The translations under genes were made by a program, and so were the position numbers. Positions 1 through 64,000 of a stretch of DNA of 64,000 nucleotides are shown here, in pieces. Source of the stretch: Halichondria panicea. Its lineage: Eukaryota > Porifera > Demospongiae > Suberitida > Halichondriidae. The notes under the pieces were generated by a model that did not search any database, was not told the DNA's origin, and worked only from the letters and a program-made list of their open reading frames with translations. The DNA is taken from the NCBI RefSeq assembly GCF_963675165.1, contig NC_087377.1:13140198-13204197 (forward strand), written 5' to 3'. Within the stretch, counting starts at the first letter, position 1. Every line of letters begins with the position of its first letter.

Positions 1-390
1 ATGTGTGGCCTTTAAAAGCTGCACTCTGGTCAACTAAGCTGCTTAGCAAGCATGTAGACTATTGTAGAGCTTGTGTCCACTTGTGAAGTGCCTGTGTACA
101 CAAATGGCTTGCTGCTTCCTCTTCGAAAATATTCTATGGCTACCAAGATAGTCCAGAGGGTCTACCAATGGATACTACTCAGTCCTACGTACTGTATAGC
201 TTGTTTTAAACCTTTTTTTTAAGTGTCCTAATTGAACAGCTCAGCAGAACATCAAATTAGGATAATCGCATTCATGATACTATCCAATCTGCCACAGAAT
301 CCAATATCATGCAACATTCACAAGTTGATAGCACGCTCCCTCCCAGATTGTTGTTGTAAAAATTACAACATTTTGACCGGTAAAGGATAA
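1..390 (+). repeat. Dispersed repeat, copy A (cut by window start)
   Basis: This stretch is nearly identical to 4573-4963 and recognisable, more diverged, at about 53766-54065. Shared landmarks are the ggcctttaaaagctgcactc start and the gttgtaaaaattacaac near the end. Copies A and B stop matching exactly at ccggtaaagg, where the piggyBac-bearing sequence begins in copy A. No coding potential was recognised. Confidence 0.85.
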
Positions 391-546
391 TCTTTACAAC
401 AATGGGTATGGATCGTCGCCCACTGGGTTGTTTTTCATGACTGACACTTGTAGCTTAGTAATATTTCATGTTTAGTTGCAAAATAATGACAGAAAAACAC
501 TTGAAAATGACATGTACACAATTAATATTTATTAGCACGTTCACAC

Positions 547-2179
547 CTAGTCTAGTTTACTACATCTATGTCCAATAATAGCATGTTCATGGCAGATCCT
601 GATGGTACAGTTTGGGCAAGCCATTGCTGTGTGCTTTTGCTCCTTGCTGGGTATCCTGTCTTGCACACATATTTGACATCTACCTCTGCTCAGTCCCACT
701 CTGCTGACACTCACACGGATGTCCTGTGAGGGAGGATTACCAAGGTTGAGACCAGACACACCTCTAGCACATGTACGTGACATACTCAACAGACTACCAA
801 TCACTTCCAAACGAAACCCTTTCAAACACTTAGGCTTTTCACCTACCCTCACACAATTGTGCTTGTACAGAATATACCCATTATTAACAGTAATATCCAC
901 AAAATGAAACAAGATCCTGAACCAATACCGGCGACACTTTCTATCATATCCATACGTCTTCCTCATACGCCCTGTATTGTCAACCCCTCCCATGTACAAG
1001 TTATAGGCAGGGAGACAAGGGGGAACACTCTGTGCGCATAGAGTACCATCTGCCTGCAATCTGAACACAGCGTCTGGCATTGTCTCAGGAAATACATTAG
1101 TAGCAAAACACACCACCTTACGGTCATTGAACACAAAGTAACAGATGTCATCCACAGTCTTAGATACATATTCACCTTTATGAGGTACCACACCCTTTAG
1201 ATCTGAGGGGAAACCAGCGGCTGACTTTGTCATTGTACCCACTACGAATACGTCATGCTTACGTAAGTATACAATCAACGGACCAGATGTATAAAAGTTG
1301 TCCATGTAGACCACATGATTCATTGTAAGAAAAGGCTCAACTAATTGCTTCACTACCCTCATCAGAAGTCCCTTCTCTGACACCTTTGTCCCGGAAGAAC
1401 CGGTGAGCCTACCACTATACACATCAAACGTACATAGATACCCACAACAAGAACAAGAGCAGCACCACACCTTGAAACCTAGCTTTACAGGCTTTCTGGG
1501 CATATGAATTTTACCCCATTTTCTACCCTTGTACTTAATCATCATTTCATCTACGGAAAGCTCTTGGCTAGGATGATATTTGGCCAAGTGGTTTGTACTG
1601 AGCGTTTCCGAAACTGTATGTATCTTGCTTGTTATCTTTCTGCTATCAACTATGCACGTATTGTCGTTACAATGGAGATAGCGCCGCAAGGATTTAAATC
1701 TATTGAAAGGCATGGTGTCCTTAACAGCCTGTACTCCTAAGAGCCGATCTGTGGACCAGTAGTCAGTATACTCGGGGAGCCTATGAATACCCATCTCCAG
1801 TATTATGCCAATAAATACCCAGATCTCGTCTCTATGAGTACCCTTCCAACTTTTAGCTCCACACTGTGTGGCATACAGGTTTGTTTGCTCGGCTATGTGC
1901 TCACACAAGCTATCTGGCCACAATAGTTTCACAAAGTCTATGAACGCAGTGTTACAGGGGTCAACTTTATCTGCAGCACCAACTACACCCTTGAACTCGG
2001 GATATTTCCCAGTGGACTTAGCTTTTCGTAATCCATCCTGCCCTGCCAGCTTCCTTCGTTTCGGAGTTGGAGCCATACCATCCACCAGCTTGTCTCTTCC
2101 TCCTCCTCCTCCTCCTCCGTCTTCTGTGTCCTCGTCGTCACTCGCGTCTACATGACAGAAAGAAATAGCAACTGTCAAG

Positions 2180-2215
<36 letters not shown>

Positions 2216-3142
2216 CGCGAAACGGGAGGAGCCTAATACACCACAGGGACTATGAATATCATTATAGGAGCCCTCCGACCACATAATAGTGCTATGAATA
2301 TCATTAAGTGCTGGGGGGTGGGCAGTACAGTACAGTACAGTACAGCAGAGGAAAAGGCTCTTCCACATATAAAGCAGTGTGGGAGGAGCCTAATTAACCA
2401 CAGGACAACTATGAATACCATTATGGGAGCGCTCCAACCACATAATAGCGCTATGAATATCATTAAGTGCTGGGGGGGCAGCACAGCACAGTACAGTACA
2501 GCAGAGGAAAAGGCTCGTCCACTTCGGTGGGAGGAGTCTAATTAACCACAATAAACTATGAATACCATTATGGGGGGGCGCTCTGAACACATAATAGTGC
2601 TATGAATATCATTAAGTGCTGGGGGGGAAGTACAGTACAGCACAGCAGAGGAAAAAAGGCACAAGAAAAAAGTCTCGTCCACATCGAAGGCCGCTCCCAC
2701 AGAGTCTAATAAACCACAAGGACTATGAATATAATTATAGGAGAGCTTAGGAGCACTATTAATGGCTGGGGGTACAGTACAGTACAGTACGGAGCAGAGG
2801 AAAAGGCTGCAATAAACCACACGAACCTTAATTAAGGACTACGAATACCATTAGGCAAGTAAGCAAAAAAGCGACCGTAGATAACGACAGTGTGTTAGGT
2901 ACACACTTCAGTAGGCAGCATGTGGTAATAGGCAGCATGTGGTAATGACTTTTCTACAGTCAAAATTAATGGTACAATGACCCAAACCAGTTACCTGAAA
3001 TATCTGTCTCAAAACAGTCATCACTGCAGTCATCCTGGTCTTCCTCGTCCTCCTCAAGCTCGCTGCAGTCATCCTGGTCCTCCTCAAGCTCGCTGACATA
3101 GTTTCCCAGACCCATTAGTGTGATTCTTGAATGCTCCATCAT
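547..3142 (-). CDS. piggyBac transposase, two exons
   Basis: This is a cut-and-paste DNA transposase of the piggyBac (DDE_Tnp_1_7) family. Exon 2 (2147-547) carries the RNase H-like core with DEMMIKYKGR, YMDNFYTS and GGVDNTGR, which supply the three catalytic aspartates, followed by a C-terminal cysteine/histidine cluster (CQIC...CPNC...CHEH...HRC) that binds zinc in relatives. The long open frame runs upstream through a CA microsatellite to a Met followed by Cys-Val repeats, which is an unlikely start. A better start lies in exon 1 (3142-2995), which encodes an acidic N terminus beginning MMEHSRITLMGL. Its donor CAG/GTAACT and the acceptor tttctgtcatgtag join in phase 1, giving about 582 residues without a stop. 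Family and catalytic residues are clear; the splice is my inference. Confidence 0.88.
2180..2211. repeat. (CA)n microsatellite in the transposase intron
   Basis: An uninterrupted CA run lies just upstream of the proposed exon 2 acceptor. On the minus strand it reads as alternating Cys-Val codons and artificially extends the transposase reading frame. Confidence 0.95.
2228..2820. repeat. Minisatellite in the transposase intron, about 4 units
   Basis: Units of roughly 140-165 bp begin near 2228, 2391, 2530 and 2690. Each contains gaggagcctaat, ctatgaatatcatta, aagtgctgggg, a run of cagta/cagca and gcagaggaaaaggct. The last unit is the most diverged. The array fills most of the proposed transposase intron, and short reading frames through it are not genes. 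Confidence 0.85.
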
Positions 3143-3201
3143 CTAAAAATAACCCTTTACCGCGTACCGTTCAGCCGCACACAATCTGGAAAATCTGGAA
3201 C

Positions 3202-4401
3202 CATAGATACTATAAATTACATGGATATGAAACGCCTCCGTAAACGGACGTTTGGGCTGGGATGATGATTGCCTCGGATGTAACGGTCTAGTATACGAAT
3301 TTTTCCAAATAAAAATGGCTACTGAAAGTGTGTCTCTAGTTGTTCCAGCTCTGAGAGCGTTTCAGATGACTTTTGAAAATTTCTGACTGAGAATGATGAT
3401 GATGGAGGCTTGACAATAACAAGAATAACTTTACATGTGCATTCTGGGATTTAATATAGCACAAAATTATTATTATTTAATAACAAAAACTATGTGTCTA
3501 GATAGATTGGAAATGAATGAATCATGATAATGCTTGGCTATAATAGCTGATGTGGAGTAGAGGCTTTGACATAGACATGTGGACGTCACATTCTCGTGTC
3601 ATTCTTTCGCCAGTCAATGAATGGTTCCTTCTTCTCGCAAGGCATTGTCTGAGGTGTAGTCTGGCTGCAAAACATAAGCAAACAGTCAAGTATGACATTG
3701 TAACAACTATAATAATTATACGAACGAAAAATAATTCTGTAGCTATAATTTCATAATCGAAAAATAATAAATAATCAACAACAATTCATTGAGAGCGTGA
3801 ATTTTTAGTACATTTGAACTTGCTTTTTAGCCAAACTAAGACATGTGCATTAATAAAGCTTAGTGGACCCGGTGAACATGCCCTTACTCTACGCAATAAA
3901 ACTTAGTACAGACATTCAACAAATGTGGTTCAAGAAATCAACTGACACAAAGAAGGACACTTGAAAACACCTTCAACTGTTTGTAACCAGATAGTTAAAG
4001 CATACACAAGGTCAGAAGTAAGTGGACCCAGTACCTATACCTACTGGCTAACTACTACACAAAAAATAAACACAGTAATTCTTTTCAAACAGCAGATCAA
4101 CTAACAAAAAGTTATTAAAAGAGTGAATATAGCCATTTTTAGCTCCACAAATCAGCTACAACGCTCTAACTGGAACAATCATAACTAAAACTTACTTTAC
4201 AGACCTAGTTAAAGCCAATCATAGTGGTATCACTTCAGTTTTCAATCGTAGACTCTTGTGACAACAGATTCTTTGCTTGCCAGTAGCTCTTCATTTTCTG
4301 GTAGCTGTGAGACAATCCTCCTCCCAGCAAAACTCCGGATACTATCTGGAATCACTGTAATCTAGAGGCGTTTCATATCCATGTAATTTATAGTATCTAT
4401 G
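3202..4401. repeat. Region bounded by 37-bp perfect inverted repeats
   Basis: Positions 3202-3238 and 4365-4401 are exact reverse complements (catagatactataaattaca... and its mirror). The right repeat directly abuts dispersed repeat copy B. The 1.1 kb between them shows no recognisable gene, only AT-rich sequence and short incidental frames. The pair may be two copies of the terminal repeat of the piggyBac-related family, one ending the autonomous element and one starting copy B. Confidence 0.8.
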
Positions 4402-4963
4402 CTGGAACAGTTCCATCACTTTAGTTTGCATCTGAGCCCAACCCACCAAATTAGCTTGATGTTATCTCCGCCCCAAATGAAGTGGCTAATGGCTTGTAGA
4501 GATGGGCGTGGGTCAATGGCTGTGCACAAACTAACCATCGATTTTATGCCTTGCTGCTGCCTCGATGGAAGTATGTGTGGCCTTTAAAAGCTGCACTCTG
4601 GTCAACTAAGCTGCTTAGCAAGCATGTAGACTATTGTAGAGCTTGTGTCCACTTGTGAAGTGCCTGTGTACACAAATGGCTTGCTGCTTCCTCTTCGAAA
4701 ATATTCTATTGCTACCAAGATAGTCCAGAGGGTCTACCAATGGATACTACTCAGTCCTAGATTTACATGCTGTATAGCTTGTTTTAAACCTTTTTTTTTT
4801 TTAAGTGTCCTAATTGAACAGCTCAGCAGACATCAAAGGATAATCGCATTCATGATACTATCCAATCTCCACAGAATCCAATATCATGCAACATTCACAA
4901 GTTGATAGCACGCTCCCTCCCAGATTGTTGTTGTAAAAATTACAACATTTTGACCGGTAAAGG
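4402..4963 (+). repeat. Dispersed repeat, copy B
   Basis: This copy includes the part missing from the window in copy A. It starts next to the 37-bp inverted repeat and ends at ccggtaaagg. Copy C at about 53590-54065 matches over the same extent, including the ccccaatgaagtgg and gatgggcg landmarks. It is non-coding. Confidence 0.85.
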
Positions 4964-5120
4964 TACAGGAAATTCACAGGGCGATCATAATTCGAAAGTG
5001 CCAAGTCAGCATATTGAAACCATTCTTTTTTTGTGCAGACCTTCGATCTAAATAATATAGAGAGAGAGTAGCGAATGGTTTTTGTGCAGACCTAATATAT
5101 AGAGAGAGAGAGTAGCAGAG

Positions 5121-8100
5121 ATGAATGCAAGATCATCAGATCTACAGATTGCTGTCACTCTAGCGTTGCTTATTTTAAGTTGGTCATGCCGAGGGGAAGG
5201 TAGGTAGATGTAAATAAGAAATTATTAAACAATGTTACACAAAGCAGCTTATTTGACAATAACCCCCACTGTGGCTTGTCCTGATGACACTGTCACCTTC
5301 ACCTGCACTCTGCCTGGTAGCTTTATACGATGGGGAATCACTCCACTGCAAGGGGCCCGGTTCAGCATATCTTTACTTTCTAACAATGATGATGTCACAA
5401 ACGGTATTCCAGCATTCCGTGGTGTTCGCAAAGACACGAGTGAAGATAATGTCACTGCCACTCTCACTTCACCGTCTGAGGCCTCCATTGTGGAGGGTTT
5501 TATGGTGGAGTGTCTTGGGGCTAGCTCACAAGAAGGTCCTCTTCCCATTACTGTTGCTGGTGAGTGGTTGATGAATGAGAATGACAGAGTTTAGGCGTTG
5601 CCTGGTTTCCGTGAAACGAATAATACAGTGCATGCAGTGTATGATGTGCCAGGGTTTTGTACAGGGGGGAAGGGGAGATATCCCCCCCTAGATCCAATTT
5701 CTCCCCCCCCCCCCTAAAATGTGCATTCATGTACATGTACTAGTTGTATGACTGAGTGTCCATAGCTGGCAATTTTACATACTAACAGGGTAGCAAAATT
5801 TTCTGGTTACTTTTGTTACTTCCCCCCTCTACTTCAAAATCCTGTATGACACCCTGTATAATGCACACACACACACACACAGATCCACCCTCCCCTCCCT
5901 TGAGTCCAAGAGTCTCCTTCACTCTAAACCAACCCAGCTACTCTAATACTACCCTGGAGTGGGGCCCTCCCTCCTCTACTGGCAGTGTGTCTGTCAACTA
6001 TGTCGTTACTATCTCCCCAACACCTTTCTCTGGGTCACCAGTCACCGTGGAGGCCATCTCGGCACAGATAACTGTCTCCTACAACACTCTCTACAATGTG
6101 ACTATCAGAGCTGACAACTGTGCAGGAATGAGCCAAGAGAGTTTAATTATGGATCTAAGTCAGTCATGATTTATATAGCTAATACTATATAATTCCTCCT
6201 CCTTAATGCAGTTGTGTGCCCCACACCGTCTACTGCTGCTGATGTGACTATCACCAACACACCTCCTGTCACTATTGGTGGATCCATGCTCACCTTCACT
6301 TGCAGAGACAGTGAAGTGATAACCTCAACCTGTGGCAGTAGTGGGTGGTCTCCTGACCCTGGGACCTTCGACTGCAGCAGTCCAGTTACAGGTATATATA
6401 TCATACATAACAGATTGAATGTGTACATGTTTCTATGGTGACCTTATTAGATCCCTCGATCACCTGTGACTCTCCAACAGTACCGTACAATGGCACTGTG
6501 GACATCAATGGTGTGGAAACACCACCCTTCTCACTGGGTTCACAGGTCATCTATCGCTGTGATGAGGGACTGTTCCCCCCTGATGTGAGGACCAGCATGC
6601 ACATGCACTGATGTGGGGGGTAGGGGAGAGTGGGTGGAGAATCCTAGGAGCTTGGTGTGCAGAGTGAGTCCAGGTAATACAGTACAGTGACAGAACAAGG
6701 TCAACCATTAAATTGTCAATCCTTCTTTCAGTCAACTGCTCTCTTCCTGCTGAGCCATCCAACGGAACTATAGTGAACTATGAGAGGTTGAATGAGACAG
6801 TGTCAGAGGGAACAGTGCTGACTTACCAGTGTGACAATGGATTCTCATTGACTGAACCCATCACCATCACTTGCACTAATGCTGGAGTCTGGAGTATTGA
6901 ACCTGAGGCAATCATGTGTGTGCCACCAACTGAAGGTGAGAGTAATGAACCCGAGGCACATAGCAACCACGGGAGTTATGGTAATCCCTTGATTTGTTTG
7001 TCTGCATGTGTATTTAAAGTCTGCTCACCTGGCTGCCATAATTATATACTATAGCGCCTTCTTTTACAGCACGAATAGCCTCAACACAACATATTATTAT
7101 AATTAGTGGGAGCAGATTTAATTTTGTGGCAAGCGAGCAAAAACAGTTATAGTTTATAAGACGGTATACAATATTATGTAGCTAAACATGATATATGCCT
7201 TTAATTTGAGGCACGCCATTACACATGCATGCGATTGTGCACTTATGCACTATACATGCAGCCATGTGCATGCATGGAGCCTTATTTCACGGGAAGACTT
7301 CCTAACTTGCTGGCGTTATTATTATACTGTGAGCCTATACTCCGGTCCCACGCATATATAATGTGTTAGGTGTGTCCTATACATGTATACTTGTAACACT
7401 CCAGGCCTCGATCTTTGCTAGCTCTGCTGTAATTAATCCTAATGGTCCGGGACTCTCAGTGCATGTCAGATGCCACTAGGGTTTATTTCAGTGTGGCTTA
7501 GCAGGTTATAATTATTTCACCTGCTTAAAATGTTCTGTCACCTTAGCTTGGAGCATGTTCTCACAGCTCAACAACTGTAAGGCAATGGCGTTCCCTATCA
7601 AAGACACCATCTGCTGGCTATGGGATTTTTGACAACAAGTAGGAACTAATGAAACAGAAGTTCGTCTATATAATTATCACCCCCTCCTCAACTATAACCT
7701 CAATCCCAGGCAGCACTTCCTTTCTTCAATGGAAGGCTTGTGGCTACCTGGCCCTCAACTTAGTGCATGTAACAACAATTAATTAATGACTGTACATTAT
7801 TAGTCACAATACTATACTACATTGTATAGATCTACTATGAGCAGTAAGGCAATTACATACATGTATGTACATGTAGCACACAGGCTGGCTTACAAAGCAA
7901 TCTTCTTAACGACAACCAGGTAGATGAAGAGTATGACAACTATAGCTCGTACATTATTATACCGGTATAATACAACATCGCTTGCTCCAGGGTTTGCAGC
8001 AACATTGCATGAAGTTACCACAAGTCAACCATTTTGTCTGGAAAACGTTAAAGTAACATTTTTCTGGGGGGACGCAAGCAAGCATCCTATATGCTAGCTT

Positions 8101-8925
8101 CGTGTCAACCACATGTCACCTACATGCTTGGGAAAATCTGAAATAAATCCTGATTTGGACTTCTTTGCCGACTTTACTTTGATCCTATAGTGAATTATAT
8201 AGTCCCATGCATGAAGTGCATGTCTGACCATGTACACCACCATCTATCTACGTGCACGTGTCAAGTGGCACCACGACCGTTTCAAAACTTTTGTCATAAG
8301 GCCATGCAAAGTAGTTCTCAGGCCCTCGCGCTTGGAAATTGGCAGCTTTACAATATCACGTGACCTCAAATTAAAGGAAAAGAAAAGGATAAATTTGTAT
8401 GGCTTTTTGGTCATGAAATAATTATGACTAAAATTAATTAGTAAAAATTATGCACTTCCGCTTATTGAGGAAGTTAGGGGTGTGTTTCAATTAAAATTGT
8501 ATGAATATCATTATCATTAAATGCCTCAATCCGCTTGCTATTTTAGCCTGAGAAACTACAAATTGACTTTGCATGGCCTAAGTGTATTATACTAGTAGGG
8601 TATATACGAATCTGATTGTGCTCTATATAATAATTATTATGCCAATAATTACTGCCAATCCTTCACAGCTGCCACCCTATCAACTGGTGCAACTCTTGCC
8701 ATCGGTGTTACTACTACTTTCGTTGCGTCTACTATCCTTGGATTTCTCGCTGGACTCCTAGTGATGTATTCGTTCACGCGTAAGAAGGCAGTGTACTACA
8801 CAAGAAAAACAGCATTATCTGTTGTACAACCCACGAAACCAGTTGGTCCTGTTTATGAAGAGGTGTCACCCAAAGAGGAGATTGAACTGAACACTAACCA
8901 GGCGTATGGACCATTAGGACTGTGA
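5121..8925 (+). pseudogene. Receptor 1: signal-Ig-FN3-CCP-CCP-CCP-TM-tail, one frameshift
   Basis: Exons by frame and splice sites: 5121-5199 signal peptide (starts MNARSSDLQIAV); about 5248-5559 Ig-like with FTC...RW...ECLG; 5883-6158 FN3; 6212-6391, 6451-6673 and 6732-6935 CCP/sushi; 8669-8925 membrane helix and tail ending YEEVSPKEEIELNTNQAYG-PLGL. All introns are phase 1. In the second CCP exon the frame changes near 6590-6605 (ccagcatgcacatgcactga), giving a TGA; the downstream half (CTDVGG...GEWVENP) is read in another frame, and the exon is one base too long for its neighbours. Either a recent loss of function or an assembly error. Expected role: cell-surface recognition or signalling receptor, by domain content only. 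Without the frameshift it would be about 509 residues. Confidence 0.8.
6936..8668 (+). other. Long last intron of receptor 1
   Basis: This 1.7 kb interval separates the last CCP exon (donor gtgagag) from the membrane exon (acceptor ccttcacag). It is AT-rich with many ataattat and catgcatg motifs. I saw no exon, gene or clear transposon end in it. Confidence 0.6.
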
Positions 8926-9057
8926 ATTTTGTGCTACTAACTTTTGCACTAACTATCATCATGCATACAATTTAAGTTTTCTAGCCAGTATTATAAGTGT
9001 TTCACCTGTTATAGACCGCTAAACATTATTTTCAATAGTAATGACATAATCTTTGTT

Positions 9058-9064
9058 AATAAAA
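9058..9064 (+). terminator. Candidate polyadenylation signal of receptor 1
   Basis: AATAAAA lies about 135 bp after the receptor 1 stop codon, the first good match downstream. Plausible, but common by chance in AT-rich DNA. Confidence 0.4.
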
Positions 9065-9240
9065 GATGTATATATACATGTATACATGCATGCATGCATG
9101 CACAACATTGAGAGAAGCTACAGTTACTGTTCTGTCAAACTGTCCAGATACCTGCAGTTAATAATAAAGGAAGTGCATTACATCTGCCATATGAAGTTAT
9201 AGAAAGTATAATTAGCAAAAAAATTTATTGTGCACATGTG

Positions 9241-9732
9241 TAAATTATTATGGTTTGTTTATAAGAGACATTTCATGTCAAGTCACCACAAACAAAATAA
9301 TGTGCACCCCTTCAGATGAATCAGCCGCACCTCTCAGAGAGGAATTACGTCTGAGTACTCTCTACGTAATGTCATGTCACAATGGAATGTATTACAAGAC
9401 AAAACCATAAAACCATGATTATTATAACAGTGCCACATCCGCTATCTCTGTTTAGCCACAACATTTGCTTGCTGCTCAACCGCACGTAAATTATTATGGT
9501 TTGTTTATAAGAGACATTTCATGTCAAGTCACCACAAACAAAATAATGTGCACCCCTTCAGATGAATCAGCCGCACCTCTCAGAGAGGAATTACGTCTGA
9601 GTACTCTCTACGTAATGTCATGTCACAATGGAATGTATTACAAGACAAAACCATAAAACCATGATTATTATAACAGTGCCACATCCGCTATCTCTGTTTA
9701 GCCACAACATTTGCTTGCTGCTCAACCGCACG
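9241..9732. repeat. Tandem duplication, two 246-bp copies
   Basis: Copy 1 is 9241-9486 and copy 2 is 9487-9732; by eye they are identical. Each begins taaattattatggtttg and ends gctgctcaaccgcacg. A short frame in each translates identically but resembles no known protein. This is either a very recent duplication or an assembly duplication. Confidence 0.9.
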
Positions 9733-9919
9733 TAAAGTTTCATTATTTGCTGCCTCCTATTCAAGTCATCTGATACTTAATGTGAGCAATCTCATTGGTC
9801 ACGTAGGAATTCCATCGTGGCCATAAACTCGTAAGAGTGCTCTTTAGGAGGGCGACTGATTCATGAGACAAATGTTGTATAACCCTATAATAATATGTCA
9901 TATGGAACGTTTGAAACAA

Positions 9920-10275
9920 CTAATTGAAAGGTATACTGTATAGCGGATAATTTTCGTTGGTGCAATTTTCATACTAACTACCTATTTGTATTCGTACAGG
10001 TCAGGATGGTGACGTTGAATATAATATGAACAATTTCTCAGTTTTAATTTTTGTAGCCACTGATACGAAAATTTCCACCATACGAAAATAACTATAAGGT
10101 AATTGGCAGAAATTATGCTCTATAGCATATAGGTGGCCGGGTCACCAACATTTTAGTGAATTTTGAAGCACTCGTAAATAAAAAGCCATAATTATGATAC
10201 ATGGGGCTAAGGTATTAGTATGTATGCCAAGTTTCGTTGAAATCTGAGGGGGTGCTCATTTTTTGTGTTGACTAA
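9920..10275 (+). repeat. Dispersed repeat with tatagcggataattttcg end
   Basis: Landmarks are tatagcggataattttcg, gtacaggtcaggatggtgac, aattggcagaaattatgctc and tgaggaatgtcccataaac. The same series occurs at about 54840-55160 on the same strand and, inverted, at about 58805-59075 and 59240-59440. Its ends resemble the CCGTATAGCG MITE family seen elsewhere. No coding potential. Confidence 0.8.
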
Positions 10276-10375
10276 ATTGAGGAATGTCCCATAAACAAAG
10301 TTAGACTACATTACATCATCTGTAATTGATCTGATTGGCTAAAAACAGTAGATTACATGGAAGCATAATCTACAA

Positions 10376-10490
10376 GAAGGTACTTATTCTACAGGAAATG
10401 GGCGCATATTCTACAGGAAGTGGACACATATTCTACAGGAAATGGACGCATATTCTACAGGAAGTGACAAATAATTTGCAGGAAGTTCTC
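10376..10490. repeat. Short tandem repeat, period about 27 bp
   Basis: About five units built on ttctacaggaaatgg followed by gcgcata or acacata. The first and last units are diverged. No spacer diversity, so not a CRISPR array. Confidence 0.85.
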
Positions 10491-11399
10491 AAAAGTTGAA
10501 ATGAAATTTTTAGTGAAAGTGACAAGAAGATGACAAAAACATTATAAAACACAGAATGCAATAGTTTGTTCAGTCAACAGTCCATTCTTTCCATGTCCAC
10601 TGTTGCTTTGTATTGCTTTTTCCAGTTGGGCATGGGCAAGGGGGGCCAGGAAGCATCAAAAACACTTTAGCAGTCGCTTGACATTTTCTATTGAGTTTTT
10701 TAAGGTTCCATGCCGGTCCAGTCTGCTCTATACCCCCTCCACTCCACCACAGAGCTTCATTCTTCTTCTTGTAGTGTTGCAGTCAGTTCTAGCATAGTTC
10801 TAGGTTCTTTTTACTTGTCTGTTCTTTCCAGTATCTTCAAGAAGCGTTTCACAAGCTTTACTAAGTTTTTTCATTGTTTTGAAGCCGTCTTCTTATCTTT
10901 TTCTGTCAACTGGTGTCTCTCACAGCTCTCCAGCTCGTCCAGCTCGCACAAATTCAATTTCTGTTGCTACGCACCAAACCTGGCTTTTTATAACCACGCC
11001 TCGCGCATGCGCAATGAAGTCCAAGTTAGATAGACCACACCCACTCGTAGAATATGCGTCTTAGTAACCACCTTGGTTACGGTTAGATTCCCTCGGCTTT
11101 GCGCCTCGGGCTAACCGCAACCGCGGAGGTTACATAGACGCATATTCTACTCTTAGATGTAGTCTATCCTATACTAAGTACTTTAAGTGACACAAATTCA
11201 CACAATGTACATGGTATAAAGTGGAGGTTTAGCCCAAGCTGAGTGGGTTTGGCTGTGAGTTAGCTTAAGGGTCATACTGAATGACACAATAAACATACAT
11301 GGTACAGTAACAATCGTCCTGTATAAGGAAAGTTGGACTTGAGCCTATGTCATGCCATACAGTGCTATCATATACATAGAGACAGAAGCTAGACATTAC

Positions 11400-12000
11400 G
11401 TAATGACTCACGTCGGATTATGTTATTCTATTCTCCCCAGCAGCTGACAGAGTGAAGTGAGACAGACCACTCCAGCAGACTGCACCAGGGCATTGTCACT
11501 GCTCTGTGAGGGAGTAAATGGAGTATCTCTACATTATCAAATAATAGGAAACAAGGACACATTTAATTTATACCACATGTACAAAATTAAGTACCCTTAT
11601 CACACACATCTTTGTACATGATTAGTACACCTAATTTACAACATACCTTTATCCCATACCCCACTACACCCTCAATCACACAGCATATCCACACACATCA
11701 CACACCCTCACACACCATTCTTCTCCCACGGCTCTCCCGGCTTGTGATAGTGTGAGTCCACACATCGATCCTCCCCTTCTCATTTTGGGGCCAGTAAACC
11801 ACATGAGAACATCTGCTGATCGGGTCGTCATAGATACGAGGCACCACCCAAATACAGCCAGTCCAGAATCAATACCAGAGGGACTGAGGAAGGGGGAGGA
11901 AGAACTTAATTTGCTTCTTATACCGTACAGTGGGAAATTTTCGTGAGGTGCGTTTCGAGGGCACGAATAGAATACGTGAAAATTAAATCTGGGATAAACT
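11400..12000 (-). pseudogene. HEAT-repeat protein fragments (decayed copy)
   Basis: Two exon-like pieces match better-preserved copies near 55.4-55.9 kb. The piece at about 11420-11510 encodes SAGVVCLTSLCQLLGR on the minus strand. The piece at about 11640-11990 matches the exon containing VHDNPDQQMYSC, but is one base short near gatcagcagatg, so the frame breaks. The flanking DNA from 11160 also matches 55162 onward, so the pieces arrived by segmental duplication. Confidence 0.65.
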
Positions 12001-12015
12001 CCCAGCACTGGTATT

Positions 12016-12346
12016 CACATGCAAAGCTATGTGAGTGTGGTTTCCTGGCATTGAAACGCGATTATTAGAACCCACGGACATTTATGTTGAGGGCTCTGGA
12101 GCTAAATAGCGAACATTTCCCACTATATACGGTAGCTTAAAACACGATTATCATTAAAGCATATCCGCACACAATCTTTCAAACAGCTGTTTAGGTAGTA
12201 ACACAGTGGAAAGTTATGATAATCGTGTTTTCAGCTACCGTATATAGCGGGAAATGTTCGCTATTTAGCTCCAGAGCCCTCAACATAAATGTTCGTGGGT
12301 TCTTCATTTCAATGCCAGGAAACCACACTCACATACTTCGCATGTG
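12016..12346. repeat. Long palindrome, about 131-bp arms
   Basis: The left arm (about 12016-12148) and right arm (about 12214-12346) are near-perfect reverse complements, both containing gctatttagctccagagccc or its complement, and ccgtatatagcggg near the centre. The spacer is about 65 bp. Further homologous pieces follow: 12347-12480 is an inverted relative of about 12657-12755, and 12538-12600 repeats the gagggctctggagc segment. This looks like nested MITEs of the CCGTATA-end family. Confidence 0.85.
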
Positions 12347-12779
12347 ACCACTACATTCTTTGTCTTATCTCCATATTGTACTTCACTTGTACAATGCTAT
12401 AAAGTTTCTCTGTCTCTTTCTTTAACTTTGTAAGCTGCTGCTTGGCAATCAATACTGTTGTACATTGAGCTTTATTTTCCACTGTGTTACTACCTGAACA
12501 GCTGTCTGAAAGATTGTGTGCGGATGTGCTTTAATCATTTATGCTGAGGGCTCTGGAGCTAAATAGCGAACATTTCCCACTATATACGGTAGCTGAAGAG
12601 CTGTTTGAAAGATTGTGTGCAGATGTGCTTTAATGTTAATGATAATCGTGTGTAAAGCTCAATGTACAACAGTATTGATTGCCAAGCAGCAGCAAAGAAA
12701 GAGACAGAGAAACTTTATAGCATTGTACATAAGACAAAGAATGTAGTGGTCACCCACATCGGTAACCACTACATTCCTT

Positions 12780-13348
12780 GTTCATTTTGTTCATTCAGAT
12801 CACTACGTTGCAACTTAGTGATCTGTACAGAACACAAAGGATTCTGAAGGTGAGATACTCCATACTAGTTAAACTGTAACAGGATTGCAAAATACAACCA
12901 CAGCCAGCTATAGGTCCCATAATACAGTGCAGCTATAGTATCTTCAGAGGTTCCTTAATGGGTCTTTCATACTTGTAGTGTTGTTTTCACATGGTCAGAA
13001 GCAGAGGTATACGAGGCCAGCTGTGTGTTGACCTCGATAAAAAACCGCTCATGGTATCGAGCGTTGATGCAAAATTGAGTTATAATGATACTACTAATGA
13101 CTGCCCGTACCTTACCACATACATGCTTGTACAGGAACAGCAAGTGACCTCTAAACAACGAATAACGTTAAAATTTGTACATTATTCATTGTTTAGTAGA
13201 GGTCATTTGCTATACTGCATTGTTACAAGCTTTATATAAAACTAGGAATTGTAACATTGGTGCATGTGATACACTGACCGTTTTCATGTAATATGCTATA
13301 GTAGGCAGAGGCTAGTTTAATTATAGTCTACTAACTGGTAAATAGAGA
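12780..13348. other. Upstream region of receptor 2, no gene seen
   Basis: This matches about 57540-57720 in part (for example gaacacaaaggattc and ttgtagtgttgttttcaca), so it is the end of a duplicated block. No exon was recognised. Confidence 0.6.
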
Positions 13349-15913
13349 TGACATTAAAGCTCATTAGTGTTCTTCTGATTTGCTTTCTGGCTGGCTTCAG
13401 CACTGGTAAGACTGACTATTCAATTATAGATGCCCTTACATTGCTGCATGTTTCGTAAAGCCCAATATTCAGTGAGTGTGGAGAGACCATGTCCAATGGA
13501 AACAGTCACTTTCACCTGCACTGCTGCTGGAAATGCCTTGAGATGGGTACTGTCAGATGTTACTGACATCGATATCCTCTCCATCTCTGATATCAACGTA
13601 CCCATTGTTGTATCAGGTTACACTGTGACACTGATCGCATTCAATGACACTACATTAACATCTACTCTGTCAAGAACAGCAGAGAATGGGATCACTGTGT
13701 TCTGTGTGGACCCACTGCCTATTTTAACCAATATAGGATCTTCAACGATCCGATTGGTTGGTGAGTTGCAATAAGTTCCTCGTCCGTTATCTCACAATAA
13801 GTTATATAGATCCACCAGGGCCACCTTCCACCATAAGACACTCCACTCTGAGCAGCTCAGCAGATGCAGTCAGTGTATCTGTACAGTGGGACCCTCCAAC
13901 TGAGATTGATGGTAGAGATGACCTCACCTACACAGTGACCATCTCACCTCTGGCCCAGCTCTCTGCTACTGTCCCAGGGGCGTAGCTACCATTGTTTCCT
14001 GGTTGCCCAGAAACCCCCCCAGGAGCTGCTGAGAAAATTGGGCAGGGCTCCCTATAATTGAAATCATGCAGCCCTGCCCATCTTTTCACATGTGGCTGCA
14101 AATCAATAATCAGAGCAGCATCGTGAAGCGTTTCAATTTGGCTTTTTTGTCTCAGCTAGTTAGTCTCAGCTAGTTAGCTACCTCAAACAAAGAAGACCAA
14201 GACTTAAGTTCTAGATCTAGTATCAATCCTGAATGCTCCAGTATTCTCAGACTCAGCTCTAAGCACAACTTTATTCAGGAAGTGTACAAGTTTAGAACAA
14301 TCTCAGCCACATGAAACCTCTCAGGTAAATGACATTTAATTATTGCTCAGCTAGACTAGCAATACACAATTGGCACCTGCATGCCTAGTATGTTACGTCT
14401 ATAGCTAGCTAGCTTCTCACAAACATGTAAAAAAGTCATGAACAATAGTCAATAACAGTAGGTGTGCCCCAATCAAGAGGGTGTGGTACTGGAAGTGGGC
14501 GTGGTCACAAAAATTTCGCGGCGCTATCGCGCCGCTGATTTTTCTGCAGAAACCCCTGTCTCAAAAGTCTGGCTACGCCCCTGTGTCCTCACATCCACCT
14601 CTGCTACTGTGACTGCTCAATACAATGTAGACTACACTGTCAGTGTTGTGGCTACTAACTGTGCTGGGAACAGTACAACAGCTGAGTACAACTTTAGGAT
14701 CGGTGAATCAACATCGTCTTTAAACATATAGCACACTGACTCCCTCTTGTGCAGGTGGCTGTCCTGTGTTGTTAATCAACCTCATGAATGGAGCGTTTGG
14801 ACCAGTCTCCAGCAGATTGCCAGGATCCATAGTAACCATCCAGTGTGACGATGGATATATATCTGCTGTTACTAGGGTGACATGTGAGGGTACACTGATG
14901 TGGAGTCCAGACCCTGAGGCTATTGAGTGTACATCACTAACCACACCTACTCCCACCACTCGTGAGTTAAGCTCGGCTGTATAACTGATTATGGATAATT
15001 TATGTTAATTTTATTAGCCCCTCCAATGGACTGCACGGCTCCACTATTCTCACCACAGAATGGCACCATCAGTGATCATTCGGTACCAGCTATTCCTGGT
15101 AGGCAAGTGGCTTTTCAGTGTGAAAATGGACTGTTCCCTGAGGGAATAATGACTGCCACCTGTCTAGCTACAGGAGAGTGGGACAAAAATCCGGGGGAGA
15201 TTATCTGCAGATATGAGTCTAGTAAGTCAAAGTTTGAACTACTAAAACTTCAAATGAGCATAATCATATCCTTGTACACCCAGTTTCCTGTCTTCTGCCT
15301 GGCCCTCTACTTAATGGAGCATTACTCAGCACCAACTGTCAGAACACTAACCTAGTTGAGGGCTCAGTCATTACTTTCCAGTGTGATCCTGGGTTCTCAC
15401 TGGTGGGTGCAGAGACTGCCACTTGTAACAACTCCGGTCTCTGGGATCCTAACCCGGCTCGATTGGAGTGTGTATCTAGAAGTACGTTGCACAAACACCA
15501 AGTATATAGTAGCAAACTAGCTGTGTAAGAACCTTTTATGATTATGACTAGCCATAAAGGCAATAGTTTACTCTTGTGATGCACGCCCTCCCATTGTCTA
15601 TTTGAACTCTCTATACTGATGGTTTTCGTTCCTCCTCCCCTGCACAGTTCAATCACCCATCCTATTTACCGGAGAGATTCTTTCTATCAGTGTGGTTGTC
15701 ACGGCAGTTGCTTTCATAGTCATAGGATTCCTCGCTGGACTCCTAGTGATGCACCTTTGCTCTCGTAAGAAGGCAGTGTACTTCCCAGCAACTAAAGGAC
15801 AAGCTAACGTAAGACCCACTGCACAGCCAGCTGGTCCTATTTATGAAGAGGTGTCACCCAAAGAGGAGATTGAACTAAACACTAACCAAGCATATGGACC
15901 ATTAGGACTGTGA
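13349..15913 (+). pseudogene. Receptor 2: signal-Ig-FN3-CCP-CCP-CCP-TM-tail, broken
   Basis: Exons: 13349-13405 signal peptide; 13461-13760 Ig-like (AQYSVSVERPCPMETVTF..., FTC...RW...FCV); 13810-14702 FN3, interrupted; 14755-14961, 15018-15221 and 15284-15481 CCP; 15648-15913 membrane helix (TAVAFIVIGFLAGLLVMH) and tail with IYEEVSPKEEIELNTNQAYG. Two lesions are visible. The signal exon is one base shorter than in receptor 4 (gattgctttc against gatttgctttc), so it would not join exon 2 in phase. A 609-bp transposon at 13975-14583 interrupts the FN3 exon and brings a stop after the codons VPGA. The domains after the insertion are open and conserved, suggesting a recent or polymorphic loss. Confidence 0.85.
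13975..14583. mobile_element. CAG...CTG DNA transposon in the receptor 2 FN3 exon
   Basis: It begins CAGGGGCGTAGC and ends GCTACGCCCCTG, perfect 12-bp inverted ends. It is flanked by a 5-bp direct repeat, tgtcc (13970-13974 and 14584-14588). Removing the element and one copy of tgtcc restores the sequence of the uninterrupted paralogues (gctactgtcctcacatcc), as at 18897 and 38579. It encodes no transposase. Ends and target size fit a non-autonomous hAT-like element, but the superfamily is inferred. Confidence 0.92.
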
Positions 15914-16206
15914 AGATTACTAGTGGGTAACATTCTCGCAGGCAAAATGATCGGGTATTATAGTATAATTATTATAGTGTGTTTATATAGCAATTTTTTC
16001 CAGAAAAACATTTGCAATGTGAAAAGTTATAACTATGATTATAGCTATGTATATATACATGACTTACGCTAACAACTCAAAGCCTAGGAAGACTGCATAT
16101 CCTGTCAATGCTGGGGAAATATCAAAAAGCGTGGAAACAAGAAAGTGGGCAAGAGCATAACGACAATTCTTACAAAATTACATTACAAAATAAAGATTTG
16201 AAAATA

Positions 16207-16366
16207 TTTGTTCATGCATAAGAAGAATGTATACTTCCCGGAAGCTGAAAAACAAGCTAATGCAGGACCTCCTGCACCAACCAGTTGGTCCTATTTATGA
16301 GGAGGTGTCACCCAAAGAGGAGATTGAACTGAACACTAACCAGGCGTATGGACCAGTAGCACTGTG
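16207..16366 (+). pseudogene. Orphan receptor tail (cytoplasmic domain only)
   Basis: This resembles the end of a receptor TM/tail exon, from ttgttcatgcataagaagaatg through VYFPEAEKQANAG, then a one-base shift, then a tail ending TNQAYGPVAL and a stop. No membrane helix or extracellular exon precedes it. It is closest to the receptor 3 tail (which also reads HKKNVY). Likely the remnant of a sixth paralogue. Confidence 0.75.
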
Positions 16367-16544
16367 AAACTTCTAGTACTTTCATCAACAGTTAATGTAC
16401 TTACTTGTACATGACATGTAAACAATTAAAAAATAATATAGCACGTGCTGCATCTGTTCATTATCAACAACTTGGAACAATGTAAACAGAGTTGTTGGCG
16501 TAAATTCATGTAGCTACATATAATTGTAGTCAAAGACTCACATT

Positions 16545-16680
16545 GGATTGTGTTGTTCTATTCTTCCTCTGAGGATCATTCTCCCCAGCAGCTGACATAG
16601 TGAGGTGAGACAGTCCACTCCAGCATATATTGCACCAGGACATTGTCACTGTTCTGAGGGTGGAGTACAGTATAGTAAGT
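16545..16680 (-). pseudogene. HEAT-repeat protein fragment
   Basis: This matches the exon-like pieces at 11410-11520 and 55391-55470 (ctccccagcagctgaca, gacagtccactccagca). Here the minus-strand frame is broken relative to the SAGVVCLTSLCQLLGR version. A decayed duplicate. Confidence 0.55.
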
Positions 16681-17458
16681 GGAGTACAAGGATCTCACTA
16701 TAACTATTGAAATAGCTTAAATGTAGGGAAGAAAAGAAGTTTGTGCGAACAGATGATATGCTATGAAAGATTCTGAAGAGACTACAATAGCCTTCAACGT
16801 GAGTTAAACTATAGCCATAACTCGAGAAAGGAGCTTTAGTTTGCTAATCCACGAATCAAATCCAAGAGAACGTTGCTAGAAGCCTATAGAAGCTGTTAGT
16901 TTTCGTCGCATTGCAACCGTTGAGCAGTTACAGCTGGAACAGACACACACACACACAGTCAGCTTTACCGTATCCCTCGTGCGGCTACGCCTCGAGGCAT
17001 AATAAACATCATTCAACCAATAATTATGCACATTCTGTACTATAATTATAGGGTAGGTAGATTTAGTAATAGGTGTCTTATAATAAATATATAGGTGTCG
17101 TACTAAGAGAGAGGATGAACATTAGGCTAGGCTTAACCGATTATGCTAATTTTTTTAATTTAGGGGGAAATATTTGGGTTCTATAATAAAAGGCCTATAA
17201 GATGCATATAGTGTGTACACTGTATAATTACACTGTATAATTATGGTAATGTTGGTGTGTGTACACAAAAATGAGCTGTTTAGACACTTTCATGGACTGC
17301 TAATGAGACAGTGGTTGAAAAATAATAGGTTGAAACTTGTTTAAAAGAAGCTATGAATAAGTTATCATAAATGTTCTATCATAAAGGAAGTAAACAAGGC
17401 GGTTGTGTATAGTCAGCAACCACATTGAAACCTTTTAACCATCAAGAAATAATTCAAG

Positions 17459-19696
17459 ATGTCACTAATAGCAGGGGCGTTTCTAGAGATTGAAGCAGGA
17501 GGGTGCTTAAAAGTACAGAAAAAAAATGGAGCCGCGCGCGATTTTACGCCCCCGCATTTATTGCGGAGTATCTTTCATACATCCAGCTCCTCCCCATGCA
17601 GCCTTGCAGCAAAAAAGTACAGCACACTGCCCAAGAAAAGAGCGGCTCCTACTATTCTCCTCTAGAGCTTCTCTCTTCCATTCTAGTTCTGTTACTATGT
17701 TACTAGACAAAGCATCTAGCTACAATAATTTTTCTGTGTATCTTCTTGTAAATGACAATAATTATAATGTATAATGTTGTAGTTTGTAGCCCAGAGTAAT
17801 CTATAGTACCGGTACTATAGCTCATACTTCCCTGCTAAATACACTCAAATGGGATCTAATACATGCATAGCGTGATAATAAGACATAATTATGAGTCAGT
17901 CATCTTGTAGGATCTCCATGCACTATTCTTCTGGGGTACATCCTAGCAAACTGGTCAATCATAATGGGGATGTCCAGTCATTCTAGTGTTAGTCATTGCT
18001 TCTCAGTATCTCTCAGAGGAGCAAGAGGTGACTGGGATAGTGCAGAGGATCTATTATGCATGCAATTAGCATTACATAACAACATTGGAATGGCAATACT
18101 GATTGCACATGCTCAATTGGGCGTGGTCATGACTTGTAATCGTTGTGTCAATGAGATAGAGTTAGCTAGCTAGCTACTGAGTGATACGATTAGTTTCATG
18201 GTTGTCTGGGAGGACAGGGGGGTGCTCAAGCCCCCAAAGCCCCCCATTGTACACGCCACTGAATAGAGATAAAGCGTATTAGAGTTTTTTTGATTTTCTT
18301 TCTGGCTGGCTTCAGCACTGGTAAGACTGACTATTAAATTATAGATTTTCTTACATTGCTGCATGTTTCATAAAGCCCAATATTCAGTGAGTGTGGAGAG
18401 ACCATGTCCAATGGAAACAGTCACTTTCACTTGCACTGCTCCTGGAGATTCCTTGAAATGGGAACCGTCAGATGCAGCTCGCACAATCGCTGTCCGCTCC
18501 ACCTCTGGCCTCAATGTATAGCCAATGTTGTATCAGGTTACACTGTGACACTGATTGCATTCAATGAAACTACACTAACATCTACTCTGTCAAGAACAGC
18601 AGAGAATGGGATCACTGTGTCCTGTATGGGGTTTGTGCCTACTCTAACTACCATAGGATCTTCAACGATCTGGTTGGTTGGTGAGTTGCATGCAGTTAAT
18701 ATCGTGTCTATCGTCTGTATACACTAAATTACATGCATAGATTCACCAGGACCACCCTCCACCATCAGACACTCCATTCTAAATAACTCAGCAGATGAAG
18801 TCAGTGTATCTGTACAGTGGGACCCTCCTACTGAGACTGGTGGTAGAGATGACCTCACCTACACAGTGACTGTCTCACCTCCGGCCCAGCTCTCTGCTAC
18901 TGTCCTCACATCCACCTCTGTTACTGTGACTGCTCAATACAATGTAGACTACACTGTCAGTGTTGTGGCTACCAACTGTGCTGGGAACAGTACAACAGCT
19001 GAGTACAACTTTAGGATCGGTGAATCAACATCGTCTTTAAACATACAGCACACTGACTCCCTCTTGTGCAGGTGGCTGTCCTGTGTTGTTAATCAACCTC
19101 ATGAATGGAGCGTTTGGACCAGTCTCCAGCAGATTATCAGGATCCACAGTAACCATCCAGTGTGATGTTGGGTATGTATCTGCTGTTACAATGGTGACAT
19201 GTGAGAGTACACTAATGTGGAGTCATGACCCCGAGGCTATTGAGTGTATATCACTAACCACACCTACTACCACAACTCGTGAGTTAAGCTCTTGGCTGTA
19301 CAGTTATGGATACAATTGTTAATGAATTGTATTACACATGCAGCCCCTCCAATAAACTGCACAGCTCCACTATCCCCACCACTGGAACCACCTACAGCTG
19401 CTCCTTGTAATTGTAATTGTAATTGCGCCAGCCTATGTGATGGGGGTCGATTTGATACAGCTGTCTCCATCAGCGTGGTTGTCATGGCAATTCTATTCAC
19501 GATAATAGGATTATTTATGGGACTCTTAATAATGTATTTATTTGTTCATGCATAAAAAGAATGTGTACTCCCCAGCAGCTAAAGGACAAGCTAATGTAGG
19601 ACCCACTACACCAGTTGGTCCTGTTTATGAGGAAGTGTCACCAAAAGAGGAGATGGAACTGAATACTAACCAGGCGTACGGACCAGTAGGACTATG
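17459..19696 (+). pseudogene. Receptor 3: signal-Ig-FN3-CCP-TM-tail, multiply broken
   Basis: The signal exon is split by a 790-bp transposon: the start MSLI lies at 17459-17471 and the rest (after the repeated aatag) at 18267-18320; together they give a 67-nt exon, the same length as in receptor 4. The other exons are Ig-like 18376-18680, FN3 18741-19019, CCP 19072-19278, and a final exon from about 19344. In the Ig exon, aatgtatagccaatg gives a stop and a frameshift. In the final exon a shortened CCP runs straight into the TM segment (NCNCNCASLCDGGRFDTAVS...) with no intron. A 4-bp duplication (tatttatt) then shifts the tail, whose true frame ends TNQAYGPVGL at 19696. The FN3 and CCP exons are intact. 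Confidence 0.85.
17472..18261. mobile_element. CAG...CTG DNA transposon in the receptor 3 signal exon
   Basis: The left end is CAGGGGCGTTTCTAG and the right end ACGCCACTG, so the ends match at 8 of 9 positions. A 5-bp direct repeat aatag flanks it (17467-17471 and 18262-18266). Excision in silico joins MSLI to IKRIRVFLIF and restores the phase-1 signal exon. The short frames inside encode nothing recognisable. Confidence 0.9.
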
Positions 19697-20329
19697 AAAC
19701 TTATGGTAATTTTCATCAACAGTTAATGTACATGTAAACAATTATAGGACTACATCCGTTCAACTATACTTAAGTAAACAATAACGTTGTTCATTAAAAA
19801 GCCACTACACATGTTTTGTATGAAGTTATATAACTAGAGCACTAAAGTGCAAACCCTCGGCTGGTGACATGATTATAAAGAACCCAAATAAAAAGTATGC
19901 AGTGCATGTAGTAATGTATGACTGGGCTGTCTATCACAGCAACCCAGGAGACTGGAGGCTTCTATAGAAACCGTGATAAAAGCACCTTAAAAGACAATCT
20001 CAACTAAAACAGCCAATATGTAGTCTAACGTCTAATATGCATACACATACAAAGGAATCCTGAATGACACTATATATGATTTGAAAGTTGTCTTATAGGC
20101 TTTGAGTTGTTGGCCTAAGTCATAATAATAATCACTAAAGTAACTTCATAGACTTATAGAGAGCATAATTATAGGGTCACCAGAGGACGTCCGACATGCG
20201 TGCATGAATAATTATAAGCGCTAGTGTTTTTTTTGGCCTGGACGTTATCAAGCAAGGACATTAATGCACTGAACTTATAATAGTGATTTGTGCACACATG
20301 TCGATGACACAATGAGATCCATTTATCAC
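19697..20329. other. 3' flank of receptor 3, no gene seen
   Basis: AT-rich DNA without recognisable exons or transposon ends. It runs up to the next minus-strand HEAT fragment. Confidence 0.5.
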
Positions 20330-21016
20330 CAGTTTGAGTAGTGTCTCCAGGAGGTTGAGGTGTTGAGGGTAGTGTTTGTGTCGTAGTGTCTCAGCACAGA
20401 GGGGGAGGAGGGAGGATACTCGGTCACCACACCCGCACTCACACCACTCAGCTCTACAAGCAGGAGAATGAAACTGGAGGGGGAGCACAAGATTAGAACT
20501 GCTAGCTATTACGCACAACTCTGCAATTCCTCTATTTACATCCACAACACCTTCAAAGCTCACTTGAGGATTCTCTTTTGTGTACACTGGCCCACATTTA
20601 TCTGCCACATAATCTACAAAGCACATGTTCCCTTATCACAAACACCTTTGTACACATAAGCTAGCATACCTTTATCCCATACTCCATACATTCATGGAAA
20701 CACTCTACCGTATATAGCGGGTAATTTACAGGGGTCAAACATTTGTACTTTGTCAGTTCGTCGGATGAATTTTCATGGCTCTAGGATATTGTAAGTCTAC
20801 TTGCACAGACACATCAACATCACAGATAGATCTGCTAACAAATATTTGTGCTACAGAAATATCATGGATTTGGCTAGCTTGTCCACATTTGTGTTCCAAG
20901 CACGAAAACTCACACATTTTGTGGATGTGCTCCTCTACCACCTGTATCCCCTGGTCTGTGTGACCACCCTCCAGGTCTCCTGAGAGTAGAGCCTCACACC
21001 CTCAGCCACATAGTAC
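20330..21016 (-). pseudogene. HEAT-repeat protein, two exon-like pieces
   Basis: On the minus strand the first piece ends at 21016, after an acceptor ccctcag, and reads YYVAEGVRLYSQETWRVV; its continuation GIQVVEEHIHKM is in another frame, so it is shifted compared with 34127-34227. The second piece (20453-20330) reads GDRVSSLLPLCAETLRHKH and YPQHLNLLETLLKL between an acceptor cttgtag and a donor gtgata, and is open. The alternating leucines fit paired HEAT/armadillo helices. The parent protein was not identified. Confidence 0.6.
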
Positions 21017-22256
21017 CTGAGGGGGAGGGAGAGACAGTGAAATACAGTGGGTACAATAAACAAAGGACCCTCAGAAAAAAGTAAAACTTAGGTAAAAATT
21101 TCCTATGCAAAGTATAATCTGAGCGAAGCAAGCCTCTAATCAGGTTCATTTTAGTGGTGGTAGTGGACAACGACGGCAAACACATTCATAGAACTAGTGG
21201 CCTATAAATTGATAACGGTTTGACTTCGGATGTGTTAGTGATTGTACTAAAGACCTTTAGCTCAGGTCTACAGCTCAGAAGGTATTTTTCAAGCATTCTT
21301 GTCATAATTATAAGCTACATAATAAATCTTAAATTGAGATTCGTGACATTTAGATGATTACCACACACAATCCTATTGTGACACACCGCACTGGAGTGTA
21401 TCCGTAGTTAAAATCTGCAAGGACAACCTCTCTACCATGTATAAAGTGGTAACCTACAGAATAAACATAATAAGTAATAAAGTTGTAAATGGTAAGTATC
21501 TGTCAACCAATATGCACATTCTGTACTAGGGTGAGTAGATTTGGTAAAGATTTCAGAACGAATAAGCATGCAATAATCACTCTGATCCCACTCTACAATA
21601 AACATTAAGTGAGATAAGAATTAATGGTTGTAGCTTTGATGGAGGGTCATAACCTACTACCAATATTTGATTATTACCAATGGCTGGTAGCAAATGTCAC
21701 TGTGTGTAGGTGTGGTTGTATTTCCTCTGTGGGGTGGTATGTGGACATACGCAACTGGAAGGGATCGAGAAGAGTTACGATAGAAAATAATATGTCTCAT
21801 GCTTGATAAGGGGAACTTCTAGGTCTTTTGTATATTGGTGTATTCAAAGAAATACGATAGATATCTATACCAAAGTACAATGTATGTTAGAATGAATGGC
21901 TTGTCTACAGTCTCACCTTATATACTCATTACCACTAACATGCCATGCAATCATAGATAAAAGGAAGAAAGGGATTGGAAAAGGAAGAGGTACAATCCTT
22001 GTTTCCCCGCAGTTTAATCGAGGCTGTATTCTACACGAAGAATAATTAATTGCAAGACCAGAACCAGTCAGTATAGATAGTGTGAGGGCGAGTAGTGTTG
22101 TTAGAGGTGTTGTATTGATGTTATATAGAGGACCTTTGGATGCAAGTCAAAGTAAAACCCCAAATCCCAAAATAACTATGTTTTGTGTCTTGGGTGAGAT
22201 CCAGGGCCGGGGCCTTGCCAGCCAATCTTAAAATTATTGCCTAATAAGTAGGAAAG
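21017..22256. other. Segmental duplicate of 34.2-35.7 kb
   Basis: Non-coding DNA matching 34228-35700 in the same orientation, including gagcgaagca, caatctgtactagggtg, tttaatcgaggctg and ggacctttggatgcaag. The copies differ by transposon insertions: one here at 22257 and one there at about 35046. No gene recognised. Confidence 0.75.
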
Positions 22257-22628
22257 CAGTGGCGGATCTAGGATTCTTGAAAGGGGGGTTCCAGGGCTCT
22301 GAGCTGGTCAAGGACTGCTAGTTCGTCACTTCTTTGAAACAGTGAGCATGCGCATTAACACACTGAATTTTTTCCTAAAAAAAGGTCATGACTTTTCATA
22401 AGCAATCTGCATGCACTACGCTGGAGAGTTTTTAGCCTTCATAGTCACTAAAACTGCACAGACAAGTTTCGCAGGACTAACAAGGACTAAAGGTATTAAA
22501 GTGAGAAGTGCATGTGAAAGCTAGTAAGAAAGGAACAATTTGCTAACTAGTTGCTTGAGCCTCCCACTCATTTCTTTCTCAAAGGGGGTTCAATTGAACC
22601 CAAAGAACCCCCTCTGGATCCGCCACTG
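22257..22628. mobile_element. CAG...CTG DNA transposon (MITE)
   Basis: Ends are CAGTGGCGGATCTAG and GGATCCGCCACTG, with a 5-bp direct repeat gaaag at 22252-22256 and 22629-22633. The paralogous site near 35690 (cagctaaaggagatgtag) has no insertion and so acts as an empty site. A relative in reverse orientation lies in receptor 5 at 44396-44662. Confidence 0.9.
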
Positions 22629-22839
22629 GAAAGGAGATGTAGTGCTAATAATTGATGCAAAGTATTTATACCACACTTACGTCACCACTAATTGATCTCA
22701 TTGGTCAACAGCTGCAGGATATATAGAATATTAGCATACAGCCCCAGGCATGCATAGTTTTCAACAAGATGGCTAAGCTATATGGGCGTGGTTTAGATAC
22801 ATTTTATCCAAGAAGAGCTTGCAACTCCAGTAAGGAGGG

Positions 22840-23025
22840 AGAAAGGGTGTATATAGTGAGAGATAGTGGGGTAAAGGGGGGTAGAGTGAAGGAGAAAGGG
22901 TGTATATATATAGTGAGAGATAGTGAGGGAGAGGGGGGTAGAGTGAAGGAGAAAGGGTGTATATAATTATATATAGTGAGAGATAGTGAGGGAGAGGGGA
23001 GTAGAGTGAAGGAGAAAGGGTGTAT
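22840..23025. repeat. Minisatellite, left part (units about 57-60 bp)
   Basis: Units contain gtgagagatagtgagggaga, ggggggtagagtgaaggaga and aagggtgtatata. The identical array continues at 25808 on the other side of a retrotransposon, so the two parts were once one array. Confidence 0.92.
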
Positions 23026-25797
23026 ATAATTATTATTATTATTATTATTATTATTAAGACTTTACAGCCTGTAACGTGAATGATATAAAAACAAGTGATT
23101 GTTGTAGCAAAGACTATAGCTGACAGACTGTGCCGCATTGAGCAACACAGCTGGATAATTTAATGTGAAGTACATGTGAAGCTAGCTATAATTACGTGTG
23201 TAGCATCTGTTGCATGGGCACATTAAGTGGTAGGTACATGGGATGTCAGAGACAAAGTTTTGTTTGAAGTGCTCCCAGAAGTAATGGTGGAGTGTATTCT
23301 TTGTTGAAGTTAGTGGTGCGCTGATATCCATCAGCATAGTGGGCATCAAGTTCCATAACCTTGTGATACGATTGAGGTAGAAGTGTCTGCTTGCGCTGTA
23401 GTGATTGGCTTGTACAGTGAGTTTGTTGTTGCAACTGAAGCGGGTGCGACCAGTAACGAATTTGATGTGATCTCTTATGTTGAAGTTGTCCGAGGGTTCC
23501 TTTAGTGACTTTACTAGAAACATTATGTCCTGTATTTCAAACCAGTACATTAGAGGTAGTAGCTTCAAATCGGACAGCCTCGATCTGTATGAGCTTGAGT
23601 AATCATTGAGTATGAATTTGGTGGCTCTCCTCTGGATTCTTTCTAGTTTTTGAATGTCCTTGATCAAATTTGGTCTCCAGACTTGGGAGCAGTAGGTGAC
23701 CTGGGATCTAACTAGGGTTATATATAACGATTTTTTTGTGCTGGTTTCTGATTTCATTGAAATCGTCCGTCGGATGAGGTTAAGAGCTCGGTAGGCCTTA
23801 GACGATATGAGGTTATAATGCAGTGACCAGGAGAGGTTGTTGGCTATGCACAAGCCTAGGTCTTTTTCTTTTGTAGCAAAGTTAAGGTGAGAATTGTGGA
23901 TTGAGTAGAGTGTATTAGGGTTGTCTTCGTGCCAGCTAGGATGAGTTATGCGCAGCACATTACATTTTCCTTCATTGAGTTGCATGTTCCAAGTAGTGCA
24001 CCAGGATGACAACTGGTTGATGTCTGTTTGTAATTCCAATTGGTCTTCCGTAGAAGTGATGCACTTTACTAGCTTTGTGTCGTCCGCAAATAGAAATGGA
24101 TTGGCAGATGAGATGCACTCCGGTAATTGATAAAAATAATAAATAACAGTGGGCCTAGGATGCTTCCTTGCGGAACTCCTGACATAACTGGTAAGTAGTT
24201 GGATGGAGTATTAATAACACTTGTGAAGTGTATCCTGTCATGTAGGTACGATTTAAACCACAGCCAAAGAGGGCCTGTGATGCCTGTCTTCCAAAGCTTT
24301 AGCAACAGCTCATTGTGTGGGACCATGTCGAAAGCTTTCTTAAAATCTAGGTAGATGACATCTGTAGGTTTTCGGTTTTCTATGTTGTCAAAAACTTGGG
24401 AAAAGAATAGGATTAATTGAGAAAGACATGATCGGTTTCTTAGGAACCCGAATTGTTGGCATGTTATCTTTGGTCTCACGAATGTAATAATTTTCTTGTA
24501 GATGATAGTTTCAAAGACTTTGGATATAATTGGGAGAAGAGAGATGGGCCGAAAGTTTTCTACAAGATGGGGGTCGCCCTTCTTTGGGATTGGGCAGATT
24601 TTGTGGACCTTCCAGTGGGGTGGGAAAGTATGTGAAGATAGGCTAGAATTGAAAATGTGTGTGACTGATCTTGTGAGAGCGGTAGCACAGCATTTGAGGG
24701 TTGACGCATTTATATTATCGTGGCCTGGTGACTTTGTTGTGTCTAGTGAGGTGAGGGTTTCGTACACCTCAGACTCTTCTATAGAGATAGAGCTCAGTTG
24801 ATAAGTGGGGGAGGGCATTTTGTCCCATGGAGGAAGTGTATAGTCACTTCTTGTGAATGTCGAGTTAAAGTATTTGTTGAAAATTTCAGCAATCTGTCCA
24901 GTCTCTGTGATGATGGAGCCGTTGTGGATTATTGTTCTAGTTTGTGGACTTTTCTTACTTAGGTCGCGCAGATGACGGAATAGTTTACTTGGGTTGAACT
25001 TAAAGCATACTGCCAACGATTTTTCGTACTCAGATTTGGCAGTTGTCATTAGTTCCTGGAGATGAGTAGACAAGTTAGATAGCCTTAGGGATGTACTCTC
25101 AGTGGGTTTGGATTTGTTTCTGCGTGTAAGCGTTTTGCAGCGATTGATAGTATGTCTCATTTCTGTGGTATACCATTTTGGGCTTTTTGACTTCTGAGAG
25201 TTAAATTTGGGCACAAATATTTCCTGTGCTCTTGAGATGATTTTTTCTAGATGGACTGAACAGGCAGGCTTGGGTTGGCAGATAAAAAACTCAGACATGG
25301 AATTAAAATTTGCTTTTTTAAAGTTGTAGTTGCTGGCCGGTTTGTCTTTAGAGAGTAGTTTTGGTGTTTTTAAGCCATCTAGTGAGAACGTGATAAGGAA
25401 GTGATCAGACATAGGTGAACAATTAGACGAGTCAATGTGCAGGTTGAGTATCCTGTCTGGTGAATTCGTGCATACTACGTCCAGTATGTTTCCTTTTGTG
25501 TGTGTTGGAGATGCAATCAGTTGGAGAAAGTTCTGAGCGAAAAGTGAGTTACAAATAGAAACCGAGAGTGGAGTTTTTCCAGACAAAGATGACCAATCTA
25601 CATCTGGGCAGTTTAGGTCGCCCACCAAGATGGTGTTGTGGTTTGGAAGAGACGATATGGCGTTTGCCACTTCTAAAGAAAAATGTGCTGGTGGTATGTA
25701 GATACATGCCAGGGTTGTTTTGGGAGAAACAAGCAGTTCAATTACAATTAGTTCCAGAGATTCGTGCCTGCAGATTAGTTGAGAGGGTATATCTTCG
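23026..25797 (-). mobile_element. Non-LTR retrotransposon, 5'-truncated, CR1/Jockey-like
   Basis: Coding is on the minus strand, and the 3' end carries an (AAT)n tail (23026-23056 as ATT repeats). It lies inside the minisatellite, with tataattat-type sequence at both junctions as a possible target duplication. The 5' end lacks the start of the endonuclease, so it is a truncated insertion. Related fragments occur at 38790-39427 and 53010-53410. Confidence 0.92.
23182..25797 (-). pseudogene. ORF2 of the non-LTR element (endonuclease-RT), frameshifted
   Basis: Going down the minus strand there is the C-terminal part of an APE-type endonuclease (ILVGDLNCPDVDWSS, MSDHFLITF). It is followed by a reverse transcriptase with NFRPISLLPIISKVFE, FGFLRNRSCLSQ, VIYLDFKKAFDMVPH, SGVPQGSILGPLLFIIFIN and then FADDTKLV in a different frame. 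The break is near 24126-24132, where about five bases between FIN and the ECISSANPF segment are missing. After the RT comes the usual C-terminal segment (KLERIQRRATKFIL, ITRLWNLMP), with a stop at 23182. The catalytic FADD is present, but the shift separates it from the rest of the RT. The N-terminal Pro/Tyr/Leu-rich extension of the open frame is minisatellite, not protein. Confidence 0.9.
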
Positions 25798-25807
25798 GAT
25801 ATAATTA

Positions 25808-26215
25808 TATATAGTGAGAGATAGTGAGGGAGAGGGGGGTAGAGTGAAGGAGAAAGGGTGTATATATATAGTGAGAGATAGTGAGGGAGAGGGGGGTAGA
25901 GTGAAGGAGAAAGGGTGTATATATGGTGAAAGATAGTGGGGGAGAGGGGGATAGAGTGAAGGAGGAAGGGTGTATATATGGTGAAAGATAGTGGGGGAGA
26001 GGGGGGTAGAGTGAAGGAGGAAGGGTGTATATATGGTGAAAGATAGTGGGGGAGAGGGGGGTAGAGTGAAGGAGAAAAGGTGTATATATATAGTGAGAGA
26101 TAGTGAGGGAGAGGGGGGTAGAGTGAAGGAGAAAGGGTGTATATATGGTGAAAGATAGTGGGGGAGAGGGGGGTAGAGTGAAGGAGAAAGGGTGTATATA
26201 GTGAGAGATAGTGTT
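25808..26215. repeat. Minisatellite, right part (about 7 units)
   Basis: Continuation of the 22840 array: units of about 54-57 bp with gtgaaagatagtgggggaga or gtgagagatagtgagggaga, ggggggtagagtgaagga and gggtgtatata. Its minus strand has no stops in two frames, creating long but meaningless open frames. Confidence 0.93.
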
Positions 26216-27301
26216 GACATGCATATTGTAATGTGTATATGAATGTACACATGTAGATTGTCATAGTAATTGTGACACAGATAACACCCCATAAGATTCA
26301 TCACCTTAATAAATACTAATCGTGAAATCGTTGATGGTGCCAGTATGAGCACACACACACCCTTGACAAGTATTCACGATCAAGTGAATGAATAAAGGAG
26401 TTGCATACATGCATGTACATACTTAAGACACTATTGACTCAATTCAACGACAACGTATTGGAAACCTCGAGCTCGTCAATTATAAATAGATACACATTTA
26501 AGTGTATGAGACAACACATTTTAAAATCAGCAAAGCGCTAGTATATCAGTAGTTTACAGATTATTGTCAGAGACTTCAATACTGCAACACGGAAAATAGC
26601 TCATTACACACACGTACCTTTTCTCATCGTATCCATGATATTTCGATACACACCCTCACCCTTAATTCCACTCTTGTCTAATATAAAACCCTATTGCATG
26701 TAAAAAAATCTATACCATCATCAGCTGCTGCATCAGAAAGAGTTATATATTTACCCTTTTAGTTTCTAATAAACGTTAGATTTGGGATAATATTCAAGAT
26801 GCTTATACCGTATTACTAGAATGGTTTGCGAGTATCGAACTTTGATCAGCTCCCAAAAATACAATTGCAAAACCTAAATTAGTACTGGTAATTACACACA
26901 TGCAATCATTGCATATGCCAGAACGCAGTAGCTAGTCAATTTTTCTGCTGATTCGGCTCATTTGCAAAGGTTTTTGACTAGTAAAATATTCTAGTAATAC
27001 GATAATCACATATTAAATGTTCATGAGCACAATTAATTAGAAAGGCAGCTAGGCATGCTGGAATAACCATGAGCGCGCACGCATGCATACATCAAATAAT
27101 AGAATGGGTAAATTTTTAGCAAAGGTCAGCCACCAGATGTGTTGTATCTTGTATATCAACAAAAATTATTATAACTGTCTACATGTATGAGATACAAAAA
27201 CAGGAAGTGTAATTAAAAAAGCTATGAAAGTATATATTAAAACAAGGAGGTTGTCTAGCTAGTCAGTAATCACATTGACATGCATCAAGAAATAATTCAA
27301 G
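26216..27301. other. Upstream region of receptor 4
   Basis: No gene seen. The last 40 bases before the start codon (tgcatcaagaaataattcaag) match the bases before the receptor 3 start at 17440-17458, so the 5' untranslated leader is conserved between these paralogues. Confidence 0.6.
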
Positions 27302-29611
27302 ATGACATTACATATATATTGGCTCATAGGAGTTCTCTTGATTTGCTTTCTGGCTGGCCTCAGCACTGGTAAGACTAACTATAGATTTCCTTACATTGAA
27401 CACTGCATGTTTTGCAAAGCCCAATATTCAGTGAGTATGGAGAGACCATGTCCAATGGAAACAGTCGCTTTTACCTGCACTGCTCCTGGAGAGGTTTTGA
27501 GATGGGAATCAAATGTAGCTCGTACAATCACTGTCTGCTCCACCTCCTCTGATCTCAATGTACCCATTGTTGTATCAGGTTACACTGTGACACTGATTGC
27601 AGTTGATAATGCTACATTAACATCTACTCTGTCAAGAACAGCAGAGAATGGGATCACTGTGTCCTGTGTGGGGTTTATGCCTGTAAGCACTATAGGATCT
27701 TCAATGATCCGATTGGTTGGTGAGTTCCAGTTAATTAGTGTCTCGTCCATAATTGTAGTAATTTATTGTTAGATCCACCAGGACCACCTTCCACCATCAG
27801 AGTGAGACACTCCACTTTGAGCATCTTAGCCAATAAAGTCAGCGTAACTATTGGTTGGGACCCTCCTACTGAGACTGGTGGTAGAGATGACCTCACCTAC
27901 ACAGTGACCGTCTCACTTCCGGCCCAACTCTCTACTACTGTCCTCACATCCACCTCTGTCACTCTGATTACCCAATACAATGTGGACTACACTGTCAGTG
28001 TTGTAGCTACCAACTGTGCTGGGAACAGTACGACCGCTGAGTACAGTTTTAGGATTGGTGAGTATTATTATTTTGGACACAGTGTAAACTCCTTCTCAGG
28101 CAATTGTCCTGTGTTGACCAACCCCATAAATGGAGCCTTGGGACCAGTCTCCAGCAGATTGCCAGGATCCACAGTAACCATCCAGTGTGATGCTGGGTAT
28201 GTGTCTGCTGTTACAATGGTGACATGTGAGGGTACATTGATGTGGAGTCCTGACCCTGAGGCTATTGAATGTGCAGCACTAACTACTCCCACAACTCGTG
28301 AGTTTAAGCTCTTGGTTATATATTTACCCCGTGTGTGCACAGCGAGCAGCAAGGGTAGAGTGATTGGTGCATGTGTGTGTGTCGGTTTGTGTATGTGTGT
28401 GGACACAAAAATGAGCTGTTAGAGTGAACTAGACACTTTCGTTGTTGAGCTCTTATCTTGGTGTAGAGGGATTCTATAGACAGGACAGGTTAGACAAATT
28501 AGCTAGAGACAGGCTCCTAGCTATAGGCAATAACAACTAGTTACAGACAAATTGACTTCACAGTGTAGCTTAACCAAATTCTTAGATTGAGAAGCAAAAC
28601 ATCAACTGACAATACAGGAAAAATGAGAGGGTAAAGCAAAGTGAGGCAAAAAGGGTAAACCTTAAATACGTGGAGCGAGGCCCCAGAGGCTCGCACAACA
28701 ACAAAGGGAGCATTAACAATGAGAATTGTTATAGATGATATCAACATCAACATCAAATCATGGTTAAGGTAATGGTTCTAATAAAATTAATAGTAAAGTG
28801 CATTGAGCATGAATATTCGTAGACTGCTTCAACTGTTAATGAGGCAGTGGTTGAAAAATAATAGTTGTAGGTGATCTTCGAAGGTGACAAAAAACACTGT
28901 TTTATAATCGATACAATCGTTGCTTTATAGATTTACGATCATTCCTCATAATGTTAAGGTCGTTACGATAAAAATTTTGTATCCGTTTTGCTGCTGCATG
29001 TGCGATGAAGCTCAACGCACAGGGTGAATGCTCTACTGAGCATCAAATAAATACTTCTAACTGTATGTTATTTACACAGCTCCTCCAATGAACTGCAAGG
29101 CTCCACTATCCCCACCAAGGAATGGCACCATCAGTGATCATTCAGTACCAGCTCTTTCCGGTACGCAAGTGACCTTTCAGTGTGACGATGAGCTGTTCCC
29201 TGAGGGAATAATGACTGCTACCTGTCTAGCTACAGGAGAGTGGGACAAAAACCCACTCTGCAGAGGCAAGTGTATTCATTACTTGAATTAAGTAGTCATG
29301 CTTCTATACCTTGAACCACCTATACAGCTGTTTCTTACAATTGTGCCAGCCTATCTGATGGGAGTCGATTTGATGCAGCTGTCTCCATCAGTGTGGTTAT
29401 CACGGCAGTTCTATTCAACGTCATTGGATTGTTGATGGGACTCTTGATAATGTATTTGTTCATGCGTAAGAAGGCAGTGTACTCCCCTAGAGCCAAAGAG
29501 GAAGTTAACGTAAGACCCACTGTACCAGCTGGTCCTGTTTATGAGGAGGTGTCACCCAAAGAGGAGATTGAACTCAACACTAATCAGGCGTATGGACCAT
29601 TAGGACTGTGA
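27302..29611 (+). CDS. Receptor 4: signal-Ig-FN3-CCP-CCP-TM-tail, intact
   Basis: Six exons: 27302-27368, 27420-27719, 27773-28057, 28100-28297, 29080-29265 and 29328-29611, all joined in phase 1, giving about 439 residues with no stop. Order: signal peptide (GVLLICFLAGLSTG), Ig-like (FTC...LRW...VSCVG), FN3 (DPPGPPSTIR, WDPPTETGGRDDLTYTV), CCP (NCPVLTN...IQCDAGY...VTCEG...EAIEC), a second CCP (MNCKAPL...FQCDDE...ATCLATGEW...LC), a membrane helix (AVLFNVIGLLMGLLIMYLF), then RKKAVY and a tail with VYEEVSPKEEIELNTNQAYG. Five of the family's exon borders are standard; the intron after the second CCP starts GCAAGT, a GC-AG intron. A type I surface receptor; ligand and partners unknown. The only family member here with no visible defect. 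Confidence 0.9.
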
Positions 29612-30485
29612 AACTTTTGCATACTCATGATTATAATGAATTAATGTATAATTATGAAAGCACCGCGGGTGCTGATGCCTCAATGGATGTATCAAAGCTA
29701 CAAAACATAAAGCTACTAGCTATATAATTATTGCTAATACACACATGATATAATGATGAATTAATTTTGCTGCATGCAGGCTAAACATAACCGTCCTTTT
29801 TTCACCATAGAACAAAAACATAATTTTATTGTGACGCTTATATTAGAGTGGTATATAGGCTATATTCAGACACAATGGATGTTCAGACATTCATTCTAAG
29901 AAAACAAGCAGTGAAAAAACATTTTCTTTTGCACCATCTGATCAAGCATGTGTTACTATGAATGTATGCAAAAAAGAATTGATAAATATCAACTAGGTAC
30001 TAAGTCTTCAAGAGCTGAAAATGTGCTAGTGTCTGCATGATAAACGGTAAGAACAGACAAAAAAATCGATCACCATGGAGACACACCCTACCGTTTCTTC
30101 TGAAGGGGGATATGCTGAGAGTCACATAGTAATTATGTAAGGACAATAACTAAACAATAAAACACCCAAAGTTAGAGTTGCAAAACACTTGTATGTCCGT
30201 CCATGCAGCAATTATTTCTCGTGTATCAATTATCAGATCGACAGCAATGGGGTCAAAGGTCAAACGTTATATTGGCATCCCATGTGTAACTGAGGGCAAG
30301 GGTCAAAGGTTATTTGGTAATTGTACATGGGGTGTCAAAAGCCTTTGACCTTTGACCCCATTGCTGTCTGATCATTGATACGCAAGTAACTCAGCGGAAA
30401 TAATTGCTGCATGGACATACTAAGCGTTTTGCAACTCTAACTTTGGGGGTTTTATTGTTTAGTTATTGTCCTTACATAATTACTA

Positions 30486-30690
30486 CCTTAAGGTGACATA
30501 TTTTCACAGGTAGATTTGTTTGCGTTTTTACAGTTTTGTACATTTTGCGGTATAATTTTTTGCGAAATGTCGATCTGGATACATTAAACAAGAGGGCGGC
30601 CAATTATTTGCGACTACTAATTTTTGCGATTTTACTCTCATTCGCAGAAATAGCAGAAATTAATACACGCGAAAATATGTCACCTTAAGG
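30486..30690. mobile_element. MITE with CCTTAAGGTGACATATTTTC ends, TA target
   Basis: Both ends are CCTTAAGGTGACATATTTTC in inverted orientation, flanked by TA (30484-30485 and 30691-30692). The other arm of the enclosing foldback element, near 30150, lacks this insertion and gives an empty site. A TA duplication suggests Tc1/mariner mobilisation. Confidence 0.9.
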
Positions 30691-30875
30691 TATGTAACTC
30701 TCAGCATATCCCCCTACAGAAAAAGCGGTAGGTTGTGTCTGGTGATCGATTTTTTTGTTTGTTCTTACCGTTTATCAGACACTAGCACATTTTCAGCTCT
30801 TAAAGATTTAGTATAGTTGATATTTACAATTCTTTTTTGCATATACATTCATAGTAACACATGCTTGATCAGATG

Positions 30876-31976
30876 TAGCCTCGATCCCAGGCCGAGTTTT
30901 CGCTTTTATAACGGTTAGGCGAACAACTGGGCCTGGTACTAGTTGTCTGCGCATGCGTCAGTCGTTCGTCAGATTCTGACGAATGGATATTCTCGTTCAC
31001 TTTCGTGACATTTATATTCGTGTACTATCGTGTACTAGAAGTCAGTTCCCGTTTTATCATTATTGGAATCGATTGGAATGGCTCTTAGCTGAAGCTTCTC
31101 TCTTCTCTGAAGCTTATTCTGAAGACTGAACAACAAGGGAAGAGGTATAAAGCTTTGTCAAGCTTGTTAAGGTCAGATATTTTTGTGTGGGCCCTATGGA
31201 TGGCTATGCTATCAAGTCTTGTTCATGTTTGGCAAGATCTACCGGTACGTAGGTAGACTATATATAGTTTCATCATTAATATGGTGGATCAAGTGAAGAG
31301 TGTGAGCTAGAGAACTTGGTGCTGCCATCATCAGCTCGTCGACAATGACACTATAACCGAGAAATTTAATATGTATAGATCTACACGTATTTAAAATGTC
31401 TACTTCTCTGTACAGGAGCAATGGCTAATATCCAGCTATCCCAACAGTGCTCCTCTTGGCTATACTAACGGACGAGACTGGACAGTTTGAGGTAAGGGTT
31501 TAACCGTCTTTGGTTTCTTTTAATATTGTCCTATACTCACAGACACAGGACTGGAGTATGACCTGCTCATTCGAGCGTTGCTGGGTAGCTCAGAGACATC
31601 AAGAGAATCTACGTTTTCTCAAGCAATGAGTTACGAGTTGGGGCCTAGAATCAGAGAAGTCCAGCAGCCTGCTAAATCTTTTTGAAACGTAATTTGAAGG
31701 CATTCAATCAGCTTGAAGTTGCCCTGGGTCACTGTAATTGTGCTGCAGCACAACTGGCAACTCCCCAGGCCTTTGTGAAGCAGCTCCCTATGTGCATCTT
31801 TTGTGTACTCACTCTGTGCATTTTCTGTGTACAAATTTCTATTATTGATTTATTAAATATTTTTGCCGACCACAAATATACAATGAAAATTTGACGCATG
31901 CGCAGACAACTAGTACCAGGCCCAGTTGTTCGCCTAACCGTTATAAAAGCGAAAACTCGGCCTGGGATCGAGGCTA
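30876..31976. mobile_element. Mutator-like element, 85-bp inverted ends, 9-bp duplication
   Basis: Positions 30876-30960 and 31892-31976 are reverse complements over 85 bp, beginning TAGCCTCGATCCCAGGCC. A 9-bp direct repeat gatcagatg (30867-30875 and 31977-31985) flanks it. Long terminal repeats with a 9-bp duplication are the signature of Mutator-like elements. The 930-bp interior has no transposase; it may hold captured sequence, as gtaag and cacag splice-like sites occur near 31490 and 31545, but I recognise no protein. A related end lies at 63438. Confidence 0.9.
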
Positions 31977-32514
31977 GATCAGATGGTGCAAAAGAAAATG
32001 TTTTATCACTGCTTGTTTCCTTAGAATGAGTGTCTGAACATCCATTGTGTCTGAACATAGATGCCTAATTCTAGCGATAGAACGTAAAGTAATAGTAGCT
32101 GTTCCACAAGGTCAATTACACGTATAGCCTTGATTTTAGGCCACGTTATAAATTCCCCAGCAACAAATATTTCCAGAATTTACTCGGCGCTCAATTGGAG
32201 TAAAAAATTATTTGTTGGGCTTGGCGCTTCTTTTAGAGTGGTGCTGTGTAATTCATCACCTTATATAATGTTAATAGGTTGAAATTGGTGATGTATAGGA
32301 GTATGTATGCATGCATATATCCTGCCAAATATCTGCTGCATCCTGTGTATGTGTGCACGAGTGTATATTATAGTAAGAGAGAGTTGCATACATACTTGAT
32401 TGAGTACTATTGATTACAGATACATATATAAGTGCAGTGCAGTGCAGTATGCAGGGGGGGGCGGGGGTGAGTCAAAATGTCAGTTGTCTCCCATAAGTCC
32501 TATTTATTATATAG

Positions 32515-33010
32515 ATGTCGTATATATGTAATACGAAATAGGTGTCCAATATATGAAAAAGGTGTACTATAGTATTAAAGAGGTGTCTTATATATGAAAT
32601 AGGTGTCCTTATATATGAAAAAGGTGTACTATAATATTAAAGAGGTGTCTTATATACGAAATAGGTGTCCTTATATATGAAAAAGGTGTACTATAGTATT
32701 AAAGAGGTGTCTTATATACGAAATAGGTGTCTTATATATGAAAAAGGTGTACTATAATATTAAAAAGGTGTCTTATATACGAAATAGGTGTCCTATATAT
32801 GAAAAAGGTGTACTATAGTATTAAAGAGGTGTCTTATATACGAAATATAGGTGTCCTATGTATGAAAAAGGTGTACTATAGTATTAAAAAGGTGTCTTAT
32901 ATACGAAATAGGTGTCCTATATATGAAAAAGGTGTACTATAATATTAAAGAGGCGTCTTATATACGAAATAGGTGTCCTTTAAAAGGTGTTTATATACTA
33001 AATACGTGTC
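32515..33010. repeat. Minisatellite, about 70-bp units
   Basis: About seven units of aggtgtcctatatatgaaaa, aggtgtactatagtattaaa and gaggtgtcttatatacgaaa. Sub-units of about 20-25 bp all start aggtgt, so the unit is itself a higher-order repeat. A short related stretch lies at 17080-17105. Confidence 0.92.
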
Positions 33011-34126
33011 CTATATATAGGTGGTGTCTTAAATATAAATGTGTGTGTGTGTGTACGTGTGTGTGTGGAGGGTTAGGATTAACTTGTTCTAAACTTTCTT
33101 TGCTATTCTCTTTTAGGGCAGTGAAGTTTATTATGCCTCGGTGCGCATGCGCAAGCGAGGTATACAGTAGTGTTTTTGTGTGTCTGTGTGTCTGTGTGTG
33201 TATAGACTGCTACAGCTGCTCAAGGATGAATCAAGTGCAAGTAAGAGTTTCTATAGGCTTCTAGTCATGTTTTCTTGGATTTTAATTTGTGGATTTGCAA
33301 AATAATGCTTCGTTCTCGAGTTATGCTTAGTTTTGCTTACTTGGAATGCCATTGCAGCCTTTTCAGAAGAGTGCGTAGCAAAACTTGTTCACCGAGTGTT
33401 GCTACTCTACTTAGTAGTTAGCTCTGCACTAAAACGCTAGCTGTTGGTAGCTTCAAGGGTGAGAAGAGAGCTGCAAGGCTCTGCTGACGCAGCCATTAAT
33501 TTTAGACTCGATAGTTTTTAACAATAATCATGGTTGATCATTACCTACTCTTTGAGTTTCCGTTTCCCTTGTGATTCTGCCTGCATGTAATGCAAAAGCT
33601 ATTAATTTTATGTCATGTAGCTTTGGCACCTCACCGAGGCATCAGCACCCGCAGTGCTTTCACTATTAGAATATAAGGCAAACAGCATGTGAAAATTGCA
33701 AATTCTTATACATGTATGTAAAACGGTAGGTGGGTGTGGCTAAAACTACTACAGAAATAAACCATAGATAGTAGAGGAAGGGGATTGGAAAAGGGATCAC
33801 GTGAGCTTACGTTTGCAACGTAAGCCTCTGGACAGTCCGCATGTCAACCAATAGACACCTTGAGGTGTGATTTCACTGGTTTTGAGGTCAAGAGAAGGTT
33901 TGCAAATGAGAGAATTTTTTAATACTAGGTAAGTAATTGTATGAATAGCCCTAAAACTTGTCCTTTAGGTATGGCTAGGTACAAAATGAAACATTATTAC
34001 TACTGTGTGTGTGTGTGTGTGCATGCGTGCGTGAGTGATAAGGATCTCAACTAACAATTTGTGCTACAGAAATATCATGGATTTGGCTAGCTTGTCCATA
34101 TTTGTATTCTAAGCACGGAAACTCAC

Positions 34127-34227
34127 CACTCAAGTCTTTGTGGATGTGCTGCTTGACCAGCTGCACTCCCCTGGTCACCCTCCAGGTCTCCTGAGAGTAC
34201 AGCCTCACATCCTCAGCCACATAGTAC
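34127..34227 (-). CDS. HEAT-repeat protein, isolated open exon
   Basis: A 101-bp exon between acceptor ccccctcag and donor gtgagttt on the minus strand, reading YYVAEDVRLYSQETWRVT and GVQLVKQHIHKDLSG. It matches the shifted copy ending at 21016. It is open here, but whether it belongs to a functional transcript is unknown. Confidence 0.5.
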
Positions 34228-35045
34228 CTGAGGGGGAGGGAGAGATAGTGAAATACAGTGGAACAATAACAAAGGACCCTACAAATTTCCTATGCAAAAT
34301 AATTCCGAGCGAAGCAAGGCTCTAATCAGATTCATTTTAGTGGTGGTAGCTAGCTAGTGGACACATTCATTAGAACTATATAGTGGCTTAATTTGGTTGC
34401 TGCAGACAGTACGGTTAATTGACTTCAAAGTTAATTGGACTAGTTACAATCTGCAAGGACAATTAACCTCTCTACCGTGGTGAAAAACCTACTGTAAAGA
34501 ATACACGTAAAATGAAGTACAAATGGTATATGCATCAGTCAACAAACACAATCTGTACTAGGGTGGGTGGATTTGGTAAAGACTTCAGAATGGATAAGCA
34601 ACAATCACACTGAGCCCAAACAGACGGTAAAGACACACTCTACAATAAATATTAAGAAGTAAGGGTCGTAGCTTTGTTGGAGGGCCTACTACCATTATTT
34701 GATGAACATGATTATTACTGGTTGGCTGGTAGCAAGTGTCACTGTGGGTATAGGTGTGGTTGTCTCTCCTCCGTGGAAATACACAACTGGAAGGGATTCA
34801 GAGAATAAAATGTCTCATGCTTGATAAAGGGAACTTCCAGTATATTGGTGTATTCGAAGAAGTATGTACCAAAGTACATGTATGTTAGAATGAATGGCTT
34901 GTACACCGTCTCACTTTTAGTTTATACTCATTACCACTAATTAACATGCCAATCACTTCTAACATAGATAAAGGAAAGGGATTGGAAATGGAAGCGGTAC
35001 AATCCATGTTTCCCCGTGGTTTAATCGAGGCTGTTATTCTACATG

Positions 35046-35557
35046 CAGTGGCGTAGCCAGGATTTTGAATTTTGGATTGGGGAGGGCAGGGCTCAAATTG
35101 TTGAAGCATAGACGCTGAAGTTTATTCACTAAAAAAAGGTCATCACTTTTCCTCAGCAGTAAGCATGCGCATCAGATGGCCCTGCCCACATATCCATTAC
35201 ATGACATCATTCTAGTAACTACCGTATAGCGCGAAATTTTCGAGGGGCTTAATTTTCGTGAATTTCGTGGGTTAGCAATCCTACACGAAAATTAAGTCCA
35301 CGAAAATCGTTCTTTACCTGCTATAACGTGCAAGATTTAAAGGCGTGGCTTCCGGTAAGCAGTCATTCCGCGAACATTGTGCAACGAAATGCTTTTAGAG
35401 GCCATTCCACGAAATATAAGTTCCTCGAAAATTTCGCGCTATACGGTATGCATATAGTACTCAGAATAGATCGACAGATTACAGTTTCAAGCTAAGTTGA
35501 AGTTGATGGAGCACAAAAGGAGGGGGGCTCTAGCCCCGTCAGCCCCCCCTCTGCTGT
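35046..35557. mobile_element. CAG-end DNA transposon carrying a nested MITE
   Basis: The left end CAGTGGCGTAGCCAGGAT is typical of this family; the right end (agccccccctctgctg) is less well kept. The paralogous DNA near 22060-22110 lacks it. A MITE at 35220-35448 is inserted inside. Confidence 0.65.
35220..35448. mobile_element. MITE, TA-flanked, CCGTATAGCGCGAAATTTTC ends
   Basis: 229 bp with perfect 26-bp inverted ends that include the flanking TA. A Tc1/mariner-type TA target is likely. Best-preserved member of a family seen in part at 12130-12260, 20706, 39866, 51592, 54590 and elsewhere. Confidence 0.92.
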
Positions 35558-35995
35558 ATGGATGTTATACAGAGGACCTTTGGATGCAAGTCAGAGTAAA
35601 ACCCCAAATACCAATATAACTGTGTTTTGTGTCTTGGGTGAGATCCAGAGGGGGCAATTTTCTGCCAGCCAATCTTAATCCAGCTAAAGGAGATGTAGTA
35701 CTAATAAAACCTTCCTGATGCTGTTAATTAATGTAAGACGCAGCTTACCTCCCAATAACAGCACAAAGCACTGGTAAAGACTGTTTATACAATACCTGCC
35801 TGAATTCCTGAATGATCGTCTCTTAAGCAGAGTTTTAAGTCAACGCTATCGTTTCCACTAATTAAAAAGTGAAACACAGATGAGATCAAGGGCATTCTAA
35901 TCACAAGCATCAAGTCTATGTACGTTAGCACGTGATCCGCTTTTGTTTCCAATCCCTTTAATAATCTATGCTTCTAACAGTGACTGCATACTCAC

Positions 35996-36078
35996 CAGCC
36001 TCACAAATAGTCAGGAGTTTCTGAGAGATCTCATTGAGATGATCCGTCAGCTCCAGCAACTCTTCATCCGTCAAGCAG
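35996..36078 (-). CDS. HEAT-repeat protein, isolated open exon
   Basis: An 83-bp exon between acceptor ctatgcag and donor gtgagtat on the minus strand reads LTDEELLELTDHLNEISQKL and then LTICEAG. Related sequence lies at 52810-52920 (MDDEELITLEDQL) and 58768-58790 (LAKELLRLV). In gene direction it precedes the 34127-34227 exon, which suits one gene copy. Confidence 0.5.
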
Positions 36079-36449
36079 CTGCATAGCCTCAAAGATCCAC
36101 TACACAATAAACGTCAAGTGAGACTGAGAACTAGCTCTGATAAAGGGTCATGCATTATTTTGATGGACAGATTATGATAAAGGATCACAGTAAATAATGA
36201 AAGTACCGCGGGTGCTGATGCCTCGGTGGAGGTGCCAACGCTACATATAGTACATAACATAAAACTACTAATAGCTAGCTTTTATACACGTACACATTAT
36301 TAATTATAATTATCATGATGAATTTTGCTGCATGCAATCAACCAATAGTGGGTAATGATCAACCATGATTGTTGTTAAAAACGATCGATGCCAAAAGTTC
36401 AAGTCTAAAATGAATGGCTGCAAAGTCAGCAGAGCCTTGCAGCTCTCTG

Positions 36450-37112
36450 CAGGGGCGGATCCAGAGGTAGTTCGTTGGGTTCGTACGAACTACCCTTCCA
36501 GCTAGTATATATTAGCTAGCTAGCTAACTGTACTGTCGTGACAAAGTCGTACAAAGTACGTCCTCTCTGCTTAATAAAAGGGTGGGGCTGGTTCTCTTTG
36601 CATAATAAAAGGGTGGGGCTGGTTCTCTCTACATAACAAGAGGGTGGGGCTGGCTACTGCAGCCACATTGATTTGCACCGTGGTCAAGCGATTATTATAT
36701 CTAGCCATGAATCCTTGACTCCTGGTGTAAGAAGAGGAAAGTTTCAGGTAAGGGAGAGTGCATGACACTGCATATTGAATGACACTGCATACTTACATGT
36801 ATAATTGCTATAAAATCAATAATAATTATATTGATGGTCAAGTTCTACAAGTCTATATATAGCCAAGTCTCCTCTTCACCAGCCACCACCGGCTGTCTTT
36901 CCACTGGGGACCACTACTATCTCTCCTCCAGTCACAACTATCTCTCCTGTGTTTATAAATCATGAGGGAGAACATGAGGGTTAATTAGTGGGCGTGGTAC
37001 TTTAAAAGGGGCGTGGTCACAAAAATTTCGGCGCTGCGCACCGAGTGAGCTTTTTGCGCGGACAAGAATTACTATAAGAACCCCCCTTCCTTAAATCCTG
37101 GATCCGCCCCTG
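36450..37112. mobile_element. CAG...CTG DNA transposon in the inverted-repeat arm
   Basis: Ends are CAGGGGCGGATCCAG and CTGGATCCGCCCCTG, perfect 12-bp inverted ends or longer, with a 5-bp duplication ctctg at 36445-36449 and 37113-37117. The opposite arm near 33475 has the uninterrupted sequence. Inside are three copies of gggtggggctggttctct-like sequence near 36580-36650. Confidence 0.92.
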
Positions 37113-37460
37113 CTCTGCTCACTCTTGCAGCTACCAATAGCTAGCGTTCTAGTGCAGAGCTAACTACTAAGTAGAGTAGTAACACTCGGTGAACAAGTTT
37201 TGCTACAGACTCTTCTGAAAAGGCTGCAATAGCATTCCAAGTAAGCAAAACTAGGCATAACTCGAGAACGAAGCATTATTTTGCAAATCCACGAATTAAA
37301 ATCCAAGTAAACATGACTAGAAGCCTATAGAAACTCTTACTTGCACTTGATTCATCCTTGAGCAGCTGTAGTGGTCTACACACACAGACACACAGATACA
37401 CAGACACACAAACACACTACCGTATACCTCGCTTGCGCATGCGCACCGAGGCATAAAAAG

Positions 37461-38422
37461 ACCTAGCTTGCAGAGTTATTATTTGAGTATAGTCTACCAT
37501 CACTCCAGCAAGATGTTTAGTTAACACTCTACCAAATCAACTTCTCTAGTTGATTTGGTAAAGAGTGTTAACTAAACGTATGAAAAACAACATTGTTGAC
37601 AGTTGGATTTTAGTTTTTAGTTAACTAACATAATTATAGCAAAAACATATTCCACTCTATATTCATGCATGCACTGGTCTAGCTAACAAAGATCAATTAG
37701 ATCAATTAATCTAGCGTTACACAATAAACACCTAAAACCAATTTATTAGTAGCCGAGTGACCATGTCTCAGAATTACGCTGCTAATTAAGCTAATGACTA
37801 TTACCACAAGCGGAAAACCACACATGATAATGTTTGACTAATTCGTTAGAAAGGCGTATATACGAGCTGAAAATGCCTATAAGCTTACAGCCAGAGGTTA
37901 ATCCCATTAGCTAATTATTAACAGATTAACACAGGCCTTGAATATAGAAGTTCTAAGTTCTCTCGGATGAAATGTCTGGCTTAATTACGATACTATAGTC
38001 CTTTTCAAGGGCGTATGAAGAGAAGTAGGCATGCAACTACAATCTATCAAATTACAAATAGGAGGGGCGTGTGAACTAAAAATAGATTGCACGTGCCCTT
38101 ACTCCATAAAGCTAGCTAGCTAGCACTGTACTGTTGGGTAGAGTTGGCCACAAAGGTCAATAAGCGGAAGAGAAGGACCGATGCTAGACTAGAAGTAGCC
38201 ATTAATCAATTCTAAGCTCTTCAAACTAATTTTGCGGTAAATTTCTAGTATAACAGTGTTCACGCCCACTATCACGCCTATTTACGTGTGGGCGGTTGGT
38301 TAAATATAGTATATCCTGCTGACTCATCAGTTTTTTGACGACTACACAGTATACATTGCGAGTTGCATGCCCTCTTCTCTTCATACGCCCTTGTCATTAT
38401 ATTATCTGCATACACTATATAG
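37461..38422. other. No gene recognised
   Basis: It contains a short inverted repeat near 37520-37575 (accaaatcaacttctctagttgatttggt type) and AT-rich DNA. No signal-peptide or Ig exon was found upstream of the FN3 exon at 38423, although this is where one would expect them. Confidence 0.5.
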
Positions 38423-38701
38423 ATCCACCGGGACCACCGTCCAACATAAGACACTCCATTCCGAGCAGCTCAGCCAATGAAGTTAGTGTGACTATTGGTT
38501 GGAATCCTCCTACTGAGACTGGTGGTAGAGATGACATTGCTTACATAGTGACCATCTCACCTCCGGCTCAGCTCTCTGCTACTGTCCTCACATCCACCTC
38601 TGTCACTGTGACTGCTCAATGCAATGTGGACTACACTGTCAGTATTGTGGCTACCAACTGTGCTGGGAACAGTACAAATGCTGAGTACAGGTTTACGATT
38701 G
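38423..38701 (+). pseudogene. Orphan FN3 exon of the receptor family
   Basis: A phase-1 FN3 exon (DPPGPPSNIRHSIPSS, WNPPTETGGRDDIAYIV, NVDYTVSIVATNCAGNST) with acceptor ctatatag and donor gtaagt. It is open and close to the receptor 2-4 FN3 exons, but no Ig or signal exon is upstream and a retrotransposon fragment follows. It could be a leftover of a deleted receptor or a 5' exon of the gene at 39950, since the phases agree. Confidence 0.75.
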
Positions 38702-38789
38702 GTAAGTTGACAGCTTATTTATTTTTTGGAAGCGAACGCAATTCTGAGAAAAACGCCCATGGTCCGGGTTGTAGTCGACTAGAGGCTGT

Positions 38790-39427
38790 ATGCTAAAGCT
38801 TATAAGAAACTATAGGACTGCGCATGCATGCTCAAAAGAACTTTTTCATCATCGAATTCGGTTGATACTAAAAAGCAACTTTATATCTCTCTAGTTAAGT
38901 CTCAACTGCTATATAGCTCACCACAATGGAGGCCGATGCTCATTAAAGATATGCAGTCTCTTGAAAAAATACAGAGAAGAGCGACTAAGTTCATTCTGGG
39001 CCAAGGTCTATCTCTGCTAAGCTACAAGGCAAGACTCATCAAGCTGAATCTCCTCCCTCTCGTGTACTATCTAGAACTGGCAGACATAATGTTCTAGCTA
39101 CATAACATCTTACAAAAACAGAACTCCAAGATACGACACTCTGGACTATGTCACACAAACCACTGGCTACACCAGATCCTCGGACAATCATAGACTAAAT
39201 CACAAGTACTCAAGAACAAACACTCTCAGACATATTTACTACATTTGTCTAGAGTGCCAAGACTATGGAATAGCCTGCCACCAATGGAGATGAACCTCAC
39301 GAGCAGCACTCTCAAAGCCAAATTGAAGAATCACCTCTGGCAACACTTCCTCAGCAATTTCGACTCTGACGTTCCTTGCACCTTTCACTTTAAGTGCCCA
39401 TTTGTTGCATCATGCACTCACGCCTAA
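38790..39427 (+). pseudogene. Non-LTR retrotransposon 3' fragment
   Basis: Two consecutive frames give the C-terminal part of an RT polyprotein: KKQLYISLVKSQLLYSSPQW, SLEKIQRRATKFILGQG, then VPRLWNSLPPMEMNL and DVPCTFHFKCPF. They correspond to the element at 23182-24039 but belong to a different subfamily. A stop after NIMF-like LADIMF and a shift separate the two parts. Confidence 0.88.
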
Positions 39428-39491
39428 TTATTAGTTTTGTTATGGTAACCTGTGTCTACAGGCTTGCCATCAACTGTACTAGGTCAGTGCT

Positions 39492-39721
39492 ACCAAGAGC
39501 GCATAAAAGAGAGAGAGCATGTAACTTCGCATCTGCTACAGTACAGGCAGAATCCAAAACCACTACTATAAATAGAACAATTCTTGAAATTGCTCACTGC
39601 TGCATGTGCATGGAATGCAATCCCACGTGACCATAGTTCTATTTATAGTAGTGGTTTTGGAATCTGCCCATACTGTAGCAGACGGAAGTTACACGCTCTC
39701 TCTCTTTTATGCGCTCTTGGT
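39492..39721. mobile_element. MITE-like palindrome, about 87-bp arms
   Basis: The arms run from accaagagcgcataaaagag (39492) to aatagaac (39578) and back from gttctattt (39636) to ctcttggt (39721). A few differences between arms show some age. No coding. Confidence 0.85.
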
Positions 39722-39949
39722 GCTACATATATACATGATTTATTTTGTCTTTAATGCTGTAAAATCATATTGAATTGAGTATCTAGAATCTTCTGAACAT
39801 GTCTGTACAAGGAGGAAATGAAGAATGTTACTTACTTACGGTACTTTATACTTTATATTTACTTACCGTATAGTGTGTATATTTCGAGGGTATAAATGTT
39901 CGCGGTTTTCGCTTGAGCAATGCAAGCTTACCATTAATGTTACGTTCAG

Positions 39950-42594
39950 TTGTGGATTGTGGCTCCCCTCCCTCCATTTTCAATGCATCTCCTGGAACAT
40001 CCACGCCTGGTACAACTCTCGGAGGGATGGTGACCTACACCTGTGACGCTGGGTATGAGGTCTCCACTGGAGTCACCACAGCAATGGCTACCTGTATGGC
40101 TAATGGGATGTGGGGACCTCTACCAACTTGTCAATGTATGTGAAGTTGTTACTGTCACTGATATAATACTTAATTGCATTAACTGTGTTCTCACTCACTC
40201 AGTTGTGGATTGTGGCTTCCCACCCACCATTGGAAATGGCTCTCCTGGAACACCCACCAGCACAACCTACCAAGGGACAGTGACCTACAACTGTGTCATT
40301 GGGTATGAGGTCTCCACTGGAGTCACCACAGCAATAGCTACCTGTATGGCTAATGGGATATGGGGACCTCTACCAGCGTGTTCACGTAAGTCATGGATTG
40401 GAGAAGTTTTCTCTATTTCCTGTCTACTTTATAGCTGTTGACTGTGGTGTCCTCACTTACCCCTCTAATGGAGCAGTGGACACTTCCTCTGGAACCACCT
40501 TCATGATGACTGCTACCTACTCTTGTAACACTGGATACAACATTGTTGAAGAGGCCACTAGGACTTGTGGGGCTACTGCATTGTGGACTCCAGAGGCCCC
40601 GACCTGTGCACGTGAGTAGCATGGATAACTGTGTACACTGTGTCCACTGTGTTCATATTTCACAGCTGTTGACTGTGGTCCTCACTGTGAATGCAACATT
40701 CTACTATTAATTTGTTGCAGTGCTTTGTCCGGACCTCACCATTCCAGCCAATGGAGGGATCACATACAACCCAACCATCATCCCTAGAACTGAGGGTACC
40801 ATGGCTACCTACACCTGTGACACTGGCTACCAGATGACTGGATTGACAGTGAGAATGTGTACTGTCACTGGATGGAGCAATGGAGAAGACCTTGTCTGCA
40901 CTGGTAAGTAGATTGATGCATTCGAGCTAACGTGAGACTTGGGGTAAACTCTCAGCCACCTGTTCTGACCTAGCCTCTCCAATGGAATAATCAGCCAAAC
41001 TCCTCAACTAGACTGATCCAACAACATACACAACTAACGACTTAAATGATTAATTTTCTTTGCAATTTATGAAACCTTCACATGCATGCATGCATGCATG
41101 GTCAGTCAATAATTGGTATTTCTTAGCAGTCAGATGCCCAGCGGGAACCTATCAAGAAGAGTTGTCAACTGGAGAGAGTGCTTGTGTGCCTTGTCCTGGA
41201 AACAGCTTCAGTATTGTTGAAGATAGTGTGGAGTGTATATGTTTCAGTGGCTATTACAAGACGGAATTGGAGGGACCAAATGTTCAATGTTCATGTAAGA
41301 TTCTTAGATAATAAATAATTGATTGTTTGGAAGTACAATTCATGCAGATTTATAATTATATATACGAATTGTATACAGTGTATATATGTGAAATATTTAC
41401 CAACATGACATGCTTGTTCATTGATGCCGTATATAGCTCCTCCGAACAACTGTAAGAGTTTGCAAGTAGTTACTGAGAGAACTCGAGGTAACACAATCAC
41501 TGTGCGTTGGGAGAGGCCTGAGATCACTGGGAGAAACGACCTGTACTACAACATATTCTACTCTGAGGATAACCAGACCTTCACTCAAGACAACAGCAGG
41601 CCGTATGTCAAACAAGATGCCCTGGTGGACTACTCAGTGTCTGGTCTGCGACCACTTACCACCTACACCATCCGAGTGATCCCTGAGAATGGAGTGAGTG
41701 ATCAGGAAGAGGGAGGGCAGAGCAAGACCTGTGAAATTGTGGCCAGGACTGAGGATACAAGTGAGTGGACTTGCATGACTGATACCATTCTGTAAGAAAT
41801 GTTTTAGTGTAGAGTTGTATGATAATTATATGCATATTGAACTCGATAAATAATTCCCCTTGCGAAATTATAGAAGAGGGCATCAATGAATGAAATTGTA
41901 CCACCCTGCCTCAGGGTCTAATTCCCCCTCCCTGGTGATTGGTTTCTGCATTGTTGTGGTTTGGACCACGCCCACAAGGTCGTATGGGAAGATCACTGGC
42001 TATGACGTCAGGTTTATTCCTCAAGGGTCTGGTTCAGATTTGGTGGTGTCTAAAGGAAGAAGAGAACTTTTCCATGCAGTTGGAGATACTGGGATAGTCA
42101 CTGACAACGTCATGGTGCAGGTATATTATCCACTATACATCAAAATTTATGGCAGTAAACCTCCAAGGACGAGGGTGAAGCCCCGAGGCCAAGGATGGTT
42201 TACGTTTGCCATAAATTCGAATGTAGTGGACAATAAGTGTTATAATTATACCCACTTGAATTAGAAGTATTTGCTACCTAAGCTACCTCATCTTGGATAC
42301 AACTAGCAAACAGTCTCAAAAACTATTGAAAACGAACAAAAAGCTTGTGCCTAGTTGCTATGATACAGACCCCAAGTGGGGAATAATCATTATTATATAA
42401 ATCTACAATTGCAATAAATTATAATGTTCAGGTGAGAGCAAAAACGTCAGCTGCAGAGGGGAGGTGGAGTGAGCTGGTGCCACTGGGTAAGTTTTATTGC
42501 GAAATGTAATGTCACACCTCACCTAGTATGACATAATTTATATTATACAGGTTGCAGGAATGCTGATGGTTTTGCTGGCCCTATCCATGAGTGA
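39950..42594 (+). CDS. CCP x4 - Eph-like cysteine-rich - FN3 x2 protein (5' end missing)
   Basis: Exons by frame and splice sites: CCP at 39950-40135, 40203-40385, 40435-40611 and 40721-40903; a cysteine-rich module at 41127-41294 (CPAGTYQEE..., CVPCPGNSFS, CICFSGYY), of the GCC2/GCC3 type found in Eph receptors; FN3 at 41437-41760; a second FN3 split over 41915-42120 and 42432-42486; and a last exon 42551-42594 ending GPIHE-stop. Most junctions are phase 1, one is phase 0, and all agree. No signal exon was found upstream and no membrane helix or kinase downstream, so the product may be secreted or the gene truncated. A partial CCP start near 40666 (VDCGPHCEC, then stop) is probably an exon relic. 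Confidence 0.78.
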
Positions 42595-43124
42595 ATCAGA
42601 CTTACAATTTACTGTTGTGAACTCATAATTATGATGACGCCCAATGATCAATACTTTACGCTATATGACCTTATTTAGAAAGTTCTGTATTTGTAGTGTT
42701 CTAGAAACTTCTTCTGTGTTTCTGTTTTGTATATATAAATAGTGCTGTCTCATTACTTCTGAAAACCTCTGTGAGTCTTACCTAGCTATACTAAACGAGG
42801 TATTAGATCCCCTGCCAACAGTAATCTATATAGGGTCAGTGTATGATAATAATACTGACTGTACTGTACTGTATACTCATGATTCATGTACTCTTGGATG
42901 TATATACATTCCCAATTCAGAGTGCAGGTGACTCAACTCTTGATATACCATATAGCGGATAATTTTCGTATGAACCACCAAGTTTAATATTTCTTCTTAT
43001 AGCTCAGAATAGTTATGTAGAAAACCTGTATTGCGCATAATTTTTGGATTAATACTCTAATTCCAGAAAATGTTTGAGGACTATACCAACATAATTCTCT
43101 GTAATGTGATCTCATCCTGTGCAG
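42595..43124. other. No gene recognised
   Basis: AT-rich DNA with one partial CCGTATAG-family end near 42950 (catatagcggataattttcg). Confidence 0.5.
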
Positions 43125-43540
43125 GTGAGTGAGCCATCGTTGCTGGCATCCATGGTCGCGAGGATGACGGTGCCTACTCTATCAGGTACGTGGTTTCGAT
43201 GATGACCAGGATAATGGCGAGGAGTTCACATACTCTGGGAGTGGAGGCCTTTTGGGCAACAGGAGGATGGCCAAACAGTCTACGAACCAGAAGTCATGAA
43301 CAAGTACATACACCATTAAATCAAATCGGTGGCCATAATTATTAAACTACAGTAAACTGTTATAATTTCAGTTGTATTATGATTTTTGAAAACTTAGAGC
43401 GAGCCCTTTCAAATGGCTCGAAATTATTTTTTTGCTAATTTACCAGAGTATTGTTGCAACCTCTCCCCTACAGGGCCCTTGCTTGTACGTGTGATTTCTC
43501 CCTCAATGACAAGACAGGGGCTTTATATTACATTGACGTT
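43125..43540 (+). pseudogene. SRA/YDG-domain relic (UHRF1-type)
   Basis: Three pieces of an SRA domain in order: AIVAGIHGREDDGAYSI, then in the next frame GFDDDQDNGEEFTYSGSGG and NRRMAKQSTNQKS, then, after a plausible intron (donor gtacat at 43304, acceptor cccctacag before 43474), KALACTCDFSLNDKTGA. The SRA domain binds hemimethylated CpG in UHRF1 proteins. At least two frameshifts and loss of the rest of the protein make this a pseudogene fragment. The retained intron argues against a processed copy. Confidence 0.75.
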
Positions 43541-43839
43541 GTAACGGATATATTGGAGTTATGCACTAGCCGAATTTCTTGTTTCTTCGCTTTTTCGCGC
43601 TTTTCTTTTCCTGGAAATCCTATAGCAACGTTCACATTGCAAACGTTTTTTAATTTTGATTCCCTTCATTAATTACAGTAGTACATTAATGTTTCTCTAG
43701 ATCTAGACTACACCCACAAATTTAACACAAGCAATTTAGTGGTGTTTGTGTTTTTAAAAATAATGTTATCTAGATTCTGCAATAGATCTAAAATGTAGTT
43801 ACTATTATTCAGTTGTTTACTGTTGCTGCAGGTAAGGAC

Positions 43840-45370
43840 TTATGGGCCACCAGTCACCGTGGAGACCACCTCCACACAGATAACCATATCCTACAAAACA
43901 TCCTACAATGTGACCATCAGAGCTGTCAACTGTGTTGGAATGAGTTAAGAACCTTCAATAATATTGAGTAAGCCTCATTGGGAATGTCATCATTGATTAT
44001 ATTTGGCTGCAATTTTATAGTCATAAAACATACATATACTCGTTTCCTTATCATATTTGCAGTTGTGTGTCCCACACCGTCTACTGCATGCTGCTGGTGT
44101 TACCATCACCAACACACCTCCTGTCACTATTGGTGGATCCATGCTCACCTTCACTTGCAGTGGAGACAATGGAGTGATAACCTCAACCTGTGGCAGTAAT
44201 GGGTGGTCTCCTGACCCTGGGAAATTTGACTGTGGCATTCCAGTTACAGGTGTCATACATGGCTATTAACTCTCTAAAAGGAATGTTAATCTCATGCATT
44301 AGATCCCCAGTCACCTGTGGTTCTCCTGCTGCACCGTAGAGAGGTAGTGTGGACATCAATGGTGAGACACTACCCTTCTCACTGGGTTCACAGGTCAGTG
44401 GCGGATCCAGAGGGGGTTCTTTGGGTTCAATTGACCTCCATTTGAGAAAGAAGTGAGTGGGAGGCTCAAGCAACTAGTTAGCAAGTTGTTCCTTTTCTTA
44501 CTAGCTTTCACGTGCACTTCTTACTTACCTTTAGTCCTTGCTAGTACGTCCTGCGAAGCTTTGTCTGTGCAGTTTCAGTAACTATGAAGGCTAAAAACTC
44601 TTCAGTATAGTGCATGCAGACTGCCTATGAAAAGTGATGACCTTGTTTTTAGGAAAAAATTCGGGGAGCTTGTTGTGCAGAGATAGGCCAGGTGAAACGT
44701 AGCTGTTTAGAGAAGATTGAAAAAGTTTACAAATGTATTACATACACCGCCTTTGTTCCACATTTCTCAATGGCAGGTTATTGGGTGCTCGTAATACAAA
44801 CATATCACTTTCTGACCGCGTCCATATAGCCAACTGCTCTCTTCCTCTTGAGCTGTGCAATGGTGCTACAGTGGACTATGAGAGGTGAATGAGACAGTGT
44901 TGGAGGGAACAGTGCTGACTTACCAGTGGGACAATGGACTCTCACTGACTGGACCTAACAACATCACTTGCACTAATGCTGGAGTCTGGAGCACTGATCC
45001 TGAGGCAATCATGTGTGTACTTGTGACTGAAGGTGATGAGCTTTGTAATTGTTTGCTATCCCAAGGTACATACTATCCCATCTCACATGCAGTTTCTACT
45101 GTTGCTCCTTTGTTCTCCACTTCTGCAACTGTCGCTATCAGTGTGGTCATCACTTTCATTGTCACTCTAATCATTGGATTCATTACTGGACTGTTGGTGA
45201 TGCATCTTTTCTTTCGTAAGAAAGCAGTGTACTTCCTGGCAAATGAAGGACAAGCTAACGCAGCGTCCACTGCACCAGTTGGTCCTGTTTATGAGGTGGT
45301 GTCACCCAAAGAGGACATTGAACTCAACACAAACCAGGCGTACGAACCATTAAAGTCGTTCACTCATTAA
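43840..45370 (+). pseudogene. Receptor 5: FN3-CCP-CCP-CCP-TM-tail remnant
   Basis: Closest to receptor 1. The remains are half an FN3 exon (43852-43948, PPVTVETTSTQITISY, stop after GMS); a CCP exon (about 44063-44250) with a small insertion near tgcatgctgctgg that shifts the frame; a CCP exon (about 44305-44690) with an in-frame TAG and a transposon inside; a CCP exon (about 44831-45032) that lost one base at gagaggtgaatgag and has Trp in place of a core Cys (YQWDNG); and an intact membrane/tail exon (about 45092-45370) ending VYEVVSPKEDIELNTNQAYE-PLKSFTH. No Ig or signal exon was found. Despite this, the tail exon is open and conserved. Confidence 0.85.
44396..44662. mobile_element. CAG-end DNA transposon in a receptor 5 CCP exon, truncated
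   Basis: The left end CAGTGGCGGATCCAGAGG follows directly on the exon sequence ctgggttcacaggt. The body is the reverse complement of much of 22257-22628 (caactagttagcaag, gaaaaaattc). The right end is lost: at about 44663 the exon tail resumes (ggagcttgttgtgcagag, compare 6648-6663). Confidence 0.85.
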
Positions 45371-46009
45371 TTTTTAGTTAATTGCGATCATTTTGGCTTG
45401 TTTATAGACCTATAATTATATAGACTTGTATTCTAATACTATATAATCATAGATTGTCTCATGCAATGACATTTATATATCCCTATAATTATACAGGTTA
45501 TTTTTTGCTGTAAATTAAATGTGGTTTTTCTGACTTCCTCAATCAGACTGAAATAGTCTTTATGCCTATGATTAACAGTTATTATGCCTCGGTGCGCATG
45601 CGCAAGCAAGGTTGCGTGTGTGTGGACTGGTCTAACTGCAGGCGGGTCCGACCTAGAGCTGGTCTATACAGTATAGTGACAGCAAGCAAGCGTAAGCATG
45701 ATTGCAGAAAACGTACGGTTAGTTTGTAGCCAATGTAGCCAAGCATTCGTATATGGCTTTGTGGTAGGAGACAATAGCTAGGTTTCATGCAAACAGTTCG
45801 GCATTTGTGGCAAGAAATTGCATGGTTAGTTCCAAAGTTAGTGCATAATTATACTACAGGTGTGTATACTACAGGTGTGTGCAGAGGCAATATACATGTG
45901 TATTATTATTATTAAGTGTTCAGTTCAACGTCGTATATAATTCAACGTGGTAAATTAATATTCGGTTGTGTTGGTTGATGAAGAAAGTTCAAACCACAGT
46001 TAAGTGTAA
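45371..46009. other. 3' flank of receptor 5
   Basis: No gene seen. It contains one end of the dispersed arm repeat at about 45580-45610 (ttatgcctcggtgcgcatgc). Confidence 0.55.
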
Positions 46010-46300
46010 TGGCCCCTAGCGGGAACTCCTCAGTGTGGGGAAGGTGTGGGCCGGTCAGTGGCCAGTAAAGGAAACTCCAAGTGTATGTAAACCCCTCGTG
46101 TGGGGAAGATGTGGGCCGGTTAGTGGCCAGTAAAGGAAACTCCCAAGTGTATGGAAACCCCTCAGTGTGGGGAAGGTGTGGGCCGGTCAGTGGCCAGTAA
46201 AGGAAACTCCAAGTGTTGTAGACAGAGTCCCCTCAGGGTGGGAAGGCGGGGGCCGTTCAGTGGCCAGTGGAGGAAACGCTATAAGTGTACGGAAGGTGAG
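46010..46300. repeat. Tandem repeat, about 4 units of 60-75 bp
   Basis: Units share ggtgtgggccggtcagtggc, cagtaaaggaaactcc and gtgtatgtaaacccctc. It lies just upstream of the DIRS-like remnant and may be part of that element's end. Confidence 0.85.
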
Positions 46301-46599
46301 GGGTCAGTCAGAACATGTCACATTGAACCCAAGTCCCACCGCGCCCCTAACCAATTTTCTCTGGCCGCCCAGTCCCCCCCCCCAAAAAAAAATAGTAGAG
46401 GACATTGAAAAAAAAAATGATAGGTACCATTGCCATGGTGAATAACCTATTGGACAGCAGGCCAGTGATGGAATGTGGAAGAAGAATAGTTAACCCGAAG
46501 TTCACCGGTCTAGGCCTATATACTCATTGTAGTGGCAGTAGGTTTATGGTTTCTGCGTGGGAAACCCGTTGTTATGGAAGGTCCCTATAATATTATAAT

Positions 46600-47580
46600 T
46601 AGAGTGTCATTGTGGCACAGTCATGCAGGTCAGTCAGTATGAATGAAGGGGAGGAGAAAAGTTCTGAATGTGCTTGTGTTGCCCAAAAACCAAATAGTAT
46701 AGACGTATCAGGCAATGGGTCCAGTGTTTCGCCGGATGTTAGGGCGTTTCCACATCCGGTGCCGTATATAAGCCACCTGATCCGGCCGATGACACTGAGA
46801 ATATCCCGGACAATCCACCAAAGGCCGACTGGAAATGGCGAGGGGGTGATACAAAGCCGGGGGTGGTGGCTTATCGTAGTGAAGGCCGGGGCCCACGAGT
46901 TTGGTATGGATAAGTCAGTGTGACAAATGCCATTTTGCTCACATATAGTTTGGCTCAGAATGTGCAAAGGGCGGATGAGATGGGTCAGGTCATGCCTGGT
47001 GGGTACCAAAAGGGCTCACCCAAACTGAGACAGATACTCATGTTTGTAGATAACCTGGATAATAGTGTAATGAGCGTCAAGTGTAAAAAAAAAAAAAAAT
47101 GTATACATGTAGACACGTATGCGGTGTGTGGTTATAGAATATCAACGACTGGGGTTGTCCGACCATCATATAAATGGCTATAACCGGGAGTTGTGACTCA
47201 GGTGAGACACATTTCCCACCCGAATAAGAAAGGAAATATACTTAAATTATATTAGGCTTTGTCCGCCCTCGGGTGAGACCAGTAGGGAGTGGGGAACATT
47301 AAGTTGTATCTTCACTCACTACCCTAATAAGATGGCAGTTTTAACTATAGGAATGTACCTTTGTACGGGGATCTTAGCTGTTTGGAAAAGGTTGGGTTGA
47401 GTGGTTACGAGCAATAGTGACTCCATTGGTGTGGAATCATTGAAAATCAATGTTGGAGGATCACCCTGAGAACTTACCATGAGGGGGATCTAAAACGGTT
47501 TTAGTTTTGTATGTTTCAGATCAGGTGTGTGTCCCTTCGGCCAGACGATGCAGCATCCAGTTAGTATTTGGAAAAGGAAG
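46600..47580 (+). other. Possible 5' part of the DIRS-like element
   Basis: Base composition is GC-richer than its surroundings, with reading frames on both strands (for example 46612-46923) that resemble nothing I recognise. Position suggests a gag-like or untranslated part of the element that follows; this is inference only. Confidence 0.3.
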
Positions 47581-47589
47581 TGCAGAGGA

Positions 47590-48800
47590 TTGCCATTTTA
47601 AAGTGAGCAGATTAGGGGTTTTTCCCAAGTTAGGGAGGTTGATTGTTGATATCTCTCGGATGGCAAGAGTGTTAATGACGGAATCGACCCGGAGTTGTGT
47701 TTGTTAATGTATATGGCCAAGTGGATGACGTTGTGAAAAGATTGTTGGATTAGGCCAACCTACAGGTTTGGTCCGGTGGTACACCCAGTGGATCAAAGGT
47801 TGTGGGCCATGGAATGAAACGGAAGAGTCTTTATGGACGCAGCATTGTCATTATTTTGGGGCTGAGATCGGCACCCAACACTGTGACCGAGTGTGGATGG
47901 TAAAGCGTCTGGGGGTTGCCACTGTCACTGGTCAAATAGTGTGTTAAATAGGGCTGGTGGCACCGCTTATTGAATATGTGTGGCACTATAATTATTGGGA
48001 TGAATTTATTGTGTGTGGAGCAGATAACTGTGCAATCAGTGGCTTACAGCTGAAAGACATTTGCAGACCTAGCAAAAGAGAAGTAGAAGGTCCCATTTAC
48101 ATTTCTGGGGTTCAAAATTAACTCTGTAGAGGAGCAAGTTCGACTGCCGATGGCAAAAGTAGGGTGTTGTTGGAAGAGTGAATGCAATGTAAAAAAAAAA
48201 ACCAAAAAAAAACCAAAAAACCAAAAAAAAAACCAGAGTTGCTGTCAATCGTTGGGAAGCTGCAGCACACAGCAACAGTAGTTTGGTCGGGATTGCTTGA
48301 CCAAAGTGCCGGTGTCAATAAGTATAAACCAATTGAATGCTGGAGCTCATTCAGAGTTTTGTGTGGTTGGAACGGTATAAAAATGTTGGCTCTCTAAGCA
48401 AGTTGGTCCCCACAACAGTTCTAGCTGACGTCCGAGGCCTCAGGCTGCAGGGGTTGTGTGGCATTTTACGAGGATGAATGGTGTCAACTGGCATATAGAG
48501 TATACTAAAGTAGAGGATAAAACATAACATGGCGATCAAGGAGTTCGTGCCAATTGTGGTGGCGGCGGTATTGGAGGGAAGGCACTGGGAAGAGCGATGG
48601 TAAATTGTCGATGAAATAACCAAGTGGTGGTAGCAGTCATCAAGAGTTGTGCGTGTAAAGACGCTTTTCTCATGCACCTATAATTATGGGCTTTTGTGGA
48701 CAATTTGTCACGAGATCGCTTATCTGATTTTCTCCAGGCACATCAGGAGGCTCAGCGTCTTCCTGTCAGTAGTACCGAGATGTTTGTCCGTAATGGTTAG
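47590..48800 (+). pseudogene. DIRS-like retrotransposon RT-RNase H remnant
   Basis: Across all three + frames, in the order expected for DIRS-type pol: FKVSRLGVFPK (about 47598), SVNDGIDPELCLL (47668), a decayed catalytic segment HYNYWDEFIVCGA (about 47980), PFTFLGFKINSVEEQVRLP (about 48092), ELLSIVGKLQHTATVVWSG (48237) and FRVLCGWNGIKML. Then come RNase H with MAIKEFVPIVVAAVLEGRHW (48530) and the segment SRDRLSDFLQAHQEAQRLP (48708). The usual Asp-Asp is not intact, and many frameshifts and stops intervene. No tyrosine recombinase was found downstream. Confidence 0.82.
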
Positions 48801-48840
48801 CCAAGTTCTCCAGAAGAACCTACAGGGTTGGACAGAATAA

Positions 48841-49681
48841 GTATAGAGACTTATGTACATTGTATGGTATTGTGAATGGGTGTCAAAGTAAATAATGTAT
48901 AATTATGTGGTACATGTATCTTACGGCTTATCCTATGGTGTGCACAATAAAAACATACCTGTCAGCAGACTGACATGATTTTGAGGACCCACTATAGACT
49001 GGCCAAGAGGCCGAAACTGCAACTGGTCTAAAAGAGAATACGCAGACTGGGAGTGTGTAGTAGCTCAAAGCGGGTCGGTTTAACAGTAAAATTTGCAAAA
49101 TGGTGAAAGCAGTTCGGGCAAATAGGGGAAACTGAATGAGCCAATTATGTTGTGCATGGGGATGCAGTGTACTGTGTTTTTGGAATCAGAGATTTGAAGA
49201 TAGGGCAATCAAGAAATGGTAGATAATACGTTCCAGGCTTACTGTATAGAACCCGGCACTAAGAGGGCAGCGATGTCATCAAGGTTGATAGAAGGAGGGA
49301 CTCTCATGATCATGCACTCTTCATGAATGGAGAGACACCATCTCACACTGGCAATGGCATAAGGTTTTATTATAAAGTATTCAGCATCACTGCATATTGT
49401 CATTGTTAACCATCACATCATATAATTAGTAAAACCAGTAGGTTTTACATAGGATTGGCAGTGGGTTTGCCTGTGTTTAGCAATATTTCAATTATTTTGA
49501 CTCATGTTCAAACTGTTCTATCTCTGCAGGGAAAGGCCACATCAAGAAACTGGCTGAACAGATAGTTTATTTAGCCTTTTCTCTCTTTGTATCTCTCATT
49601 TCATAATCCATAAACATTTTAATAAATGAATATTTTCATTTTAAAAATTGCACTATTTCGACGTTTCACCGCTCTTTGTCT
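48841..49681. other. No gene recognised downstream of the DIRS-like remnant
   Basis: The first 500 bp keep the same base composition as the element and might be its eroded 3' part. I could not recognise recombinase motifs. Confidence 0.35.
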
Positions 49682-50203
49682 GACCATAGATTGAAGAGTT
49701 AGAGGGATAGGAAACGGTTTGTATCTCGAGTAACATCCGCGCTACGCTGCGGTTTAATCGAGGCCATCATAACAATATCTATTTCTACACTCAGTGCATA
49801 ATAAACTACAAGTAACTGTGCTTAGTCCGTGCAACTCACTTATATTTCAAGGTCTATACCTATTGTAGTAGTCATAACCAGCACGCTTACACGTTATATG
49901 TTCCAATAGCTCTAAAATAGCCTTGGGAACATATAACTTTATTGGAAAGTCTCTTTTTACTGGGTGTGGTCAGACATTAGCAAGTACTACACGTGGCTCA
50001 TGGACTAGGCGTGTTTTAAGTTGCTGAAAGAGATTATGTCTCGAGGAAACACAGCTTTGGGAGTTACCCGGCAAAAATGTGCTTAATAGCCTCGTTCATA
50101 GGGCGTAGCGCGGATAATTTTCGAGGCTCCACTGCAGATTCAATGTAAAATCATCACGTGCACCACTCCGTTTCCTATCCCTCTAACTCTTCAATCTATG
50201 GTC
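49682..50203. mobile_element. MITE-like element, 36-bp inverted ends
   Basis: gaccatagattgaagagtta... at 49682-49717 and its exact reverse complement at 50168-50203. The interior is non-coding and contains tttaatcgaggcc, shared with 22015 and 35020. Confidence 0.88.
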
Positions 50204-50209
50204 TGACTG

Positions 50210-50252
50210 ACTAAGTAAGTAAGTGAGTAAGTAAGTAAGTAAGTAAGTAAGT
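50210..50252. repeat. (TAAG)n microsatellite
   Basis: About ten taag/gtaa units with one change (gtgagtaag), immediately after the preceding element's right end. Confidence 0.95.
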
Positions 50253-50926
50253 TTCTTGCCCAGCATTTACTCCAAGTACAGCCATCTCCAGGACATTCTG
50301 CACAGGGTTTCCAAACGACTACAACCTGGATTACAAAGCGCTTCTTCAGATTTGTGATTGCTTCCACGAGGCAGATGACCTCTCAGTCTCTATTTCTCTT
50401 ACCTAGACAATTCCGCCATCTTTAATGACTCAGCAATTGCGTTGTGGCCAATAATAATAGATAGGCGTGGCTAATAAACCGTGCGCCTAAAATCAGTGCA
50501 GCAGTGCTTTTCCAGAGCCTGAGGTGTTCCTTTTCTTCACACTGTTCAGCTCTAGCTCCCTTTCTCTGACAGGTATGCTATATGCACTGGCTAGATATCA
50601 TGCTCTTAAAATGGCTGTCATTTAATACTGATTCGCAAATTCAACATAATTATCAAGCAATAAATTATTACTCATTATACTATAATTATTAGTCCAGAGA
50701 TATTCTAGAAGATATCTGATTAGTCCTGTCTTCTCTTCTTGTACTGCCTCTTGACGTTCCACTTATGCATGTCATGATACGTAAACTGTACTGAAAAAGA
50801 AAGGGAATCCGACTAGAAAAACATTTGCAATGTGAAAAATTGCTAGGATTGGCCAGGGGAACCACAAAAAAGCGTGGGAACAAGAAATCAGACGAGAGCA
50901 TAACTCCAATCCGTTACAACGTCATG

Positions 50927-51126
50927 NNNNNNNNNNNNNNNNNNNNNNNNNNNNNNNNNNNNNNNNNNNNNNNNNNNNNNNNNNNNNNNNNNNNNNNNNN
51001 NNNNNNNNNNNNNNNNNNNNNNNNNNNNNNNNNNNNNNNNNNNNNNNNNNNNNNNNNNNNNNNNNNNNNNNNNNNNNNNNNNNNNNNNNNNNNNNNNNNN
51101 NNNNNNNNNNNNNNNNNNNNNNNNNN
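50927..51126. other. Assembly gap (200 N)
   Basis: Exactly 200 unknown bases, likely a fixed-size scaffold gap. Sequence just before it (aaaacatttgcaatgtgaaa) also occurs at 16000, so a repeat probably caused the gap. Confidence 0.98.
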
Positions 51127-51591
51127 CCTAGTCTAGGATCACAGTAAAGAAGCCTGGAGTCTTAGAGAAGTATGGCTGTTGGAGTAGGATCCCCATGCAG
51201 AGTCAGCTAACAGAGAATCAACAAACCAGTCACAATTCTAGCTTTCTATTGTAGTGACCCTTTTCCACTGTTCCTGGTACAGGATCACTTCAGCTGTAAA
51301 TACGTAGGGTATCTCGAATAAAGGCCGCGTGCAGTTAGCTAGCTTCAACGCGCAAGTTCAAGCTTCTCGCTTTTATTCTACAACAAAACTGTAACATCAA
51401 AATCTGCCACTATTAACTTGTGTGTGGAGGCTATCCATGCTGTAGACACAGTGCTATGGCATCTAGGTGAGTAGACTCACATATTACAGACAAACAGACA
51501 AAGAAACCAACGTACTACTATGCCTATGGCCGCCCACGCGCGCCTCGGGTAATAAGTGGAGTATGCAGATCTACAATGTATATTATCAATA

Positions 51592-51780
51592 CCGTATAGC
51601 GGGTATATTTTGAGGGTATAAATTTTCGCGGATGTGCCTTTAGAAAATTTTCGTGGAATAGCGCCTTTTTTGCAGCATGCATAGAATATTAAATTCACGG
51701 TTATAAATGTTCGCCGGTTCATGCCTAATCTGCGACGAAAACCATGAACATTTTTATACCCTCGAAATAATTTATACCAG
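51592..51780. mobile_element. MITE of the CCGTATAGCG family
   Basis: Left end ccgtatagcgggtatatttt, right end accctcgaaataatttata, with imperfect inverted similarity (gagggtataaa on both sides). An older member than 35220-35448. Confidence 0.7.
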
Positions 51781-51858
51781 TTTGAAATAGTTGTAGGAAA
51801 CAAGGACACAAAGGGTTTGGAGCATAATTATGGCTTCTACACATTCCTAACAACTTAC

Positions 51859-51933
51859 CAGGATAGAGTTCAGGAATAGATCGACGTGTCTCTTGAACAC
51901 TCTCTTACCCAGCGACTTGGCAAACACTGGCAA
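51859..51933 (-). CDS. HEAT-repeat protein, open exon
   Basis: A 75-bp exon on the minus strand between acceptor ctgtccacag, after a ct-rich tract, and donor gtaagttg. It reads LPVFAKSLGKRVFKRHVDLF then LNSIL, a typical helix-turn-helix of a HEAT unit. Good splice sites and an open frame make this one of the best HEAT exons in the window. Confidence 0.6.
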
Positions 51934-52149
51934 CTGTGGACAGAGAGAGAGAAAGTGTTAGAGCAACATTGAACACATGCACTCAAGATACCGTATAGTC
52001 ACAACACATAATACAACACAAATACTGTACAAGCATTACATGTTCTGTGGAATGCACTTCTTACAGTGTCAACGAAGAACTGGTGTCTAAGAAATTTCAA
52101 CCCATACACTATCCCTAAAGAAACTGGAGAGCTACTTTCATATATCTTA

Positions 52150-52840
52150 CTCATCTCACCAGTTTGAGCAGTGTCTCCAGGAGGTTGATGTGTTGAGGTA
52201 GTGTCTATGTTGTAGTGTCTCAGCACAGAGGGGGAGGAGGGAGGACACTCGGTCACCACACCCACTCACACCACTTAGCTCTCCAAGCACAATAATGAAA
52301 CTGGAGAGGGGGGTACAAAATTAGTAAAACTGCCTCAATTTACATCACACAACACATTCACAAGCTGTACTCAACCCTTGGATCCACTAGTACCACCACA
52401 TTTATACCACTTGCACATGTACAAAGTACCTTATCAAACACATCTTTGTACATGATCAGTACACCTAATCTACACAACATCAACATACCTTTATCCCATA
52501 CCCCACTACACCCTCAATCACACAGCATATCCACACACACACACACCCTCACTCTTCACTCTTCTCCCACAGCTCTCCCAGTGATAGTGTGAGTCCATAC
52601 ATCCTCCCCTCCTCATGCTGGGGACCAGTGAACCACACCGGTACATCTGCTGGTCTGGGTTGTCATGAATACGATGCACCACGCCAAATACAGCCGGTCC
52701 ATGATCAATATAAGAGGAGCTGAGGAATGGGGAGGAAGAACAGTAATTGAATAATAAATTGCTTCTAATCCCAAAACGTATACTGACTATAATTATACAT
52801 ATACTCAAGATCACCAGCCTCAGGAGTTCCTTTGCCATGC
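52150..52840 (-). pseudogene. HEAT-repeat protein, three exon-like pieces
   Basis: On the minus strand: about 52840-52800 (LAKELLRLVI); about 52700-52520, reading VHRIHDNPDQQMYRCGSLVP and MRRGGCMDSHYH, open; and about 52270-52160, matching GDRVSSLLPLCAETL but shifted by one base at cactacctcaacac. The mixed state suggests a degrading gene copy. Confidence 0.6.
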
Positions 52841-53009
52841 AGTTGATCCTATCTTACATGGTCTGCCAGCTCCTCTAGGTTAATTAATTGGTCTTCCAGA
52901 GTAATTAACTCTTCATCATCCATTAATAGTCAATCAAGCAAGCAAGCAGCTGCAATGAGACAAAACAGGTGGATAATGTCTTGCAATGACCATACAATAT
53001 ACTATTTTC

Positions 53010-53410
53010 ATTTATCTATGGTCCGTTCAACGAAGGGCAACCAAGTTTATCCTAGGAGACTACACCAGAACTACAGACTATACAAAATTCGCCTCACTAA
53101 ACTCAATATGCTCCCACTATATCTATGGTTTGAGCTCCAAGACATCGTGTTCTTAGTAAAGTGTCTTAAATAACCGCCAGACAATGTACAGAGCTGAGTA
53201 CACATCTATAGGTAAACTCAACCACCAGAGCTGCTTCCACTGGTAAGAAGTTCAACCACAAAAGGAGCAGAACCACCAAGGCTATTGTTACAATCGTAGA
53301 CTCGGCTCTATATATTGATCTAACATCGCCCCTAATACAGTGTATCAAAGGGAAACTACGAGCGTACTTATGGAACTACTTTGTGGTAACACTTGACCCT
53401 AGCTGGTGAA
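53010..53410 (+). pseudogene. Non-LTR retrotransposon 3' fragment
   Basis: QRRATKFILGDY, LTKLNMLPLYLWFELQDIV and FLVKCLK match the C-terminal part of the element at 23.2-24.0 kb. Frames alternate, so it is decayed. Confidence 0.8.
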
Positions 53411-53589
53411 ACTTGCTCATACCATTTAGTATGCCCCTGTGGAATAATTAGTATGTACATCTAGGTCAACAACTCCTTCAATGATTTAGTCTGTCAGCAG
53501 TAAACTTTTCCACAATGTCATGTGAAACTGCATGTATCACACTGTGCATAACTGCTGTAAAGCTCAAATAATAGTAATAATCCTTTCCC

Positions 53590-54065
53590 AGCGAACCTGG
53601 AAAAGTTCTGTCACTTTAGTTTGCATTTGTGGTTGAAAAGGTCAGCCCAACTCACCAAATTATCGCCGCCCCAATGAAGTGGCCATGGCTTAGAGATGGG
53701 CGCGGGTCAATGGTTGTGCACACTAACCAGTTGATTTTATGCCTTACTGCTGCCTCGACGGAAGCATGTGTAGCCTTTAAAAGCTGCACTCGGTCAACTG
53801 AGCTGCTTAGCAAGCATGTCGACTTGTGAAGTGCCCGTGTACACAAATGGCTTGCTGCTTCGTCTTTATTCTAGTCAGGAAAGTCTACCAATGAGTCCTA
53901 TACAGGCTGTATAGCTGGTTTTTGAAGTGTCCTAAATGAATATAGCTCAGAAAAACTTCAAAGCATGCGCATTCATGACACTATATATATCCGCTACCAC
54001 AGAATCCAATATCAACATTGATACTTGTTGTTGTACAATTTACAACAATTTTGACCAGTAGAGAA
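53590..54065 (+). repeat. Dispersed repeat, copy C
   Basis: A diverged copy of 4402-4963, sharing tcactttagtttgcat, ccccaatgaagtgg, agatgggcg, cctttaaaagctgcact and the gttgtacaatttacaac end. The 37-bp inverted repeat next to copy B is absent here. Confidence 0.8.
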
Positions 54066-54589
54066 GTAATACAGGGAACCTCTAGCCTCAACTCAGGTCT
54101 TTTGTATTGGTGTATTGCGGCCTGGAATCGAGGCTAGAGAACGTCAGTGACTGTAATAAAGAGGTGAGGCTTTGGGCTGGTCAATCTGGCTGTATGAAAA
54201 TGGGGACCGTGAATAAGCTAACTTCCATGCAGAGATTCCAATCTGGACAAAGTCCACATTATGCACAATGCATTATTGATTTATATAGTGGTCAAGACAA
54301 AGTGTGTTTATCGTAGATAGAACTTACTGTTCTTATTATAGTTTCCTTTCTCAACTTTTCGGTTCTTAGCTCCTTATAGTTTCGTTAGCACGGTCTCTCG
54401 TAATAGTACTAGTGTTTTGTTATTCTAGCTAGCAGCTAGCTTCCCTTCTGGCCACATTAATATTACATGTACAAAAGTGTCTTCGTTAATGATATTCATA
54501 ATCAATTAATGACATCTGTTAATCCGGAAATTTCATGTATTTAGATGGGGTCTGGTCCCGCTCTATTCAGATTAGCGAGGTTCTACTAT

Positions 54590-55390
54590 AGCGGGTGATT
54601 TTCGTGAGGTAAAAATGTCGTTCAACTCAAAAACGGTGATGTTTATTAGTAAAAATTTCGTTTGACTTCACTGCTTGCACTGCATTACATGCGTTCCGGT
54701 AAGCCACGCAAGGGGAAAAATTTCGTGGAGGTCAGTGTATTCTTGTAGCTTATGTAACAACTAGGGTTTCACAATGTTGTGTGGCCTCTATTAATCAGAT
54801 TATGGGATACACGTTAAAGTTTGGTTAAAAATTTGGTTTAAAACAATATTATACAAACTACCCATTTGTATTCGTACAGGTCAGGATGGTGACATTGAAC
54901 ATAAAATTTTCGTCCACTGATACGAAAACCGCTATATACTCACTATATACGGTAATCATGGCAGAAGTTATGCTCTATGAAGCATATGTAGGTGGAGTCA
55001 CCAACATTTTAGTGAATTTTGAAGGACTCGTAAATAAAAAGCCATAATTATGATACATGGCCATGGGGCTAAGGTGTTAGTATGTATGTTTCGTTAGAAA
55101 TCTGAGGGGGTGCTCATTTTTTGTGTTGACTAAAGTTAATTGAGGAATGTCCCATAAACAAAGTAAGTACTTTAAGTGACACAAATTCACACAATGTACA
55201 TGGTATACAATGGATTTTTAGTCAAGCTGAGTGTATGGGTTAATTTGGCTGCATGTGAGTTGAGGGTGACACTGAATGACACAATAAACATACGTGGGTA
55301 CAGTAACAATCGTCCTGTATAAGGAAAGTTAGACTTGAGCCTATGTCATGCCATACAGTGCTATCGATCATAATTATTATTACGCAAAGA
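54590..55390 (+). repeat. Segmental duplicate of 9.9-11.4 kb
   Basis: It contains the same dispersed repeat as 9920-10275, followed by the same unique-looking DNA (tttaagtgacacaaattcac, aataaacata, aacaatcgtcctgtataagg). The HEAT fragments follow in the same order in both copies. Confidence 0.8.
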
Positions 55391-55890
55391 CTCACATTAG
55401 TTCTATTCTCCCTCTGAGGATTATTCTCCCCAGCAGCTGACAGAGTGAAGTGAGACAGTCCACTCCAGTAGGATATACGTTAGCCTCAATTTACATCATA
55501 CGCTGTACTCAACACTTTGGACACTTGGATCCTTGTGTATCACTAGTGACCACCACATTTATACCACATGCACATCTACAAAAGTCCCTTATCACACACA
55601 TCTTTGTACATGATCAGTACACCTAATCTACACAACATACCTTTATCCCATACCCCACTACACCCTCAATCACATAGCACATCCACACACATCACACACC
55701 CTCACCCTTCACTCTTCTCCCACAGCTCTCCCAGCTTGTGATAGTGTGAGTCTATACATCCTCCCCTCCTCATTTTGGGGGCCAGTGAATCACAAGAGTA
55801 CATCTGCTGGTCTGGGTTGTCATGGACACGATGCACCACCTTAAATACACCCGGTCCAGGATCAATACCAGTGGAGCTGAGGAAGGAGGG
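55390..55890 (-). pseudogene. HEAT-repeat protein, two exon-like pieces
   Basis: The piece at about 55881-55706 reads STGIDPGPGVFKVVHRVHDN then QQMYSCDSLAPKMRRGGC after an acceptor cttcctcag, but meets a TGA after WEKSEG that is absent from the copy at 56850. The piece at about 55470-55390 is close to SAGVVCLTSLCQLLGRM. Confidence 0.55.
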
Positions 55891-56232
55891 GGAAGAACGA
55901 ATATAATTTGCTTCTTATCAAAGTGTATTGCACATCTTTTAAACAGCTGGTTCAGGTAGTAAAACAGTCGAAAGAGCTTTAAGCGCTCAATGTACAACAG
56001 TATTGATTACGAAGCAGCAGCTTACAAGGTTAGAGAAAGAGATAGAGAACTTTGAGTGCTGTAGAAGTGAAGTAAAGATAGAGATAATGTAGTGGTCACC
56101 CATGCATGGTACCGTATTACTAGAATATTTTCATCCACATACAATGAAAAGGTAATAATGAGCTGAGCAAATTTTACAATCTTGAAAACACACCTCAAAT
56201 TATCAGCACAGTCAGTCTGTACAGTGTCTCAC

Positions 56233-56342
56233 CATAGGCCTTGGTAATACTGGTGAGAGCAGCAGCTGTCCCTTGTCTAACTGAGGGTATACTGTCCTCA
56301 ATGTTGGCAAAGAACAGTAGGAACAGTTCATCCAGCCACGGT
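56233..56342 (-). CDS. HEAT-repeat protein, open exon
   Basis: A 110-bp exon between acceptor ctactctcag and donor gtgagac. It reads WLDELFLLFFANIEDSIPSV then RQGTAAALTSITKAYG, a clear HEAT unit. An almost identical exon lies at 57838-57947. Confidence 0.6.
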
Positions 56343-56849
56343 CTGAGAGTAGGGGAACACCAACAGCCAGTCAGTCAGTACTCTATAATGAAGTACAGTA
56401 CAATTGATCGGAGCACAAAATTAAACAAATTTATGCCATCAAATAAAAGTTCCTGTTACGTTTGCGTTGCAGATTTTTATGGAGCCAGAAAAACGCAAAC
56501 TAAACGTGTATAATATATAGTTAATCACATCAGCACAATGTAACAGGATTGCAAAATAAAACCACATGCAGCCAGTTAGGTCCCATAATACGGTTTCTTA
56601 CTGGGTATGTATAGTGTAAATTGTTTTCGCGTTAGAATAATGAGTACGTCTTTTCTCCACATACAAAAACAATTATGAGCAAACAAGTAACAATCTTGAC
56701 AACATCAACAAATATATAGTAAATTATCAGTACAGACACTAATCACTTAGACACTTGGATCCTTGTGTATACCACATGCACATCTACAAAAGTAAGTGAC
56801 CCCTTATCACACACATGATCAGTACACCTAATCTACAACATCAACATAC

Positions 56850-57072
56850 CTTTATCCCATACCCCACTACACCCTCAATCACATTAGCATATCCACACAC
56901 ATCACACACCCTCACTCTCTCCCACGGCTCTCCTGGCTTGTGAGAGTCCATACATCCTCCCCTCCTCATTTTGGGGGCCAGTGAACCACACGAGTACATC
57001 TGCTGGTCTGGGTTGTCATGGACACGATGCACCACCTTAAATACACCCGGTCCAGGATCAATACCAGTGGAG
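56850..57072 (-). CDS. HEAT-repeat protein, open exon
   Basis: A 223-bp exon between acceptor cttcctcag and donor gtatgttg. It reads STGIDPGPGVFKVVHRVHDN, PDQQMYSCGSLAPKMRRGGC and ends VIEGVVGYGIK. It is the only copy of this exon (others at 11.7, 52.6 and 55.8 kb) that stays open to the donor. Confidence 0.6.
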
Positions 57073-57837
57073 CTGAGGAAGGAGGGGGAAGAACGAATAT
57101 AATTTGCTTCTTATCAAAGTGTATTGCACATCTTTTAAACAGCTGGTTCAGGTAGTAAAACAGTCGAAAGAGCTTTAAGCGCTCAATGTACAACAGTATT
57201 GATTACGAAGCAGCAGCTTACAAGGTTAGAGAAAGAGATAGAGAACTTTGAGTGCTGTAGAAGTGAAGTAAAGATAGAGATAATGTATAGTGGTCACCCG
57301 TGCATGGTATCGTATTACTAGAATATTTTGCTGGTGAAAACCCTTTTGCGAATGAGCCAAATCAGCAGAAAATTTGACCCTAACTATTGCGTTCTGGCAA
57401 GGATCGTGTGTATTTATTTAGGTTTTGCGGATTTATTGTTGCGGATTGATCAACCATCGCAAAGTTCGCAAATGTTTGATGCATGCTTGCAAAACATTCT
57501 AGCATATAATACGGTAGTTAGTGGTCACCCACAACTTGATGATCTGTTACAGAACACAAAGGATTCGGAATTAAGGTGATACACTTTATACTAGCTAAAC
57601 TGCAACAGGTTTGCAAAATACAACCACAACCAGCTAGGTCCATAATACAGTATATTCAAAGGTTTTTTAAGGGGCCTTTATACTTGTAGTGTTGTTTTCA
57701 CACAGTCAGCTAGTGAAAAAAGAGCACGACTATTCTCCACATACAATGAAAAGGTAATAATGAGCTGAGCAAATTTTACAATCTTGAAAACACACTTCAA
57801 ATTATCAGCACAGTCTACAGTCTGTACAGTGTCTCAC

Positions 57838-57947
57838 CACAGGCCTTGGTGACGCTGGTGAGAGCAGCAGCTGTCCCTTGTCTAACTGAGGGTATGCTGT
57901 CCTCAAGGTTGGCAAAGAACAGTAGGAACAGTTCATCCAGCCACAAT
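57838..57947 (-). CDS. HEAT-repeat protein, open exon
   Basis: Same length and phase as 56233-56342, with a few substitutions (ANLEDSIPSV, SVTKACG). Donor gtgagac and acceptor tctcctcag. With 56850-57072 it forms a tandemly duplicated pair of exons. Confidence 0.6.
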
Positions 57948-58269
57948 CTGAGGAGAGTAGGGGAACACCAACAGCCAGCAGTCAGTACTCTATAATGAAG
58001 TACAGTACAATTGATCGGAGCACAAAATCAAACAATTTTATGCCCTCAAATAAAAGTTTCTGTTATATTTGCGTTGCATGTTTTTATGGAGCCAAAAAAA
58101 CGCAAACTGAACGGTAGCGTATTATTCATAAATGCACCGTAATTACGTATAATTATTGTCCTATGGAGAAATTGCTGAGGTAGCAATATTATTCTGTACG
58201 TAGCTATAGCTAGTAACTTTACTAGTGTGTGTCCAGGGGCACATGGGCACATGAAAAGCAATGGGGAGA

Positions 58270-58800
58270 CTGCAGAATTAACTCAATACATTGTATATGC
58301 AAGGCTGGAAGAAGAGAAAGTTGGCAGTAACGAATGTTCTACTCAAACTATAACCTCCAAACAAAAGGAAAACCTCTCTATCATATCTAAACGATAATAA
58401 TTGTAGGTGTTTGTAAATGGTAAGCATCAGTCAATCAATAAACACAATCTGTACTAGGGTGGGTAGATTTGGTAAAGGCCTAAGAATAATAAGCAACAAT
58501 CACTCTGCATGATCCAAACAGACGGTAAAGACCCACTACACTAAAAACATTAAGTGAGACAACAATTAGGGTCGAACTGCATGCATGTGTGTGTATGGGG
58601 AGGGGTAGTAATAAGTCAATAAATGCATTAAAATGAAACAAAGGAAGATTCATGTTTGCCTGTTTACGTAAATGTTGTTAGAATGAATAGCTTGTATACA
58701 GTCCCACTTACTCATTACCACTAGATTTACCACATGCCAATCTAATGTAGTGACTGCATACTCACCAGCCTTAGGAGTTCCTTTGCCAGTTGCTCCTCGT
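58270..58800 (-). other. Segmental duplicate of 21.4-21.6 / 34.5-34.7 kb with a HEAT exon end
   Basis: Contains caatctgtactagggtgggt, aaacagacggtaaagac and, at 58768-58790, LAKELLRLV with a donor gtgagtat on the minus strand. Otherwise non-coding. Confidence 0.55.
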
Positions 58801-58804
58801 GATA

Positions 58805-59470
58805 GCCCCATGTATCATAATTATGGTTTCTTATTTACGAATCCTGCAAAATTCACTAAAATGTTGGTGACTCGGCCACCTACATTCTTCATAGAGCATA
58901 ATTTCTGCCAATTACCTTATAGTGGGTATATAGCAGGCTATTGTCGTATGGTGGAAATTTTCGTATCAGTGGTTACAAAATGAAATTATGTTCAACGTCA
59001 CCATCCTGACCTGTACGAATACAAATGGTAGTTTGTATGAACATTTGAACCAACAAAAATTATCCGCTATACAGTATACCAGTTGTTTCAAACCAAATTT
59101 TAACCAAATTTTAACATGTATCCCATAATCTGGCCACACAACATTGTGAAACCCTAGTTGTTACATAAGCTACAAGAATACACTCTGGAAACACTCTGAT
59201 CATAAGTTGTTTTTCTTTTACCATTACCTACATGTATATGCTTTATAGAGCATAATTTCTGCCAATAGCGGGTTATTTTCGCATGGTGGAAATGTTCGTA
59301 TCAGTGGTTACAAAATTAAAACTGCGAAATTGCTCATAATTATGTTCAACGTCACCATCCTGACCTGTACGAATACAAATGGGTAGTTTGTATGAAAAAT
59401 TTGCACCCACGAAAATTACCCGCTATACAGTACTAGTTGTTTCAAACCAAATTTTTAAATGTGTATCCCA
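58805..59470 (-). repeat. Two inverted copies of the 9920-10275 dispersed repeat
   Basis: The first copy (about 58805-59075) includes the aatgttggtgac and gcataatttctgccaatta part. The second (about 59240-59440) is shorter. Between and after them is the flanking sequence cacacaacattgtgaaaccc, also present inverted near 54760. Confidence 0.8.
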
Positions 59471-59552
59471 TAATCTGATTTATAGAGGCCACACAACATT
59501 GTGAAACCCTAGCTGTTACATAAGCTACAAGAATACACTCTGGAAACACTTT

Positions 59553-60215
59553 GAGTATTAGTTAGACCATGTGTAGTAGGTTTCTTAGCTGGATAGTAAA
59601 CCTGAGGGAGTGTAGTGGCTGAGGCAAGCCTCTAATTGACGGAGGCGCAGCCAGGACAATTAGTGGCTTGCAGAAGCCACTAATCACTCCCAGGGTTACT
59701 ATCCAGCTAAGAAGCCATGGTCTATCTCGCTTAGAAAATGCATTTTTGTGGGTACTAGTTAGAGCCCTGCTAGCAGTTCACTAACTCAGATTAGAAAAAA
59801 TTTGCATATTCAAGCTTTGAAGTGGCCACTGCTAATGAGGTGTCTATCCAACTAAGAAACCTGCTAAGCAGGTCACTATCTGAGTTAGTGACCTGCTAGC
59901 AGGGCTCTAACTAGTACCCACAAAAATGCATTTTCTAAGTGAGATAGACCATGTGTAGTAGGTTTCTTAGCTGGATAGTAACCCTGGGAGTGATTAGTGG
60001 CTTCTGCAAGCCACTAATTGTCCTGGCTGCGCCTCCGTCAATTAGTGACTTGCCTCAGCCACTACACTCCCTCAGGTTTACTATCCAGCTAAGAAACCTA
60101 CTACACATGGTCTAACTAATACTTAGTGACCTGCTAGCAGGTTTCTTAGTTGGATAGACACCTCATTAGCAGTGGCCACTTCAAAGCTTGAATATGCAAA
60201 TATTTTCTAATCATA
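59553..60215. mobile_element. Complex foldback element / nested palindromes
   Basis: 59555-59745 is the mirror of about 59940-60123 (gaccatgtgtagtaggtttc, gctggatagtaaacc, gactgaggcgcagcc-type core). Separately, 59787-59878 is the mirror of 60124-60215 (gcatattcaagctttgaagt, ggccactgctaatgaggtgt). The same building blocks (gtttcttagctggatag, gacctgctagcagg) occur six or more times in alternating orientation. No protein. Confidence 0.88.
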
Positions 60216-61419
60216 ATTAAGTAGTTTTCTTTAAAGAGGTGGCCTTACCTCAGAAGCATTAATAAATCTTATGTGTGTTTTAACAATTTAAGAATGATTG
60301 TCCAACCCAACTGTGCTGATAATTTGAGGTGTACTGTCAAGATTGAATTGTTTGCTCAGCTCATTCATTGTATGTGGAGAATAGTCGTGCTCTTTGTTCA
60401 CTAGCTGACGTGTGAAAACAACACTACAAGTATGAAAGCTCCATTAAGAAACCTTTGAAGATACTAGCTGCACTGACCACGCGAACAGTGGACAAAAAAG
60501 TGGTTGACTGTTTGTATACCTTAGCTGGGGTGAAAGGTGCTCCCATCCCAACAATTGATCATGGGCCATCTCTTTGATACTATACTCTTGCAGCAAATTT
60601 TTGCACAGATTCTAGTCGTTTGACCTGGATCTCATAGCAAGGGTCCCACAGAGTGGAACAGTATAGTCCAGAATAGGCAATACTAATGATTTGTATACAG
60701 CTGATTTAAAGCACACTAAATTAGTCTCGAGGCCAGACTCCTCCTTAGGCTAAATACAGGAATATTCCAATGATAGCTACAACATAGCCTGAAAACATTT
60801 AAACCCAGTTCTCCATACTCTGAATGGGTACATGCATGTAGTATTGTAATGTGTGTGTTCTCACTGATGTACTGGTGCATGCAGTGTATACTGTTTTGTA
60901 TTAAGAAAGGAGGAAATAAATCAACTTTTTCTCGTGAATGTCTTTCCCCCTCGGCCTCATAGGCCAAGGAATACACTTAAAGTGTTTACAGCAGAGTCTA
61001 ACAACACCTATAGTTGAAGTGTCTTAGAGAAACCTTATCACTGAAGATAAGCTAACCCCAACATACCACAAACAGACAATCGTTCTTCTTATAATAACTA
61101 TCCCATGAGAATGAACAACAACTGTTACAGGCATCATGCACTAGCAAACAACGTGTGTGTACAGTAACAGTTACACATGCATGCATGCATTTATAAACAA
61201 CCAGACTACTTCACTTCATAGTCAAACGTAACATGTCATATACTAACTGCATTCATAACAGGAACCATGTATTTGCCCACCTATAGAGACACATGCTACA
61301 GTACCAATTTATTATTATAAATTGCTCAATCTGGATAAGGACCTAATGTAGGGAACAATCATTATCTAGACAGCTGGCATTGTGTCAAGTGTGTTGATTG
61401 TCATGTGCTGAAAGCCTTG
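60216..61419. other. No gene recognised
   Basis: 60290-60470 is an inverted copy of about 57655-57800 (aacaacactacaagtatgaa). The rest is AT-rich and unassigned. The short frame at 60716-60976 looks accidental. Confidence 0.5.
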
Positions 61420-61620
61420 TTGTGTACGTGTACAAGCGAGGTATATGGTATAGTGTGTTTGTGTGTTTATCCAGTCTGTGTGTTTGTGTGTGTAGACTGC
61501 TACTGTAACAGCTGCTCAACGATAAATGAAGTGCAGTAAAAGTTTCTATAGGCTTCTAGTCTGTTCTTGGATGGCAGATTTGCAAAAATGCTTCGTTCTG
61601 TTAATAACTTAGCTATTCTA
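61420..61620 (+). repeat. Partial copy of the 33.1-kb arm repeat
   Basis: Shares caagcgaggtatatg, tagactgctac, agtttctataggcttctagt and gcaaaaatgcttcgttct with 33150-33310. Confidence 0.75.
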
Positions 61621-62225
61621 GTTAGCTCTGCACAACATTAACCTCAATCATGCAACTATACTAGACGATAAAAAAATAGCCGCTTATACTAATAGGATTG
61701 GCCATGCAAAGAATCATACAAGAAATTATATCGTCTGTCTGTCTCTCTATGTATTCTGAGTCTACTCACCTGGATACGATAGCACTGTGTTTATACCATG
61801 GATAGCCTCAATATAACAAGGTAGTAGTTTTAAATTTGATGTTAAAGCTTCGTTGTCGAATAAAAGCGAGCAAAAGCTAAGAAGCTAAAAAGCTCGAGCC
61901 TGCACGTTGGCCTAGATGTACACGTGGCTTTGACTCGAGGCTGTAGACTCACTAAACCTCAAATTAACGCCAAGGGTTTTCACTTCAGTGCTCTATAGTT
62001 ATGTTCAATTAACACCAGCAGACACTATCTGTTCCTTGGATAAGCATGCAGTGATCAAGTAAAAGTGATTTAAGACGTCGATCGATGTAATGTTAATGGA
62101 CAAGCCCTAACTAATAAACTTTCTTGATGTGTTCAACATGTAAGCTGAGTGATCGTGACTGAACTCCAGGGATAAACTAATACCATGCAAATACAGGTTA
62201 AAGTAATTTCATGTACAACAGTGCA
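61621..62225. other. No gene recognised
   Basis: 61745-61870 is inverted relative to about 51370-51480 (gagtctactcacctgg, tggatagcctc, cgaataaaagcgag), so this is repeated DNA as well. Confidence 0.5.
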
Positions 62226-62892
62226 GCTTGCAGCCTAGAGAGTAAAAAAACGCAAATTTGCTGGTATTGGTACATAAATGTAAATATCTCAAGAAATTTT
62301 GCTGAGATAAGGGAATACTCTAAAATATACTCAAAATTGTTTCCATGGAAACCAAAGGTGGTGTGTATGTGGTGGTTTATATAAGAGCTAAATGATCTAT
62401 AGTGGACAATCGCTTAGCGATGGAAAAGACCAACCGTTGTCGGCTAAGGTAAGGGAACTCTGGTACAACATTCCTGAATAGTTTATCTAACATATGCATG
62501 GTTTCGTAAAGTTTACATATGTACACAAACTGATTACTACTCAATTATCGAGTTTTTTGGGTGCCTTTTCGCTTAGCGATGGAAGTCAAGTAAATTTGTC
62601 GGCTAAGGTCTAATTGTTTTTGCACATTAATTTTTAATAAATTTTCTATCTTTTGATACAATAATTTGTCCAGAAATACTTTAGTTCCAGAGATATTTGA
62701 TTTTACACACATCTCTTTACGATCACCCTCATTTTCACCTAAAATGATTTTCCACTACAACAACTTTTGGGGAAATATTTTAGAATAATGTTGTAGCTTA
62801 TTCATTCACCTATAAAATGGTATCAGCACAATTTCTTAGAAATATTACAACTATTCACCCTATCGTGGTATTTTACTCTCTAGGCTGCAAGC
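62226..62892. mobile_element. DNA element with 22-bp inverted ends
   Basis: gcttgcagcctagagagtaa at 62226 and its reverse complement ending at 62892. Inside, the motif tcgcttagcgatgga followed by gtcggctaaggt occurs twice (about 62410 and 62570). Non-coding; target duplication unclear. Confidence 0.8.
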
Positions 62893-64000
62893 ACTGTATT
62901 AACTACTAAAAACCCTACCACACACCTAGTGCTTGTTGTATTGATTAAAAGGGCGTGGAGGTGCCAGGGGTTTTCAAGTAGCTTACTAAAGCCCCGGTTA
63001 CACCACACCTAATCTGGATTGAATCCAATCTTCTAATTGCCTATTTTGCTACGAAAGAGAACTAGTCTATAGATCTAAGCCAGAATAGCTCACAGTTGAA
63101 AGACCAATTTGTTTTGCCCGGCTTGCCTACTAGCTAGCTAACTGCAGCAAGATCTGGAAGAGAAGGGGGTGCTCAGCTAGACAATCAGGTACACTTTGTG
63201 TACAATCTCAGATAGAAAAAGGGGGTGCTTGAGCACCATGAGCCCCCCCTGGCTACGCCCCTGGGTCAATGTCCAGGAGCTTGAACACCGTGTTTGTAAA
63301 AGCCTATAAGTTGAACCAAAAAACTGCCGCATTAATTATCTGCCTCAACTAAACAGCACACATTCAATTCAGTAACACTGTAGAGGAAGCAATTAATGCT
63401 ATATACACTTTTAGTTTAAAACACTCAAGCCATAAATTAGCCTCGATCCCAGGCCGCACTTCATCAGGGAAGTGGGCCTGGTATCGACTGCTTGTACGTG
63501 CGCTAATCTCACCCTGGTATCTGCATTGCCATGGGGGCTTTGGATAACATCGTATATGCTCAGTAAAACAATGACGTCACAACGAACGGAAGTGGATTGA
63601 AGTAAGTAGATAGAAAGTTCCATTGAAGGTTTCTAGCCCCTCTGACAGTATTGTGATAGCTACCCTTAGCCTGCTATGTTAACAAAAGACTCACAGCCTG
63701 CAACACGCCCATTTAACAACTAATGGTGAAAGTCTACTATACTACTGCTACTGACTCTGATCAGAAAGAAAATAGCTGTACAACAAACCTACAGCTCTGT
63801 CTCTAGCTAGCTAGCTAGCTATAGCTCTGTGTATGACTTTTAATATTTTGTCAGGATTATTTTCTCTGATAAATTGGAAATTTTACGGGACCAATAATTG
63901 TGCGCATGCGCAAGCAGTCAGTAGCAAGCCTTCTCTTCTCTTCAGGGGAGGCCAGTGAAGGAGTCTAGCTATAGCTCTGGGGTATATATATGGAGCAAAT
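62893..64000. other. Repeat ends and unassigned DNA
   Basis: 63215-63263 is the right end of a CAG...CTG transposon (ggctacgcccctg). 63438-63500 resembles a Mutator-like end (tagcctcgatcccaggccg, compare 30876) followed by gtgggcctggtatcgact. No gene seen. Confidence 0.55.

What the first reader, a model, noticed from the sequence alone, without database searches (positions are those of the whole stretch)
5121..45370. Clustered receptor family with variable ectodomain and conserved two-tyrosine tail
Five paralogues on the same strand, plus a stray tail and FN3 exon, combine Ig, FN3 and one to three CCP domains by phase-1 exon shuffling. The ectodomains differ in sequence and domain count, while the tail is nearly invariant: VYEEVSPKEEIELNTNQAYG then PL. 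YEEV resembles a Src-family SH2 docking site, and YxxV-x13-YxxL is a loose ITAM-like arrangement. Tandem copies, pseudogenes and variable outside/constant inside are what one sees in immune or allorecognition receptor clusters. Domains and tail are seen in the sequence; the recognition role is inference.
Basis: partly seen in the sequence, partly recalled or inferred. Interest (0 to 1): 0.85.

Follow-up and report, generated by a model that had tools for sequence, protein, structure and literature searches.

The report
Giant array of variable surface receptors
The genome holds a huge tandem array of cell-surface receptor genes whose outer tip varies in antibody-like loops while a short inner signalling tail stays almost identical, the pattern expected of a system that tells self from non-self or microbe from microbe.

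Summary
The tail peptide gives 150 listed matches (a capped list), all on one contig within 3.65 Mb. Most full copies run signal peptide, Ig, FN3, one to three CCP, TM/tail exon. Only one of the five window copies is intact. In type I Ig exons, framework omega is 0.39 and two loop segments, including the CDR3-like FG loop, have omega 1.2, not significantly above 1. The tail is under strong purifying selection (omega 0.21) and is an island of identity between gene classes whose flanks have diverged; exchange between classes is supported but unproven. Both tyrosines are conserved, but a strict ITAM or ITIM is not met. A homologous ectodomain precedes a tyrosine kinase on C6, and another precedes a tail with three SPLYDEI repeats. 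The genome also encodes SH2-ankyrin-SH2-kinase and Src-like candidate readers. Best reading: germline-diversified recognition receptors signalling through phosphotyrosine. Ligand, expression and polymorphism are untested; allorecognition is one option, not shown. New variant of a known kind.

The parts
5121..8925 (+). copy 1 (signal peptide 5121, type II Ig 5253-5564, FN3 5882-6142, CCP x3, TM/tail 8683-8922, class D TM); CCP2 frameshifted at about 6599
13348..15913 (+). copy 2 (signal peptide 13348, type I Ig 13463-13765, FN3 split 13809-13973 / 14567-14683 by an insertion, CCP x3, TM/tail 15671-15910, class C TM)
16206..16364 (+). solo tail fragment (model positions 30-80 only)
18378..19697 (+). 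copy 3 (type I Ig, FN3, one CCP, TM/tail); frameshifts in Ig (about 18515-18521) and TM (about 19536-19549)
27302..29611 (+). copy 4, the only intact copy in the window: SP 27302-27368, Ig 27420-27719, FN3 27773-28057, CCP 28100-28297, CCP 29080-29271, TM/tail ending at stop 29611 (acceptor 29328 or 29379, uncertain); phase-1 junctions
29525..29608 (+). conserved two-tyrosine tail of copy 4 (PAGPVYEEVSPKEEIELNTNQAYGPLGL)
38422..38701 (+). stray type I FN3 exon with a phase-1 donor after 38701
43817..45370 (+). copy 5, truncated pseudogene: partial FN3, CCP 44087-44233, partial CCP 44888-45016, class A TM and drifted tail 45119-45352 (YEVV...YEPL)

Best explanation
The window is part of a very large, repeatedly duplicated array of single-pass receptors built as signal peptide - V-like Ig - FN3 - 1 to 3 CCP - TM - short tail (from sequence; the Ig fold rests on pattern only). 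The membrane-distal Ig domain is the ligand-reading tip: in type I copies its framework is conserved while the C-C'' and FG (CDR3-like) segments vary in sequence and length (variation shown; ligand reading inferred). The tail is a common output module held by purifying selection (shown) and partly exchanged among ectodomain classes (supported, not proven). On ligand binding the two conserved tyrosines (YEEV and NQAYGP[L/V]) are probably phosphorylated by a Src-like or related receptor kinase and dock SH2 proteins, perhaps the tandem-SH2 ankyrin kinase found in this genome (inferred). Different copies would thus feed different ligands into one pathway. The biological role is most likely non-self recognition in the broad sense, either allorecognition or microbe recognition (inferred).
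For: 150 listed tail matches, all on C1 between 11.27 and 14.93 Mb (capped list); 23 tail-bearing frames in a contiguous 200 kb. 45 gene-like groups, of which 24 have the full order and 15 of those 24 an uninterrupted frame through the tail. Same-order sets of Ig and tail matches recur at nearly constant offsets of about 717.5, 567.3, 1426.7 and 234.25 kb (subtracted by hand). Type I Ig (12 exons): framework omega 0.39 against loops 1.23, LRT for equal omega 30.1; mean identity 0.89 against 0.50; column variability in 8 tile copies predicts that in 4 held-out copies (Spearman 0.49). Tail omega 0.21, p=9e-16. Among 38 full-length tails: Tyr1 38, Tyr2 37, Asn at Tyr2 -3 38. A homologous Ig-FN3-CCP ectodomain precedes a tyrosine kinase at C6:2.305 Mb and, at C1:9.866 Mb, a tail with three SPLYDEI repeats. 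Candidate readers: SH2-ANK-SH2-kinase; three ORFs with SH2 and kinase at C2:7.249-7.256 Mb.
Against: No expression, polymorphism, ligand or phosphorylation data. Loop omega is not significantly above 1 (p about 0.3). The loop test was done on type I only; whole type II Ig exons have omega 0.52-0.62 (7 and 5 of 15 exons). Loops were delimited after seeing the alignment, though anchored on conserved W, C and GYTV/GSS residues. Loop synonymous rate is also raised (alpha 1.87 against 0.85), so misalignment or recombination may contribute. The codon-model code was written here and not benchmarked, and the trees are of short, recombining exons. Ig assignment rests on pattern and sub-threshold matches. 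Tail conservation was counted on full-length frames; decayed tails were left out. 9 of 24 full-order copies did not give an open model (4 frame-broken, 2 without exon ends, 3 with a stop that may come from my acceptor choice), 4 of the 15 open ones lack an identified signal peptide, and one (tile 39323) has a disturbed Ig.
Confidence: 0.62

Rival explanations
1. Adhesion or matrix receptors whose tail is a trafficking or cytoskeletal signal (NxxY PTB/endocytic type). The expansion reflects tissue cohesion, not non-self recognition.
For: Ig, FN3 and CCP are common adhesion modules. Asn is three residues before Tyr2 in 38 of 38 full-length tails, an NxxY context. [quoted passage not shown]
Against: 150 listed tails, CDR-like loop variation over a fixed framework and many broken copies are unusual for plain adhesion molecules. 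YEEV is about equally conserved and lies outside the NxxY motif.
Confidence: 0.2
2. Neutral birth-and-death: copies proliferate by unequal exchange, loops drift under relaxed constraint, and few copies function.
For: 21 of 45 groups are not full-order, and 9 of the 24 full-order copies gave no open model. Loop omega is not significantly above 1. Repeated blocks with equal match scores suggest recent copying (not compared as DNA).
Against: Framework, FN3, tail, TM plus juxtamembrane and four of the five CCP sets tested have omega below 1 at p<0.05 (the fifth, CCP6, p=0.08), so many copies are constrained. 15 of 24 full-order copies are open.
Confidence: 0.2
3. Tail identity between classes is due to purifying selection alone, without gene conversion or exon exchange.
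For: Tail amino-acid constraint is strong. GC3 is not raised in the tail (0.387 against 0.431 in TM; higher in 13 of 38), so a GC-biased conversion signature is absent. With ectodomain type as label the TM/tail contrast in synonymous structure is marginal (log ratio 0.27, 95% CI 0.01-0.53), and the tail keeps some structure of its own (ratio 1.14; reached by 6 of 1000 permutations).
Against: Between-class synonymous divergence is 0.244 in the tail against 0.766 in the TM half of the same exon. The island ends at the stop codon. Five tail codons (60, 70, 74, 75, 76) carry the same synonymous variants in both ectodomain types, against two of 33 TM codons (9, 21). The class D TM occurs with both ectodomain types. 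Caveat: the stronger test used classes defined from the TM itself.
Confidence: 0.3

Closest known systems
Hydractinia Alr family / allorecognition complex
   Same: Clustered single-pass IgSF receptors with diverse ectodomains and pseudogenes; [quoted passage not shown]
   Different: Here FN3 and CCP follow the Ig, 150 tails are listed, one tail is shared by most members sampled, and no allorecognition genetics exists. Sequence homology was not tested.
Clustered vertebrate protocadherins
   Same: Tandem receptors with diversified distal ectodomain and regionally homogenised paralogues (passages of PMC1852091)
   Different: Cadherin repeats rather than Ig/FN3/CCP; constant exons are shared by splicing in alpha and gamma clusters, whereas here each gene carries its own tail; the GC3 rise reported there is absent here
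Botryllus fester
   Same: CCP/sushi-containing candidate allorecognition receptor with higher omega in some exons (passages of PMC3549757)
   Different: Three predicted TM segments, alternative splicing, no Ig-FN3 order
Crassostrea CgIgIT2 (passage of PMC11999971) and Drosophila Draper with its Shark partner (recalled)
   Same: Two-tyrosine activation motif in the tail; Shark is a tandem-SH2 kinase
   Different: Spacing x13 here is not canonical; those are single genes, not an array
Ig-domain receptor tyrosine kinases, including the sibling at C6:2.305 Mb of this genome
   Same: Homologous Ig-FN3-CCP ectodomain (best array match to its Ig 41% identity, E=4.6e-14)
   Different: Carries a kinase domain; modelled array members stop after a short tail
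Sponge SRCR and NLR expansions
   Same: Large lineage-specific immune-type expansions; 158 of 296 Amphimedon SRCR genes in tandem arrays, clusters of two to seven genes (passages of PMC10855680)
   Different: Different domains; no shared tyrosine tail in the passages read

Membership tests
Immunoglobulin superfamily, V-like | Cys...Trp...Cys core and recognisable Ig profile | tested here: inconclusive
   Both Cys invariant and Trp nearly invariant in 17 exons; Pfam Ig hits only sub-threshold; PDB profile hits to V domains not significant, E 0.08 and up; fold prediction unavailable
CCP (Sushi) proteins | Pfam Sushi match above cut-off | tested here: met
   3 of 5 CCP-bearing array pieces above cut-off, one below, one no hit; sibling exon above cut-off
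Fibronectin III proteins | Pfam fn3 match above cut-off | tested here: inconclusive
   two array exons E 1e-3 and 1e-4, just below cut-off; homologous exon of the C6 sibling above cut-off
ITAM receptors | YxxL/I-x6-12-YxxL/I (consensus recalled) | tested here: not met
   YxxV-x13-YxxL/V in the 35 of 38 tails parsed; Tyr1 38 of 38 and Tyr2 37 of 38; spacing too long, Val at +3 of Tyr1
ITIM receptors | S/I/V/L at -2 of the tyrosine (consensus recalled) | tested here: not met
   Pro at -2 of Tyr1 in 25 of 26 tails and Gln at -2 of Tyr2 in 25 of 26
Allorecognition receptors | Polymorphism between individuals and control of fusion or rejection | not testable with these tools
   one assembly only
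Hydractinia Alr family | Sequence homology to Alr1/Alr2 | not tested
   no Alr sequence compared
Receptor tyrosine kinases | Cytoplasmic kinase domain | tested here: not met
   the 15 open array models end with the tail exon and stop; met by the sibling on C6
Clustered protocadherins | Cadherin ectodomain | tested here: not met
   no cadherin match among the 10 window pieces scanned

The most novel reading that the evidence does not exclude
Their single phosphotyrosine tail is spread between ectodomain lineages by gene conversion and read by an ancient tandem-SH2 ankyrin kinase. The array derives from, or is paired with, receptor tyrosine kinases of the same ectodomain.
Probability: 0.22. Interest if true: 0.95.

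Novelty: new variant of a known kind. Interest (0 to 1): 0.8.

Why it matters
The receptors behind sponge self/non-self discrimination are, to my knowledge (recalled), not established. An array of this size with loop-focused variation and one shared output tail gives a defined set of genes, and defined residues, to test in grafting or microbe-exposure experiments. If the animal is a sponge, it also offers an early-branching case of a variable recognition tip on a shared phosphotyrosine output, with a kinase-bearing sibling receptor in the same genome.

Tried and rejected
ITAM and ITIM labels were tested on the tails and rejected on spacing and on the -2 residue. Free domain shuffling was rejected: one order is the rule, with one irregular group. 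GC3 elevation as a sign of gene conversion was sought and not found. The strong class-structure test is partly circular because classes came from the TM sequence; repeated with ectodomain-type labels the contrast is marginal. Pfam gave no family above cut-off for the tail of copy 4, the C1:9.866 Mb tail or the Ig exons. Literature: from titles and abstract starts, searches of the open-licence PMC library listed no paper on an Ig-FN3-CCP array with a shared tail, and searches listed nothing; the library misses most subscription papers. I saw passages of PMC3549757, PMC6208332, PMC4772301, PMC10855680, PMC11999971, PMC11067881, PMC1852091 and PMC8242945; in PMC5450542, a sponge graft transcriptome, my terms had no occurrence and no passage was shown. 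PMC6208332 lists an FnIII-and-Sushi gene and a Sushi-and-Ig gene among those changed on microbial challenge in Aplysina aerophoba, which fits the microbe reading if related; that was not tested. One search was a script with a syntax error, rerun. Rows dropped before counts: broken or short exons were left out of the selection and class tests (29 Ig, 32 FN3, 91 CCP and 38 tail exons kept); L029 and L031 were left out of the Ig type I tests (12 of 14 used); 12 of 15 type II Ig exons and 5 of the 7 CCP clusters with six or more members were tested; three tails of unassigned TM class were left out (35 of 38 used), while one search kept four such as a class of their own; one search used the 27 of 38 tails with an ectodomain type, three of them typed by FN3.
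Full report
What was checked. The window lies at C1:13140198-13204197 of a 131.5-Mb, 39-contig genome. One gene (27302-29611) assembles into an open frame from signal peptide to stop with phase-1 junctions; the search for exon ends looked for phase 1 only. The other four copies are broken: two by frameshifts, one by an insertion in FN3, one by loss of Ig and decay of the tail.

Scale. The 20-residue tail gives 150 matches, the number scored out of 238 candidates, so a lower bound. All 150 are on C1 between 11.27 and 14.93 Mb, and 94 are identical over the full peptide; fragments such as the stray tail count among them. Two Ig types give 132 and 128 matches (overlapping lists, 150 scored each); 130 of 132 and 122 of 128 lie on C1 between 11.24 and 14.93 Mb, the rest at C1:9.87-10.43 Mb, on C6 and on the small contig C32. 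In a contiguous 200-kb tile I found 23 tail-bearing frames. Across the tile, the window and four more loci there are 45 gene-like groups; 24 have the full order Ig-FN3-CCP(1-3)-TM/tail, and 15 of those 24 are open through the tail (4 are frame-broken, 2 gave no exon ends, 3 have a stop that may be my acceptor choice; 4 of the 15 lack an identified signal peptide). Sets of Ig and tail matches recur in the same order at nearly constant offsets: hits at 11.693-11.713 Mb reappear at 12.411-12.431 Mb shifted by about 717.5 kb with equal scores, and other sets are shifted by about 567.3 kb, 1426.7 kb and 234.25 kb (subtracted by hand). This points to local and long-range duplication; the blocks were not compared as DNA.

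Outside. In type I Ig exons (12 of 14 used), the framework around the two cysteines and tryptophan is conserved (mean pairwise identity 0.89), while two segments, one after the tryptophan (C to C'') and one after the second cysteine (FG, CDR3-like), differ in sequence (0.50) and length (FG 6-14 residues). Omega is 0.39 in the framework and 1.23 in the loops; equal omega is rejected (LRT 30.1), but loop omega is not significantly above 1 (p about 0.3). A site-wise grid model gives posterior above 0.9 for beta>alpha at three columns, all in these segments. The loop limits were set after viewing the alignment; as a check, column variability in 8 tile copies predicts that in 4 copies from elsewhere (Spearman 0.49, p=6e-8), and 27 of the 35 most variable columns lie in the loops, which are 41 of 109 columns. 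Type II Ig, FN3 and CCP sets tested as wholes have omega 0.38-0.70, one of them (CCP6) not significantly below 1. Loops of type II were not tested apart. The model code was written here and not benchmarked.

Inside. The tail has omega 0.21 (38 tails). Among 38 full-length tails Tyr1 is present in 38, Tyr2 in 37, Val at Tyr1+3 in 38, Asn at Tyr2-3 in 38, and Leu or Val at Tyr2+3 in 37. The layout is YEEV-x13-YGP(L/V). It is not a canonical ITAM (spacing) or ITIM (-2 residue); YEEV resembles the pYEEI-type Src SH2 site (recalled), and the second tyrosine sits in an NxxY context. Nucleotide divergence between TM classes falls to 0.08-0.14 over the last 80-odd coding bases and rises to 0.4-0.6 past the stop, where alignment is poor even within classes. 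Synonymous divergence between classes is 0.244 in the tail against 0.766 in the TM half of the same exon, and the between/within class ratio is 1.23 against 2.92 (35 tails). Those classes were defined from the TM, so I repeated the test with ectodomain type as label (27 genes): the ratio is 1.14 in the tail and 1.47 in the TM, and the contrast is only marginal (95% CI of the log ratio 0.01-0.53); the tail's own ratio is still above most permutations (6 of 1000 reach it). Five tail codons carry the same synonymous variants in both ectodomain types, against two in the TM. The class D TM is found with both types, and tail distances correlate weakly with Ig or TM distances (r 0.23 and 0.17) while Ig and FN3 correlate at 0.82 (23 genes). 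GC3 is not raised in the tail. Purifying selection is secure; exchange of the 3' end between lineages is supported but not proven.

Relatives in the same genome. At C1:9.866 Mb a copy with type II Ig, FN3 and three CCP exons (the second split between frames) carries a different tail with three SPLYDEI repeats; a separate open frame further on contains SNQAYEQV. A search with this tail gives six matches at 9.866-9.982 Mb: itself, and five over its first 33 residues at 72-81% identity. At C6:2.305 Mb a homologous Ig-FN3-CCP-CCP ectodomain is followed by a hydrophobic TM-like stretch and a tyrosine kinase: consecutive pieces match PF07714 at positions 44-229 above cut-off and 233-256 below it, and a glycine-rich loop is readable upstream. 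That these exons form one gene is inferred from order and distance. A second Ig exon, 83% identical, lies at C6:2.350 Mb. The ectodomain thus serves at least three cytoplasmic designs, each with a kinase or with tyrosine motifs. Possible readers exist: an SH2-ankyrin-SH2-kinase gene at C9:5.255-5.259 Mb, the domain order of the Shark/HTK16 kinases (recalled), and three ORFs at C2:7.249-7.256 Mb with SH2 and kinase together, judged from coordinates. None has been linked to the tail experimentally.

Interpretation. The best-supported reading is an array of germline-diversified recognition receptors: a variable V-like tip on an FN3/CCP stalk with one shared phosphotyrosine output. Whether the ligand is an allogeneic partner, a microbe or a symbiont cannot be decided from one assembly. 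Hydractinia Alr genes (IgSF cluster, at least 41 loci; passages of PMC11067881 and PMC11999971) are the nearest in apparent logic. Clustered protocadherins (passages of PMC1852091) are the nearest in mode of evolution. Membership in either is not claimed.

Noticed in passing
   Followed up: partly
C1:15.55-17.36 Mb (sample L038): 26 of the kinase matches listed lie here, most as near-full-length open frames, about 0.6 Mb beyond the last listed tail; the one sampled matches PF00069 over nearly its whole length.
   Followed up: partly
L039 (C9:5254900-5259400): SH2-ankyrin-SH2-tyrosine kinase gene, Shark/HTK16-like order.
   Followed up: yes
L035 (C1:9863600-9868400): Related receptor with a tail of three SPLYDEI repeats; five partial relatives of the tail at 9.89-9.98 Mb.
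   Followed up: partly
L017 and L019 (C1:11613432-11614891 and 11635228-11636681, minus strand): A third Ig type (TETPCAGD...) with FN3, CCP and tail exons on the opposite strand.
   Followed up: no
window 550-2232 (-) and 23185-26297 (-): DDE_Tnp_1_7 transposase frame and reverse-transcriptase/endonuclease frames; mobile elements sit among the receptor copies.
   Followed up: no
window 55744-56043 and 56940-57239: Two 300-base direct repeats, 99% identical, of unknown nature.
   Followed up: no
window 9240-9731: A 246-base perfect tandem duplication just downstream of copy 1.
   Followed up: no
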